A DNA stretch of 64,000 bases from Dasypus novemcinctus. Its lineage: Eukaryota > Chordata > Mammalia > Cingulata > Dasypodidae. Every line of letters starts with the position of its first letter. Position 1 is the stretch's first letter. Positions 1 through 64,000 of the stretch are shown one piece after another. The DNA lies in contig NC_080695.1 of the NCBI RefSeq assembly GCF_030445035.2, positions 52,469,954 through 52,533,953 on the forward strand, read 5' to 3'. The notes beneath the pieces are model-generated. The model saw only the letters and a program-made list of their open reading frames with translations. It did not search any database and was not told where the DNA came from. The position numbers and the translations under genes are program-made.

Positions 1-1385
1 TGACTGTTTCAATCACTTTATTTGTGATTGGTTTGTTGAGGTCTTCAAGTTCTTCTAATGTCAGTGTAGGTTGTTTGTATATTCCTAGGAATTTTCCATT
101 TCATCTACATTGTCTGTTTTTTTAGCATAAAGTTGTTCATAGTGTCTTCTTATGATCTCCCTTATTTCTGTGGGGTCAGTAGGAAGGTTCCCCTTTTCAT
201 TTTTAATTTCATTTATTTGCATCTTCTCTCTATTTTTCTTAGTCAGTCTAGCTAAGGGTTTGACAATTTTGTAAATCTTGAAGAACCAACTTTTGCTTTT
301 GTTAATTTTCTCTATAGGTTTTCTTTTGTTGTTGTTCTCAGTTTCATTTATTTCTGCTCTGATCTTTGTTATTTCATTCTTTCTACTTGCTTTGGGATTA
401 GCTTGCTGTTTTTTTCTAGTTCTTCCAGCTGTGCAGTTAGGTCATTGATTTTGGCTCTTTCTTCTTTTAATGTAAGCATTGAGGGCTATAAATTTTCCTC
501 TCAACATTGCCTTTGCAGCATCCCATAGGTTCTGATACGTTGTATTCTCATTGTCATTCATCTCGAGATATTAATTGATTTCTCTTGAAATTTCTTCTTT
601 GACCCACTGATTATTTGAGTGTGTTGTTTAATCTCCATATATATGTGAATTTCCCCTTTATTTGCTGCTTGTTGATTTCTAGTTTTACTCCATTATGATC
701 AGAGAAAGTGCCTTGTATAATTTCAATTTTGCTGAATTTATTGAGATCTGCTTTGTGTCCCAACATTAGACTATCCTGGAGAAAGATCCATGAGCACTTG
801 AAAAGAATGTATATCCTGCTCTTTTGGGGTGCAATGTTCTGTATATGTCCATTAGGTTTAGTCCATTTATCATATTATTCAAGCTCTCTGTTTCTTTATT
901 GATCTTCTGCCCAGATGCTTTCTCCAACGCTGACCATGGTGTATTGAAATCTCCAGTTATTATTGTAGAGATGTCTATTTCTTCCTTCAGTTTTGCCAGT
1001 GTTTGCCTCATGTATTTTAGGGCATCCTGGATAGGTGCTTGTGTATTTATGGTTGTTATTTCTTCCTGGCGAATCATCCCTTTTATTAATATGGAATGTC
1101 CTTCCTTGTCTCCAATAACAGTTTTTCTTTTAAAGTTTATATCGTCTGATATAACTATAGCTACCCCCCAGCTTTTTTTTTTTTTTTTTTTTTTCGGTTA
1201 CTGCATGCATGGGATAACTTTTTCCAACCTTTCCCTTTCAATTTATTGGTATTCTTGGGTCTAAGGTGAGTCTTTTGCAGACAACATATAGATGGCTTAT
1301 ATTTTCTTATCCATTCTGCCAGTCTGTGTCTTTTGATTGAGAAGTTTAATCCATTAATATTCAGTGTTATTACTGTAAAGGCAGT
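1..1385 (-). pseudogene. L1 ORF2 N-terminal part (endonuclease/start of RT), truncated by window edge
   Basis: Antisense L1 ORF2 sequence. Reading the minus strand from about 1,385 downwards gives endonuclease-domain protein. The open stretch at 766-1077 contains the diagnostic GDFNTP motif of the L1 apurinic-type endonuclease. Further down (about 1-130) the reading resembles the linker that precedes the reverse transcriptase. An oligo-T tract at about 1172-1196 (oligo-A in the coding sense) and several stops break the frame, so the copy is inactive. It lies directly downstream of ORF1 (1,420-2,427) in the same L1, and the rest of ORF2 lies outside the window to the left. Confidence 0.85.
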
Positions 1386-1396
1386 TATTTATTATT

Positions 1397-2427
1397 TCAT
1401 CCATTTTGATTTTTGCACTTTGTCATTTTATATTTGACACTTTTACTTACTGATACAATTCTCATTTCTAGACCCTCTTCCAGGCCGCTCTCTCCTGTCT
1501 TTTCTTTCCAGGCTGTAACACTCCCTTTAGTATTTCTTGAAGAGCTGGTCTTTTTGCTATAAACTCTCTGTTTCTGTATATCTGTAAATATTCTAATCAC
1601 CCTCATTTTAAAAAGATAATCTTGCTGGGTATAAAATCCTTGGCTGGCAGTTTTTCTCCTGCAGTATCTTAAATATATCATACCACTGTTCTCTTGCCTC
1701 CATGGTTTCTGATGAGAAATTGGCACTTTTTCTTATTAGGTATCCCTTATATGTTATACATCGCTTTTCTCTTGCTGCTCTCAGAATTCTCTCTTTGTTC
1801 TGGCATTTGACATCCTGATTAGCGGGTGTCTCAGAGTTGGTCTATTAGGATTTATTTGGGTGGGAGTACATTGTGCTTCTTGGACATGGACATCTATGCC
1901 CTTCAATAGGGTGGGGAAATTTTCTGCCATTATTTCTTCAAATATTCTTTCTGCCCCTTTTCCCTTCTCTTCTTCTGGGACATCCATGACACATATGTTT
2001 GCACATCTCTTGCTGTCATTTAGTTCCTTGAGACCTCGTTCATTTTTTCCATTCTTTTCTTCATCTCTTTTGTTTGTTCACTTTTGGAGGCCATGTCTTT
2101 GAGCTTGCCAGTCCTTTCTTCTAGTTCCTCAAATCTGCTGTTATATGCCCCCAGTGTATTTTTTATTTCGTTTATTGCACCTTTCATTCCCATAAGGTCT
2201 GCTATTTTTCTATGTATGCTTTCAAATTCTTCTTTGTGCTCATCCAGTATCTTAATATCCTTAGTCTCTTTAGCCATCTCATTGAATTTATTAAGATTTG
2301 TTAGAACATCTAAGATTTGTTGTCTCAACTCCTTTATGTCATCTGCAGGCTTCTCTTGTTCCTTTAATTGGGCCATTTCTTCCTGTTTCTTGGTATGGAT
2401 TGTAATTTTTGGTTGGAATTTCTGCAT
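1397..2427 (-). pseudogene. L1 ORF1 (RNA-binding coiled-coil protein), frame-broken
   Basis: ORF1 of the same antisense L1. The upstream piece (2,020-2,427) starts with Met and is a heptad-rich, Lys/Glu-rich coiled coil. The middle piece (1,781-1,987) matches the start of the RNA-recognition region. The last piece (1,397-1,726) is the C-terminal domain in another frame. ORF1p normally forms the trimeric RNA chaperone of the L1 particle. Here it is split over at least three frames and cannot be made whole. Its place between a 5'UTR (above 2,428) and ORF2 (below 1,385) is canonical. Confidence 0.8.
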
Positions 2428-2559
2428 CTGGCTTGCCAGATGTATTTATTCTGGGTGCAGTTTCTCTCTTTAGTTTAGGGATTTCTTATCTTTTCTCCAT
2501 TGCTGGTTGTGTAGTAGGAGCCAAGGATGTAGTTGGTGCTGTAAGCTATGAAGGCTGAA

Positions 2560-3850
2560 GCTGCCCATGTTGCACCAGGAAGTGATGAAGTTTCTCCCAT
2601 CTTTCTCCTCTGTCAGGGGTGGACAGAGCTGTAATCGTGTATAATAATCCCAGTTGGGCACGAGACTGTCTGTAGTCACCCAGATACACTGATGAAGCCT
2701 CACACCCCTTCCTCCCCTACCTTAGGCAGGGATGGAGCTATAGTTTTGGTCAGCAATCTATGCTGTGTGGGTCCAAAATGACCACAGTTGCTCAGGTAAA
2801 CTGGGGTATCATCAGACCCTCTCCCTACTGGGAGAGGGAATGGACCCTCTGGAGTGCCCAACAATCTAATCTCTGTGGGCCAAATATTAGCCTGCAGTTG
2901 CCTTGAGAGACTTAGGGAGTACTGCCCCTTCTGCACTTTAGGGGGTGGGAACAGAACCACAAATGCCCAACAATTCAGTCATGTAGGCTGAAAGTACCCA
3001 CCATTGCCCAGAGAGGCTGAGGAAGCACCACCTCCCTCCTACCCTATTGGGTGGTGGGGGTGGTTCTATGGGCACTCAACAGTTCAGTCCCTTTAGGCTC
3101 AGAATACCTGCCATTGCCTAGAGAGGTTGAGGAAACACCGGCCCCCTTCTATGCTCTTAAGGCATGGGGTTGGATCCATAGGGACCCAAGAGTTCAATCC
3201 CTCTTGGCTGTAAGTACCCACCATTGTCCAGAGAGGCTGTGGAGACAACAAACTCCTCCTATCCTATTGGGGGTGGGGGTGGATTCATAGGCATCCAATA
3301 GTCCAGTCCATGCAGGCTGAAGGTCTGCTGTTGCCCAAAAAGGCTGTGGAAAGACCAGCCCCATTCTTTCCTATTGGGGGGTGAGGGTGCATCCATAACT
3401 ACCACAAGACCAGGCTGTGTGGGCCTGAAGCACCTGCAGTTACCCAAAGAGGCTGGGCAAACAGAGTGCATCTCTTGTCCTATTGGGGAAGGAGGTGGAG
3501 TCACAGGTGCCCAAGAGTCAGATTTGTGCAGTCCAAAACTGTTGCCCTGAGAGTTTGAGGCAACACCAGGCCCCTCCTACCCTGTGGAGGACGGAAGTGG
3601 AGATGGGTTCAAAGGCACTCAACAAATCTGTGAGGGCTGAAAACCCCTGCCATTGCCCAGAGTGGCTGAGGAGATCCAGCTCCTAACCTATTCTCTTGGG
3701 GTGCAGGGATGCAGCCCCAGGTGTCTGACCATTCAGCCTCTGCCAGTGGAGAGCACTTGCAGTTGCCTGGAGAGCCTGGGGCAGGCCCCACCTGCTGCCT
3801 CTCTGCTGGAGGTGGGGCTGGAGCCTAGGCTAGGGTCGCAGTCTGATCTT
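2560..3850. repeat. Tandem array of about 108-bp monomers in the L1 5'UTR
   Basis: The anchor phrase 'ttgcccagagaggctgagg', with variants, recurs at about 2,788, 2,899, 3,005, 3,114, 3,225, 3,332, 3,440, 3,543, 3,653 and 3,765. Spacing is 103-112 bp, and two more degenerate units lie to the left. Each unit carries a 'cctaccctattgggggtgggggtgg'-like core followed by a 'cagtcc...gcaggctgaa' segment. The units differ by many substitutions, so the array is not a recent expansion. Confidence 0.85.
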
Positions 3851-4510
3851 GGTGGAAAGAAGTCTGTCCCTAACTTCACTGGATTTCAGTCAGCCAGGTT
3901 CCCCCTCATGCTGGGGGCAGAGTCAAGATGGCAGCTACTGGATTCTTTCCCACTTGGACAGGCTAAGACCCTAGCTGGATCTAGGATTATACTTTAACCA
4001 GCTGAGTCCATTAATCAGAAGCTGAGGTCAGTGGACATCTGTCTCTTCCTCCACCATTTATGGGAAATGGAGCTTCTAACTCCAGCCATGGAATAGCTCC
4101 TGAGGTGGTTTGTGTCCCTAGAGTAGGATGGGCATCAGCCTTTGTGGTGTGGCTTGCAGCTTCCCAGAAAGGTGGTACAGGTCCCCCCAGCTTCCTCCCC
4201 CCCGGAGGTGGGATTCAGGTTTAGGGCAGGCCTGCAATCCAACCTGGGTGGGAAGAAGCCGGTCCTTACAAGCAGTGATTTTCAGTCTGCGCCCACTTCC
4301 CCTTGTGCCTGGGGCGGGGTCAGAATGGCGGCCACCAGCTTCTTTCTGACCTGGACAGTCTCAAAGTTTAGTTGTTCCTAGGATTCTATTTTAGCCCGCT
4401 GAATCCACTAATCAGTAGCTGATGTCAGAGCCACACCATGTTTTCCTCCCGTTTTTATTTGAGGAAATGAAACTTCCAACCCCAACCATGGAATAGCTCC
4501 TGAGGTGGCT
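3815..4510. repeat. Duplicated ~400-bp block in the L1 5'UTR
   Basis: Two diverged copies at about 3,815-4,110 and 4,215-4,510, offset by roughly 400 bp. Shared landmarks are 'ggtgggaagaag' (3,850 and 4,245), 'ctgggggcagagtcaagatggc' versus 'ctggggcggggtcagaatggc' (3,911 and 4,309), and 'catggaatagctcctgaggtgg' (4,086 and 4,488). This second-order duplication lies upstream of the 108-bp monomers in the element's own orientation. Confidence 0.75.
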
Positions 4511-4745
4511 TGCATGCCATAGGCACCGACCTCTGTGGTGTGGACTGCTCTACTCATGATTCCTCTGTGCAGATGGGTAGTTTCCTCCTTCCACACTGTC
4601 AAGGATGTTGCAGGATACGACTCTGGTCTCCTGGGGCCTCCAAAAGGGGCTTTAGGTAGCCTGGGCGACCACCAACCACCCTGTTTCACAAGCTGACTCC
4701 AGGAGTTCCTTACTCTGACACCATCTTGGCTCCATCTCCTCACTC

Positions 4746-5452
4746 TCATTTTTGAAGGACACTTTTGCCAGATAAAGAATACTTGGCTGTCAAATTTTCT
4801 CTTTCAGTATCTTATATATCTATATTATACCTCTGTGTTCTCATCTCTGTGGTTTCTGTAGAGAAATTCACACTGTCTTTTTAAATGTCTCCTGTATGTA
4901 ATGGATTTCTTTTGTCTTGCTGCTTTCATGATTCTCTCTTTATCAGTGGCATTTTACATTCTGATTACTTTGTCTCTCAAGGTAGGTCTATTTGGGTTTA
5001 TTCTATTTGGAATACACTGCACATCTTGGACATGAATTTTCATGTCTTTCATAAGAGTTGGGAAATTTTCGGTCATTATTTCCTCAAATATTCTTTCCGC
5101 CCTTTTTCCCTTACCTTCTTCTGAAGCACTCATGGCATGTACATTAGTATGCTTTTCGTGGGGTCATTCAGTTCCCTGAGTCCCTGCTCATTCTTTTCTC
5201 TGTTCTTCTTTTTAATTTTATATATCCTTTCCTCTAAGACACTGATCCTTTCTTCTGCCTGTTCAAATGTATTGTTTCATGCCTGTACTGCATTTTATTT
5301 TCATCCATTTTCTTTCCTTCACATAATTTATTATTTTTCTGTTCAAACTTTCAAATTCTTTTTTGTGTTCACTCAATTTCTTTTTAGAAGAGAGGTGAGC
5401 CCTGTATGTTTCTATGCCTTCATCATTCCGGAATTGTCTCCTTTTTAAAAAA
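4746..5452 (-). mobile_element. Older L1 ORF1 fragment (antisense)
   Basis: This stretch parallels 1,610-2,330 of the younger L1. Shared landmarks include the 'tatcttatatatctatattatacc' region and 'ggtcattatttcctcaaatattctttc'. Minus-strand reading gives a diverged ORF1 coiled coil, for example at 5,263-5,508. It adjoins the 5' end of the younger L1, which suggests the younger copy landed here. No long frame survives. Confidence 0.7.
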
Positions 5453-5583
5453 TGTATGCATTCAGGGCTATAAATTTCCCTTTCAGGACTGCCTTCACTG
5501 CATCCCATATGTTTTGATATGCTTTTATTATTACTCCCTAGATATTTGCTAACTACCCTTGCAATTTCTTCTTTGGTCCACTG
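5453..5583 (-). mobile_element. L1 ORF2 fragment, left of LTR insertion
   Basis: It parallels 470-610 of the young L1 ('gggctataaatttccctttc', 'gcatcccatatgttttgatatg', 'ttcttctttggtccactg') in the antisense direction. It stops at 'tccactg' (5,577-5,583), where an LTR begins. The same L1 resumes at 6,149 with a second copy of 'tccactg'. Confidence 0.75.
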
Positions 5584-6148
5584 TGACAGCTGAAATTGTG
5601 TGGACCCCAGAACATAATGTCTTTAGAGATAATCCATTTCTGTGCATGTAAATCTATTTGAGATAGGATCTTTTGATTAAATTCTGATAAAGTGCCTTCC
5701 TTTTGATTAGATCACTTCAGTATGGTATGATTCAAGGTATGTCTTAATCTTCTTACTAGAGTCCTTTATAAACAGAGGAATAAAAAGTCACAGACATGGG
5801 GGAAAAAAACTGCAGAGAGAGCCAAAAACCCAGAAGCTGAAGTCACAGAACACAGACGCTTAGATAAAGCCACTTTAGTCAGAAGATGAAAACAATGAGG
5901 CTTGGAAGAGAGCGCAGAGAGTGGATATGGCCATAGGCCTGATTCCTCATGACTGTGTATCTTCTGATGATTCCAGCATGTGCCTGATGTCCACAGTTGC
6001 AGCTCAGTGAGAAAGCAACACTTGATGATGCCTTGATTGGGACACTTTCATAGCCTCAGTGTGGTAACATTAACCTAATAAACCCATATTTTAAAAGTCA
6101 GCACATTTCTGGTATATTGCTCTCAGGAGCTTGTAGAAAACGAAAATA
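5584..6148 (+). mobile_element. Solo LTR, MaLR/ERVL-like, inserted in L1
   Basis: A 565-bp block interrupts L1 ORF2 exactly and is flanked by 'tccactg' on both sides (5,577-5,583 and 6,149-6,155). Near its 3' end it has 'cctaataaaccc' (AATAAA-type polyadenylation signal) and 'cacatttctggtatattgc'. The same phrases occur in the other LTRs at 11,425, 16,816, 45,575 and 47,325. There are no internal viral genes, so it is a solo LTR. The MaLR assignment comes from recalled 3'-terminal phrases, not from a search. Confidence 0.75.
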
Positions 6149-6945
6149 TCCACTGATTGTTTAAGGGTGTGTTATTTAACTTCCACATATTTATGAATTT
6201 TCAAGTTCTCCACCTATTATTGATTTCCAGCTTCATTCCTTAATGGTCAGAGAAGATGCTTTGTATAATTTCAATGATTTTTAAATCTACTGAGACTTGT
6301 TTTGTGACCCAACATGTACTCTATCCTAGATGATGATCTATGTGCATCTGAGAAGAATGCATATCCTGCTTTTTGGGGGTGAAATATTCTGTGTATGTCT
6401 GTTAGATCTAGTTCATTTATCACATTATTCAAGTTCTATGCTTCCTTATTGAACTTCTGTTGATAAGTTTCCAACTGCTATTGTAGAGGTGACTATTTCT
6501 CCCTTCAGTTTTGCCTTATGTATTTTGGGGCACCATGGTTAGGTGAATAAATATTTACGTGGTTTTTTTTTTTTTTTTAATGGTTTCCCCCTTTTTAATA
6601 TATAGTGTCTTTCTTTGTCCCTTACAATAGCTTTTAACCTGAAGTATATTTTGTCCAATGTTAGGTGGCTATCCCATCTCTTTTTGGTTACTATTTGCAT
6701 GGACTATCTTTTCCCAAACTTTCCCTTTCAACCTCTTTATATCTTTGTTCTAAGGTGAGTCTCTGTAAAAACCATACAGTTGGATCATGGTTTTTAATCC
6801 ATTCTGTCAATCTATGTCTTTTGATTGGGGAGTTTAATTCATTAACAATCAGTGTTAGTACTGGAAAAACAGTACTTACTTCAGTCATTTTGTCCTTTGA
6901 TTTTTATATGTCATATCTATTTTTTTTATCTCTTGTCCTTCGTTG
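6149..6945 (-). mobile_element. L1 ORF2 fragment (endonuclease region), right of LTR insertion
   Basis: Continuation of the L1 split by the LTR. It parallels 605-1,440 of the young L1, with shared phrases such as 'gtgacccaacat', 'aagaatgcatatcctgctttttggggg' and 'tcttttgattggggagtttaat'. The endonuclease frame is heavily broken. A T-run at 6,951-6,972 follows. Confidence 0.75.
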
Positions 6946-9237
6946 CAACTTCTTTTTTTTTTTTTTTTTTTGGTAGTTGATCTTTTCTGAGGTATCCCTC
7001 TGATCTCTCCAGAAGTCCTTTTGTATGCAGCATTCCTCAGAAGCTAGTGTTCTGCCTGGGAGTCTCAGGGGACTTGGGTCCCTGTGCCTATATATGCATT
7101 GGGTTCTAACTCAGTGCTGTGAATACCTCTATAGTCTGGGTCCCCAGTGGGAGGGCTCCATGCTGCTGCCTCTGGAAAACTCCAAGCTATGTGGGAAAAT
7201 TGAGGAGAGGGGAGAGGACTAGCTGGTCTGGGACTGAAGTTTCCTACCTGATATTTGTCTCTTTCTTTGATTCAATGTTTGTGGAGTCCGTCTCCAGTCT
7301 CTATGTCCTCCAGAGTTATAAAAGAGTGAAATTTGTCCTTACATTTGCTGAATATCTAGGGAGGCTTTTTCAGGGGATGTCTTACATTGCCGTGTTGACC
7401 TACCTGTTTTTGAACAGCGTACACAATAAAGCACACTGTCTGTACTCCTCTGACAGGGATTAGTGTTAGTGAGTCCTACAGAAAGGAGACAATTAGAGGG
7501 CGTTTGATAGCAAGAAATTTATTAGGGGACGACCTATGAAAGATAAAGGGAACAAGAAACAGGTTTGGACAGGGGAAATCATCAGATATTAATGTAGATC
7601 TGTCACATTTTCTAAGATTGTAATAACTGCAGCATGATGATTACTGCTGAAGATCCTCTTCAAATATCAAAATGATGGTCCTGTAAGGCAAAGGATTACA
7701 TTTAGATCAATCTTTATGATCTTTATTTTCCCTTTATACATTTTGTCTTCTGTGATATTTCTGTGGCCCATGTTGAATATTTTAGTGTGCCTGCATCTGG
7801 GTGTCTATATGTAATGAAACAAACTTGCTTTCATATATCAGATATACATCTCTGAATTGAACTTTGTACAGAATCTGACCATTACCATTTTTTCATCTGG
7901 TAGGAGTTGAATTTTTATAAATGCGGGGTGGAGTCTTTGCCTTAAATTTTGAAATTGGAATTGCAAATAATCTGAACACTCACTGGATGTAGTATTAGTT
8001 CAATTTAATGTACCTCACAGGACAACTTTTAGAAGATCTTCTGTGTGGAAGTAATGTCATTTAAACCGTGAGTAGGAAAAGTATGCAGTAGGCACTAGAT
8101 ATTTTGAAAGGTTCTTTATTTATGTGTATATTGTTTGGTCCTCATAATGGCTTCAGAAAACAAGTAGTATATCAGTTTCATATATATAAGGGCTAAGATT
8201 AAGAGTAGAATCCAGATAAAGTTGGTATTGTGAGTAAAAGGCAGGAACACAGGCACTTTATTGGGAGAGTGCAAGATGTATTTGTGGGCATGAAGACAAG
8301 TATCAGGGGTAGGAATTGGAATGCTGGAATGTGGTGATAGAGGTAGAGCTGAGGCAGATCATGAAGTTATGAATTTTCTGCTAGAAGACTGACTTATTAT
8401 GAGGCCAAGGGAGTTGTTCCCCTAGACTATACCTGAAAGAAGACTAGATCCTGTCTTCAATTTTGGTTCACTGGGGCATAGTAAGGCAAAATATCCTGTC
8501 AAAACTGAATTAAACTACCAAATTCTACAAAGAATTTTTTTTTCAAACAAATTCACTACATTCAGGTCAGGACTCCAAGAGGAAAGCCACATATACTTCA
8601 GGCGATGAACTCAGGGTATTATGGCAACAAAGAAATGCTGGTGAAGATAACTTCATTGTCCACTATTGGGCATTTTGAACATTCACGCAGCAGTTCTGCT
8701 GGGGCCTCATGCTAGGCTTCCAACTCCCAACTCTAGCTAGCTCTTATCGCAGCAGGAACTGTTTTGAGGTCCATGTTCTTGGATTCAAGAAATATTCATT
8801 TTTCATCTACTCAGTTTTTCCTTTTCTGCAACATACTCACGTATCCCTGGGCATCCAGGGATTCATATGGCCTTTCTTTTGACCTCCAGGGCCCTTCATT
8901 TGTGTTTCTCTTATGGGTGATTGTCAACATTGTGCCATTTATTGTATTAATCTCTCTCCTAGAAACATCTTAAGCTCTTGAAGGTAGGAATTTTTCTTAT
9001 CCCTTACACGGTCAGGCCAAGATCAGTGTTCTATATACATTTGCAGAACTGTTTATTTCTGGCTTTCTAAAACCAGCCTCTTTTGTTGTCTAAAAGATAC
9101 ATCTGCTTTCCAGCTCAGTATGGGGAGATGATTAAGGCCATCATATATCCTAAGTAACTTGAGGAAAGTTACAAAGTCCTCAACCAGAATTACACTTGCA
9201 TTGGAAAGCTGCGCCAAAGCAAGTGTGGCTTTACAAG
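6946..9237. other. Region without recognisable gene
   Basis: 6,950-7,470 is GC-richer and may be L1 5'UTR-type sequence; the call is weak. 7,480-8,930 looks like unique AT-rich intergenic or intronic sequence. I looked on the minus strand for a terminal Pro-rich exon of the MIA3-like gene and saw none. A possible MIR/L2 tail lies at 8,940-9,050 ('cttgaaggtaggaatttttcttatc'). Confidence 0.5.
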
Positions 9238-9248
9238 AAGGAGTTGTA

Positions 9249-9784
9249 TGAAAGCAGGAGAATTGCATCCAGCATCCATGTGGAATCTAAGCCCCCTCTT
9301 GATAGAGATGTGGAGTGGACACGACCATTCTAAGGTCCACAGGATGGAGGAATAGAGTATGGATTAGAGTGGACTTACTGATATTCTATTCATGAACTAT
9401 TGTGATGAGTAATCAAAGAGAATGTGGCATTGCTGTGGAGAAAGTGGCCATGGTGGCTGCTGGGGGTACAGAGTGGGAGGAAGAGATATGATATGGGGGC
9501 ATTTTTGGGGGTTAGAACTGTCCTAGATGGTGCTGCAGGGAGTTACTGGACACTGTATGCCCTCCCATGGCCCACTGGGTGGACTGTGGGAGAGTGTGGG
9601 CTATGGTGTGGACCACTGACCATGAGGTACAGCGGTGATCAGAGATGTATGCACCAAGTGCAATGAATGTCTCATGATGATGGAGGAGGTTGTTGTTATG
9701 AGGGGAGGAGTGGGGTGAAGGGGGTGGGGGGTATATGGGGACCTCATATTTTTTGAATGTAACATTACAAAATAAAGACAAAAA
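9249..9784 (+). mobile_element. ORF-less L1-mobilised retroelement (3' end) with 11-bp TSD
   Basis: A 536-bp insertion with the direct repeat 'aaggagttgta' at 9,238-9,248 and 9,785-9,795 and an A-rich 3' tail. It shares long phrases with copies at 12,880-13,375 and, inverted, at 61,000-62,640: 'gtggagaaagtggcc', 'gatatgggggcattttt', 'aatgaatgt...atgatggagg', 'ggtatatggggacctc'. There is no coding frame. It is best read as the 3' end of a xenarthran L1 lineage. It begins only about 58 bp beyond the donor of the last visible MIA3-like exon. Confidence 0.75.
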
Positions 9785-9842
9785 AAGGAGTTGTAAATGA
9801 AAGTGCTTTACAATTGGACTCTGACTTTTCACTTCATCTTAC

Positions 9843-9990
9843 CAAATGGAGGAGGTGGAGGCCGTGGGTGAAGCCACCAGGGTGGAGGAGGCCACCAATA
9901 GCCCATTCGTGGTGGTGGAGGGCCTCCCATGGGGTAGGGCATGAAGGGTGATCCTTGGAAAGGAGGGGGCCCACTTGCAGCCATATTATC
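9843..9990 (-). CDS. MIA3-like: MIA3-like exon: Pro-rich segment
   Basis: 148 bp, acceptor TTTGCAG, donor G|GTAAGATG. It encodes 49 residues opening DNMAASGPPPFQG with PMGGPPPP, PPPPWWLHPRP and PPPPPF, closely parallel to the Pro-rich Sec23-binding tail of TANGO1 (which has a GPPPFPG...PMGGP stretch). Phase 0 in, phase 1 out. If the donor is not used, translation continues only four residues (GKMK) to a TGA at 9,829-9,831. The next exon of the family model was not seen in 1-9,842. Confidence 0.8.
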
Positions 9991-12900
9991 CTGCAAAGCA
10001 GTAGTCAAAGTTAAGAAATATGTTGATTTGACAGACAAAACCACCAACATCAAGAAAACTGAAATCCAATACATACGAGTACCAGTGTGGGAAAACACAT
10101 CCCTCCCACGCAGCCCCACCCATGCTACTTAGAGATGTTAATACACGCCGAGAGGGTGAACTTCTGTCACCACTCATGCCACTTATTTCACTCCCTGTGA
10201 GAACATGTAAGGAAAGACAAGGGAAATGCTAGGGAAGTAATAGATGTAACTCCAATTAATAGAAGAGCATATTCCTAAATGACACTTTTTCCCCAAAACC
10301 ACCTTTCAAACCTCCCTTTCAATCACCACAAAACCTACCTATTTGCATTAAAACCATAACGAGAGAAAATGAAAACCAAAAGAAAAATAGCTGCTCTTCA
10401 GACACCTTAGATAAGCCTTTCATGTCATATCTCATTCACAGAACTCTGAAAGTTAGAAGGACCAACCTAAATTTGGGTGAATAGAGACTCTGAGGAGAAT
10501 TAGATCGTTTGCCCAGGGTCACAGCTTGCAAGAGACACAGCCAGAATGGACACCGGGTCTGCCTGCCAGCCCGGTTTTTTCCCCATCTGCTTCTCTCCCT
10601 GACAAATAGTTCTTCTACTCTGGAATTTCTCTCTCGTGGGCACTAGAGAGATGCATATTCCTGAAGTCTAGTGTGGAAACAGGGAAAATGTTTTCAAACA
10701 AAATCATTATTACCAATAGAAGTTAGATAGGCACAGCTATATGTGTCTGAATTCATAGGTTATACTGTATTTTAAGTATTGCATGAGCTGCAGATGAGAA
10801 TGCTAAATGACAGAATTAAAATAAATGCATTCTGATTTCAAGGTGGAGAAGTCCCATAGTATATGTTAAGAGGATTTACCACATTAACATTTACACAGAC
10901 CAATAAAGAACATACTTTCACCAATGTATTCCAAGACCTTTATTGGCCATACAGGTAATAATTGATTTTCACTCTTCACTATTTCACTTCCAGTGTTGCC
11001 AATTTGTAATTTTTTATAATTTTGATGAATTTACCTAATGTCTGACTGCTGGGATTCTGCTATAGCACATTTTCCAATAGAGATGACGCGATGCTGAATT
11101 ATGTTATTCATTATGGATTTCCCTAAGAGCATTCAAATTGCATGAAGCTTACAAACAAAGTTGGAGGGATGTCATTTCACATTTTCAAATATGAGGATTA
11201 GAGAAGATGTTCTAAACATGTATAATCTCATAATCTTATATAAGAATGGAATAAAGTAATAACAATAACAAAAACCAGTATGCAGTAACCCAGCAACATT
11301 TCCAAATAAAGGAGATTAGTAAGGAATCAAGCGTGCCATGATTTTCCAGTAGTGGAGGGAAGTGCCTTTCTTATTCTGTTCCTTCCAGAGATAGAGGAGT
11401 GCTAGCCCTTAATTCCTCACCCTCTGTGGCAGTTTGATATTGTTGATGAACTCCAAAATGGAATATTGGATTATGTTTGTAAACTGGTCTTTTCCTCCGG
11501 ACGTATTAGAGTGTATTGGTTTAACTTTACTTGACTAAATAATGATTGAGGCTTTGATTGGGCCACATCAATGAGGCGTTGCATCCTACCCCCTTGGTGG
11601 GTGAGGACTCAGTAAAACCACAGAGCAGAGAAGGGAGGTTGGAGTTTTGATGTTGGAGATTTTGATGCTGAAGTCTTGAGCTGGAGCCCCAGGAATAAGC
11701 ACACAAAGGGAGCTTGGTTGTGAGGAAAGACAGAAGGCCCCGGGAAGAGAAACAAGTCATTTGCCTACTAGTCTACAGGCCTTGTGGAGTGAGGCAAAGG
11801 GTAGAGAGCCTCATAGACTACAGCTGACCTTGTGGGGAAAGCAGAGGAGCTGAGCCTGGAGAAAATGAACCCTGGGAAAAGAAGAAAGCCTGAATCCTAG
11901 AAGATATTGGCAGCCATCTTGCTCCAACACGGAGCAAGAGACTTTGGTGAGGAAAGAAACTTATGCTCTATGGCCTGGTAACTGTAAGCTGCTACCTCGA
12001 ATAAATACCTTTTATAAAAACCAACTGATTTCTGGTATGTTGCATCAGCACCCCCTTTGCTGGCTAACATACCCTCTTAAGGACTTAAAGCTCCTGGAAG
12101 TGCCAGCAAAATGGCAAGCTGGGAATGGGAAGGCTTCAGGACTTGGGGGAAGAGTTTTCTATTTGTAAAGAGACAGCAAAGATATCAATGAACAAGGAAG
12201 AGAATGAGGCAAGAAGAGGGTGTTATATGAAAAGATCCAATTTTCCTGAAATATTTACTTATGCATGAAAAGGATGGCAGCATTTACCTTGCCTTCTTCC
12301 ATCATCTTGGCAGGGAATGAGCTTCTGGAGTTGTTGTTCTTCACGGGAGCTGCACCAGGTCCTGAATCAGACAAAGGTCAGAGACCGCGCCAAGGTTTAC
12401 CCTGATTTGCATATTTCTTTACAGAAGAATAACAAACCCCCCACTCCTTTCCTCCATTCATCTTGGGCTCTTTACCTCACTTAGTTCCCTCACCAGTCCT
12501 AAGATATCTCAGGTGGCCCTTTAAGACAAGGGGGAGGCACATCCCCTGACCACTGAGAATGACATCACAGAACATGGGTGTATTCAAACCAAATCAAGGA
12601 AAAGTGGATGGTTTAGGGATCATACTAGCTGGCAATGGACATTAAAACCAGGGATCTCCCCGTACACATCGTGTAAATGCCTTGCAATCTAAGCCAAGTT
12701 AGAAAATTAAAATAAGAACAGCCTTGGAGAGGAAGAATATCTTTAAATCCTACACATTAACCTCACTGGAACTGTTCTTCAAACCACAGGTGGATATTTT
12801 TAAATCTTTCTATCTCTGTGTAACCTGACTCCTATATTGGCCAGGTAATTTAGAAATTTTATGCATAGAAATGGACTTACACCCCTTCTTGATTTAGAGG

Positions 12901-15900
12901 TGAAGTGGACATCAGGATGGAGGAATCAAATATGGATTAGAGTGGGCTTATTGGTACTCTACTATAGAATTATTGTGACTCTAGCAATGGAAGAAACTAT
13001 CTCATTGATGAGAAGACAGTGGCCATGGGAATTGCTGGAGGCAGGGAGAGGGAAAAGGAGGTGTGATATGGGGGGCATTTTTGGCACTTGGCGTGGTCCT
13101 GAATGTTATTGCAGGGACAGATGCAGGACGTTACATATCCTGCCATAACCCACTGAACTGACTGGGAGAGAGTGTAAGCTACAACATAAGCTATAATCCA
13201 GGCTGTGTAGCAATGCTCCAAAATGTACCCATCAAGTGCAATGAATGTACCACACTAATGAAAGAAGTTGTCAGTGTGGGAGGAGTGGGGTGTGTGGGGT
13301 ACATGGGAACCTCTTATATTTTTTATTGTAGCATTTTGTGTGACTTATGTATCTTTAAAAAAAAGATAATAAAAAAGAAATGGACTTAGAGGCATTAATA
13401 GTAATAAGAAGATAATTATTGGGTTTAATAGTACAATTGTAGGGTAGTAGACTTGATGTAGGATGAGTAAATTTACATGGAAATTTAATGTATGGATAAA
13501 GTACTATAATTCATAACGAAATATTAGAACACATGAAGAAAAAGAAGAAACTCAAAAAATTTTAAATAAGTGTTTGATTTTAAAAGATCTTACAGTACAC
13601 TATTATTCCTCTCAGAATAATCAGGAAAATTTCTTCCTGAGGCAGGACATTTAGTCCATATTCTAAAAGAAATGAGAAAAAACTCCTTGAACCATATACC
13701 CTAAAGGGGGGAATGAACTTTGACCCAATGATCTTCTATGGATGCTTCATCATCATCTGAGAATAACAAAGAGGTCATTGTAGCAGGTGTGCGTTTTCAG
13801 TGGACAGGTGTGAGCTCCACCATTCACAGGAGACAGACAAGGAGACATTCTGACTGGGGGACCCTTTGACAACAATACCCTGTCATCCCAGTAAGACAAT
13901 CTGATTTCTTTACTAAGTTCGTAGGACAATTTCTGGCAGCACGAGGACAGCCAAGTGGAACAAAAAGCACTCTATGTGGATTTTCCAGCAGAAATTAAGT
14001 TGCTGCTCTTCACAAAATGCTTCCTACCTCTGCACGGAGGGTTTTGCATGTCAGTTCTTCCCAGCATTGGGGCCTTAATGCCACATTTTTCTTGTGCCTT
14101 CTTATTTTGATTTTTTTCCAATCTTCAACACAAAGAAAGAATAGAATTGAATGAACATTAGAACAAGATAAAACTATCCCTTATTTGATACCAAATAATG
14201 TGGCCTTAAAAACTCAAAAACATGCTGAGAAAAAAATGGATGCCAAAAATCCTGTACCTGCATCTCAAGTAGGCAGCTGCTCTGGTCTCCTCGACCATCG
14301 CTCTCTCTAGATCCTGAATTCTGATCTATAGAGGACAAACATACATGCACATTCATTTGTAGTAGAAACTGAAAAAAAGGAAGGAGCCACCACCACAACA
14401 AAATCCTACCCAGTTGTCATGTTCCTTCTTCTCATAAAGAGCAATCTGAAAAACACAACATATAAACATATATATGTTTGGGGATTCTAAAGACTAGTAC
14501 TTATATATGAGTTAGATGCTGTAGAATGCTGGGATTGCCAATAGAAAGACTGTTACCTCTTGTTTGAATGAGCTCTCTGCTTGCTGTAGTTTTTTCTCCA
14601 TTTCTTCAATTATTTTCCTATGAGTTACAATCACTTTCATCAGATAAAGCAAAGTAGTGACCACAAAATCAAATATCCTTTCTATATTCCCAGGACCCTA
14701 TAAACTGCACCCTTATAGACTTCACCTATACAAATTAAAACATACTTCACATGATTTTAAGAGTACAGTAGGATCAAAGATATTGTCTCAGTTTATTTAC
14801 TACTTACCAATTGGAAATATCTCAGCTTACATTTCATCATGTCTTGACCCATTCTTAAAATTTCTCTAATCAATCCTAGAATGAGTATCTTTCATTTTAA
14901 TGTGTTTTTCTTACTTTCCTTATGTTCAGTCCATATTTCCCATGGCTATGACAACTTGGTCTGTCAAATGGTATTATCACTATGCCAAACTTCCTTAGGG
15001 ATCCCAACAATTACATCACCCCCATTTCTGGCTAGCGCTGGGAATCAATAAAGTATTAGTAACTGAACATTTTTCTTCTTTCATAAAAGTAACTTTTTTC
15101 CCTTGTGTAAATTCCCAATTTCTTCTCATCATATATTTATGTTTCTGAACTACTTGGGTCTAAATAATGTACAATAGTTCAAAAACATTCAACACTGGAT
15201 ACACAAACTGCTGGTGGTGAGAAGGTGAGCTCACTTGTAATTCTCTACTTCCTCCATAGCCAAACTGTTTTTTTCCTCTGCAGCTGACAGCTCCTTCTGG
15301 GTTTTCTGCTGCTTGTGCTCTTCATGCTCAAGTTTCCTAAGATGAGAAATAAATACACAACACTGTCCATTCACTTGTGAAATTCATGTTTATTCCCTCC
15401 CATCACTTTGAAGACCTTCATTCAAATGTCCTTTCCATTCTTCCACATAAATGCATACGTTCACAAACACGATTAGAGGAAAGATGCAAGTCTCCTTTTG
15501 ACAAACTCTGGACTGCTGGCAAGTTGTCTACTTTTGGACCTTCCCTTCATTAGATCCTACTCAATAGTCAATAAAATTAGCAAATGTAAATAGTACATAT
15601 GAGACATTCTAAATGACCTTTGGGGGAAAGTCATTTGTGGTGGAACTTTTAATTCCATGTGGGAAATGAGGATTGACCAATTTGTCACAACTAATCAGAT
15701 TAGGATGAAACAGGAGATGGTTATTGGTCTGATTTCTCTATGGGAAGACGTTTTTGATTGCACATCTTATGAATAACACTGATAAAAAGAGATAACTGCA
15801 GGATTTGGCATTATTAAAAATGTGCAGTTAGCTACATGACATTCCCACAGCTCAGAAGTGGAATGTCTAACACCTCCTTCAGAAGTTTCTGGTTGAGAAA

Positions 15901-18900
15901 AAAGGCAAATCTTAGTAAAGGCAACATCTATGGAATTAAAAAATGATCTCCCCTTCCCCAGAGTCTGAATATTTTCCCTCCAAAGAGATTTTAGGTACAA
16001 CCTTCAAGCTCAGGGTATCAATCTTTAACTGGATTCAGTTCACTGATAGTGTTGGCAAAGGACAATGGTCAAAGAATGCTTGATTTGCTATGTTGTCTTG
16101 TGTTAATTTTTGGGGGGGTTCTCATTCAAACTTCCCAAAATGACTCTTGATTTTCTATAAATCAAGAACATTATTTAAAAAAATCTCTAGGAATGAGGGA
16201 AAAGACACACGCACACACACACACACACACAGAAAGTAAGATTTATGCACTTGTTTCTGGCCACCCAGGGCGTACTTCAGCAAGTGCTCTCTGTAGTCAC
16301 TATCATGGAGATGGTGTGCAGTAAGGTAAGGATGTCAAGGGGTACAGAGCACTGCTCTGGCCCTAATATGGCTCACAGTTTACCTCAAACAAGTTGCCAG
16401 TAAGGGCAGAGCAACGCTTGCTTCAGACTTGAGATGGGATAAAGCTAAACCTGATGCTTGCTGGAAGATGAGGGACTCTTTTGCTTCATCACTCACACAT
16501 TAAAATAACTGCCTAAATTTTCAAGAAATTTAAAGGTCAGACGACAAATTTTATCAAAGAACTAGAAACTATAAAACTGAAAAATGAAGTACATCAAATT
16601 AAGAACTCTAAGAATAGTTTCAACAGCAAGTTTGACCACAACAGATGAGTGATTTAGGGCATAGGAAAATTTCTTGGAAAAAGTACCTGGCATGATGTCA
16701 ATGCAATAAAAGAGATTAAAAATTAGAAAGAGAAGTAGGAGACACTGTGGAAGCAGGAAAATGTTTAAAGGGACTCTCAGAAGGAAAGAGTGAGACAGAA
16801 GCATCATATGATGAGATATTGGATTATGTTTGTAAACCGGTCCGTACCTGGGCATGATTAAATTATGATTAGGGGCTTTGATTGGGCCATGTCAGTAGGG
16901 TGTTGAGGTCCAACCCTTGGTGGGTGGGGCCTCACAGATAAAAGACATGGAAAAGGACAGAGTTGGATATCTGATGTTGGAGTTTTGATGCTGGAGTCTT
17001 GAACTGGAGCCCCGGGAAGTAAGCACACAGAGGGGCTTGGTTGTGAGGAAAGAGAAGCAAGCCCTGGGAAGAGAGGAAGCCTGAACCCAGGCAGATATTG
17101 GCAGCCATCTTGCTCCAACATGTGGCAAAAGACTTTGGTGAGGGAAGTAACCTATGCTTTAAGGCCTGGTAACTGTAAGCTACTACCCCAAATAAATACC
17201 CTTTATAAAAGCCAGCAGATTTCTGGTATTTTGCATCAGCATCCTTTTGGCTGACTAATACAGTGAGATAATAGCTGAGTTAATTCAAAACCGAGGAAAG
17301 ACATTACAACAAAATTTCAAGGCAGGCTAATGATAACAGTATAAATACACACACATAATCAGTAACCAGGTATATCTCAGTAAAAACCAATGGAAAACAA
17401 AATCAATTATAAATCAAAAAGAAAGCAAGAGCGCTGGGTGGGACAGCTTCAGAAGATCAAAAATAAGAATATTTCTTATTTCTTTCCTTCAAAAAATCAA
17501 TGGGCATTGAAGACAATAGGTTTTCTTTGTGGTAACTAACTGCAAAATCAAAGTCAAAGGGAATATCTTTTTAAAAAAAGAGTTAATATAAACATTTTGT
17601 CATTCAAATAATAAACCATAGGGATGTTTATTAAAGTATTTTCTTCAGATAAATGGAAAAAATCTGACAGAAGTCTGAAGATGTAGGAAACAATGAAGAT
17701 TGCAAAATGATAAAAGAAACATATCTAAAAAGAAATTTCCATAGAACATGTCCAATACACTAAAGTCTTGTGGGGTTAAACCATACATAGATTTAAATAT
17801 ATTTATTGTAATATCAAATATTTCAGGAAGATAGTAGAGTTAAAAGTTAGGAAGAGATAAAATATTAATACATATAAGACGTGAATATGGCAAGAGGAAG
17901 ACCATTTTAGGGTAATTACAAAAAGAAGAGTAAAAGGTCATATGTCTTTCAAACAGTGGGAAAAATTCAGAATAAATAAGTCTGTGAAAGATGGGAAGAA
18001 AGAAGAGGAAAAGGATAATTTAAAGCCCGTTATGTGTAGATTCAAACTCATTTTTCAGGGGTCATATTACATTTGAAACAATGACCTGTCTTTTTGTCTC
18101 TTCATCTGTTCTTGCATCATCATCCTCTAGAAGATACTTAGAAGAGCATAGAGACCTCAGTGGGCAGGAGGTTGCCACGCAGAAAGAATGTAATAGAACA
18201 TTTTTGTTGTGGGGCTAATGGTATGCACTAAGTCAAATAAAGTTTTAGGTGGCTCAAGAGTGCTCGGGAGGGGGCTGCAGCACTATACACTTGAGAGGAA
18301 ACTGGAGGGAATAAGCAGCAAGAATATGATAGCAGGGATCTACGAGGAGAAACACCCTGTATTCTGCTGAAAAACCTGGATTTGACTCTGGAGGGAGCAG
18401 AGCATCCTCCTTAGAATGTAAGCTTGGAATGACATGGATGATGTACAGTTGAGCAAGTTTACACTAGCAGTTCTGAAGAGGAAGGATCAGAGCCTGGAAG
18501 AGGCAGGTAAAGACAAGAAATTGGAGATAAGTACATCATTTAGGATACCAGGACAAGAAACAAGATCAGGGTCTGAACTCAGTGGCTTTGAGACAGAGAG
18601 GGTAGCAAACAAACAAGGGGACCGTCATGGATGAAGGAGCAACTGAATCCATTTCATGATTAAAAACAATTGTGGCTATTTCAGGTGATTATGAAGTTTG
18701 GGTAATAAATGGTGACAATATATTCATAACATTGTGAATGTAATTGATAGCACTGAATTATATATGCGAAGGTGGATAAAAGGTGACATTTTAAGTTGTA
18801 TATAGGTTGCTTGAATAAAAAACTTCTAAAATGTTCTTTCATGAATTCTAACAAATGTATCACAATAAGGCATGTTATTAATAATAGGGTAGAATATGTG

Positions 18901-21900
18901 AACTCTGTATTTTATGCATTCTTTTTCGGTAAATCTACTACTTCTCTAATAAAAAGCTTGACTCTCCCCCCAAAACTCAGCAAAATAAAAATTGTTGTTG
19001 AGGAACCAAAGATCTATAGGTTGCAGAGATTTGTTTTTGAAAAGCCATTAAACATGAGCCCTAAATGACAGAAAAGTGACTGCCTGGTTTTGTTGTTTAA
19101 TGGCATTAAACAGTAGTGGCCTGGACAATGAAAAAGACTAAACTGTATTTGCTCAGCAAGAGAGGTCTTCTCAGAGATAGCCACATAGATGGATTAAAAA
19201 GTATATCCACAGGTTTAAATTTCTACAGCTACAAGAAACCCATTTACAGTAAGTCTGGTATTTTCATGGAAGATCTCAAATAGCACTATAAAATTTATGT
19301 AGACTGAAATAACATAAAACTTTCAACAGCAACTCAATTCAATTCAAGTCTGACTCTACACAGAATTATTCAAGACTTCAGAGATCAAGGGCAAGCTTCT
19401 GTAAGACTGCCTCCACTCCACACCAACCACAAGTTCAAGGGCATAGGCCATGCATGCTTCAGAGAAACTGGTTATAAAGTTGTATGGGTTCCCATAATCA
19501 AGGGTCCACTAAGTTGCCGGAACGATACACAAATGTCTCTGAAAGTGACGTACTTATTATAGTGAAAAGGATACAAATAAGAAAGAGCCAAAATAAATGA
19601 TGCATTGGAAGGGATACGAGGGCTTCTCAAATGCAAGTTACCGTGTTCTTTCCTCGTGGAAACAGAATGCATCATCCTCCTGGTACAAGGATATGTTATC
19701 TAACTCCAAATTTTGAGATGTATTCTTCTGAGAAGTAATGAATTACCCAAGTAGATTTACCAAAGAGCTCTTTCTATGTTCTAAACCTCCAGCATTCTTG
19801 CCAAGCCACATTTTATAGCAGTTGGTCTGGATAATTGCTTTTTATTGAGTAAAAAATAATATGACACCTTTTATACCTAAAGTTTTTTCAAGTCCTTAAA
19901 GATTTTATCCTACTAAAAAACACAAAACAATTGTAAGAGGTACTACAACAAAGGGAAGAGAAGTCCAAATTAGGCTACTTGGTCATAGAGAAAGCAAATA
20001 TGAATTAACTGGTAGAACAATGTGAGAGCCTGAACATATTAATGGACAAGTACCAGCAAACTGCAAACCACCTTTAGCTACAGTAACTAACCAGGAAACT
20101 CTGGCCCACTAACTGTAGCCATCAGTGCAGTATCTACACTTTCAGTTGAGGAAGGCAAACCACAAACCCTGTAACAATCACACAAAAATAGTGAGAATCT
20201 GAACATTAACTGACAACTTCCCTACTTTTTTGCCCCTGCTTCCAAATTATGCCCAACGGGGGAGGCCAAATATGCTTAACCAGCCACGTAGGATGCCCCA
20301 CTTCTAGTTAGCCAATCTCAGCTTTCTCATGACAACAGTCTACAGTCAGGACATATGTAGAATCTTCCTTTTCCTTTCCTACTAAATCTTTTCCATTCCC
20401 CTGCCTGCCTTTGACTTGCTGCATAAAATGAGTGGTGGTGTTGACTCTCTTACCAAAGAGAGCCATTTATAGTTAGTCTGTTCTTCTTTGGGTTTTTTCA
20501 TTTATTTCCACAACAGAAAAGGCATGGATCATTAAAAACACAGGAGCAGGGATTTTATAAACTATAGAATATGGAATTGAAGACAGAAAGGATAAAGCTC
20601 ATTCTGCACAGATTGAAAACAGCAAAAATACTGGGTTAATTATATAAAAAACAATTATCTACACTGTTCAAAAATAACCTTACTTTTCTGCAGACATCTT
20701 TCTCTGTGCATAGATTTCATCAAAAATCTCTAATTTCATGCTTAGGGTTTTGCATTCCTCTTCCTTGGCATGTTTCACAGACCTCAAAGCATTGCATTCA
20801 TCTTCCAGTTGCTTTAGATATTCTGAAAAGATAAAATATTTCCCCCCCATGTGTTTGCATATGGACTTAAAAGTAGTGAACCTGTTTGAGGTAGGGAGAG
20901 GAGAGAGATTGGCATCCTGAAAGCATGAAGCCATTTTTTAGCTTTCCAGTGTAAAATCATTTCTGCTAAGTGGGGAATTTTCCAAACAGGCAACATACCC
21001 TCCAGGTTACATTTAGTAGTCGTCATGGATCCCAGTCTAAACTGTAATTTTTCCAGGTCATCCTCAGGTGCTGATATTGCTGCTTTTGTCTAAGAATTTC
21101 AGAAAGAGAAATACTGTAAAATTCAGGGCGTATAAGAATCCAGGTAGTACTAGAATACTCTGTAAAAATTGTTATACCTGGGAGACATCCATCATCTGTG
21201 TCGCTGGAATTTCCATCTTTCTATTCACATCTAAAAAACCAGAAGAGTTTAATTGCTTTATATTTCTTTGTTTTGTAACTTTAAGTTTTCATGCTTCTAA
21301 AGTTTTCCAAGAAAATAGAGGCTTATTCCATTATCATTTTCAAACATTGAAAGGAAAAACGAGTTAGTCAGCAGAACTGATCAACTATAATGCACTTTAA
21401 GAAATTGGAATATAATTCACATACCACAAATGCACCTTTTCAACGTGTACAATTCCGTGGTTATTAGTTTCTTTATAGTCATGAAACAATCACCACTATC
21501 GAACTTCAGAGCATTATCCTTCACCCCCAAAGGAACCATTAGCATCCATTACCCATTAGCAATCTCTTGCCACTTCCATCAAAACTCTGTCTTCTATCCC
21601 CTGGCAACCACGAATCTACTTTTTTTTCTCTTTTGATTTGCCTATTCCTGAATTTTATGAAATTATACAATGTGATCTTTTGCATCTGGCTCTTCTCCAT
21701 AGCATAATGTTACAATGGTTTATCTACACATAGCATATATGGATACCTCCTTTTTTATTGCCAGGTTACATTCCATTATATGGTAAGTGTTAATTTCACA
21801 GGCCCACTTGGCTAGGTTATGGTGTCCAGTTGTGTGGTCAAATAAGTACTGGCATAGTTCTTACTGTGAGAGTGTTTCATAGATTTAAAACATTGACCAG

Positions 21901-24900
21901 TCATTTGTATTTATGGCAGATTATACCTACAACCAAAAAAGTTAACTGCTTTCTGAATGAATAATCTTTTCATTTACTCAGCTGGAGGTCTTAAAGGGAG
22001 AATTTAGGATTTAAGTAGTCAGAAAAAAAGAATTTTTATGCCTACTGAAGCCATTCAGCTTCTCCTTCTCCTAGGGAATTCATTGTTACTACAGAGTTTG
22101 CAACTTGGATCCTGCCCTATGGAATTTAAGTCTGCCAAATTCCTGGGTCATGTGAGCCAATTCACACACACACAAACACACACACACACATGTATTCAGT
22201 CAGTTCTATTTTTCTAGAGAATTTTGGCTAAAACATGGAAATATCACATTTTATTTATCCATTAACTAGTTCATGGACATTTGGTTTATTTCCAATTTGG
22301 GCTATTATGAATACTGCTGCAATTAGTACCCACGTACAAGTTTTTCTGTAGACATATGCTGTCATTCCACTGGGTTATATTTACAAGTGGAATTCCAAGA
22401 TCAGATGGTACAACTATATTTAACTTTTTGAGTTACTGCCAGGATGATTCCAAAAGTATTGCCCTCTTACATTCACACTAGTGATGTATGAGCGGTTCCA
22501 ATTTCTAGATCCTAGTCAATAGTTCTTATTCTCTCTCCTTTTAATTATATTCATCCAGAGGATATGAAGAGGTATCACACTGTGTGGGGATACGTGTTTA
22601 ACAAGAGTTTAATTGAGGTATAATTTGCTTTTAATGGAAAGGAAAGCAAAGGCTGGACAGAAACAAGCATATAACTCATATAACGGAGCTGGACAGAAAC
22701 AAGCATATAACAAAACCAGTAATAGGCCCCCACCGTGCAAATAGTTAGGAGGTGCAGCCTAATCAAGAAAGTACTTCTGTCCTTAACTACAGCATAAGGG
22801 ATCCAGCCTCCCTGAGAGTCATCTTACCTGTCAGGACTTCATTAACGCCAAGATTTTTGTCCTCAAATTCAGATTCATATGACTCATTCAACTGTGCAAT
22901 ACAATTAGTCAAAGCCTAAAAAGTGAAAAAAGACCGTTAGAATGAAGACCCCCTTTTAGTTAAGGAGATTTAAAAGTTTATCCATGAGATGAACTTACAG
23001 CAATAGTATTGTCTTTCTCAGTCATAGCTTTTTCCATGTCTTTCTGTTTGTTTTCCAGGTACTTGATTTTTTCAAGGAGCTCAGAGTGCTCCTTTCTACC
23101 TTCAATTTGTTGCTGCATCTGGAAAGAGATAAAACCTGTATGAAATAATTCAGTATTTTTACACAAGAGATGTTAGCATCATATGACTGAAGCAAGGAAG
23201 AAGGAATCTATGTCTCCTTGTTGGCCTCACATTCCAAACATTTCAGCTTATAGCCTTGAAGGAAAGGAGTGAAGGTGCTCCCACCATCAACCCTACAGTG
23301 AAGACAGAATTGCGTGTTTGGGCCCCAGAATTAGCTGTTAAGTAAGCTGGTCGAGTTTAGAACATGCCTCAGAAAGCACATTTGTGCCTGAATAACAATA
23401 TTTAAGGGATAGACAGTTCATACGCATGATCCATTTTCCATGTGAGTGGAAGGATCTTATCTCAGTGTCTCCCAGTAAGAGTCTGTGCCATATCTTGAAC
23501 TCCACCGTAACCACCCTCACTTGGTCACTGGAGCAGTAACTGCCCAAGCAGGGTCATCAAAGACCTGACTTTTGTTCTAATTATCTTGTCATCAGCCCTT
23601 GGGGTGACTCAGGTTAGAAACTGATTGTGGTGTGACAGGAGAAGCAAAAATCCTGATGGTCACAAGAAATAGTGCCAAGGAAAAGAAATGCAGAAGTAAG
23701 CAAATACCCCTAATCCTGGAGTCACATTTCAAATTTTTGCCAATCTGAAAACAAACTTGTCCTCATATCTCCTGATTTTAAAACAAACTTGTCCTCATAT
23801 CTCCTGATTTTAAAACTGACTTGAAAAATGTCATCCAGGAAGTATGCTTTTTAAGTTCTCTATTTTATATAAACTATGGGATTTATTTTTACCTCATCTT
23901 TCTTGTTCCTAAGAGAAATATTTTCTCTCTGTATCAGCACATAGGAAAGAAACAAAACATATTTCCGGATTTCAAAAGGCAATAAGGTAAAAAGGAGGAA
24001 GTCAAAAGAACATATCCCTCCTCTAGATCTGCTTTTTGACATAAAAGAAGGTGCTCTAATTTGGATTTAGGAGTAAGTCAACCACATAAAGAAAAGAGGA
24101 ATGGAAAGATACTGGAAGCAAAAATATTTGATTACATCCACAACGTTTATGCTTTTCAAATAATGCTTGATGACTGAATGACAAGGTAACCACACAGAAG
24201 GTTTTATATCATCCAAGTCAAGCAGCTCAAATGAAAGGTTTTCCTTACTGGTAGATAAAAATCTTCATCACCTAGAAAATTCTGTTTTGTGTTAAGGCAA
24301 AGACTATTCTCCTTGGATAGGCATTTAGAATCATCTCTCCCACAGTTTCTCAGTTTATGAAACTTGGTGGGAAGTACCTAATGATGTGAGAATTAACCAG
24401 GGTTTGGGGAAAACAAATATTGCCTAGGCTTGAAGAAATCAAATGTCTTTTAATACTAGTGCCTGAAAATCCAGACAATTGTTCACATTTTTCAGATTCC
24501 CAGACTCCCACGTACTGCTATCAATAGCAATAGAAATCCACACAACGTACACAATGTATAAATTATGGTAACACCTTAAGAGCAAAACTCTTACCAAGAT
24601 CTGATTTTTTATTTCCTCATTTCTCTTAAAAATCAAGGCCACACGTGTAATTTCAATGCTCTGATTCAGCATTTCATTACTCCCGTTAAGTGTTTTGATG
24701 TTATCCTGCAATAAATCATATCAAGATCAGTAATATTCACTATTTTCTTCTGTTTTAGAAATATAATTAAGGAAAAGAAGGGATATTTACCTTAAATTTA
24801 TTTGCCTCATCAGAAAGAACATTAAATTCCCTCTTGGTTTCTTTTATGCATTTCTTGAATTCACTGGTCTATATAATAAAAGAGCCATTCATGATAAAAC

Positions 24901-27900
24901 ATTAATTATAGTGCTAGTAAAACCATCTTACTGAAAGCATTACTTTGCACAGATAGTGTTTGCTTTGAATTTGGACTATCTAAAGAACATGATGACATAA
25001 ATTTACAAGATGAAAGAAAAAGTAGCATAATACCTGAACTACAGGAAAAGGGAAGCAATTCAAGGTGAAGCCATGGGAAAAAATGGTGAAAGGAAAATTA
25101 TACCTTCTGCTCCAAAATGGATATTTTTTGGGCAATTTCAGCATTTTCGTCCATGAAATTCTTGATCTTGTTAGAAATTTGTTGTAAATTGACTAAAAAC
25201 AAAGAAAAACAATCTCTAAGATTATTAGGAAAACCCAAAATTGAATTCACTATTTTATTAACTGCAAAGGTACATTATCTTCCTTTTAGACATAAATTAT
25301 CTATACAGTATTAGCATCATGCATGAAAACAGCATCTTTTAATTCCATGGCATTCTATACTTATAAATAAATATCAACATAAGGGGGAAGTGTAACCAGA
25401 TCAAAGTAGTTATTTTTTTTCAGCTAGTGTTAAGAGAAGAAATTGTGGCATTGATATGGCAGGGTTTTAGAAGGGAGTGGGTGGGATGAATAGGTGGAAC
25501 ACAGGGCATATTTAAGATGCTAACATTTTTCCGTACGATACTGCAATGATGGACACATGGCATTATACTTTTGCCAAAACTGATAAAACCGTACAGTACA
25601 AAGCGTAAAACATAATGTAAACAATACTCTGGTTAGTTGCAATGCTTCAATATTGGTTTATCAATTGTAACAAATGTACTACACTAATATAAGATGTTAA
25701 TAATAGGGAAAACAGTGCATGGGTGTGCATGTTATATGGGAATTCCCTATACTTTCAGTGTAATTTTCTTGTAATGCTAAGCACTTCTCTAAAAAGTTTA
25801 TAAAAAAATAAAAATGAAAAACATTATTTCCATGAGATTCCTATTTTTTTCAAAGATGGGGAGATCAATAAAAGAACTCATCTCTCAATAATGGAGGGTT
25901 CTCTATAAAATGTTGCATCGATAGCAGGCCTGAAGATTTTATTTGTGTGGAAAAACAGAGACATCAGTGACTTTTTGTTGAAAAGTCACTCTGAGAGTAG
26001 AAATTTGAATGTAGGTAGTAGAAATACTTTTTATCAATTTGTCTCCCTCTTGTTATTCTTTTTATGTGTACACAAGTGAATTATGTGAAAAAGTCTACAA
26101 CTGAGGTGCAAAGCTTCTTTAATAAACAAAAAATAAACATCCCATGTGATAAGAAAAAGAACTAAAGAGCTTATCTCTCTTTTCATTTATATCACTCTTA
26201 GAAAATGAAAGTACATTAAATAGCTTTATCATTACCAGTGATGAAACAGAAATTTGCACACTCTATACATACTACAAATTCTAAATATCAAGGTAAAGAA
26301 ACAGGTCACTGCGATTGTTTTAAAAATTATTCTCTCTGATTCTCCCCTCTTCTAAGGCTATTTATTTTACAATTCCTTAAAGTCCCTTCTAAAGTGTTAC
26401 ATTATTGGCCTAGCCACAGGACTCTAATTTTCTTACTGCCCAGCAGATTCCATTTCATAAGAATCAGAGTGCGGGGATGTGAAGGGTAAGGACAATGGAA
26501 TGAGTACACACAGGTCTATCTTTAGCTTTACCAGTTAGCCTATTAGAGATGTTGGACAATTCAAAATTCCACTAAGACTCAAGATTTTCATCTCCAAGAT
26601 GTGAATGCTAGCACCTACTGCCGAGGAAAACAATATACATAAAGTACCTGTACCTCACAGAAGGATAACACATGTAAATCATCTAGATCAGGGTCCAGTA
26701 TTCCCTCCTCCTCCACCTGGCATTTTATTCTCTCACCTGACCCCAAATTGCACACTTACCTTCTCTTTACCCAACACGAATGCTCTATTGCTTGAAATCA
26801 CTGTTCTTACCATACAAATGCTACCAATCCTGGAACTAACATCAGCAACAGGGGGACTTTAATTTAGGCAGGCAGCTTCCCTGGATCTCAACAGACACCA
26901 CCACTTAAGCACTTACTCATCACAATCAATGAAACATTCGCTGAGTTTATTATCTCCACTTTGTATCATATTCCTTTCCACTCATTCTCCACTGAAATTA
27001 ATGGCTCCCTCCACTTAACACTCACAAACTTTTGTTTAAACCTCATTTATAACAAATACTACATCCAGTATTATCTAGAATTTTCTCTGAGCCTTGAGGT
27101 TTTAGCAGGCACAAACAATTTCAGATTCATCTTTACTTTTACCCAAGAGCCAAGTTATGGACAAACCTTGCAAATTTCAGACTCAAATCATCACTTGTTT
27201 CCTCAACATTTTCCTCTTCCTGGTCTCCTTTCTCAGTTGGTTACATCTCCATCTACTCTGTCATACGGGGGAATAACCCAGCAACAGGGAAACTCCAAGA
27301 AATAAGAAGTCAACCAGATATCAGAAGTCACCATATTCCCTTTAGTTGAATTAGCATCCTCATGAAATACCAGTATGGAGAATATATTACAAAACTAATG
27401 GAAACCTAAATGCTTACCTTGATATGTATGAGGTTTTACCTAGAAGATGGAAAACAAAATTAAAATATGACAAATATATTAAACAGAAACCTATAGTTCC
27501 TAAGAAAATAGTAAAAAATGTATCCCAGTAAAAATAAAAGTTTCCTTTTTAAAATGGTGATATCTTATAGGCCATTTCCAGTCAAAGCACTAAGGTAAAT
27601 ACTTTATTTTGGACCGAAGTCTCTCTAAAGTACTTTAAATGAACACAAATCTACCTAATTTTTAAAAAGCTAATGACAGAATTTTTATATGCTCTAAAGC
27701 ATCATTAACCTAAAATTATTTTTGTCAGCCTCAATATAGATAATTAAGTTTAAATCCCTTTATTGTATTAGAAGTCTCTGAGAATACAAAACAAATGTTA
27801 AGTATTCACACTAATGTTGTAGAATTTGAGAGGTTCAATTATTTGCATATAGAGAGGCCAGGACTCAGCAATGATTTTGAGAAGGAAAAATGGTTTATTT

Positions 27901-30900
27901 TTTTTTCCTTTTTTTTTATTGACTTTGTAATAATATTACATTAAAAATATATATGTGAGGTCCCATTCAACCCCACCCCCCCACACCACCTCTCCCCCCC
28001 CCCCAGCAACACTCATTCCCATCATCATGACACATCCATTGGATTTGGTAAGTACATCTTTGGGCACCTCTGCACCTCATAGTCAATCGGCTGGACTCGG
28101 GAGCTTTCTGTTTCAATCCCGAGCCCCGAATAAGATTTTTGAGTCCCTTTTATACAGAGAGGAAAGGCCAAATGGTCCTTTTGTTTCAGTTCTCAATAGG
28201 CTTGAATTAGCATATATATCTTCCACATCTTAGGTAAGCTTTTAGCATGGACCTCAGGCATTCTAGGTAAGCTTCTAGCATATTTGGTTTGCACTAAGAT
28301 ATACCTCATTCTCTCATCAGATACATCTTAGACATCTTATTCAGGCATGGTTATTTGCTGAATTGGGAAACAATTCTAAGGAATCGGGTGCTCTAACTTT
28401 GTCAGACCACTAAAAATTTATGTCTTCAAATCAGAAAAAGAGTAGGACAGGGCCAGAGAAAATGCACAAGCAACAAGCGAAATGACAGTTAACATTTCAG
28501 GAAAGGGCAAAAACTGTTTCCCTAACCCCAAACTTTTCCTGAAGTCATTAAAGAATTACCGCACAATATAACACAGGCGGTACACCATGTATATCCCATG
28601 AGAAGACAAACTTCCTTGTCATGCAGAACATATTTCTCCGTTCAAATATTATAAATGGTGATCAGATGCTGAGGGAAACCCAAAAATCTTGCTGTGAGAT
28701 GAGAATTTAACTGTAGTATCTAAACACCATTCATAATAATTTCATTACAGTAAAAATGCAACCAGAGAGGTCCAACCAGAACAAGGATTTTCCAGTATTG
28801 TTGCACTTGCTCACAAGACCAGTGAGCTTCCTCTGCAAACAGCCACCCATCCCAACAGCCAGGGGCAAGCTGAGAGGAGAGATGGACAGGAGACTGAGGA
28901 CAAGCAAGCCCAGAATAAAGTTCTGCAGCACAGGAGAAAGTAGCCACAGAGCCAACTGAAAAATCAGAGCAGGGATTGGGGACTTGGAACCAGAGAAATG
29001 TAGTGGTAAGTATGAAATGCATTCATTCTTCCTCTCCATTTCCCTTTGTACTCTGTGCTTTTCCTTTTTCTGAGGGCAATCCCAGAGGCAAGGAAGGGAT
29101 AAGGCAAAGCACAAATCCAGGGGGAAAGACATTGCTTTAAAAGGTTATTACAATAGCTATGCCATGGGGACCATTCAATTATGTTGATAAGTCCATTATA
29201 ATTAAGAAACCAGGAAACTGTTCTCAATTTTAGAAAACTTGCATTCAAAACTTCTGCCCCTTTAGTAAACCAGGAAACTGTTCTCAATTTTAGAAAACTT
29301 GCATTCAAAACTTCTGCCCCTTTATCATGCTAGCCTCAGTCATCTGCCAAACTCATTTTTACAGAATGATCTGTTCTGCAAATTATGTTTATAAGTGAGG
29401 AATTAGGACTGTCAAAAAATATACTAATGTCCTATTCTTTTCCCAATTAAGAAGTTAAAAAGAACCTAAATTACAAATCAAATCCAAAGGTACGTCCCTC
29501 CTTGAATGTGGAACAAATGAGGGGATATGTCAGAACATGTGAGCAGAACACACTTTTTTTTTTTTTTTTTTTTGCCTGGCATGAGAAATCATTTCATTTC
29601 TAAATGGCACATTATGTTTCAATTAATTGTGCCCTAGTGTTGGCCTCAGTCTATCCAGGTCTTCAGTTTTCATTCTGGTCTACCATAAGAAAACCCATGC
29701 AACAAATATTTGGTGAGTATAATTATTTCTTACATCTATGAGTCGGAAATGGATTATTTTCTACATAGAAAATAAAATTACTTTACTGGTCTGGGAACAC
29801 ACAGAATCAATTGATTTTGCCCAGCACATGAGACAAACCATAAGAGAATGATGCATTCAGTTGTGTACCAGCATTCTCTTTTTTTTTTTTTTTTGAAGTA
29901 CCTGGGATTGAACCCAGGACCTTGTACATGGGAAATAGGTGCTCAACCACTGAGCTACATCTGCTTACAGCACCCTCTTTTTGACGCAAACACCCAATTT
30001 ATAATACCCCCAAAAGTTAAAATACTCAGATGAGATTTACACAAAGTTGTTCCTTAAATCATCTTCAAAGTATAAATGCAGAAACAACTTAAATGCTGTC
30101 TATATGGAAAGAGTGTTAAATGGAAAGATAAACTACAAGATATCCATAAGAGATTATGCATTAATTCCAACAGAGTATTGTAAAGATTTTAATTATTATT
30201 TAAATATACTTACAAGTATACATCATACGCTTCTAAATTTATTATAGAAAACCACAGAGAAGAAAGCATAGCGATATGCACATACTCACTACAATACGTT
30301 TATAGGTTTCTCTAGGGGCAAGGGTGAGAAAGGAAGAATAAAGGTAGAAAATGTGAATGAAACATATCAAAATGATAATATTAGTTTGGTGGTATGATTG
30401 CATGATTTTTATTTTTGCATTTTACCTTCGTTTTCCAGATTTTTTTAGGACTTTGTAAGGATTTTTCTAATTCAGAGAAAAAATATATAAAAAAATAAAG
30501 CAAAGCAGATTTGGAATATTTAACCTAATAAAATTTATCTAATGAAATGTGGTCTTGATATTATTTTAATCACACAAACAGACAAAAAAGATAGATATTT
30601 TTCAAATTTTGGTTTAGTTTAGTGATTAAGATTTTTCTTCTCATGCCAGGTGAGTTATTTATAATAGTAAAACAAATGAAAAAGTCTCAAGGTCTAATAC
30701 TGGTATAACATCTGTTAAAATATTTTGCATTCATTAATACATTTATCCATATATTGACATATTGAGTTGTTTTAGTTTGCAAAAGGCTGCCAATATAAAA
30801 AAAATGGAATGGCTTTTATAATGTGAATGTATTAGGGTAAAAGCTTACAGTTCTGAAACTATGAAATTGTCCAAATCAGGGCATTGTTAGAGATACTGTC

Positions 30901-33900
30901 TCACCAAAGGTCAGCGGCCAGAGATCCTAGACTTTTGCCACATGGTAAGACAAAACAGGAAGTGATCTCTGCCTTCTCCTCCAGAACACTTTCTCCCAGG
31001 GCTCAGCTGTGGGTGACCAGGCTCGTGGCTCAACTCTCCTGCTCCTGCAGGGTTCATTGCTTCACCTTTGGGCTGCTCCTTTGCGTCCAGCCTCTGGTCT
31101 CTCTCAGCCTCCCAGGATTTCCCTTTCTGGGGCTGCAGGTGATACTAGAGTCCTCTCACATGGCAGGGTAAAATGATGGCTCCTTTTCTCTCCCTTCTCC
31201 TCCATTTAGACAGGACTCCCAAAAGAGGATTAGAAGTTCCACAGTCTAATCCAAGGCCCTTAACTGAAGTGATCTAATAAAAAATGATCGAGTCCAAAGA
31301 TTCCTTAACTGAGTCTAACTAAAAGTTGCCACATGCAATAGATTCACATGCATAGGAATGGGTTACCTTAAGAACATGATTTTCTGGGGTCCACAAAAGA
31401 TTCAAACTAGCACATGAATTAAAAAGTTAAAAGAGTACGCATAGAAAAACTCTCTTTTACTTAAATGTGGGAATATGTTTGAGCAGAAAGTTCAACTCAA
31501 TTTAAGGGTAAACCAACTCAAATTAAAAAGGGGACTTTTAGGGAGGGATCACACTTGACTTGAATTTTGTTCCTCTTATACACTGATTTTTCAAGGTGCA
31601 TGTATTATTGGCATAATAAAAAAATAAGTAAAGACCTTTATTTTAGGAGAAAATTACATATGAGTTTGTAGGAATGCAGAGGATTACTTTTAAGTGAAAT
31701 ACATGGGCAAAAACTTTACAGCAAATATATGATACATATAGCATCTCCTGCCTGATTGAGTATTGTCCTCATCCCTGTTCCACCCAACACCCAACCCACT
31801 CTTACCCACAAGTCATCTCTTCCCATAACTCCTTGGATGCACACTGAGATTTGTCTGCTATACTCTTGAATGCTGCCATACTGAGCACATCTTGTTTTGA
31901 GAAAAGTGCACGTACAAGATGTTTTTAAAATATATTCAGAGAAACAGATGTGGCTCAACCAATTGGGCTCCCATCTACTGTAGGAGGTCTAGGCTTCGAT
32001 GCCCAGGGTTTCCTGGTGAGGGCAAGCTGGCCCATGCAGTGAGCTGGCCCACATGGAGTGCAAGCCCACACCGGAATGTTGCCCCATGCAAGAGTGCTGG
32101 CCAGTGCTGAGAGCTGGCCCAGTAAGATGATGCAACAAGAGACACAGAGGCGAGAAAATAAGAAGGCGTAGCAGAACAGGGAGTTGAGGTGGTGCAAGAG
32201 AGCAATCCCTTCTCTCCTACTCCGGAAGGTCCCAGGATCAGTTCCTGGAGCCCTCTAATGAGTATACAAGCAAACAGAGAAGAACACACAGTGAATGGAC
32301 ACAGAGAATAGACAATGGGGGGAATGGGGGGTGGGGAAAAAAAAATAAACCTTAAAAAATAAAATGAAATATATGCATTTGAGCCTGTGGCATTCAGCCA
32401 ACTTTGGTGCCTAGCCCTATGTTAATTACTTGAAGGAACTTCTTGCCTTCCATCTCCAGGTAACAGCAGTTCTCTGTAAATGCCCTTAATAAATGCTTAA
32501 GGACTAATCACCCTGGTGTTCAGTGACTTTTTCCTCAAAATCTCAACAGGCCTCATTTTGGGGCAGTTTGGGGCCATCCCAGCTGGGTCACCCCATTTCT
32601 CCTTTAAGGGTGAGTGCTGCTGCTGATTCAGTAGGACACATGAGAAACATCAGTTAATGAGTAGATAAACCATACTTTTTAACCAGCAGAAAGGAGCAAA
32701 TGACTGATACTTGCAATATGAAACTCAAAATCTTTGTGCCTGGTAAGAGAAATCAGACACAGAAGAGTACACACTGTGTAATTAATTCCATGTATGTGAA
32801 ATTCTATTACAGGCAAAAGGAATGCACAGTGACAGAGAGCAGATCAGTTGGTGCTTGGGCCTGTGTGGGAGTTGAGGGATTAGACTGCAAAAAGTGTAAG
32901 GGATTATTTGTGGTATATGAAAATGCACCATATTTTGTATTTGGTGATGGATATTATAGATATAATCAGAAAACCAGTCAGCAATTTTCATTTTTAAAAA
33001 GTCTAAGACTTTTATTTTTTAAGTACTGTGGAATACATTATCACAACGATGTGCAAGATCCACTGCGGAAAACAAAAGTACCCAAAGGAATCCAATTTTT
33101 AGAATTTAGGCATGACCTACTCTGTATTTTCAAACAAAATATATTTTCTGAATATAATAGTATATAATTCAGTTAGAAATTTTTAGAAATAATGTTATAT
33201 CAGGGATAGGAATAAAAAAAAATCCCTTAGAAACTAGTATTTCTAACCATTTTATAGTATTTTCATGCAGCATTCTTTTATTCTATGTGTGTATAGAGGT
33301 GTATATATTTTAAACCAGACTACATAGAAGCTGCCTGTTTCTGTTTTTTCTCATTGACATTAGATCAACAGCATTGTGTTTTTCTTGAAATGACATTGAA
33401 AGAATGAATTTTAAGATCTTTGTTTATTCCATTGTAAGGATGTGCAGTACTTCCCGCGTCATGGATGAGTTTGGTAGTTGCCATATTTTTGCTGTAATAA
33501 ATATTATTTTATTGAAAATCCTCATATAAGATTTCAAAAACATTTATATCATTAGGGCAGATAACAAGGAGTGGAAATACAGTGATTAAAAATAATACGA
33601 ACATGTTAAAGGTGTCAGATAAATTATATTAAACTATTTTTCAAGAGAATTTTCAATTTCATGAACAGTACATGAAAAAGCCCATAAATAGTTAATAGTT
33701 AGTATTTATTTTTGATAGAAAGGATTTCTAAATTAAAATATTCTCATCAAAGCTATATAGTTCATGTGTTCACTGAGATATTAATTTAAAATTTAGATTA
33801 TTTTACAAGGTTAGTTTCCATTTCAAACATTAATTTCTATTCATATTTCAGCAATCTAAAGGAAACAACTTGGGAAGCGGACTTGGCCCAGTGGTTAGGG

Positions 33901-36900
33901 CGTCCGTTTATCACATGGGAGGTCCGCGGTTCAAACCCTGGGACACCCTGACCCATGTAGAGCTGGCCCATGCACAGTGCTGATCCGCACAAGGAATGCC
34001 ATGGCACGCAGGGGTGTCCCCCGCGTAGGGGAGGCCCACGTGCAAGGAGTGTGCCCCGTAAGGAGAGCTGCCCAGCGGGAAAGAAAGTGCAGCCTGCCTA
34101 AGAATGGCACCACCCACACGGAGAGCTGACACAAGATGACGCAACAAAAAGAAACACAGATTCCCGTGCCACTGACAACAACAGAAGTGGACAAAGAAGA
34201 AGATGCAGCAAATAGACACGGAGAACAGACAACCAGAGCAGGGGAGCAGGGGAAATAAATAAACAAACAAACAAACAAATAAATAAATAAAATACAATAA
34301 AGGAAACAAGTTAAAAAACCAGCAACTAAAAAATGGCCTACTTATTATTTATGAGTCAAAGTTTACCTACAAGGTACTTTAATATACTCACAGCAAGGAC
34401 TTTGCTCCAGATGAAAATGGCAAATAAAGAAATTCCCAAGTAGCCAGTAGTAATGATACAATTCCAAAAAAATCTGTACAAGTCAGACCCAGAAGGAAAG
34501 CTGTCAGGCAGTAGATCAGCTAGCTAGAATAACAATATCGGAAATAATGAGAAGCCTCAAAGTAATTTACAGTAATTCACAATACTGTACATTTTAAAAT
34601 ACAAAGTATTAAAAAAGAGAGATTCATTCAACAGAATAGGAATCAGGAATGAAAAAGAATAAATTACTGATCCATGCAGAAACAAGAACAAATCTCAGAA
34701 ACACTATACTGAGCAGAGAAAGACACACACGGAAGAGTACATATAACGTGCTTCCATTTATATGAAATTCTAGAACAAGTAAAATTGTTATAATGAAGGC
34801 AAAGATTGAATGAAAGTAGGGTAATGACACTTTCTGGGGTGTTTCCCACCCCCCTCAGGCCATCTGGGCCTCTACTGTGCAAGAGAAACACGTTTTGAAA
34901 GGGGTTTGTATTATGCATGTGTATATGTATGTCAAACTTCCATGATGTTCTCTTAAGATTTGTTTATTTACTCTATGTAAATTGCACATTAAAAGAAAAA
35001 TCTGTAAATAAATATTTAACAATGCTTAATGACAGGCATGGTAAAGTATTTAGGAGGAAATATTCTGATGTCTCCAATTTACTTTGAAATGCACTAAAAT
35101 ATGATGAATAGATGGTTGGATAGGAAGGTAGGTGATTATGTTTAGTGAACTGTTAATGGAAAATGTTGCTTTAAGGCTGAAAATTTTCATAATAAAAAAG
35201 TCAGAATAAGAGCAAAACCAAAATAACACATAGCAGTGCTTTGACTTTTTCTGTTCTGCGTTTTTCAGCAAGCCTTTCAAAAGCAATTGCTATTAAATGG
35301 CTAGGTATATAAACGCTTTTAGGTACACTCTCAATTCAGCATAAGTTGCAAATTATAACTATGCGCAGGTAGAATTCTGCAGAGGTGCTAATTTCTGGGT
35401 TTATGTTTTTATGGATGAATCAGCCCCAAATTTCTTACCAAGGATAAGAATTAACAATAAGCAAATTGTAGTATATCCATAAAATGGAATACTACCCAGG
35501 AATGGAAATGAACAAAACCATCAATATATAAAACCACAAGGGTAAATGTCAAAATGATTATGTTACTAAAAAGAATCTTGCTCCAATAATAGAAAACTTT
35601 CCATGTCCTTCCGTAATTGTGAGGAAGGGGTATTAGGAAAGATGGAGGGGATGGATGGATGGATTACAATGGAGCACAGAAAAGCTTTTGGGCTTGTTGG
35701 GTATGATTATTATCTTCACGGTGGTGATTATTTCATAGTTACATATACATGTCAAAATTCAACATATTTTATATATTAAATAGGTGCTGTTTACATCACT
35801 TACATATGACTCAAGGATTAGGGGGAAAAATTGGATATACTAACTTTGTTATTTTTCTATCAAAATAGAGCAAATTTTTAAATATTGTTAATTTAATTTA
35901 TCATTTTATAAATCGATTTGTAATTGACAAAATAATATAAATTCAGACTTACATGGAATGGAAAGTATAGATCTTCTTTGATATACTTATGAATTAACTG
36001 GACTAAATCTTTTGGAACATTTCCAAACGTACGCTCAACCTGTAGAATGAACAGAGAAACAGAAATCAAAATTCTCATAGCAGCATATGTCACAACTGTC
36101 AAAAGATGGAAGCCAACCACATACCCACCAATCAAGAAGTAGATAAAATATAGTATAGACACACGTTGGAATATTATTCGGCTGTAAAAAGGAATAAAGT
36201 TCTGATATAAGCGACAACATGGATCAGCCTTAAAGACATCATGGTGACTGAAATAAGCCAGACAGAAAAGGACAGATATTATATGATCTATGAATATTAA
36301 ACAATTAGAATAAATAAATTCATAGAGTCATAAACTGGAATATAGGTTACCAGGAGCCAGGGTGGGAGTAGGAAGTGGGGAGTTAATGTTTAAAATTGTA
36401 CAAAGTTTTATTTGGGAAGATGGAAACATTTTGGTAATGGATGGTGGCGATGGTACTGTGAGATTGTGAACATAATTAAACAGCACTGAAATATATATTT
36501 AAAAAGAGAAATTTTGGAATGTATATATGATACCAGAATAAATTTTTTAAAAATTACATAAGACGTACAACACAAACTATGAACCCTAAGGTAAATCCAC
36601 GGACTATAGTTAATATTTCAATTATACAATGTTCTTTTATCAATTGCAACTAATGTTCTATGCTAATCCAAGATATTAATTATAGGGTGGTATATGGGAA
36701 CTCTGTATTTTATGTATGATGCTTCTGTAGGCCAACAACTTCTCTAATTAAAATTTTAAAAAATAACATTGGATAATGGAAATGCTCCTTCAAATTACAA
36801 AGTTCATATGGGTGGTATAATTTGATTATAAATAAAAGGATTTAGTCTTTTAAAAAATTCTGTACTAAAGATATAAATTAAAGAAGTATCTGCAGTTATG

Positions 36901-39900
36901 GACAAACTGAGAGATACAGGTGGCAGTTATTATATTATCCTGGGATTAATATTCCCATAAAATTGGAATATTAGATGGAAGCAGCTACATGGACCATGGA
37001 AAGTGCAGAGCAGGCTATTCGGTAGTCACTCTCACTGGAATATTAGAAGCAAAGAACTTCAGCACCAAAAGCCAAACTAGTTGCTCTCGTAAGCATCCTG
37101 CAGCTAAGTACAGGACAAAAGGCAAACATATATGCAGAGTCCAGACATGCTTCTGTTGTCCTACAAGCATGTGGAGCCATTTGGAAAGAACGTGGTTTAT
37201 TAAGCACTGCCAATAAAAATATCAAAACGTGTAGACTTGATCTTGCAGTTGTTAACTGTAGTTTTACAGCCAAAAGACTGGCAGTTATTCCTTGTAAGGG
37301 ACATCAAGCTACTGATAGCAAAGAAGCTAAAGGCAATAGACAGGCAGATAAAGCAGCAAGAGAGGTGGCCAAAGGGGAAATTACCCTTCCAACCCTTGCT
37401 TAGTTTTACCCAAACCACACACTATTACCTCACAGTGAGTGAAGACCTGAACTAGAGACATTTAGAAAACCTCAGTATTCAGAAAAAGACTTAGCAAGGG
37501 CAAAAGAATGGGATTTCAAAGTCTAATTAAACAGGGATGTTTACAAAATGAAAATGAATGCAGGGAGATGAGTAAAACTCATGTCCCAGAAAACCTCCTC
37601 AAACCCATCATAACACACGTTTACCAAATCACACACTATGGACGAGAAACCCTTTACAAATGGTTTATTTTCTAAGCAGACCTAACCTAAGCCGAACTAG
37701 TCAAGCTGTAACTAATCCATGCGTAACATGCACTCTAGTCAATCTTTGGCCCGCCCTAAAGTACCAGCTTTAACAAAAGGAGTACACTATCGGTGACCAG
37801 GCAGAGGTGATGATTGGCAAATTGATTTTACCATAATGCCTCAGGCACCTGGAAATTTGAAATCTCTGCTAGTATTTGTTGACAGTTTACTAGATGGGTA
37901 GAAGCTTTCCCTTGTCTAACTGAGAAAATCCATGAAGTTATTCAGTGTTTTCTAAAAGAAATTATTTCTGGGTTTGGGCTCCCTCTGCCCATTCAAAGTG
38001 ATAATAGTGCTGCCCTTGTCTCTAATGTAGTCAAAGATGTTTCCGATTTACTGGGTATTGATTGGTGGCTTCACTTCTCCTATCGAGCTCAATCCACAGG
38101 GGGAAAAAAAAGAATGAATGAACAGAACATTAAAAGAACATCTAGCAAAAATTTGTTTGGAAATACAGTTAAAATGAGATAAAGCCCTGCCCGTTGCACT
38201 CCTGAGGATGAGTAGAACCCCAAAGTGGATTAGGTTTAAGTCTTATGAAATGACATGTGGAAGGCCATTTCTAAAAGTAGAATATGCTGGGAATATACAT
38301 CCTAGTTTTGAATTACCCACTATTCAACTTATAAAACCCCTAGGAGGAACTCTAACTGAAATCAATAACTAAGCTTCCAACTATCTTAAGTTCCCTGCAG
38401 GTGCTCCTTTACACAACTCCCATCCTGGAGATTGGATATGGTTACAAACATGGAAAAACTTACACCCCCAAACACAACTAAGTTCCAGATTGGTAGGAGC
38501 ATATCTGGTGTTGCTTCACACTCACTCTTCTCTTAAACTACAGCATCAAACCATGGATACATCATACTAGAGTCAAGCTACAACCAATCTTGCACAGTGA
38601 TTCTCTACCACTCCGCCAAAAAGCAGCTGTTGTCAGCAACCCACCTGAAGATCCTGAACATAAAAATATACCTGTGAATCCCTAAGTCAGGAGTCCTCGC
38701 CTAGAGCTACTTTCAAGATTACCCCCAATCCTTTGAACAATGATCAATTTTGCTTACATACCATGGACCAATGTTTCCAGCAAGAAACCCCGTAACTACT
38801 ACAACCCATTTCAGTAGGAAGCAGCCAGAACGAACAACTGAGTCCCCCCAAAATTAATTCCACGATTGGAAATAAAAGTAAAATCAAAGGGAATCTGTAG
38901 CTCAAGAATAACCGGGGGGATTTGTAGCATGAACAGAATACAATATACTTGTAACCTAGCAAGCACCTTAGAATAGGCATAAAGTCTCTAAAGAAAAGCA
39001 CATAGCTCTGTCGAGTTCAATGTGTTTTTTTAAAGATTTATTTTATTTATTTATCTCTCCCCATCCCCTCCTTGTTTGCACTTACTGTGTGCTGTGTCTT
39101 TAGGAGGCACTGGGAACTGAGCCCAGGACCTCCAACCTGGGAGGGAGGCACCTAATTGCTGGAGTCATTTCCGTTCCCTGCTTTGTTGTGTCTCTCATGA
39201 TTTTTCTTCTTGTGTCTTTTGTTGCATGTTGAGTTGAACATTAACTAGACATTTTAATTCTCTTTCTTTGTAGAGAAAAATATACCTTCGTAATGCTTCA
39301 CTCATTCCCTACTCTTACCCCCGTGAAATTTAGAGGCAACAGGCACAATATGTATCTTAAATATTAACCAGAGCAGAAACATTAGAAAAGCTCCTCCAAC
39401 CCCTCCCCAATGATTAATTTTCTTTGTTTCAAATCATGCTACAATTAATTCTCTTTGTTTCAAACCTGTATAAAAGTTGTTAAAATAAAACCAAAAAAAA
39501 ACCTTGGCAGGGAGGCAGATTTCAGATTTGAGATTGATTAGGTCTACTCTCCTCCTCCAGCTAATACAGCCCCTTTTCCTTCCCAGCCTAGTTTGGTGTG
39601 CCTGTCTATTCTGCCATACCGAGGGATGAGCCTATGGGTTGTTCCGGTCTCCTTCACAACGATCCTGTATGGAAATACCCCGGAATGCAGGTGAATGGGC
39701 CAGACAAGACCCTTTCTGTACAGAGCTGTGACTTTCTAGGTGAGACAAAACCATGTAAACAAATTAACTGTCTTACAAAGCAATGAATACAAATGCTTCT
39801 GATAAAGGGAAGCAAAGCATCATGGACACATACTAAAAGAGCAAAGATATATTTTGTCTGGTCCTAAAGCTGGTTTTACTAAAGTGGGATAAAATAACTT

Positions 39901-40410
39901 GACTTCAGGATTTTACTGGTGGACATGGCCATGAACAAGGGTAGCGGTGGGAAATGAAAAATGGGTTAACTTATCCAAATGCTCACAGATGCACTAGGGA
40001 AAGAGAGCTTAACTGAGCTATGAAAAATGAAACCTAAATGGGGAAAAAAAGGCAAGAATAAAGGCTATCATGAAATTACACCATATATTAGACTCACAAG
40101 GAAGAGATTAGATTTTTCTCTTCCTGGAGTGGTTCAATTGTCTTGGTTCTGTGTCAATACAAGGTCCCACTGGAGTTTTCTAGATCCTTCCTTGGTAACT
40201 GGTGCATGCAAGAAAAGAAAGAAAAATTAATGATCTCCAAAGTGTGTTTCCAATCTTTCTCTCTGCTTTCCTTTGCTTCTTTCCCTCTTTTGGAGGGCTT
40301 ACTTTGAAATCTTCCCAGTTGACACTGGATATTTCTATATGCTTAGAAGCTACTAAGGCATATGTGAATCCCCTGTATATTCTCTGTAACATTTATGTAA
40401 TCAAAATATC

Positions 40411-40470
<60 letters not shown>

Positions 40471-43400
40471 AGATACTAAGGTCGCCACTGACCCTTTCTG
40501 CTCTGGGTGTATCAGGAGTCTGAACACCACATGAGGACAGGAACTCATCTTCCTGCCTGTCATGTCCTCCATGCCATAAATTCACTCATTTTTTAACAAT
40601 CCCAGCAAGTAACAGCCATTTATTTTCATGTCACAGACTTTTGAGGGCTCCCCTTAAACTATATGGACACAGAATCCCTGAGGGAGTCCCCAGAAACAGA
40701 AGGGAAGGTATGACAAGCAAGTTGTTAAAGCCAAAGAAGAAACAAGATATCACAGAATGCAAATGATATTTTGCTTTTTTTCACATAGTAGTAATAACAC
40801 CAATTATTAGACACCATAGTTCCCAGGGTGGCCAAGCTTTCAGAAATATGAGTAATATGCTTAACAAAAATGCAAGTGCACATGGGATGGAATCTAAATT
40901 GCAGACTTGAAGGAGGAAACACTAAACTGTTTGGACATAGTTAAGCATTTGGCATCCTCTTTCTTGTCTTCAGTTTTATTTCCTGGCACACATTCATGAC
41001 TTCTCCCTGTATTTATCTCTGCTTGTACTGTTTGCCTCTATATACATTCATTTTTCCTTTAGAGAAACAGACAATTTCTATTTTATGATTGCTTCAGCAT
41101 TTTACTTCTCAGGAAAAAACCTTAAATTCCTTTCTTAAAGCTACAATATAAATGGTACATGAATTGACTTTTAGGAAAAAGGGATATATGGACAAGGGCC
41201 AAAAAGAAAAACTACAGACATATAACAGAAAAAAGTAAACATCTGTGATTAGAATAGGCAGACATAACATCAAACATTTGAGAACACATTCTAAAACAAT
41301 TAACAAACCATTTCAAAATCAAGAGTTAGTAAAGAAAGAGAAATACAGATTAAAAGAACTATAAAAAACATAGTATAGGCAACATTACCTTAGTAAATTT
41401 AAGACATTACAAATGGAATACTTATGGGAAGATGAAAATGACTAAAACTAAATGGAAATATATGTGAAAATCTTTAGTTTAGTTTTTTTGTGTGTGTGTG
41501 TAATTCAGCAGCAATTTTTCATCTTTATAACTGAAATGATATCAGAAAATTTTCTTCAATCTGAAAGAAAAGATCCTGGCAAAATGGCCATGACAAAACT
41601 TATAATTGCTTTCAAATGTACATAGGGTGGAATCTTTCATCTTTTCTGACTAGGTTGCAGTACGTGCCATGCTAAAACAATTAGAAGCATCTGAGGAAGG
41701 GGTTTACCTGACCAAGATGGTTGAGTAAGAAGTTTAAAAACCCTGTCTCCTCACAGCACCTTAGAAAACAGGCAGAGACTGGCTGAAACAAATAAATGAG
41801 AACTTTGGGGAAACAGTCAAAGGTGTACAGCAGCCAAATGAATGCTGAATCAAGAAAAAGGCAACTTAAGAACAGCAGGAAAACCTCACAGCACTTTTAC
41901 TAGCCTTCCCCCAGTTTTGTACAGAGGCAGCTCACGCTCCCTCTGCAGGTTCCTGGTCCTAGGTCTGGAGAGAACAGGGTCCACCTTCCAGACTGTCTGT
42001 AGCATCTTAAAGAACACATACAGTATGTTCACCTCTGACTCTCCTGTTCCAGTGCACACCCTGGACTGGAAAGTGGCTGGAATGGTTGTAAAACACCCTA
42101 TGGGAACAATCCAACAGCAGCAGATTGGGACAAAATATTAACCTACAGCTGCATTTACCATCCCAGTCCTCGGCAAATACCCTACAGGAAAACCCAGGAA
42201 TGTGTTTAGGATTCTCCCAGATTCCAACCCACATTTAAAGCTCTACTGGCTTATTTTTCCTTAGTAGGGGCTTTTTGTCTACAGCAGTCTCAGCCTCAGG
42301 GTACAGACTAATCAAACTCCCTTAGGTTGGAAATGACTGGTTTCCTCTAGTTCATCTAGTAATGGCTCTTCTCTTACTGAAATTTTAATCTAGTTATATT
42401 ACTTCACTTTCTCAGTCCCCTGGTTGGCTCTGATGTTTTCCAATAAGCAAGTTTTGTAAGGTAACCACTTTTTTTTTCCTATTACTGTTATGCCTCTGCT
42501 TGTTACATCTCCCTGGAAGTGTAAGTACCATTCCCTTCTCCAGGATTAAAAGCCAAGCTCCTCTCAGTCCAGCATGACTGTCATTTTCTGCTGGGATTCT
42601 ATTTCTCCACCTACAAAACTAGAAAGTGCTTCAGGGGAAAGAGAGTATGCATGTGGTGCTTAGATCAGGGTGATTCCTTTCCTTCGGGGATGTAGTACTT
42701 CAAGTCCTTTTGGTTTGGTTCTCCAATGCCTTCCCCTCTACTGTTTTACATACTTTCTCAACTTTTGCAGTTGCTTTTAGTTAGACAGTATGTTGGACAT
42801 AATCAACTATCATGTTCAAAACTAGAATGACTTTACCAGGATTTCTTTTCATCTTCCTTTCAGAAGTAAATATTGAAATGCACCTGGGGCAGCTCCCAGG
42901 CACAGAAGGAAAGGTATGACTCAGACGTTGTTAAAGCCAAGGAAGAAACAAGAAAGCACAAAAGGTCAATGATATTTTTTTCACACAGTGTTAATAATAC
43001 CAGTTATTAGGAAAAACAGTTCCCATCACAGACATGCTTTCAGAAATATGAATAATATACTTAAGAAAAAAGTAAATGTACATGGGATGGAATCTAAACC
43101 GTAGATTTGAAGGAGAACCTTACTAGAGCTTCCAAGATCAAGTGTAATGAGCAGGAGTCTGATCAAATACGAGGTTCTTCCTTTTTCATAGAACAGGCTC
43201 ATTAAGATAATTCACATACCATTTGATCCCCCATTAAAACTGTACAATTCAACAGCTTTTAGAACATGTACAGTTCTTTGCCTTTTGAGGTTATAAAGTT
43301 ACTATCTTCACATTTCAACTATTTCATCATTTCCTGTGTGTGAAATAAGTAGGATCTGGAGGACACAGAACCCCACCTGGACAGATGGTGCCAGTCTAAT

Positions 43401-43607
43401 AAGGCTAGTTAGGAAACTGCAGCTTTCTACAGGAGTAAGGAGAGCCCACTCAAAGCACCCAAGAAGAACCTGATTTAAATCAGTATGAAACAGAGAGTCC
43501 AATAAAACGGAAGGAAGCAGGTATGCCCAACATTTACTCACGGTAATGGGTGGGTCACTTGGAAATCCCAGCAGAATGAGCCAGAAGAGTAGCCAGGATA
43601 ACCCCAT
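9843..43607 (-). CDS. MIA3-like: MIA3/TANGO1-like gene, 20 exons, 3' end not found
   Basis: The exons below join into one frame of about 565 codons. Predicted order: signal peptide (residues 1-22), second half of an SH3-like MIA domain (23-51), a lumenal stretch and membrane helix (about 71-90), a long coiled coil (about 96-470) and a Pro-rich tail (to 565). This is the domain order of TANGO1/MIA3, an ER-exit-site receptor. In that family the lumenal SH3-like domain engages collagen/HSP47, the coiled coils recruit fusion and tether factors, and the Pro-rich tail binds Sec23. Matching exon phases, microexons and motifs tie it to MIA3 rather than MIA2. Divergence is too high for MIA3 itself, and the giant lumenal exon is absent. 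SH3 exon 2, one coiled-coil exon and the terminal exon were not found, and one Pro-rich exon is degenerate. A functional paralogue or a young pseudogene are both possible. Confidence 0.72.
10430..10610 (+). mobile_element. MIR SINE fragment
   Basis: Contains 'tttgcccagggtcacagcttgcaag' and 'ccgggtctgcctgcc', close to the MIR core ('gcccaaggtcacacagctagtaag'), in sense orientation. Ancient and degraded. It lies in the last visible intron of the MIA3-like gene. Confidence 0.6.
11425..12070 (+). mobile_element. Solo LTR, MaLR/ERVL-like, with 6-bp TSD
   Basis: A 646-bp LTR running TGTGGCAGTTTGAT...GCTAACAT, flanked by 'accctc' at 11,419-11,424 and 12,071-12,076. It carries an AATAAA signal ('gaataaatacc') and the family 3' phrase 'ctgatttctggtatgttgcatcagc'. 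No proviral interior. It is antisense to the host gene, so its polyadenylation signal should not terminate host transcripts. Confidence 0.8.
12288..12361 (-). CDS. MIA3-like: MIA3-like exon: Ser/Asn-rich linker before the Pro-rich tail
   Basis: 74 bp, acceptor CTGATTCAG, donor G|GTAAAT. After two split bases it encodes PGAAPVKNNNSRSSFPAKMMEEGK. This parallels the GSGTATMMNSSSRGSSP...DEGK segment that precedes the GPPPFPG stretch in TANGO1. Enters in phase 1, leaves in phase 0. Its entry phase equals the exit phase of the exon at 14,028-14,122, so skipping the degenerate exon between them keeps the frame. Confidence 0.8.
12880..13375 (+). mobile_element. ORF-less L1-mobilised retroelement with 13-bp TSD
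   Basis: A 496-bp insertion flanked by the perfect direct repeat 'agaaatggactta' at 12,867-12,879 and 13,376-13,388, ending in an A-rich tail. It has the same family body as 9,249-9,784, including 'aatggattagagtgggcttattgg', 'gatatggggggcattttt' and 'gtacatgggaacctc'. Its 5' start differs from the other copies, consistent with 5' truncation during L1 retrotransposition. Confidence 0.8.
13740..13863 (-). pseudogene. MIA3-like: Degenerate MIA3-like Pro/Ser exon with frameshift
   Basis: From a weak acceptor (GTCAAAG|GG) the frame set by the upstream exon reads GSPSQNVSLSVS. This parallels the GPLSQNGSFGPSP segment of TANGO1. The parallel then continues in another frame (SPVNGGAHTCPL versus SPVSGGECSPPL), so a small indel, apparently 2 bp, lies near 13,826-13,840. 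The upstream frame meets a stop at about 13,775, and the other frame runs into TGATGATGA at about 13,752. The acceptor lacks a good pyrimidine tract. This exon has lost coding function or is skipped. Confidence 0.6.
14028..14122 (-). CDS. MIA3-like: MIA3-like exon: end of coiled coil into Pro-rich region
   Basis: 95 bp with pyrimidine-rich acceptor (TTTGTGTTGAAG) and donor G|GTAGGA. It encodes LEKNQNKKAQEK then GIKAPMLGRTDMQNPPCR. The second half parallels the VIVKPMPGKPNTQNPPRRG stretch that links coiled coil and Pro-rich domain in TANGO1. Two residues shorter than I expect in the coiled-coil end. Enters with two split bases, leaves in phase 1. Confidence 0.78.
14258..14325 (-). CDS. MIA3-like: MIA3-like exon: coiled coil (ERAMVEE)
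   Basis: 68 bp, acceptor CTCTATAG, donor G|GTACAG. Encodes IRIQDLERAMVEETRAAAYL plus RC and a split Arg. This matches in length and pattern the AERAIAEEKREAANLRHK part of the TANGO1 coiled coil. Phase 0 in, phase 2 out. A second AG 16 bp inside the exon is possible but would break frame and family length. Confidence 0.8.
14410..14445 (-). CDS. MIA3-like: MIA3-like exon: 36-bp coiled-coil exon
   Basis: 36 bp, acceptor TTTTTCAG, donor G|GTAGGA. Encodes IALYEKKEHDNW, parallel to IATHEKKAHENW in TANGO1. This is a highly characteristic family segment with an invariant NW. Phase 0 on both sides. Confidence 0.85.
14557..14617 (-). CDS. MIA3-like: MIA3-like exon: coiled coil
   Basis: 61 bp, acceptor CTCATAG, donor G|GTAACA. 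After completing a split Lys it encodes KIIEEMEKKLQQAESSFKQE, parallel to [20 protein letters not shown] of TANGO1. Leaves in phase 0. Confidence 0.85.
15235..15336 (-). CDS. MIA3-like: MIA3-like exon: coiled coil
   Basis: 102 bp, acceptor ATCTTAG, donor A|GTGAGC. Encodes KLEHEEHKQQKTQKELSAAE then EKNSLAMEEVENY. This parallels the KKLSQEEYERQ...LSAADEKAVSAAEEVKTYK segment of TANGO1. Both ends split Lys codons. Confidence 0.85.
16206..16232. repeat. (CA)n microsatellite
   Basis: Pure 'acacac' dinucleotide run of about 25 bp inside an intron. Confidence 0.9.
16816..17262 (+). mobile_element. LTR, MaLR/ERVL-like, 5'-truncated
   Basis: Same family as 11,425-12,070. Shared phrases are 'atattggattatgtttgtaaac', 'tttgattgggcca', 'ggagccccgggaa', 'gcagccatcttgctccaaca' and 'aataaatacccttta', ending 'ctgactaatacag'. 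The first ~40 bp of the LTR are missing. No internal genes. Confidence 0.75.
17263..20683. other. Intron with L1 3'UTR fragment and possible LTR, no exon seen
   Basis: A sense L1 3'UTR fragment lies at about 18,690-18,960 ('gtgaacataattgatagcactgaa'-like phrases, 'gttattaataatagggtagaatatg'). 20,000-20,500 resembles an ERV LTR (TA-rich end, 'agccatttatagttagtctg'), but this is only a weak impression. The remainder looks unique. No MIA3-like exon was visible between 15,336 and 20,684, in line with the phase match across it. Confidence 0.45.
20684..20822 (-). CDS. MIA3-like: MIA3-like exon: coiled coil
   Basis: 139 bp, acceptor CTTTTCAG, donor A|GTAAGG. Encodes EYLKQLEDECNALRSVKHAK, EEECKTLSMKLEIFDEIYAQ, RKMSAE and part of Lys. 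This parallels the [40 protein letters not shown] region of TANGO1. The ECKTL core is identical. Enters with two split bases, leaves in phase 2. Confidence 0.88.
20999..21089 (-). CDS. MIA3-like: MIA3-like exon: coiled coil (KCNLE)
   Basis: 91 bp, acceptor ATTCTTAG, donor G|GTATGT. Encodes TKAAISAPEDDLEKLQFRLG and SMTTTKCNLE. This parallels [31 protein letters not shown] in TANGO1, with KCNLE identical. Phase 0 in, phase 1 out. Confidence 0.88.
21178..21230 (-). CDS. MIA3-like: MIA3-like exon: QMMDVS segment
   Basis: 53 bp, acceptor TTTTTTAG, donor G|GTATAA. Encodes DVNRKMEIPATQMMDVSQ including a split first codon, parallel to the [20 protein letters not shown] of TANGO1. QMMDVS is conserved. 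Confidence 0.87.
21410..21787 (-). mobile_element. L1M-type 3' fragment (antisense), left part
   Basis: Starts with 'aattcacataccacaaatgcacc' and 'gtgtacaattccgtggttattag', the antisense of old mammalian L1 3' ends. Interrupted at 21,788 by an LTR and resumed at 22,236. Confidence 0.75.
21788..22235 (+). mobile_element. ERV-L-type solo LTR inserted in L1
   Basis: Starts 'tgttaatttcacaggcccacttggc' and ends 'tctagagaattttggctaaaaca'. This is the sense form of the LTR family seen inverted at 52,383-52,839 and 53,778-54,219. The L1 reads on from 21,787 to 22,236. A (CA)n run lies at 22,165-22,190. Confidence 0.7.
22236..22560 (-). mobile_element. L1M-type 3' fragment (antisense), right part
   Basis: Continues the L1 antisense text ('cattttatttatccattaac', 'tttccaatttgggctattatg', 'tgagttactgccaggatg'). 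Confidence 0.75.
22652..22711. repeat. 24-bp direct repeat, 36-bp period
   Basis: 'gctggacagaaacaagcatataac' occurs at 22,652-22,675 and identically at 22,688-22,711. A small local duplication in an intron. Confidence 0.9.
22828..22915 (-). CDS. MIA3-like: MIA3-like exon: ALTNCI segment
   Basis: 88 bp, acceptor CTTTTTAG, donor G|GTAAGA. Encodes ALTNCIAQLNESYESEFEDK and NLGVNEVLT. The first ten residues are nearly identical to ALTNCITQLN of TANGO1, and the rest is the acidic linker. Phase 0 in, phase 1 out. Confidence 0.9.
22999..23118 (-). CDS. MIA3-like: MIA3-like exon: coiled coil
   Basis: 120 bp, acceptor CTTTCCAG, donor T|GTAAGT. Encodes MQQQIEGRKEHSELLEKIKY and LENKQKDMEKAMTEKDNTIA. 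This parallels [40 protein letters not shown] of TANGO1. Phase 0 on both sides. Confidence 0.9.
23748..23811. repeat. Perfect 32-bp tandem duplication
   Basis: A 32-bp unit starting 'aaaacaaacttgtcctcata' is present twice head to tail (23,748-23,779, 23,780-23,811) with no difference. Intronic. Confidence 0.92.
23893..23928 (-). CDS. MIA3-like: MIA3-like exon: 36-bp coiled-coil exon
   Basis: 36 bp, acceptor CTGATACAG, donor G|GTAAAA. Encodes RENISLRNKKDE, parallel to EENARLKKKKEQ in TANGO1, just before the LQQEIEDW segment. Phase 0 on both sides. The TANGO1 segment that should precede it (about 47 residues, SEVQIALNEAK...ECHRVQ) was not found between here and 24,595. Confidence 0.78.
24595..24705 (-). 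CDS. MIA3-like: MIA3-like exon: coiled coil
   Basis: 111 bp, acceptor TATTGCAG, donor G|GTAAGA. Encodes DNIKTLNGSNEMLNQSIEIT and RVALIFKRNEEIKNQIL. This parallels [37 protein letters not shown] of TANGO1. Phase 0 on both sides. Confidence 0.88.
24791..24868 (-). CDS. MIA3-like: MIA3-like exon: coiled coil
   Basis: 78 bp, acceptor TATATAG, donor G|GTAAAT. Encodes TSEFKKCIKETKREFNVLSD plus EANKFK, parallel to the [26 protein letters not shown] segment of TANGO1. LSDEA is identical. Phase 0 on both sides. Confidence 0.88.
25104..25192 (-). CDS. MIA3-like: MIA3-like exon: start of coiled coil
   Basis: 89 bp, acceptor GTTTTTAG, donor G|GTATAA. Encodes (V)NLQQISNKIKNFMDENAEIA and QKISILEQK, parallel to [30 protein letters not shown] in TANGO1. 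Enters with a split Val, leaves in phase 0. Confidence 0.9.
25440..25830 (+). mobile_element. L1M-type 3'UTR fragment
   Basis: Sense L1 3'UTR phrases: 'tcaattgtaacaaatgtactac', 'atgttaataatagggaaaac' and 'tatatgggaattccctatac', with an A-rich end. Confidence 0.7.
26510..26720 (+). mobile_element. Possible MIR SINE fragment
   Basis: 'tcaagattttcatctccaagatgtgaatgctagcacctac' resembles the MIR stretch 'tcctcatctgtaaaatggg...tagtacctac'. Strongly degraded. Confidence 0.4.
27418..27439 (-). CDS. MIA3-like: MIA3-like 22-bp microexon
   Basis: 22 bp only, acceptor TCTTCTAG, donor G|GTAAGC. Encodes VKPHTYQ plus the first base of Val. It joins the membrane exon to the coiled coil as VKPHTYQ|V, parallel to VKDRVYQV in TANGO1. 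A microexon at this exact place is strong evidence for the gene model. No gene predictor would find it without homology. Confidence 0.85.
27895..28110 (-). mobile_element. Retroelement 3' end (antisense, T-rich start)
   Basis: A T-rich stretch followed by 'attgactttgtaataatattac', 'ggtcccattcaacccc' and C-runs looks like the inverted polyadenylated 3' end of an L1-type element. Family not settled. Confidence 0.45.
29207..29324. repeat. Perfect 58-bp tandem duplication (60-bp period)
   Basis: The unit opening 'aaaccaggaaactgttctca' and closing 'cttctgcccctttag/tc' occurs at 29,207-29,264 and 29,267-29,324 without a mismatch. It lies in the intron upstream of the 22-bp microexon. Recent duplication or assembly artefact. 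Confidence 0.93.
29865..29970 (-). mobile_element. tRNA-derived SINE (DAS-type), antisense
   Basis: Starts with a T17 run (inverted poly-A). On the minus strand it reads 'gtagctcagtggttgagcac' (A-box-like) and 'ggttcaatcccaggtac' (B-box-like), a tRNA-like head of about 75 bp. The same family occurs at 60,175-60,280. Confidence 0.75.
30767..31412 (-). mobile_element. Solo LTR, MaLR/ERVL-like, inverted
   Basis: On the minus strand it runs TGTGCTAGTTTGAATC...GCAAACTAAAACA. It contains 'ggaccccagaaaatc', 'tactagagtcct'-type phrases and the family gene-less body. It is the only member of this LTR family in reverse orientation in the window, and so in the same direction as the MIA3-like gene. It therefore could act as a promoter or polyadenylation site for it. 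Confidence 0.7.
31930..32360 (+). mobile_element. DAS-type SINE, diverged
   Basis: 'agatgtggctcaaccaattgggctcccatctactgtaggaggtc' is a tRNA-like head. It is followed by a body with repeated 'ctggcccatgcagtgagctggcccacatgg' phrases and an A-rich tail ('gggaaaaaaaaataaacc'). Confidence 0.7.
32640..33000 (+). mobile_element. L1M-type 3'UTR fragment
   Basis: 'gaaactcaaaatctttgtgcctggtaag...cacagaagagtacacactgtgt' and 'tccatgtatgtgaaattctatt' are typical of the sense 3' region of old mammalian L1s. A similar piece lies at 34,620-34,830. Confidence 0.6.
33869..34298 (+). mobile_element. Full-length DAS SINE (armadillo type) with 11-bp TSD
   Basis: Begins GGGAAGCGGACTTGGCCCAG with an RNA polymerase III A box, then 'ggttcaaaccc' (B box). 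It continues with 'gcacaaggaatgccatgg', 'aggggtgtcccccgcgtagg', 'cacggagagctgacacaag' and ends in a (CAAA/TAAA)n tail. The direct repeat 'aaaggaaacaa' flanks it (33,858-33,868 and 34,299-34,309). Little diverged from the DAS consensus as I remember it. The best species marker in the window. Confidence 0.93.
34392..34523 (-). CDS. MIA3-like: MIA3-like exon: membrane-spanning segment
   Basis: 132 bp, acceptor TTATTCTAG, donor T|GTGAGT. Encodes LADLLPDSFPSGSDLYRFFW then NCIITTGYLGISLFAIFIW and SKVLA. The lumenal part matches the LPDDVQPGPDFYGLPW stretch of TANGO1. The hydrophobic 20-residue helix ending FAIFIW matches its FAIFLW membrane segment. Phase 0 on both sides. An alternative AG 4 bp inside would break the frame. 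Confidence 0.88.
34620..34830 (+). mobile_element. L1M-type 3'UTR fragment
   Basis: 'ctcagaaacactatactgagcagagaaag' and 'gtgcttccatttatatgaaattctag' are sense L1 3' phrases. Confidence 0.6.
35455..35870 (+). mobile_element. L1M-type 3' fragment
   Basis: 'gtagtatatccataaaatggaatactacccagg' and later 'cggtggtgattatttcatagttac' are standard L1 3'-region phrases in sense. Confidence 0.65.
35953..36039 (-). CDS. MIA3-like: MIA3-like exon: C-terminal half of the SH3-like MIA domain
   Basis: 87 bp, acceptor TTCTACAG, donor T|GTAAGT. Encodes VERTFGNVPKDLVQLIHKYI and KEDLYFPFH. This parallels the [29 protein letters not shown] end of the TANGO1 SH3-like domain. The FG-x-x-PKDL core is kept, though the usual YFP is NVP. 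Phase 0 on both sides, so it can join directly to the membrane exon. Confidence 0.85.
36060..36775 (+). mobile_element. L1M-type 3'UTR fragments (two pieces)
   Basis: 36,060-36,535 has 'gacatcatggtgactgaaataagccagac' and 'ggttaccaggagccagggtgggag'. 36,545-36,775 has 'ggactatagttaatatttcaattat' and 'caattgcaactaatgttcta', ending A-rich. Both are sense L1 3'UTR. Confidence 0.7.
36970..38650 (+). pseudogene. Gammaretrovirus-like ERV pol remnant (RNase H to integrase)
   Basis: From 36,989 the plus strand reads an RNase H-like end (an AGYSVVT segment, then a KSQ stretch). A zinc-binding His-Cys region follows at about 37,600-37,740 with a TNPCVTC motif. The integrase core (37,790-38,130) starts with a WQIDFT-type motif and later shows a QSDN segment. 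Many stops and frame changes make it non-coding. Pol is normally cleaved into protease, RT/RNase H and integrase; only the second half is present here. Upstream pol and gag are absent. It lies antisense within the gene's large first-to-second exon interval. Confidence 0.75.
39010..39240 (-). mobile_element. DAS-type SINE, antisense, inside the ERV remnant
   Basis: Starts with inverted A-rich tail 'ttaaagatttattttatttattt'. It has 'tgggaactgagcccaggacctcc' (inverted B-box region) and 'gttgtgtctctcatgatttttc'. Inserted between pol remnant and the putative LTR. Confidence 0.7.
39250..39700 (+). mobile_element. Probable class I ERV LTR (3' LTR of the pol remnant)
   Basis: 'cctgtataaaagttgttaaaataaaacc' gives a TATA-like and AATAAA-like pair. 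It is followed by 'ggcagggaggcagatttcagatttgag' and a pyrimidine-rich stretch, the usual R/U5 layout of class I LTRs. The ends are not defined. 39,600-40,200 may still be retroviral but I cannot assign it. Confidence 0.4.
40415..40466. repeat. (GA)n microsatellite
   Basis: About 52 bp of uninterrupted 'ga' dinucleotides. A likely polymorphic locus. Confidence 0.95.
40690..40925. repeat. Diverged ~230-bp repeat, copy 1
   Basis: Shares with 42,890-43,115 the order 'gttgttaaagccaa(a/g)gaagaaacaag', 'tttttttcacA(tag/cag)tg', 'ccagttattag'-like, 'tttcagaaatatga(g/a)taatat', 'catgggatggaatctaaa' and 'gaaggagg/gaacc'. Family unknown. The minus strand is open (40,725-40,922), but copy 2 has a stop at the same place. 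Confidence 0.75.
41700..42200 (+). mobile_element. L1-type 5'UTR fragment
   Basis: 'gaccaagatggttgagtaagaagtttaaaaacc' followed by 'aacaggcagagactggctg' resembles the 'ccaagatggcggagtgagaag' opening of old L1/HAL1 5'UTRs in sense orientation. Confidence 0.55.
42890..43115. repeat. Diverged ~230-bp repeat, copy 2
   Basis: Partner of 40,690-40,925 in the same orientation, about 2.2 kb away. See copy 1 for shared phrases. Confidence 0.75.
43195..43290 (-). mobile_element. Short L1M 3' fragment (antisense)
   Basis: 'aattcacataccatttgatcc' and 'actgtacaattcaacagcttttag' match the antisense L1M phrases seen at 21,415. Confidence 0.6.
43542..43607 (-). CDS. MIA3-like: MIA3-like first coding exon: signal peptide
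   Basis: ATG at 43,607 in good Kozak context (GGACATGGG: G at -3 and +4). It encodes MGLSWLLFWLILLGFPSDPP plus IT and ends at donor C|GTGAGT. A short N-region and an 11-residue hydrophobic core fit a cleavable ER signal peptide, as in MIA-family first exons. It leaves in phase 0, compatible with the SH3 exon at 36,039. The intervening exon carrying the first half of the SH3 domain (the two Cys and the GPDC-type motif) was not found. Confidence 0.68.
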
Positions 43608-43609
43608 GT

Positions 43610-43830
43610 CCTGGCTCCCTGGGGGGCGGTGTTGGTGCCACCAAGAGGGGAAGGGGAGGGGCTAAGGCTGGGTCTAGGGTGGGGGTGGTCCCGAGAATGC
43701 GAATGGGGTGAGGGTGTGGCCAGGCTCAGAGTTGAGGTGTGAGAAATGGGAAAGGGCAGAGTGGGTGGATATCTCCGAGGAGGAAGAGACAGGGTTGGGG
43801 GGATTTAGGGGAGGGTAGAAGGAGAGGGAT
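43610..43830 (-). promoter_or_regulatory. Probable promoter/5'UTR of the MIA3-like gene
   Basis: GC-rich sequence directly upstream of the signal-peptide exon. On the minus strand it contains a GC-box (CCGCCCCCC) about 20 bp before the ATG and several CACCC/CCCTCCCC Sp1/KLF-type boxes. No TATA box is seen close by. The richness ends near 44,060. Inferred from base composition and position. Confidence 0.5.
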
Positions 43831-44067
43831 CTAGCTGGAGAGTGGAATAGGGTTCAGCTCAGTAGGTGAGGGTATCAGTAAGTCAGCAGGTACGCAAGTT
43901 CTGCCGGCACTAGGTGCAGGCCAATTTAAACTGCCAGGAGCAAGTGAAGGACAAGGACTAGGCTCCGTCCTCCTTCCTGCCTTCTCCTGTGTGGCTGCTG
44001 CCTTGGCAACCTGGATGCTTTGCATCTCTCCTCGACCAATCCCCTGCCTTTGCTCCTTGCCCATCAT
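43831..44067 (-). other. Upstream ORF (78 codons) in the GC-rich region
   Basis: An open frame of 78 codons without family resemblance lies 5' of the signal exon. It may be a chance ORF in GC-rich sequence or an upstream ORF in a longer 5'UTR. I see no splice signal that would join it in frame. Confidence 0.2.
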
Positions 44068-44099
44068 AGTGGACGCCCTCGCGACCCCATTCTAAGGAT

Positions 44100-45330
44100 T
44101 CCCCCTCCCCCTACCTAACGACATTCCAACTGATATCTCCTCTCTGGAACATTGGCCGGCTTTTGGATTTCTGCCCCTTCGCTGTCCACTTCACCCTTTG
44201 TCCCCTTCTCTTTGCTTCCCTCCTTTTGTGAAATCCCGTTGTTTCAATGGACAGTCTTAGCAGCAAACCTTAGCAAACCTTGTAAAGCAAATGATTTCAA
44301 AACTTCAAGAAGACAGCAAATATACAGGCAGAGTGGAGGATTATCACAACCCTTGCCCAACAATTGATAGAATCAGTCAAAAATTCAGAAAGGTTTAGGA
44401 GATATGCAATGCAAAACATCTAAACCTTACAGTGAAATATGTATATGTCTGTGTATATATATATATAAAGGGGGGGAGGGAGGGAGAGAGACAGACTATT
44501 ATATCTAACAACTGTGGAAAATCCAGTATTTTTAAAACATTAACATTAAAAAAATTAATTTTCATCAAAAATTACTCTCAATACATTTCAGGGATATAAA
44601 ATTAAACATGCTCTCTCCTCATAAGGTAGTTGTGGTATAAATCAGTGATAAAATACTAGAAATATTACATATGTTTAGAAATTGAGAGGTGCCCTTCTAA
44701 GTAAAACATGACTTGTAGAAGAAATTTCAAAGAAAAAGGGAGCAAAATTCATCTCAATGGAAATGATCATGATAATAAGGGCTGAAACATTGTCTCTTTC
44801 TTGTCTGAGAATTCTTTGGTTTGGAAAGATTTTGACTTAAAATCTCTGCTTATTAACCTAAATGTTAAACAACTGTGAAGATGTCACGGATCCTCCTGCC
44901 CATGAGCCTGGGCTTTAAGTTATGAACATGAATGGGGGGAAAATCCAAGGCTATTCTAGTGCTTGAAGCCCCTTGGAAGACCAAGCAACTCAGAGCTTAC
45001 TCAGAAAGTTCTTCCTCATCTCCCCTTGGGGTTTAACCAGATAATACCCCAATTGCTTGTCAACACCAGGAGTGAGGGGTGCCAGGTGTGGAACAGGCAG
45101 ACAGGGTCCCAGGGACCAAGGTGACAAGGGATAACTCCACCGCTGATCATCTCTCTGGGACCCTGTTCTGAGCGGCCTAGGTGTATTTATCTGCTTGATT
45201 GCACTCATGGTTACTAAAGTCACTCTGGCACATGGAAGCTACAAGAATAATGTTTCAAACTTCATCATGCTTTAGAATTAAGTAAATATATTGCAAAAAG
45301 GAAATTTTCTATCACTGCTAATATCTCATG
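44100..45330. other. Intergenic stretch, nothing recognised
   Basis: AT-rich from 44,400. A short (TA)n and 'gggaggg' low-complexity patch lies at 44,452-44,490. No exon-like ORF with splice sites was seen. Confidence 0.5.
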
Positions 45331-45339
45331 TCGACATCA

Positions 45340-45480
45340 CGGCCTCCCCATATGTAGTTGTTAACCCCTTGACAGATGGAGAGACTGAGGTTAAGAGAGG
45401 TAAAAGAACAATACCCGACCAAGGCCAGAGACCTGCAGAGCAGCAGAGTAGAAACACAAGACCTGGCCTGCCTGGCCATG
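45340..45480 (+). mobile_element. MIR SINE fragment
   Basis: 'acagatggagagactgaggttaagagaggtaaaagaac' and 'aaggccagagacctgcagagcagcagagtagaaacacaagacctgg' follow the MIR core pattern ('gaaactgaggcacagagaggttaag'). Confidence 0.65.
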
Positions 45481-45574
45481 GGACAGTGCTTTTAAGCTTT
45501 CTAGGGATTCAGTCCCTATTTCTAAGGGTCAGAAATGGTGAGTTCATGTGCGAGTATGAAGTTATTTTATGAGT

Positions 45575-46130
45575 TCCCAAAAGAAAATGATCGTGTTTTT
45601 GAACTAATAAATTCTCGTGGGTGTGGAGCCCTTTTGATTGGACTACATCAGTGAGGTATGTCTCAGGTTGAGTCTCTACCCTCTTACTGGGACTTTATAC
45701 AAATGGAGACACAGAGAGAGACACAGAAAAAGGAAGCTGCCACTTTCATCCTGCCATATGAGAGAAAGGAGAAAGTAGAAAGAGATTCCAAGTTTTCCTA
45801 CAGCCGTAGAAAAGTAGAGAAGTCCCAAGAGGCTGAGAAAGGTCCCAGAGTCTAGAAACAGCATAGCACAGAAGCAAGAAAAGAGGCCCCCAGTGGGCTG
45901 AGCCCACAGAGCAGCTGAAGGCTGAGGAGACAAGCCTTGCTTGTCATATGCCAGATCGTCATGGGGCAGAATGCCAGGATCACCACCTGCTGACTTTGGT
46001 GAGAAGGAATCTGTGATGGTGCCTTGATTTGGATATTTCACGGCCTCTGAACATAAGCTTTTACCCTAATAAATTTCCCATTATAAAAGCAAACACATTT
46101 CTGGTCTGTTGTATTGCCAGCCCTCTGGTA
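45575..46130 (+). mobile_element. Solo LTR, MaLR/ERVL-like
   Basis: Contains 'cccttttgattggactacatc', 'gtttgagtctc...actgggactttatac', 'accctaataaatttcccattataaaagcaaacacatttctgg' (AATAAA signal), ending near 'ctctggtaaacc'. Same family as 5,584 and 47,325. Confidence 0.7.
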
Positions 46131-46629
46131 AACCAAGGTATGCCACCATAACCCCTGGAAATGTCCCAGTGTGTGTCTCGGTTAACTGTTTGAGACCTTA
46201 TTTTCATCTTCTTTGGGTATATATAACTTATTTATGTTTATACAGAGTGGCAATTAAACAGGAATTTCACCAGCAATAATGACTATTCTTCTAGAAATAA
46301 TTCTCCATCATTACATTCAAATGGAAACATATCGGATCCTTTACATGTTTCCCGCAGAGTCTAAATAGATTCTTTCTATTCTTTTTGGAAGTGGATGTGT
46401 AACTGTTACTTCTGAATTATTCCAGATCCTCTTGTCTATTCATCTTATTTCACATACCTCTGAACCTACCAGCTCAGTAATGCTAAGATGCACTTTATGC
46501 AAGTGCAAACTAACCACATCCTGCATTCTGTCCTTGTGCCACATGCCTCCCCCCACAATCTATGGATTTCTATGTTGATGCTGAGGTATGAGAGGCCCCA
46601 TTATCAGGGCCCACTCATACACAGCCTGG

Positions 46630-47010
46630 TAACTCTTTGTGTGAATGTGTGTGTGCTTTGACAGTGTTTGTGTATATGCAAGGAGTGTATGGATATTGTG
46701 GAACATGAGCAAGTGCAAAGTATTTTGTTAGTGTGTGCTTATGATTTTAGTGCTTGTTTCTTATCAGAAAGTAAATGATCATTTCAGGATATGTGTGGCT
46801 TTTTAGGTTTGATATGGTTAGAATATGTATAGATGTGTGGGATTGGGGACAAGTTTCAGTCACTCTATTTGTGTGTAGTAAAACCTATATAGTCATTTGG
46901 AATATGTGTGTACGTTGTCAGCATTTGCATGTGGTCAGTGGGTGTGTGGTCATTGTGGGATGTATGTGTTTCTGAGTAAGTGTATGAGTGAGTATGGATA
47001 TAATATGCTT
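46630..47010. repeat. TG-rich degenerate low-complexity region
   Basis: Frequent 'gtgtgtg', 'atgtgtg' and 'gtatgtg' words over about 380 bp without a fixed period. Confidence 0.55.
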
Positions 47011-47324
47011 ATTGGGTGGGACTGGGGAGCATTGTTCTGAGTCTTCACCATATGTAGACAGTAAACCAGGTTCTGTAGCGCTAAGAGATTGGAGAACCTG
47101 CAGACAATATCCATTATTGGCCTGTATGGGCTATAGATTGAGGGTTTTGTGGAAGTTATTGATCAGAGGCCCTGGACAACAGGGAATGAACTGGGCCAGG
47201 AAGTGACCAACCATGAGGAAGCACCCTGTACACTACTCAGGAACCCTGATCTCACCCTATAGACAGTAGAGCATCCACAGTAGACTCTAAGCCAGAAGTG
47301 ACATGTTCAGTGGTAAGTGTTTGG

Positions 47325-47935
47325 GTTTGGTAGTTTGATATTACTTATGAATTCCAAAAGTGATATTATATTTGTAAATTGGTCCATTCCTCTGGGCATG
47401 ATACCCTTTTGTGATTCGTTCAAATTCAAAGGCTTTATGTTTACTTGATTAAATCAAGATTAAGGCTTTGATTTGATCACATCATTAGGGTGACTCAGTT
47501 TGAGTCCCTGCCCCCTCAGTGGGCTATATAAATGGACACTCACTCAATGAGACCACAGAAAGAGATACACAGAGGTAGAGAGACAGCTGAGACCCCAGGA
47601 AGAGAGATGAGCCATTCGCCTGAGAGTTTGCAGCTGAAGAAACCAGAGCCTGAGAAGCTGAGCAGGCTGGGAAAGAAATGAGCCCTCCAGCCTTCAGTTG
47701 AGATCAGAAGAAGCGAGGCCCATGGAAACTTAAGAGGAGAGAGGAGGGCTGAATCCTTGTAGATGTGGCCTGCCATCTTGCTTCAACACATGACAACAGA
47801 CTTAGGTGAGGGACTAACCTTGAGTTGAGCTCTTTAGGGTCTTGCAACTGTAAGCTTTTACCCTAAAGAAATACCCTTCATAAAAGCCAACACATTCCTG
47901 GTACTTCATCAGCACCCTGTTTGGCTGACTAATAC
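47325..47935 (+). mobile_element. Solo LTR, MaLR/ERVL-like, near complete
   Basis: Opens 'tggtagtttgatattacttatg' and carries 'aaatcaagattaaggctttgat', 'ccgccatcttgcttcaaca'-type text and 'aagaaatacccttcataaaagccaac'. It closes 'ggctgactaataca'. It is followed almost at once by another LTR. Confidence 0.75.
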
Positions 47936-47944
47936 ATTGGGTTT

Positions 47945-48415
47945 TAGTCTTTTGTGGGCCTCATAAAATTACATTCTTAAACTAGTCCATTCTTGTGCAT
48001 GGAAGCCTATTGTATGTGGGGCCTTTGGTTAGATTCAGTTAAGAGACCTTTTGATTAGATCACCTTTGGTTAGGTCACATCAATTAAAGGCCTCTGATTA
48101 GATTATGGGATCCAGGGTAGATCTTAATCATTTTACTGGAGTCTTATATAAACCAACCCACAGAGAGAAAGACAGCTGCCATTTTACCCTGCTATGTGAA
48201 AGAAGACTCCAGGATTGCCAACAGCTGCAGAAAGACAGAGGAACCCTGAGAGGATGAGAGAGAAACCAGAGGCTGGAAGCAGCAGAGCAGCCTGAAGTTG
48301 AAGAGATGAAACCCAGAAAGAGATGGGCCATATTCCTTATAACTCACAGCTGAGCTGTGGTAGAGGGGAGTGAGAGTAGCTGGGGAAAGAGACCGACTGG
48401 TATCCATAGAATGGG
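47945..48415 (+). mobile_element. LTR, MaLR/ERVL-like, 3'-truncated
   Basis: 'ttttgtgggcctcataaaat', 'tggggcctttggttagattc', 'ccttttgattagatcacc' and 'tcttaatcattttactggagtc' are the 5' half of the family. The 3' half with the polyadenylation signal is missing, and ERV-L pol sequence begins next to it. Confidence 0.65.
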
Positions 48416-48419
48416 CCAT

Positions 48420-51400
48420 CTTAACTACTTGGCTATTAAAATATTCCTCTGCTGAAGTTACCCTCTGCTGAGCATTCACATGGGATGTAGATGCTTTTTT
48501 TCCATACACTGGAATGTCTACCCACATGATTCTTCCCCAGACATGTTTGTCACCAATTTTCCAATCACATTACTTCTAAGTCCCTGACTATCCAGCCAAG
48601 CCTTTGGAGACAACTTGTGAAAAAGTTTACAAATTCACTTCTAGCCATTTCTCCTTCCAAACAAAATGAACGACCAGATACACGGCTCAGTGTTCTACCC
48701 ACTGGCAGGATTTCCACTCACCACTGCCCTTCAGGGATGTTCCAGAAAGGGGGTGGCACCTGCATATGGTGCAGAACCCTCTGTAAACTAAGCCTGAGTT
48801 TTATCTTCCTAGAAAACTGATTGTAAGGAACTCCACAAGAGGTCATAGCTATGGACTAGGAAAGGAAACGTAATGTGGCAGGATGGAGGCCATGGGCATA
48901 TGGGCCACTTCCTCATAAAAAAGTGTGTCTTCAGGATGTGCTCAAGCCCTTCTTGGCATATACCGCTTCCATTTGATGGTGCAGTGCTGCTCTGCATACC
49001 CAACTTCATGGTTTTAGTGGGTCAGACAACACCCAGCTCATGACAGGAAACTCAGGTCTTCTGGTAATTTGGTGGCCCATGATTAAGTGTTTCGTTTCTA
49101 CTAAGATTCAGAAGCAGGCCAAAAGCTGTTTCTCAGAAGGAGAACAGTAATCTGCAGAGGATGGCAGGGCTTTGCTCCAAAAATTCTAACGGTCTGTGTT
49201 GTGGTTTTCCTTTGGGTTCCTGCCAAAGGCTCCAGACATCATCTTTATTTGCCACTGAAATTCCCAACACCATTGGATCTGCTGGATCATATGGCCCAAG
49301 GGGCAAAGCAGCTTGTACAGCAAACGACCAGTGGCAGTGCCTCCTTGTGTTCTGGTCCCCACTCAGAACTAATAGCTTTTCTGGTCACTCAGTAAGTGGA
49401 ATGGAGAGGCACATCCAAATAACAAATATGTTGTCTCCAAAGTCCAAAGAGGTGAACTAGGCATTGTGCCTCTTTTCGGTCATAGAAAGGGCCATAGGCA
49501 ACAATTATCCTTCACATTATAAGGGATATCTCAACATGTCCCACGCCACTGGACATTTCACCAAGGTGGGAGGCCTCTGTAGTTTTGTTGGGCTTAGCTC
49601 TCATTCATTGACATGTACACACCTTACCAATAAGTCTAGAGTACTTGCTACTTATTGCTCACTAGATCCAATCAACATGATATCATCAATATAACAGGAC
49701 AGTGAGATGTTTTCTGGGAAGGAGAGATGATCAAGGTCCCTCTGGGCAATATTATAACATAGGGCTGGAGAGTTGATACACCCCTGAGGTAGGACAGTGA
49801 AAGCATACTGCTGGTCTTTCCCGCTGAAAGCAAACTGTTTCTTGTGATCTTTACTAACAGCAATTGGGGAAAAGGCATTTGCCAGATCAATAGCTGCATA
49901 CCAGGTAGGGGATGTGTTAGTTTGCTCAAACAATGATACCACATCTGCAACAGCAGCTGCAACTGGGGTCAGCATCTGATTAATTTTACAATAACCTACT
50001 GTCATCCTCCAAGTTCCATTTATTTTCTGCACAGGTGAAATAGGAAAGTTGAATGGGGATGTGATGGGAATCACCACCCCTGCATCCTTTAAGTACCTGA
50101 TGGTGGCACTGATCTCTGCAACCCCTCCAGGGATCTGGTATTGCTGTTGATTTGTTAGGTAGGCAAAGTTCTAGTGGTTTCCACTTGGTCTTAAGAGCCC
50201 TCACTCCACAAGTCAAGGAACCAATGAGGGGATTCTGTGAGTTGCTAAGTGGGCCTATAGCAATTATGCATTCCACAACTGGGATCACAACCACAGAATG
50301 GGAACACACTGGACCGACTGTGAGATGGATCTGAGCTAAAACTCCATTGATCACCTGACCTGCATAAACCCCTTCTCTGACTGGGGGATCACCATGATGT
50401 TTTGGGTTTCCTGGGATGAATGTCATTTCTGAGCCAGTGTCTAATAATCCCCAAAACATCTTATCTTTTCCTTTTTCCTAAAGCACAGTTACCCTGGTAG
50501 AAGGCCACAAGTCTCTTTGGGGAAGACTAGGAGTCATATTCATAGTATACATTTTTGGCAGTGTAATATGGTCCTTCCCCAAAGGGACCCAGCCCTCGTG
50601 TCATTCAAGGGGCTCTGGGTCAGTAAACTGTCTCAAGTCTGGGAATTGATTAAGGAGCCATGGCTCTCTATTTCTGTAATTCAAATTAGAATTTTGTTCA
50701 CTTGGTCCAGAATTCTTGCTCTTAAAAATCCGGGAGGAATTTGGTATATTGTCTTATATTTTATGTCTTGGTATCCCATGATCTACAAGACAATGTTATA
50801 GGTCTCTGCAGCTAAGATTATTTTGATTACTGCTTTCGGTCTGCTGTTCATTGTGGTTACCACATTCATCTTGGTGATTAAGTGCTGCCAGTTGGCTTCT
50901 GCTAACCCAAGACCTGATCATTCCTATTGTGTTTAAGGATCCCAATTCAGTGACAGCTGGTACCAAGGCAAAATCTGACAACAGAGAAGAGCAACCACCA
51001 AGATCTTCAGGGAAGATGGAGCTAGTTCCACAAATTTATTACTTACAGTCCTAGTGAAAGGTGTATCTTCTGGACCTTCCTGGCATGGGCGAGCAGGCCT
51101 TACATGCTACATCTACTCTAGTATTCCAATCTCTCTAAGCCTTTGGGTCCCCTCATCTACAGTATACCAGGGCAGTAATGTTAGCCATCTTGTGATCCAT
51201 GTTTCAGTCAGCAAGGCAAACAAAGTGTTAGAATCCTTTCTAATCCATGAGCGACAATTTTGTATCCAGCATCTATGCGTAGTGGTCCTATGTCAATAAA
51301 TTCAACCTAACACAATTTTATATTTCTTCCATCATTTACCCATACCCTTAATATACATTCCCACACATATTCTCCAGATTTATGCTATGTAAATTAGAAA

Positions 51401-52380
51401 ACTCATGTAGTTCTTTTGGACAATAGTGTACTTCCTCATGGTTCAAACTTTGTACCTCACTCTTTGGGGTCTGTTGGGATTTTGGGATTTTATTCTAGTT
51501 ATAGGCCTGGAAGTAAAGAGGGGTGGTAAACAAGAGAGATTAGAAGTTTCTTGCAAGCCAATTACCTCAGGACATTCCTTTCCAGTTTCATCAGCTGAGA
51601 AAGGATTAATCTCTTCAGGTGGAGGTAAAACAGCAGACTCTTTAAGGTAGACTGGAGGTCTGGCATTGTTTCCTTCAGCCATAGGTCAAGTTGCTGTTTC
51701 CTCAGGAAACTTTACAGGTTTATCTAGCAAGGACTTAGCAGAATTTAGGGTTTCACTGTCCCCATTGCCATCATTATCAACCCATATATCTCCATTCTGA
51801 TTTTCATGATCCCATTCCTTTCCAATCAATGCCTTCACTTTACAGCAGGCACTCTGCAAGGTTGAGATTTTTAGTTTTCATTTCAACTCTGTTACTCTCA
51901 CAGTGAGACTCTGGGTCTCTTTTTCAGACATCTTAAGTCTGTGACTACATGAAATGAGATTTTCTTTCAGTGCACAGATAGAAACGTTCATATCCTTCAA
52001 TCAGCACTTAAGTTGAAAATCTGAAGCCTTCAACTCATCCTTTCTTTTTTAACTGTATCAAGTGTATTTAGGAGCAACCAGTCAACATCATTATACCTTT
52101 CAATTCCACAATACTCTGTTAAGGTGTCAAAAACACTACTCTTACCCAGAGCCTTGCCTCTTATAAACATGTAATTAGCCATATCCAGTGGTGATATTTT
52201 GCAAACCTATTGCCGACTCACACCATGAACTCTCATTGGCATCTTGATCATTGGAAATAAAGCCATTACTGACTTTGAATCTAGTCACAGTAGAGAGCCA
52301 ATTACAAAGAACCCAGAACCAATTCAGAAATCCCATTTTTAAGATTCTCTTTCTCAAGAACCACCCACTCTTGGTATCAA
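48420..52380 (-). pseudogene. Decayed ERV-L provirus interior (gag-pro-pol), antisense
   Basis: Read on the minus strand from 52,380 down. A primer-binding-site-like start (GATACCAAGAGTGGG) lies 2 bp after the LTR, then gag-like text (about 51,440-52,370). Protease with LLDTGSE follows near 50,440. Reverse transcriptase lies at about 49,650-50,077 with LPQG and the catalytic YIDD, the longest open piece (141 codons). The RT-RNase H junction is at 49,160-49,460 and the start of integrase near 48,430-48,530. The usual role was copying and inserting the viral RNA. Stops, frame changes and loss of the rest of pol make it inactive. Confidence 0.8.
49652..50077 (-). pseudogene. ERV-L reverse transcriptase fragment
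   Basis: 141-codon open piece of the provirus above. It contains AIDLANAF (start of the palm; the conserved region A), LPQG and YIDD. In the polymerase the two Asp of YIDD and the Asp of region A bind metal. The adjacent frames to left and right are broken, so no complete enzyme is encoded. Confidence 0.85.
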
Positions 52381-52382
52381 GC

Positions 52383-52839
52383 TGTATTACTCAGGGTTCT
52401 CTAGGGAAACAGACCATACAGGAGAGATCTGTATATATTACGAGATTTTTAATAAAATTGTCTCACATGACTGTGAGAATGCACAAGTCCAAAGTCCATA
52501 GGGCAGGCTGCAATCCGGGAACTCCAATGAAGATCCTCAATAATTTTCCCAAGAGAAGCTGGCTGGTTGAAGTAGCGATGAAAGTTTTTTCTCTTCTTTC
52601 TGCTGAAATCATCACTTCTCCTTTTAAAGTCTTCAACTGATTGGTTAAAATATCTCTCATTCCTGAAGACAAACGGCTTAGTTGATTGTGGATGCAGTCA
52701 TCCATAGGTGCAATCAAATTACTAACAATTTAAGTCCACAAAATGTCCTCACAGTAACAAGTGGGCCAGATCTTGCTTGACCAGACTACCAGATGTCATT
52801 ACCTGGCTAAGTTGACACAAGAGCCTAACCATCGCAGCA
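52383..52839 (-). mobile_element. ERV-L 5' LTR (MLT2-like), antisense
   Basis: In plus orientation it opens 'tgtattactcagggttctctaggg' and ends 'gagcctaaccatcgcagca'. In its own direction it is TGCTGC...AATACA. It directly adjoins the provirus interior. The matching 3' LTR would lie left of 48,420 and is not seen. Confidence 0.75.
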
Positions 52840-52849
52840 TGTATCAGAA

Positions 52850-53777
52850 CATCTCAGTTTTTTTTTTTACAATTGTGTGTATATATCTCATTATATTTAC
52901 TCTACTCATCCATTAGTGAACATCTGGGTTGTGTCCATCTTTCAGCTATTATGACTAATGCAGTAATGAACACTGGAATATCTGGCTGAGTTCCTGCTTT
53001 CATTTCTCCTCGGGATATGCCCAGAAGATGGATTGCCAGGTCATATGTTCTACATTAAACTTTTAAAATATCTGCCAAATTGTTACCCACAGTGGTTGCA
53101 ACATATATTTTTCAAAACAATGTATGATGATTACCCTTCCTTACACCTTTTCAAACACCTCTTTTTTCTGTTGTTTTATAAAATAATAGACATTCTAATG
53201 CATATGAAATGACATCTCATTGTGGTTTTGATTTCCAAATGGCTAGTGGTGTTGAGCATCTTTTCAAGTACTTATTGGCCATTCATATATCTTCATTGAA
53301 GAATTGCCTATTCAAGTCATTCACCCAGTTTTAAGTTAGATTATTTGTCATTTTGTTGTTGATTTGTTGGAATTCTATATTTATTCTAACTATTTAATCT
53401 TTATTAGATATATGGTTTAAAATACTTTCTTCCATTCTGTTGCTTTCCTTTTCACTTTCTTGATAATGTTCTTTTTGCACAAAAGTTTTTTTAATTTTGA
53501 TGAAGCCCGATTTAACTATTTTTCCTTTTGTTGCTTGTGTTTGGGTGCAAAGTCCAGGAATCCATTGCATAAAACAAAAGGTCCAGATGTTCCCCTATGT
53601 TTTCTTCCAGAAGTTTTGTAGTCTTAATTCTTAAATTTAGGTCCTGGATCCACTTAGAGTTACTTTTTATACATGAAATGTTATAGGGTTCCAACTTCAT
53701 TCTTTTGCTTGTGGGTATTCAGTATTTCTGGTACCATTTATTGAAGAGATGACTCTCTAATTAATGTCTTTTACACT
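52850..53777 (-). mobile_element. L1 ORF2 C-terminal/3' part (antisense), left of LTR insertion
   Basis: Antisense L1 text with short frames such as 53,512-53,700 that match the C-terminal part of ORF2 (a W-x-L-H-P run). It is interrupted at 53,778 by an LTR and continues at 54,220. Confidence 0.7.
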
Positions 53778-54219
53778 TGTATTACTAAGCGTTCTCTAGG
53801 GAGACAGAACAAATAGGAGATATATCTGTAAATATTATGAGATCTTTGTAAGAATGGTTTCATGCAACTGTAGAGATGGGCAAGCTCAAATTCATTAGGA
53901 CAGCCTGCAAGCTGGGAACTCCAATCAAGGTCATTGCTGAATTCCCCAGGAGAAGCTGGCTAGCTGAAATAGAGATAGAAATTCTCTCTCCTGACTGCTT
54001 CTCTTTTAAGGGCTTACAATGAGTGGATCAGATATCTCATTGTTGAAGGCAATCTTTTTAGCTGACTGTAGATAAAATCAACCATTGATGCAATCAACTT
54101 ACTAATGATTTAAGTCCAAGAAATATCCTCATGGTAACAAGCAGGCCAGTGCTTGCCTGACCGAATGATTGGACACCAAACCCTGGCCAAGTTGACTCAT
54201 GAGCTTAACCATCACGGCA
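53778..54219 (-). mobile_element. Solo LTR, ERV-L type (MLT2-like), inserted in L1
   Basis: Plus-strand text 'tgtattactaagcgttctctagggagacag' to 'gagcttaaccatcacggca' is the same LTR as 52,383-52,839, copy by copy. 'cacttgt' and 'cccttgt' on the two sides mark the insertion into L1. No internal genes. Confidence 0.75.
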
Positions 54220-54906
54220 CCCTTGTAAAAAATGTAAAAAATGAGTTGGGCAAACATGTATGGGTTAACTTCTGATCGCTAATTTCTATTCCATTGATCT
54301 ATACATCTATCTTTTAATACCATTCTGTTGTGATTATAGTGGCCTTGTAGTAAGTTTTTAACTGGGAAGTGTGAGACCTCAAACTTTGTTCATCTTCTAC
54401 AACATTGATTTTTCTATTGGAGGCCCTTTGCATGGCCAAATGAAGTTGAGTATCAGCGTCTCCATTTCTGTAAAATAATAAAAGACTGCTTGGCTTTTAC
54501 TAGGTATTGTGTTGAACCTGTAAATAACCTTGGGTAGTAATGACATCTTAACTATATAACAATATTTCCTACCCATGAACAAAGGATATTTTTCCATATA
54601 TGTGAGTCAGTTTTCATTTCTTTCAGCCATGTTTATACTTTTCAGTATACAAGTCCTTCAAATTCTTGGTTATATAAAATATGTTTTTTAAAGAACATAA
54701 CTAAATGCAATTAATTCCACAAAAAATGAACCCTGAAGTAAACTATGGACTATAGTTAATAGAATTATAATTTATTTGTTCATCAGTTGTAACAAAGATA
54801 CCATTCTTAGTAAAATAATAATAGGAAAAACTGCATGTGTGAGGAGGATAATATGAGAACTCCTTACTGTTAGCATGATTTTTCTCTAAAACCTCACCTG
54901 TTCTAA

Positions 54907-54950
<44 letters not shown>

Positions 54951-54960
54951 TCTTTCACAT
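54220..54960 (-). mobile_element. L1 ORF2 (antisense) followed by L1 3'UTR piece (sense)
   Basis: 54,397-54,597 minus encodes an ORF2 C-domain stretch ([22 protein letters not shown]). 54,690-54,900 reads as a sense L1 3'UTR ('ggactatagttaatagaatt', 'cagttgtaacaaagatacc'). (CATA)n and (TA)n follow at 54,907-54,945. Confidence 0.7.
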
Positions 54961-55239
54961 GCTGGATAGGGAGTCCACTGTGGCCATATGGTGGAGGTGC
55001 AAGCCCTCCTCCTATAAACTAGCCATGATGGAGGTGCAAGCCCTTCTCCTATAAACAACTACACACTGGACAAAATGTGTTAAGTATTGGCTTTTAGGTC
55101 TTGGATAATAAGCAGACCAGGTTTGTGATTTCTGAGAGAACAGAAATTCATCATTTGACTCTGGATTTCTCATTGAAGTAAATGAAAAACTGACCCCTAT
55201 AGTGGCAGAGCCTGATGGATTGAGGGCCACAAAACTAGT

Positions 55240-58200
55240 TTTTTATATAAAGAATTGAAATATGGGGAACTTGGAATAAGCTTTTGAGCTATGAATCTGA
55301 GAAATCATTGACAAGTTGCCCTGAAAGGATACATTCAAATTCTGTTACCATACCATAATTTGAAGGAAATTTCTGGTTTTTTGCTTACCTGTGAGATTCT
55401 TTCATGGGATGTCTCCCCTCCCCCACCCAGCCCCACCTGACCTCCAACTCTCCCCATTCCTACATTCTACTCCTGTTTAGGTACCAATATTTCACTCCTT
55501 TACTTGCAACCCTGAGAATCTGCTGGAAGCAGTGTACTCTCTGTGTCCTGGACTGTTTCTCATCCTGGGTGCTGCTGCCCTCTCTAATTAAAACAATAAA
55601 ATTTAACAAGGCCAGCACCTACTTAAAGCGTGGGAACACTTGTCCCCTGATTCACCTTCCCCTCCATCATTTCTAGGACCATTCTTCTAAGTCTCCATTC
55701 CTTCCTGGTTGTTAAGTTCTAGAATCTTGGGGGAATTTAGCATGTAGTTCACATATGAACCCCCTGGAACAATTTCCTGAGTGGTGGTTGTAATCACTGA
55801 ACAGCAGGGGCAGGAGGGGCCTAAAGCTGGACAGCTAGTAAGTGTTTTGGTGGGCAGTGCTAGGAGATGGGAGTGTATGTTGGACCAGATGTTATGGGAT
55901 AGGACTTACAAGTGGTTTGTCCAGGTCAAAACAGAAAGGGGCCCAGCTGTTCCCCTCAAAACCCAGCCTTTAGTCTTTCCTAGGATCTCCCTCATTTGGG
56001 TTGAAACTGGGACCTTATGAGGGGTGTTGAATGTCCTCCAAACTGATTCTTAGTAACTTCTGTTGTGAAGTCATTTTACCCAACACCATCTTTTGGGGTA
56101 CCCAGGGTACTGAGTGGTGGTGGTCCCCAAACCTTCCTCCTCAAGTCCACTACCACCTACTTAGCTGGACCTTGTCATCCCTTCAGTCATCACTAGGCCA
56201 GTTCTACATGGGGTTTCTCAGGAGGAAGACCAGGCCACCAACCAGTCCATCCCTGGCTGGATGATTTCTCCTTGAACCCCAAGGCTATTTATGAGAACTT
56301 CTGCCATACAGTGTTCAGAGTCTCTAACCTGGAGGCACATTCCCCAAAGTCCTGGTGCCCTGCTTTCTCTTGTAAGCAACTACCTAATAAGGAGACATTG
56401 GATTTTCCTGAAGCATTCAAGTAAAGAAGGTTTGGGGATTGACAATAGTAGTTGGACTATTTAGGTCACGAGGGCAAGGAGGTATGTCATAGAAGATGCA
56501 TCCTCAATCTTGCAGTTTCTAACATATTTCATTTGCTTTATTTATTTGAATTGACTCTCATCCCCTGCGAGTTCAGTAAGTTTTAAATTTTGTATCATAT
56601 TGCTAATAATAAATTTCATACAAGTTTTCTTGTTGTGAAGTGAGGATCAACCATTTGAATTGAGGTGTCTGACTACACAAACCACACTCCTCCCAGTGTA
56701 CTTCACCTTCCAATGTAGGCCTTAAGCCAAGGTGATATCGATTCCGGGGGAGAGGGAAGCATAAGAGGTGTGCGGACCAGACAGAACTTTAGAGATATTC
56801 CCACACACTGTTCCGGAGAATTTCTTTTAGAATAGGAAGGTCATGGAATATACATAGTGGTGACATGCTTGGGCTACCCCTCACTGGATGATAACCTCAG
56901 CAGGCCATTTAATATCTTCACCCTTGATTACCTTGTCTGATAGGAGAAACAATTATACTTAGTTCAGGGGATTACTGAGAAAATTACCTGTGCTAATATT
57001 ACGTGTTTACCAAAGAGCCTGACACACAGTACGCCTTATTAAATGAAAACTGTTATAATTTTCACTATTTCTATCATTCTTAAAAAGCAATGTGGGAGTG
57101 CAAAAGAACTCATGCAAGCCAGATTGCCTTTGCTAGAGAGAGTGAATATGCAAATGGTCAAGAAGTCCCAGTCCTTGCACGATTGTATTGTGAATGTGAG
57201 TGAGGCAGTCATTAGAGGTCTTGGAAATTTTGTCTTTTCACACCCAGATGACCCTTCTCCCTCAATTCTGTATGGCCCCTCAGTAATTTATGGGCCAACC
57301 TCTACAGAGCACAGGATACTGTTTCACTTACACGTTGTGCTCCCTTGGTTGTACTCTTAAAAGAATCCCACTGTCCCAGTGAATAATTGAAATTGGTCCT
57401 GCAAAGACCTAGTTTCAGTCTAATGGTTTCCCTGCATTCTTGATCACTTCTGCATTTGCATTTGGACCAGTCTTAAATACTATCAGGCAGCCTATTTCTA
57501 ATCTTGATCCAGTCCAAGATTCTCTTAATGGCCATGGGTTACATTACCCCTTAGTTCTGGTAACATACTTGAGCTCTTCACACCCTGGATCTCTGGGACT
57601 GCAGTCTCCCCACCCAATGGGGACCCAAGGAACTGGTTATTAAAGTCCTGGGATTCAGGGAAAGGAACCATGGAATGTGTATTTTAATGCACTCACCCAG
57701 GGCATTCTATGCACAATGAAATTGAGTACTCAAAAGGAACTCAAAGGGAGGCCAAAACAAAGTCCATGCACTATAATGGGCCTTACAGATATGATTCCTA
57801 AAATTGTTATTTGATACTGTGTGAAAGGTATCCTGAAGGTAAAGTTCCTGAGATAATGAAAATTGGGTGGAGGACATGATGGAATAGAAGGCAAGATAGA
57901 AGTGATGAGGGGTGGGGGTAGGTGTAGTGGAGGGCTTGGAACAGGGAAGTGCTTTTAGAATGTTGCTGAAAGAGAGATTAAGCCCAGTGCATTGATCCCT
58001 GGGCTACCTGAAGCCTAGCAGGACCCTGGAGAACAGATCGTGGTGGGCTGTTCAGTAATGGCAACACTCAAGCAACTTTGACAGGATGGCCTTCTATGAC
58101 ACTGTAGGAAAAGTAAGTCCAAGGTATCCTCTTTGCTCTATGGGGGCTGTGTGGTGGGGTGGGATGGGTGAGGAGAAAGAGGGGCTGGGGTCCAGCTGTG

Positions 58201-60170
58201 TTTGTGTTTATGAGATGTGATGTTATGAGAAGGGAGTTTGACTAGAACAGGGTCCCCTGGTTCTTCCCCTCAGGCAGCTTTTCTCTCCACCTCATGTGGC
58301 GATCTTTCCCTGATCTTTGATATGTGTGTGTATTTATGTTGAAGTATGTCTCAGAATGGGATCCTGAAGACCTAACATGGGTCAAACTCCAATCTATAGA
58401 GACTATGCCTTGAGAGCACATGCTCTATCACTCACACTTTTCTCTGACTTGAGATCTGCATAAACATTTCCCCCCCTCATGAAATTGTGAAATTGTGGTC
58501 AGAAATTCTTCAATTGGCATCTTAAAAGCTGCTTGGCTGAAAGAGATGAGTTAGGGAAAGCCAGCATCACAGATACCAGATGGTGGGTCTCTGGATCTTT
58601 TCTTTTCTTCAATATAATTCACTTGTTTAAAACAAAAACTCAAAAAATAAATTGAGTTTTCCTTTATAAGCTTTCCTTTATAAACTTAGCTTACACTTTA
58701 TTCTCAAGATACCATGGATTTATTTTTACAGGGATTAAATTTATAGCCTAGTCTTCGTGGATGTAGGCATTAATTCTTAAAGTTATAAAAAATGAATCCC
58801 TTTGAGGATCCTAGTTTCTGGATGTCAGCAGTTCTGCATGGCTCTAAGCAGAGACAGGAGTGACCTGGAGGAGTCCTGCCATTTGTCAAGCAGTCATGAT
58901 TCAGTTCAACAAGCCTCTATTAATGTTGTTGTAAGCCAAACCCTCTCCCAGATTCTAGGAAAAGTAGGGTCTGGAAAAGAAGAAAGCTATGATTCTGCCC
59001 TGGAGAAGCTTCCAAGCAAGAAATAGTTCACTCCAAAGAAGGCAGATCCTGAAGGGTATTTTCCCAGCCAGCAGCAATGAAAAATGCACTGGGTTCTCAA
59101 GAACAAGATACTCATGGAATCCCACCTGAAGCCATAGAAGAGTGGGTTGGCAAATACCATCACTGTGGAAGTGATGGTATGGCCTTCTAATGCAGACACT
59201 CATGGCCCGCATTGAAAATGGGAAAAGAAAGAAAGTGAGAAGCAGCAGGAAATGGATGAAAACTACTCAGACCCAGGTCTCCAGAGTTACATTGACAAGC
59301 TGTGTTCACCAAGGTGTACTGGGTGAGATTACAGGGTATTGCCATGTGAAGCAACCAAAGATTTTTGATTCTGCCCCAGAGTATAGGAGTTTAGTTCTGC
59401 TCTTAGTTCCCTAATATCAAGTATGTGTGTGTGAGAGAGAGAGAGAGAGAGTGTGTCCATAATCTATATGAAGTTTCTACAAAGGCATAATTTAGGGAAT
59501 TAATGCTCCTGAGACTTAAGCAATCTCCAGCTCCCCATCCCTCTTCAGAAGTCAGGGACATAGTGGATCAAAGCCCCAAACCCCTAAATCCATGGTTGGT
59601 CTTTCTGGTGTGACCACCACAAGACTACTGGTAGGGCCGGCCCTATATTCTCTTCTTGTTAGCATATGAACAACATGAGGCACTCTTACAGGAAATTCTA
59701 AAGATGGGGAGGGTACTTCTTAGGACCAGGAACATACACCAGTGAAGTTCTTTATTATACTACAGACTACCCTCTGGTCTTTGGCCAAAATTATCTTACT
59801 GCAGAACCCACTCATGCATTTCTCTACTCTCAGCTATCTCTCCACTCAATTTGCCATTTATTTTTACCCCCAAATCTTCCACTTGTGGGGAAAAAAACTT
59901 TAGCTTTGGCCACTGTTTTGTTCCAGAGTGTAGGCAGCAATACCACTCTAGCAAATGTTACCTCCTCAGTCCACTCCCATTCATATACATTTACACAGGC
60001 ACAGGACTAGTGACTTATCTCTACATGAGGCAATGCCACTGCTTTTGCTGCATTTACTGTTAAACCCATTTTTGTCAGACAGGAGGAAAGCACACACCTC
60101 ACTATCGGGCCCCTATGAATTAAATCTATCCAATTGAGACCCTCCTTTTCAGTACTCTCTTCCCATGGTG
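55240..60170. other. 4.9-kb stretch without recognised gene or repeat family
   Basis: Balanced composition and short ORFs (up to 105 codons at 57,043-57,360, plus strand) with no domain I know. 55,560-55,610 has 'attaaaacaataaaatttaac', possibly an LTR end. A (GA)n run lies at 59,432-59,452. Old ERV interior or unique sequence cannot be told apart by eye. Confidence 0.4.
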
Positions 60171-60174
60171 AATT

Positions 60175-60280
60175 TTAGTTTTTATTTTTATTCTTTGGAG
60201 GTACCAGGCATTGGACCAGGAACCTCATACATGTGAATCAAGTGCTCAACCACTGAGGTCACTCCCACTCCCTGACGTTG
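60175..60280 (-). mobile_element. tRNA-derived SINE (DAS-type), antisense
   Basis: 'ttttattctttggaggtaccaggcattggaccaggaacctc' and 'gtgctcaaccactgaggtcac' match the inverted SINE at 29,865-29,970. Confidence 0.65.
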
Positions 60281-60999
60281 ACATGTTGAGATGTTGAGTT
60301 GTTAAATGGGAGATACATCATGGAGGCATGTGAGCCAACTCTTCACGTTGCTACTCCCTCCCTTTTAGACAACCAGTGTTTCAATGATCCATTCCAATTC
60401 TCTATCAGACCACTACTCTACAAGTGCACCACTCAAATGGCAATGGGGTTAGGCAACTACTCGTGTATTTCCAGAGCTGGTCCTAGAGTAAAAGACCCTA
60501 TTTACTCATAAGTATCTCCTTGCATTCCCTTGATAGCATGTTCCTGAATAAACCTTTTCATTTTATTAAGGAACTCCTCTGGGGGTTGCAATTCCTATTA
60601 CAGTATTTCTCTAACACCCACTCCATCAAAAAAATATTATGAGTATTTCATGTGTCAAGATTATTTTATGCCATTCAGTCATAAGGACAGTCTAAATCAA
60701 AGTCTGACATCCAGCTAGTAATGGACATTCAGATGGAAGATTACTGCTCCAAATTCCCAGTGGTTGTTGCTGGGTGGTACTCACAGAATCTAACCATAGC
60801 ACCAGCCTAGGCTCAGCACACAGATATATTATACAGAGAATTGGCCTGAACCAGCAATCTAGCTACTATACTAAACTCCTTTAAATTAACGACCAGCATG
60901 GGCTCTGAACTTTTGGCTCTTTTAGGATACCCAATTATAATAACATAACCTAAAGGGTGGATTTACATGCATTGAGCTTTTTTTACTAATATATATATA

Positions 61000-62640
61000 T
61001 ATATTTTTTTACTTTAAAAACAAAATACTTGGATTAAATAAATGTTACATAAAAAATATAGGGGATTCCCATATGCCATGCTCTGTACCCCTCCCAAATT
61101 TTCTCAAATTAACAACATCCTTCATTAAAGTGGTACATTTGTTACAATTAATGAGCAGATTTTGGAGCATTGCCACTAACCATGGATTATAGTTTACATT
61201 GTAGTTTACACTGTCTTCATACAACTTCGTAAGTTTGACAAGATATATATTGGCCTGTATCTGTCATTGCAATGCCATTCAGGGCAATACTTAAGTCCTG
61301 CAAATGCCCCCATATTATACCAGTTTTTCCCACTCCCTCCCCTCAGAACCTCCAGTGGCCACTTCCTCCACATCAGTGATAAAAGTTCTTCCATTCCTAG
61401 AATCACATTAAGTCTATAGTAGAATCACAGTAAGTCTACTTTAGTCCACCATTCATTCCCCAGTCCTAAGGATTCTGGGATGGACATGCAGTCTGCCTCT
61501 AATTGAGAGTGGGCTTAGAGCCCATGAGGCAGGTGGATGGGACTATCTTGCCTGCAGTTGCAGGCTCTCTCTTTTCCTTGGGATGGTTATTGCCCATCGT
61601 CATCTCATTGTTATTTGTGCTGGGTGAGTGTTGTACTGGAGAATAGGTGGTACAACTCTGTGGCGATTCAGGGACCAGCTGGCACATGGACAGCCCAAAG
61701 ATTTAAGTCTCTTGGACATACACCTATCAATTCTAGTACTAACTATAGGTTCAAGTAGAAGGGGCAGAAGAGCAATGTGTAGGGAAACCACAACTGAATC
61801 CAGTTTTGTCAACCTGGGGAGCATAACTTCCCAAGTAGTGCCCACTGGCAGGGCACCAAGCTCCTGAGCTGTCCATCCTGGCTATAGTGTCTGGATGTCT
61901 CCAGAGCCCTCAGGAGTCCAGCTACAGGAGGCAATATTTACTCTGACAGTTAATGAGATCCTGCTGAAATGTGCCTAAGTGTAACTTTTGAAATGACCTC
62001 CTGACTCACTTTGAAGTCTCTTAGCTGTTTAAACTAATTTTTCTTTACCCTTTATTCCTTTTGGTCAAGGCTTTCTTTTCCACTTGCATTGCTAGTTGAT
62101 GTTTGGTAGTAATCCCTCTGTGCCAGGGAAGCTCATCCCTGTGAGTCATGTGAGTTATGTCCCATGCTGGGGCATGCTGAGTTTGGCTTAGAGAAAGGCC
62201 ACATTTGAGCAATAAGGAGGCTCTTAGGAGGTAACACTTAGGCACCCTGTAATACTAGGCTAAGTTTCAATGTCAAAAGTAAAGGCTCATAAGCACAGTC
62301 ATCAATCTAAAGGGCCTGTCAGTGGTCCATCCTACTTCACTAGCCACTGCCCTTGTACTTGGGGGATTCTTGCTGTCCCACTAGAGAAGATGGCAGACCT
62401 CCCTAGGATGGGAATTCAATATTCTTTTGGTTATTGTGTGAATCTCTACCCACTGTGACAATGCCCCATGAACACTTGAAGACATTGATATGCCTTATAG
62501 TTATGCCCCAGGTGAACCTCCTCCCATGAATCCCCCATCACTGGTACCCTACACCAATGATCCCCAGCTGCCACAGTTGTAACCCTTCTGTTATCCAAAA
62601 CTTTAAAAAATGAAGCCAATAAAATAACCAATTACAATTA
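61000..62640 (-). mobile_element. Long ORF-less retroelement (L1 3'-end family), antisense
   Basis: Starts near the T-rich 'tatttttttactttaaaaac' (inverted tail). 61,060-61,440 is the inverse of the family body at 9,249-9,784 and 12,880-13,375 ('cccccatattataccag', 'ggtacatttgttacaatt'). It extends about 1.1-1.2 kb further upstream in its own direction than the other two copies. No ORF2-like reading was seen in it. Confidence 0.6.
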
Positions 62641-63149
62641 ATAAGGAAAAAAAATGATAGTTGTAAAAATAACAAAAAAATAACAAAAAATTGGAATAAG
62701 AATATTTTAAAAATATAAAATTCAATAAATTTTTTGACAATATGTCTTTCATCACTGTAAGATCTGTTGTCCTGTATGTACAGTGACATTTCCTTCCATT
62801 TATCCCCTCAGTGTCTTACGTTTTTCATTTTGTCTTCTAAGAAGCATTAGAGGAGTTCTGGAAAAATGGCATCATTGTAGGGAGACACCGCCCTGTTCTT
62901 TCACAAAAAAATGGGTGAGAAGGGGCAAAATCCTACCTGAATGAGCTGTTTTGGGAACCCATGGAGCTTCAGAACATTGATCTGGAGGAAACTGAAGAAG
63001 GAGATAAAGAGCCCAGGGGAAAACCATGAGTTCCTTGCCCCTGTGGCTGGAAACAATGGGCAGCTAAGCCCCACCCTCAAGGCAAATAGCCTCACTGGAT
63101 CCTCTGATTCTCAGAAGTCAACTGAGTGGGAGGAAGAGAATTCTGGCAA

Positions 63150-63430
63150 AGGGTGGATTCAGAGGTTCCACATTTACTTGATTAAATAATGACTAAGACT
63201 TTGACTAGGCCACATCAGTAGGACATTGAGTCCCCACTCCTTGGTGGTGGGGGGAATCACAGATTAAACTACACAGCAGAGCAGAGGAGTTAGCTGGAAT
63301 TTTGAAACAGGAGTTTTACTACTGGAGCCTGGTAAGTAAGCACACAGAGAAGCAGAGAGAAACCTAGATTAGACATAGAGAAGGCCCTGGTAAGAGAGAT
63401 GAGCTATTTGCCTGAAAGTCTACAGCTGGC
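63150..63430 (+). mobile_element. LTR fragment, MaLR/ERVL-like
   Basis: 'acttgattaaataatgactaagactttgactaggccacatcag', 'ccttggtggtggggggaatcac' and 'aagcacacagagaagc' match the first half of the LTR at 11,425-12,070. Confidence 0.7.
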
Positions 63431-64000
63431 CTTGTGGAGAAATTTATTTGGAAAGGCAAGATACCCCAAATAGCCAAAGACATATTTAAAAAAATGAAAT
63501 TGGAGGAATCACATTATCTGACTATAAAATATACTACAAAGCTATAGAGCTACAGTGGTCAAAATGGCAGGGTATTGGCACAGGATAGATATACTGGCCA
63601 ATGGAACAAACTGAGTGTTCTGATATACATCTCCACATATTAAGCCAATTGATATTCAACAAGGCCAAGACCATTCAACAGGGAGAGAAAGGCCTCTTCA
63701 ATAAACAATGCTTGGAGAACTGGATATATTCACAGTCAAAAGAATGAGAGATGAGCATTATCTCACAACTTTTACAAAAATTAACTCAAGGTGGATCAAA
63801 GATCTAAATATAACAGCCAAAACCATAAAAATCTTGAAAGATAATGGAGGGGAATTTACAGATTTTTGTATTAGAAAATAGTTTCATGAATTTACACACA
63901 AAGCACAAGCAATGAAAGGAAAAAATAAATGGCACTTCCTCACAATGAAAAACTTTTATACCTCAAAGAAGTTTGTCAAGAAAGTGAAAAGGCAACCTAC
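63430..64000 (+). pseudogene. L1 ORF2 C-terminal part, sense, cut by window edge
   Basis: 'ttatttggaaaggcaagatacccc...gccaaagac' then 'tactacaaagctatagagctac', 'ggcacaggatagatatactggcc', 'agccaattgatattcaacaagg' and 'aaacaatgcttggagaactgg' follow the standard ORF2 C-terminal order. Frameshifts and a stop ('gaaaatag') are present. It joins the LTR fragment at about 63,430. Confidence 0.85.

What the first reader, a model, noticed from the sequence alone, without database searches (positions are those of the whole stretch)
9843..43607. Intron-containing MIA3/TANGO1 paralogue on the minus strand
Twenty GT-AG exons reproduce the TANGO1 order signal peptide, SH3-like end, membrane helix, coiled coil, Pro-rich tail, with matching phases across about 34 kb. 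The protein is clearly diverged from MIA3, so it is not the MIA3 orthologue. The known extra family members in primates (cTAGE copies) are mostly intronless and derive from MIA2/cTAGE5. An old, intron-bearing MIA3-type paralogue would be a different class and might be lost in many mammals. Exons and phases are seen directly. The family link rests on recalled motifs, and the paralogue status is inference.
Basis: partly seen in the sequence, partly recalled or inferred. Interest (0 to 1): 0.9.

Follow-up and report, generated by a model that had tools for sequence, protein, structure and literature searches.

The report
TANGO1-born armadillo orthologue of human NPIP
The window holds an intact 20-exon armadillo gene whose exons match those of the collagen-export gene MIA3/TANGO1, and it is likely the armadillo counterpart of human NPIP, a fast-changing gene family on chromosome 16 whose origin has been unclear.

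Summary
The exons are real. Twelve exons compared with armadillo MIA3, which is on another chromosome, share every phase; nine have the same length, three differ by 3, 3 and 24 nt. Trees exclude the gene from MIA3. It keeps a signal peptide, a 29-residue SH3 remnant, membrane helix, two coils and a short proline tail, but no SH3 domain.

New: primate NPIP ("morpheus") lines up with this gene from signal peptide to tail, groups with it and its ruminant, camelid, donkey and rabbit relatives, and shares its setting (ACSM genes 0.2-0.6 Mb away, RRN3 on the same chromosome). NPIP is thus likely a placental-wide MIA3 derivative; no held paper mentions NPIP with MIA3 or TANGO1.

A processed retrocopy with all 19 junctions spliced and a poly(A) tail shows germline transcription of this gene or a close copy. 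The gene sits in a 65-kb palindrome; the other clear intron-bearing copies seen lie on the same chromosome or one unplaced contig. Amino-acid evolution looks near-neutral although the frame stays open. Function (a TANGO1-short-like ER-exit-site scaffold) is inferred.

The parts
43542..43638 (-). exon 1: 5' UTR (43638-43608, from the retrocopy) and signal-peptide exon (43607-43542, MGLSWLLFWLILLGFPSDPPIT), phase 0
   Evidence: 5' end inferred from the retrocopy
35953..36039 (-). exon 2: remnant of the SH3-like domain end, VERTFGNVPKDLVQLIHKYIKEDLYFPFH; the preceding SH3 exon of MIA3 was not found
34392..34523 (-). exon 3: membrane-helix exon, 132 bp as in MIA3
27418..27439 (-). exon 4, 22 bp (not compared with MIA3)
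25104..25192 (-). exon 5, start of coil 1, 89 bp as in MIA3
24791..24868 (-). exon 6, coil 1 (aligns with the TANGO1 self-association/TEER segment), 78 bp as in MIA3
24595..24705 (-). exon 7, coil 1, 111 bp as in MIA3
22999..23118 (-). exon 8, coil 1, 120 bp (MIA3 123)
22828..22915 (-). exon 9, linker, 88 bp (MIA3 112)
21178..21230 (-). exon 10, 53 bp (MIA3 56)
20999..21089 (-). exon 11, 91 bp as in MIA3
20684..20822 (-). exon 12, coil 2, 139 bp as in MIA3
15235..15336 (-). exon 13, coil 2, 102 bp as in MIA3; best match of human NPIPA1 (P0046) in this window, E 7e-5
14557..14617 (-). exon 14, coil 2, 61 bp as in MIA3
14410..14445 (-). exon 15, coil 2, 36 bp as in MIA3
14258..14325 (-). exon 16, coil 2 end
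14028..14122 (-). exon 17
12288..12361 (-). exon 18 (two MIA3 tail exons between 17 and 18 have no counterpart in the gene model)
9843..9990 (-). exon 19: proline-rich tail with four PPP runs
7503..7680 (-). exon 20: last coding bases 7680-7667 (..PSF stop), 3' UTR, AATAAA at 7523-7518, cleavage near 7503 inferred from the retrocopy
1..63156 (.). part of one arm of a 64.9-kb, 99.8% identical inverted repeat (C37:52468215-52533109; other arm 52401422-52466297), so a second copy with identical exons faces this one
   Evidence: same structure on contig C136

Best explanation
The window holds an intact, intron-bearing gene whose exon phases and most exon lengths match armadillo MIA3/TANGO1, and it is likely the armadillo orthologue of primate NPIP, so that NPIP would descend from a copy of MIA3 made before living placental mammals parted. 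The copy lost the SH3 cargo-binding exon, the large luminal exon and most of the proline-rich tail, and kept signal peptide, membrane helix, both coiled coils and a short PPP-containing tail (shown by sequence). It was transcribed, spliced and polyadenylated in the germline, or an intact close copy was (shown by a processed retrocopy). From this anatomy I infer that the protein works like TANGO1-short: an ER-membrane scaffold that would join TANGO1/cTAGE5 through its coils and bind SEC23 through PPP motifs at ER exit sites, without holding cargo itself, probably mainly in testis as monkey NPIP is. Selection would keep the frame and splice sites while amino acids change at a near-neutral pace. 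Steps shown: gene structure, MIA3 kinship, non-orthology to MIA3, NPIP homology, splicing in the germline. Steps inferred: orthology to NPIP, date, selection, protein function and tissue.
For: 20 exons equal to the NCBI model. Phases identical in 12 of 12 exons compared and lengths in 9 of 12 versus armadillo MIA3 on C24. Trees: MIA3 100/100, paralogues plus NPIP 100/100, xenarthran paralogues 96/92 and 95/88, NPIP with boreoeutherian paralogues 98/98 and 99/97. AU: NPIP inside primate MIA3 rejected, p 2.9e-9; xenarthran paralogues with armadillo MIA3 rejected, p 7e-7. Macaque NPIP P0131 against reindeer P0015: 38% over 224 aa and 42% over 67 aa; against this protein 31% over 194 aa; against human MIA3 51% over 45 aa. 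Heptad-preserving shuffles of NPIP (300 each): z 21-37 for coil and tail, z 11-19 for signal peptide and helix, in 6 of 6 targets tried. Pfam NPIP reaches its gathering score in human MIA3, armadillo P0013, reindeer P0015, Galeopterus P0012 and alpaca P0035. Synteny: ACSM exons at C37:52.74 and 53.01-53.14 Mb and RRN3 at 57.33 Mb; in human the ancestral NPIP locus, RRN3 and ACSM2A/ACSM5 lie at chr16:14.9, 15.1 and 20.4 Mb. A camel model P0044 runs from an ACSM gene into this gene, and human NPIPB (P0094) starts with the same ACSM exon, 69% over 42 aa. Retrocopy 95.5% over 1,673 nt, 19 of 19 junctions, poly(A), direct repeats. Neutral simulation at d 0.34: 0 of 400 frames stay open; 76 splice bases all kept p 6e-12.
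Against: NPIP sits on a long branch; a tree with NPIP beside MIA3 and outside the other paralogues is not rejected (p 0.056, 0.061). This protein itself scores below the Pfam NPIP cut-off (9.0 of 27.5 bits), as do Tamandua P0003 (18.4) and Capra P0019 (25.3), while rabbit P0041, camel P0044 and alpaca P0039 show no NPIP match at E 0.01. The nested position rests on few well-sampled orders; no lemur NPIP, dog, sloth or elephant copy was in hand. Recent change is as replacement-rich as in the dead retrocopy (24:6 against 24:8), and dN/dS against MIA3 is 0.54 (bootstrap 0.38-0.74), about what an almost unconstrained branch would give. The nearest ACSM exons are about 205 kb away here, not adjacent. 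No protein function was tested.
Confidence: 0.78

Rival explanations
1. A true MIA3 paralogue, but NPIP is a separate and later offshoot of MIA3, so the two are cousins and not orthologues.
For: The AU test does not reject NPIP outside the paralogue group (p 0.056 and 0.061); NPIP is on a very long branch.
Against: A primate-MIA3 origin of NPIP is rejected (p 2.9e-9). NPIP and the paralogues share the same shortening before the DSGP/DPGP..MRNSS block, the same signal-peptide-to-helix join in the fuller models, and the ACSM/RRN3 setting, which two separate events would have to repeat.
Confidence: 0.13
2. A decaying duplicate without function whose frame is open by luck.
For: Replacement-rich recent change equal to that of the retrocopy; a sister copy at C37:9.84 Mb lacks exons 6-7 and carries an in-frame stop. 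For the recent branch alone an open frame is unremarkable (105 of 400).
Against: Open frame and 19 splice-site pairs over the long branch are not expected by chance (0 of 400 simulations; p 6e-12; the branch length is half the dS to MIA3, an assumption); the anteater model is also long and open (P0003, 541 aa); all 20 exons are identical in both palindrome arms.
Confidence: 0.07
3. It is the xenarthran MIA3 orthologue, or a cTAGE (MIA2-type) copy.
For: [quoted passage not shown]
Against: MIA3 is present on C24, for example 94%, 89%, 86% and 83% identical to human MIA3 in four exons, and the tree rejects orthology of this gene. Introns and exon pattern are those of MIA3. A direct tree with MIA2/cTAGE5 was not made.
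Confidence: 0.02

Closest known systems
MIA3 / TANGO1, above all its short isoform TANGO1S
   Same: exon phases and most lengths, signal peptide (WLLFWLLLLG in a marmoset MIA3 model), membrane helix, two coils, PPP tail
   Different: no SH3 domain, no large luminal domain, two tail exons missing before exon 18, tail cut to about 50 residues, root-to-tip path about 3.5 times that of armadillo MIA3 (0.45 against 0.13), other chromosome
NPIP (morpheus), primates, human 16p13.11
   Same: colinear from signal peptide to tail, grouped in the tree, ACSM and RRN3 on the same chromosome, several copies on one chromosome
   Different: NPIP lacks most of coil 1 and the linker in the alignment and has a long C-terminal repeat tail; this gene keeps 20 exons and a remnant of the SH3 exon
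MIA2/TALI and cTAGE5, and intronless cTAGE copies
   Same: family architecture (passages of PMC5851698)
   Different: this gene has introns and MIA3-type exons; MIA2 was not put in the tree

Membership tests
MIA3/TANGO1 family (as a paralogue) | MIA3 exon lengths and phases | tested here: met
   12 of 12 exons compared have the same phases, 9 of 12 the same length, three differ by 3, 3 and 24 nt
MIA3/TANGO1 family (as a paralogue) | membrane helix, two coiled coils, PPP-bearing proline-rich tail | tested here: met
   (low-confidence model)
MIA3/TANGO1 family (as a paralogue) | luminal SH3-like cargo-binding domain of TANGO1L | tested here: not met
   only the last 29 residues remain (exon 2, E 5e-6); the next hits of the marmoset MIA3 N-terminus in the window are the signal peptide (E 0.022) and then E 1.3 or worse
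MIA3 orthologue | falls among mammalian MIA3 proteins | tested here: not met
   AU p 7e-7; MIA3 found on C24
NPIP | sequence homology over signal peptide, helix, coil and MRNS block | tested here: met
NPIP | Pfam PF06409 above curated cut-off | tested here: not met
   this protein 9.0 bits, Tamandua 18.4, Capra 25.3, cut-off 27.5; armadillo P0013 30.3, reindeer 27.8, human MIA3 33.0
NPIP | nested with NPIP apart from MIA3 in a tree | tested here: inconclusive
   100/100 and 98/98 or 99/97, but the alternative has p 0.056-0.061
NPIP | chromosomal setting near ACSM and RRN3 | tested here: met
   the nearest ACSM exons are about 205 kb away, RRN3 4.8 Mb
NPIP | testis-enriched expression in monkeys | not testable with these tools
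   only germline transcription shown, by a retrocopy
intronless cTAGE copies | no introns, MIA2-derived | tested here: not met
   19 introns; the MIA2 origin itself was not tested by a tree

The most novel reading that the evidence does not exclude
Human NPIP, the core of chromosome-16 duplications linked to autism, epilepsy and obesity rearrangements, is a TANGO1 gene that lost its cargo hand. It has existed across placental mammals for about 100 million years as a germline ER-exit-site scaffold, and its locus multiplies along one chromosome whenever it can, now seen again in armadillo with a 65-kb palindrome.
Probability: 0.5. Interest if true: 0.92.

Novelty: new variant of a known kind. 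Interest (0 to 1): 0.82.

Why it matters
NPIP is among the most strongly selected and most duplication-prone human gene families, and its function is unknown. A 2019 review states that paralogues outside primates could not be identified (PMC6920530, passages); a 2020 study reported a dog orthologue but, in the passages seen, no parent family (PMC7419210). A 2025 study dates the use of a signal-peptide start in one NPIPB clade to the human lineage, while noting that the sequence is shared with other primates and that an MRVR start may be ancestral (PMC12790995, section 10 part 1). If NPIP is a shortened TANGO1, a concrete function (ER exit sites, COPII, cTAGE5) becomes testable at once, the signal peptide is inherited from MIA3, and the ACSM exon at NPIPB starts may reflect an old neighbourhood.

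Tried and rejected
A home-made splice-site scan recovered few true exons and was replaced by reading the strand and by the NCBI protein. MIA3 orthology and origin of NPIP from primate MIA3 were tested and rejected. Selection tests gave near-neutral ratios, so no claim of strong constraint on residues is made. Profile comparison aligned only the coil part of NPIP (114 columns with the paralogues, 74 with MIA3). The global alignment of this protein with macaque NPIP left exons 1-7 unaligned; the local alignment covers signal peptide and helix. The structure model is low in confidence and was not searched against folds. A fragment near 13660 that might echo a lost MIA3 tail exon was not pursued. 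Trees used 33 of the 165 proteins fetched and 29 of them plus armadillo MIA3 (two alpaca rows, one shrew MIA3 and human NPIPB2 were left out). The place of armadillo P0013 in the genome was not found. The row called Horse is Equus asinus (donkey).

Full report
What is there. The window is C37:52469954-52533953 of a 3.61-Gb genome. The assembled protein is identical to an NCBI entry for Dasypus novemcinctus, P0001, 557 residues. Twenty coding exons run on the minus strand from 43607 to 7667; all 19 introns are GT-AG and the phases chain.

Transcription. A processed copy on C34 (fetched as 37981001-37983100) matches the CDS at 95.5% over 1,673 aligned bases. It carries all 19 junctions as predicted, begins in the 5' UTR (window 43638), ends in a poly(A) run after AATAAA (window 7523-7518), and lies between short direct repeats seen in the printed flanks. 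Such copies arise from spliced mRNA in germ cells (established knowledge), so this gene or an intact close copy was expressed in the germline. The region around exon 1 is CpG-poor (observed/expected 0.11-0.33 in the 500-base windows between 43001 and 44250), which fits, but does not show, tissue-restricted expression.

Origin from MIA3. Armadillo MIA3 lies on C24:109.989-110.010 Mb. Of 12 exons compared (3 and 5-15), all have the same phases; nine have the same length and three differ by 3, 24 and 3 nt (exons 8, 9, 10). Exons 1, 2, 4 and 16-20 were not compared at their boundaries. MIA3 has two further coil exons between counterparts 7 and 8 and two further tail exons before counterpart 18. 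Exon 2 here encodes 29 residues that match the end of the TANGO1 SH3-like domain (PDB 7r3m; 15 of 27 identical to a marmoset MIA3 model). The main SH3 exon was not found, so the source was the long gene form, and the cargo domain is gone. Pairwise dS to MIA3 is 0.67, dN 0.36 (362 codons). With a usual mammalian neutral rate (recalled) that points to a duplication older than 100 million years; this is a rough figure.

Not the MIA3 orthologue. In a 30-row tree the 11 MIA3 proteins, armadillo MIA3 included, form one side at 100/100. Holding the xenarthran paralogues with armadillo MIA3 costs 139 log units (p 7e-7). The 33-row tree without armadillo MIA3 agrees.

Link to NPIP. The relatives found and placed with this gene in the trees are from an anteater, reindeer, muntjac, goat, cattle, hippopotamus, alpaca, donkey and rabbit; sheep, buffalo and camel proteins belong here by identity only. 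The fuller models share this gene's plan (signal peptide, helix, coils, short tail); several are partial, for example the rabbit model lacks the helix and the donkey model the signal peptide. Pfam's NPIP profile matches some of them and human MIA3 above its cut-off, which led me to NPIP. One search fetched primate NPIP records. Macaque NPIP P0131 begins MRVRWLLFWLLLLGF, against MGLSWLLFWLILLGF here and WLLFWLLLLG in marmoset MIA3 P0010. It continues with a helix segment 51% identical to human MIA3 over 45 residues, and its coil and tail align colinearly with reindeer P0015 at 38% over 224 residues, up to a shared MRNSS block. Shuffles that keep heptad composition do not approach these scores (z 21-37 and 11-19). 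Trees place NPIP with the paralogues at 100/100 and with the boreoeutherian ones at 98/98 or 99/97, with Xenarthra as sister, as the species tree would have it. Primate MIA3 as source is rejected (p 2.9e-9). Against: NPIP outside the paralogues but next to MIA3 is not rejected (p 0.056, 0.061), and this protein itself scores under the Pfam NPIP cut-off (9.0 bits).

Setting. ACSM exons lie at C37:52.739-52.741 and 53.012-53.143 Mb, 205-609 kb beyond the window, with more at 41.3, 57.5-57.9 and 61.8 Mb, and RRN3 at 57.332-57.350 Mb. In human, the ancestral NPIP locus, RRN3 and ACSM2A/ACSM5 lie at chr16:14.94, 15.06 and 20.41 Mb. A camel gene model (P0044) runs from an ACSM gene straight into this gene. 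A human NPIPB protein (P0094) starts with that same ACSM exon (69% over 42 residues), which the 2025 study reads as an independent duplication from ACSM1. A table in PMC7419210 lists ACSM2A/ACSM5 with LCR16a in African apes and a prosimian. So the ACSM neighbourhood is probably old.

Copies. The window lies in one arm of a 64.9-kb inverted repeat, 99.8% identical (94 mismatches, 10 gaps), with a 1.9-kb spacer; all 20 exons are identical in the facing copy. The 202-kb contig C136 shows the same inverted pair at matching spacing, and its centre aligns across the spacer with 19 mismatches and 11 gaps in 8,046 columns. So the palindrome is not a single misjoin, though C136 may be the other haplotype. 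Further intron-bearing copies lie at C37:9.84 and 35.87-35.94 Mb, and one exon-like match is on C27 (that search scores only the best candidates). Multi-exon matches in one frame on C11, C12, C3, C26, C13 and C40 look like more processed copies; only the one on C34 was read, and whether the others came from MIA3 or this gene is not settled. NPIP's multiplication along chromosome 16 is thus paralleled.

Selection. Polarised changes: this copy 24 replacement and 6 silent, retrocopy 24 and 8, sister copy 19 and 8. dN/dS to MIA3 is 0.54 (0.38-0.74), compatible with a nearly unconstrained branch here. Yet at d 0.34 (half the dS to MIA3) none of 400 neutral simulations kept the frame, and the chance of 76 untouched splice bases is 6e-12 (simple substitution model, indels not counted). 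For the recent branch alone (d 0.021) 105 of 400 stay open, so recent decay cannot be excluded. The same tension is reported for NPIP: an open frame kept across primate branches, replacement indistinguishable from neutral in dog, marmoset and macaque (PMC7419210 passages).

How it would work (inferred). TANGO1 coil 1 self-associates and tethers ERGIC membranes, coil 2 binds cTAGE5, and the tail binds SEC23 (PMC5851698 passages) through PPP motifs (PMC6175875 passages). TANGO1-short has the same cytoplasmic parts without cargo contact. This protein keeps these parts, with four PPP runs, and exons 6-7 align with the minimal self-association segment (TANGO1 1255-1295, mapped by the length difference of the two isoforms). 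A scaffold or modulator at ER exit sites is therefore the most likely role; a competitor of TANGO1 is possible.

In print. Full-text searches for NPIP with MIA3 and NPIP with TANGO1 returned 0 papers. A wider search (15 of 27 papers listed) shows among those listed none that holds NPIP or LCR16a together with an MIA3 term. The 2017 preprint on the morpheus family is not held and was not seen, and subscription journals are mostly missing, so novelty is not proven.

Noticed in passing
C37:52401422-52466297 and 52468215-52533109 (window 1-63156): A 64.9-kb palindrome at 99.8% identity covers nearly the whole window, with a second contig (C136, 202 kb) showing the same structure.
   Followed up: partly
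C37:5.28, 5.58, 6.27 Mb; C6:0.36 and 0.62 Mb; C30:5.1 and 5.6 Mb; C39:0.42 Mb; C40:0.47, 0.73, 0.93 and 64.1 Mb: Single late ACSM exons, among them the exon found at human NPIPB starts, are scattered over several armadillo chromosomes, often near a contig start, as if the ACSM 3' part were itself a duplicon.
   Followed up: no
C43:16.8-20.7 Mb, C6:34.7-39.6 Mb, C5:47.7-47.9 Mb: Many long single-frame matches (open frames up to about 570 residues, about 23-29% identical to MIA3) that may be an armadillo expansion of intronless cTAGE-type genes or other coiled-coil genes; 13 rows on C43 alone.
   Followed up: no
P0039 and P0043 (alpaca): A second fast-evolving alpaca lineage of the same family; P0043 carries a repeated C-terminal stretch, recalling the NPIP repeat tail.
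   Followed up: no
window 49652-50477 (-) and 37047-37403 (+): Stretches resembling retroviral protease/reverse transcriptase (YIDD) and RNase H, i.e. old endogenous retrovirus fragments inside and beside the gene; seen only as translations, the names are recalled.
   Followed up: no
C37:9.837-9.864 Mb: Sister copy (P0002) without exons 6-7, the part that aligns with TANGO1's self-association segment and that is also unaligned in NPIP; it carries one in-frame stop in the aligned codons, probably the TGA in exon 19.
   Followed up: partly
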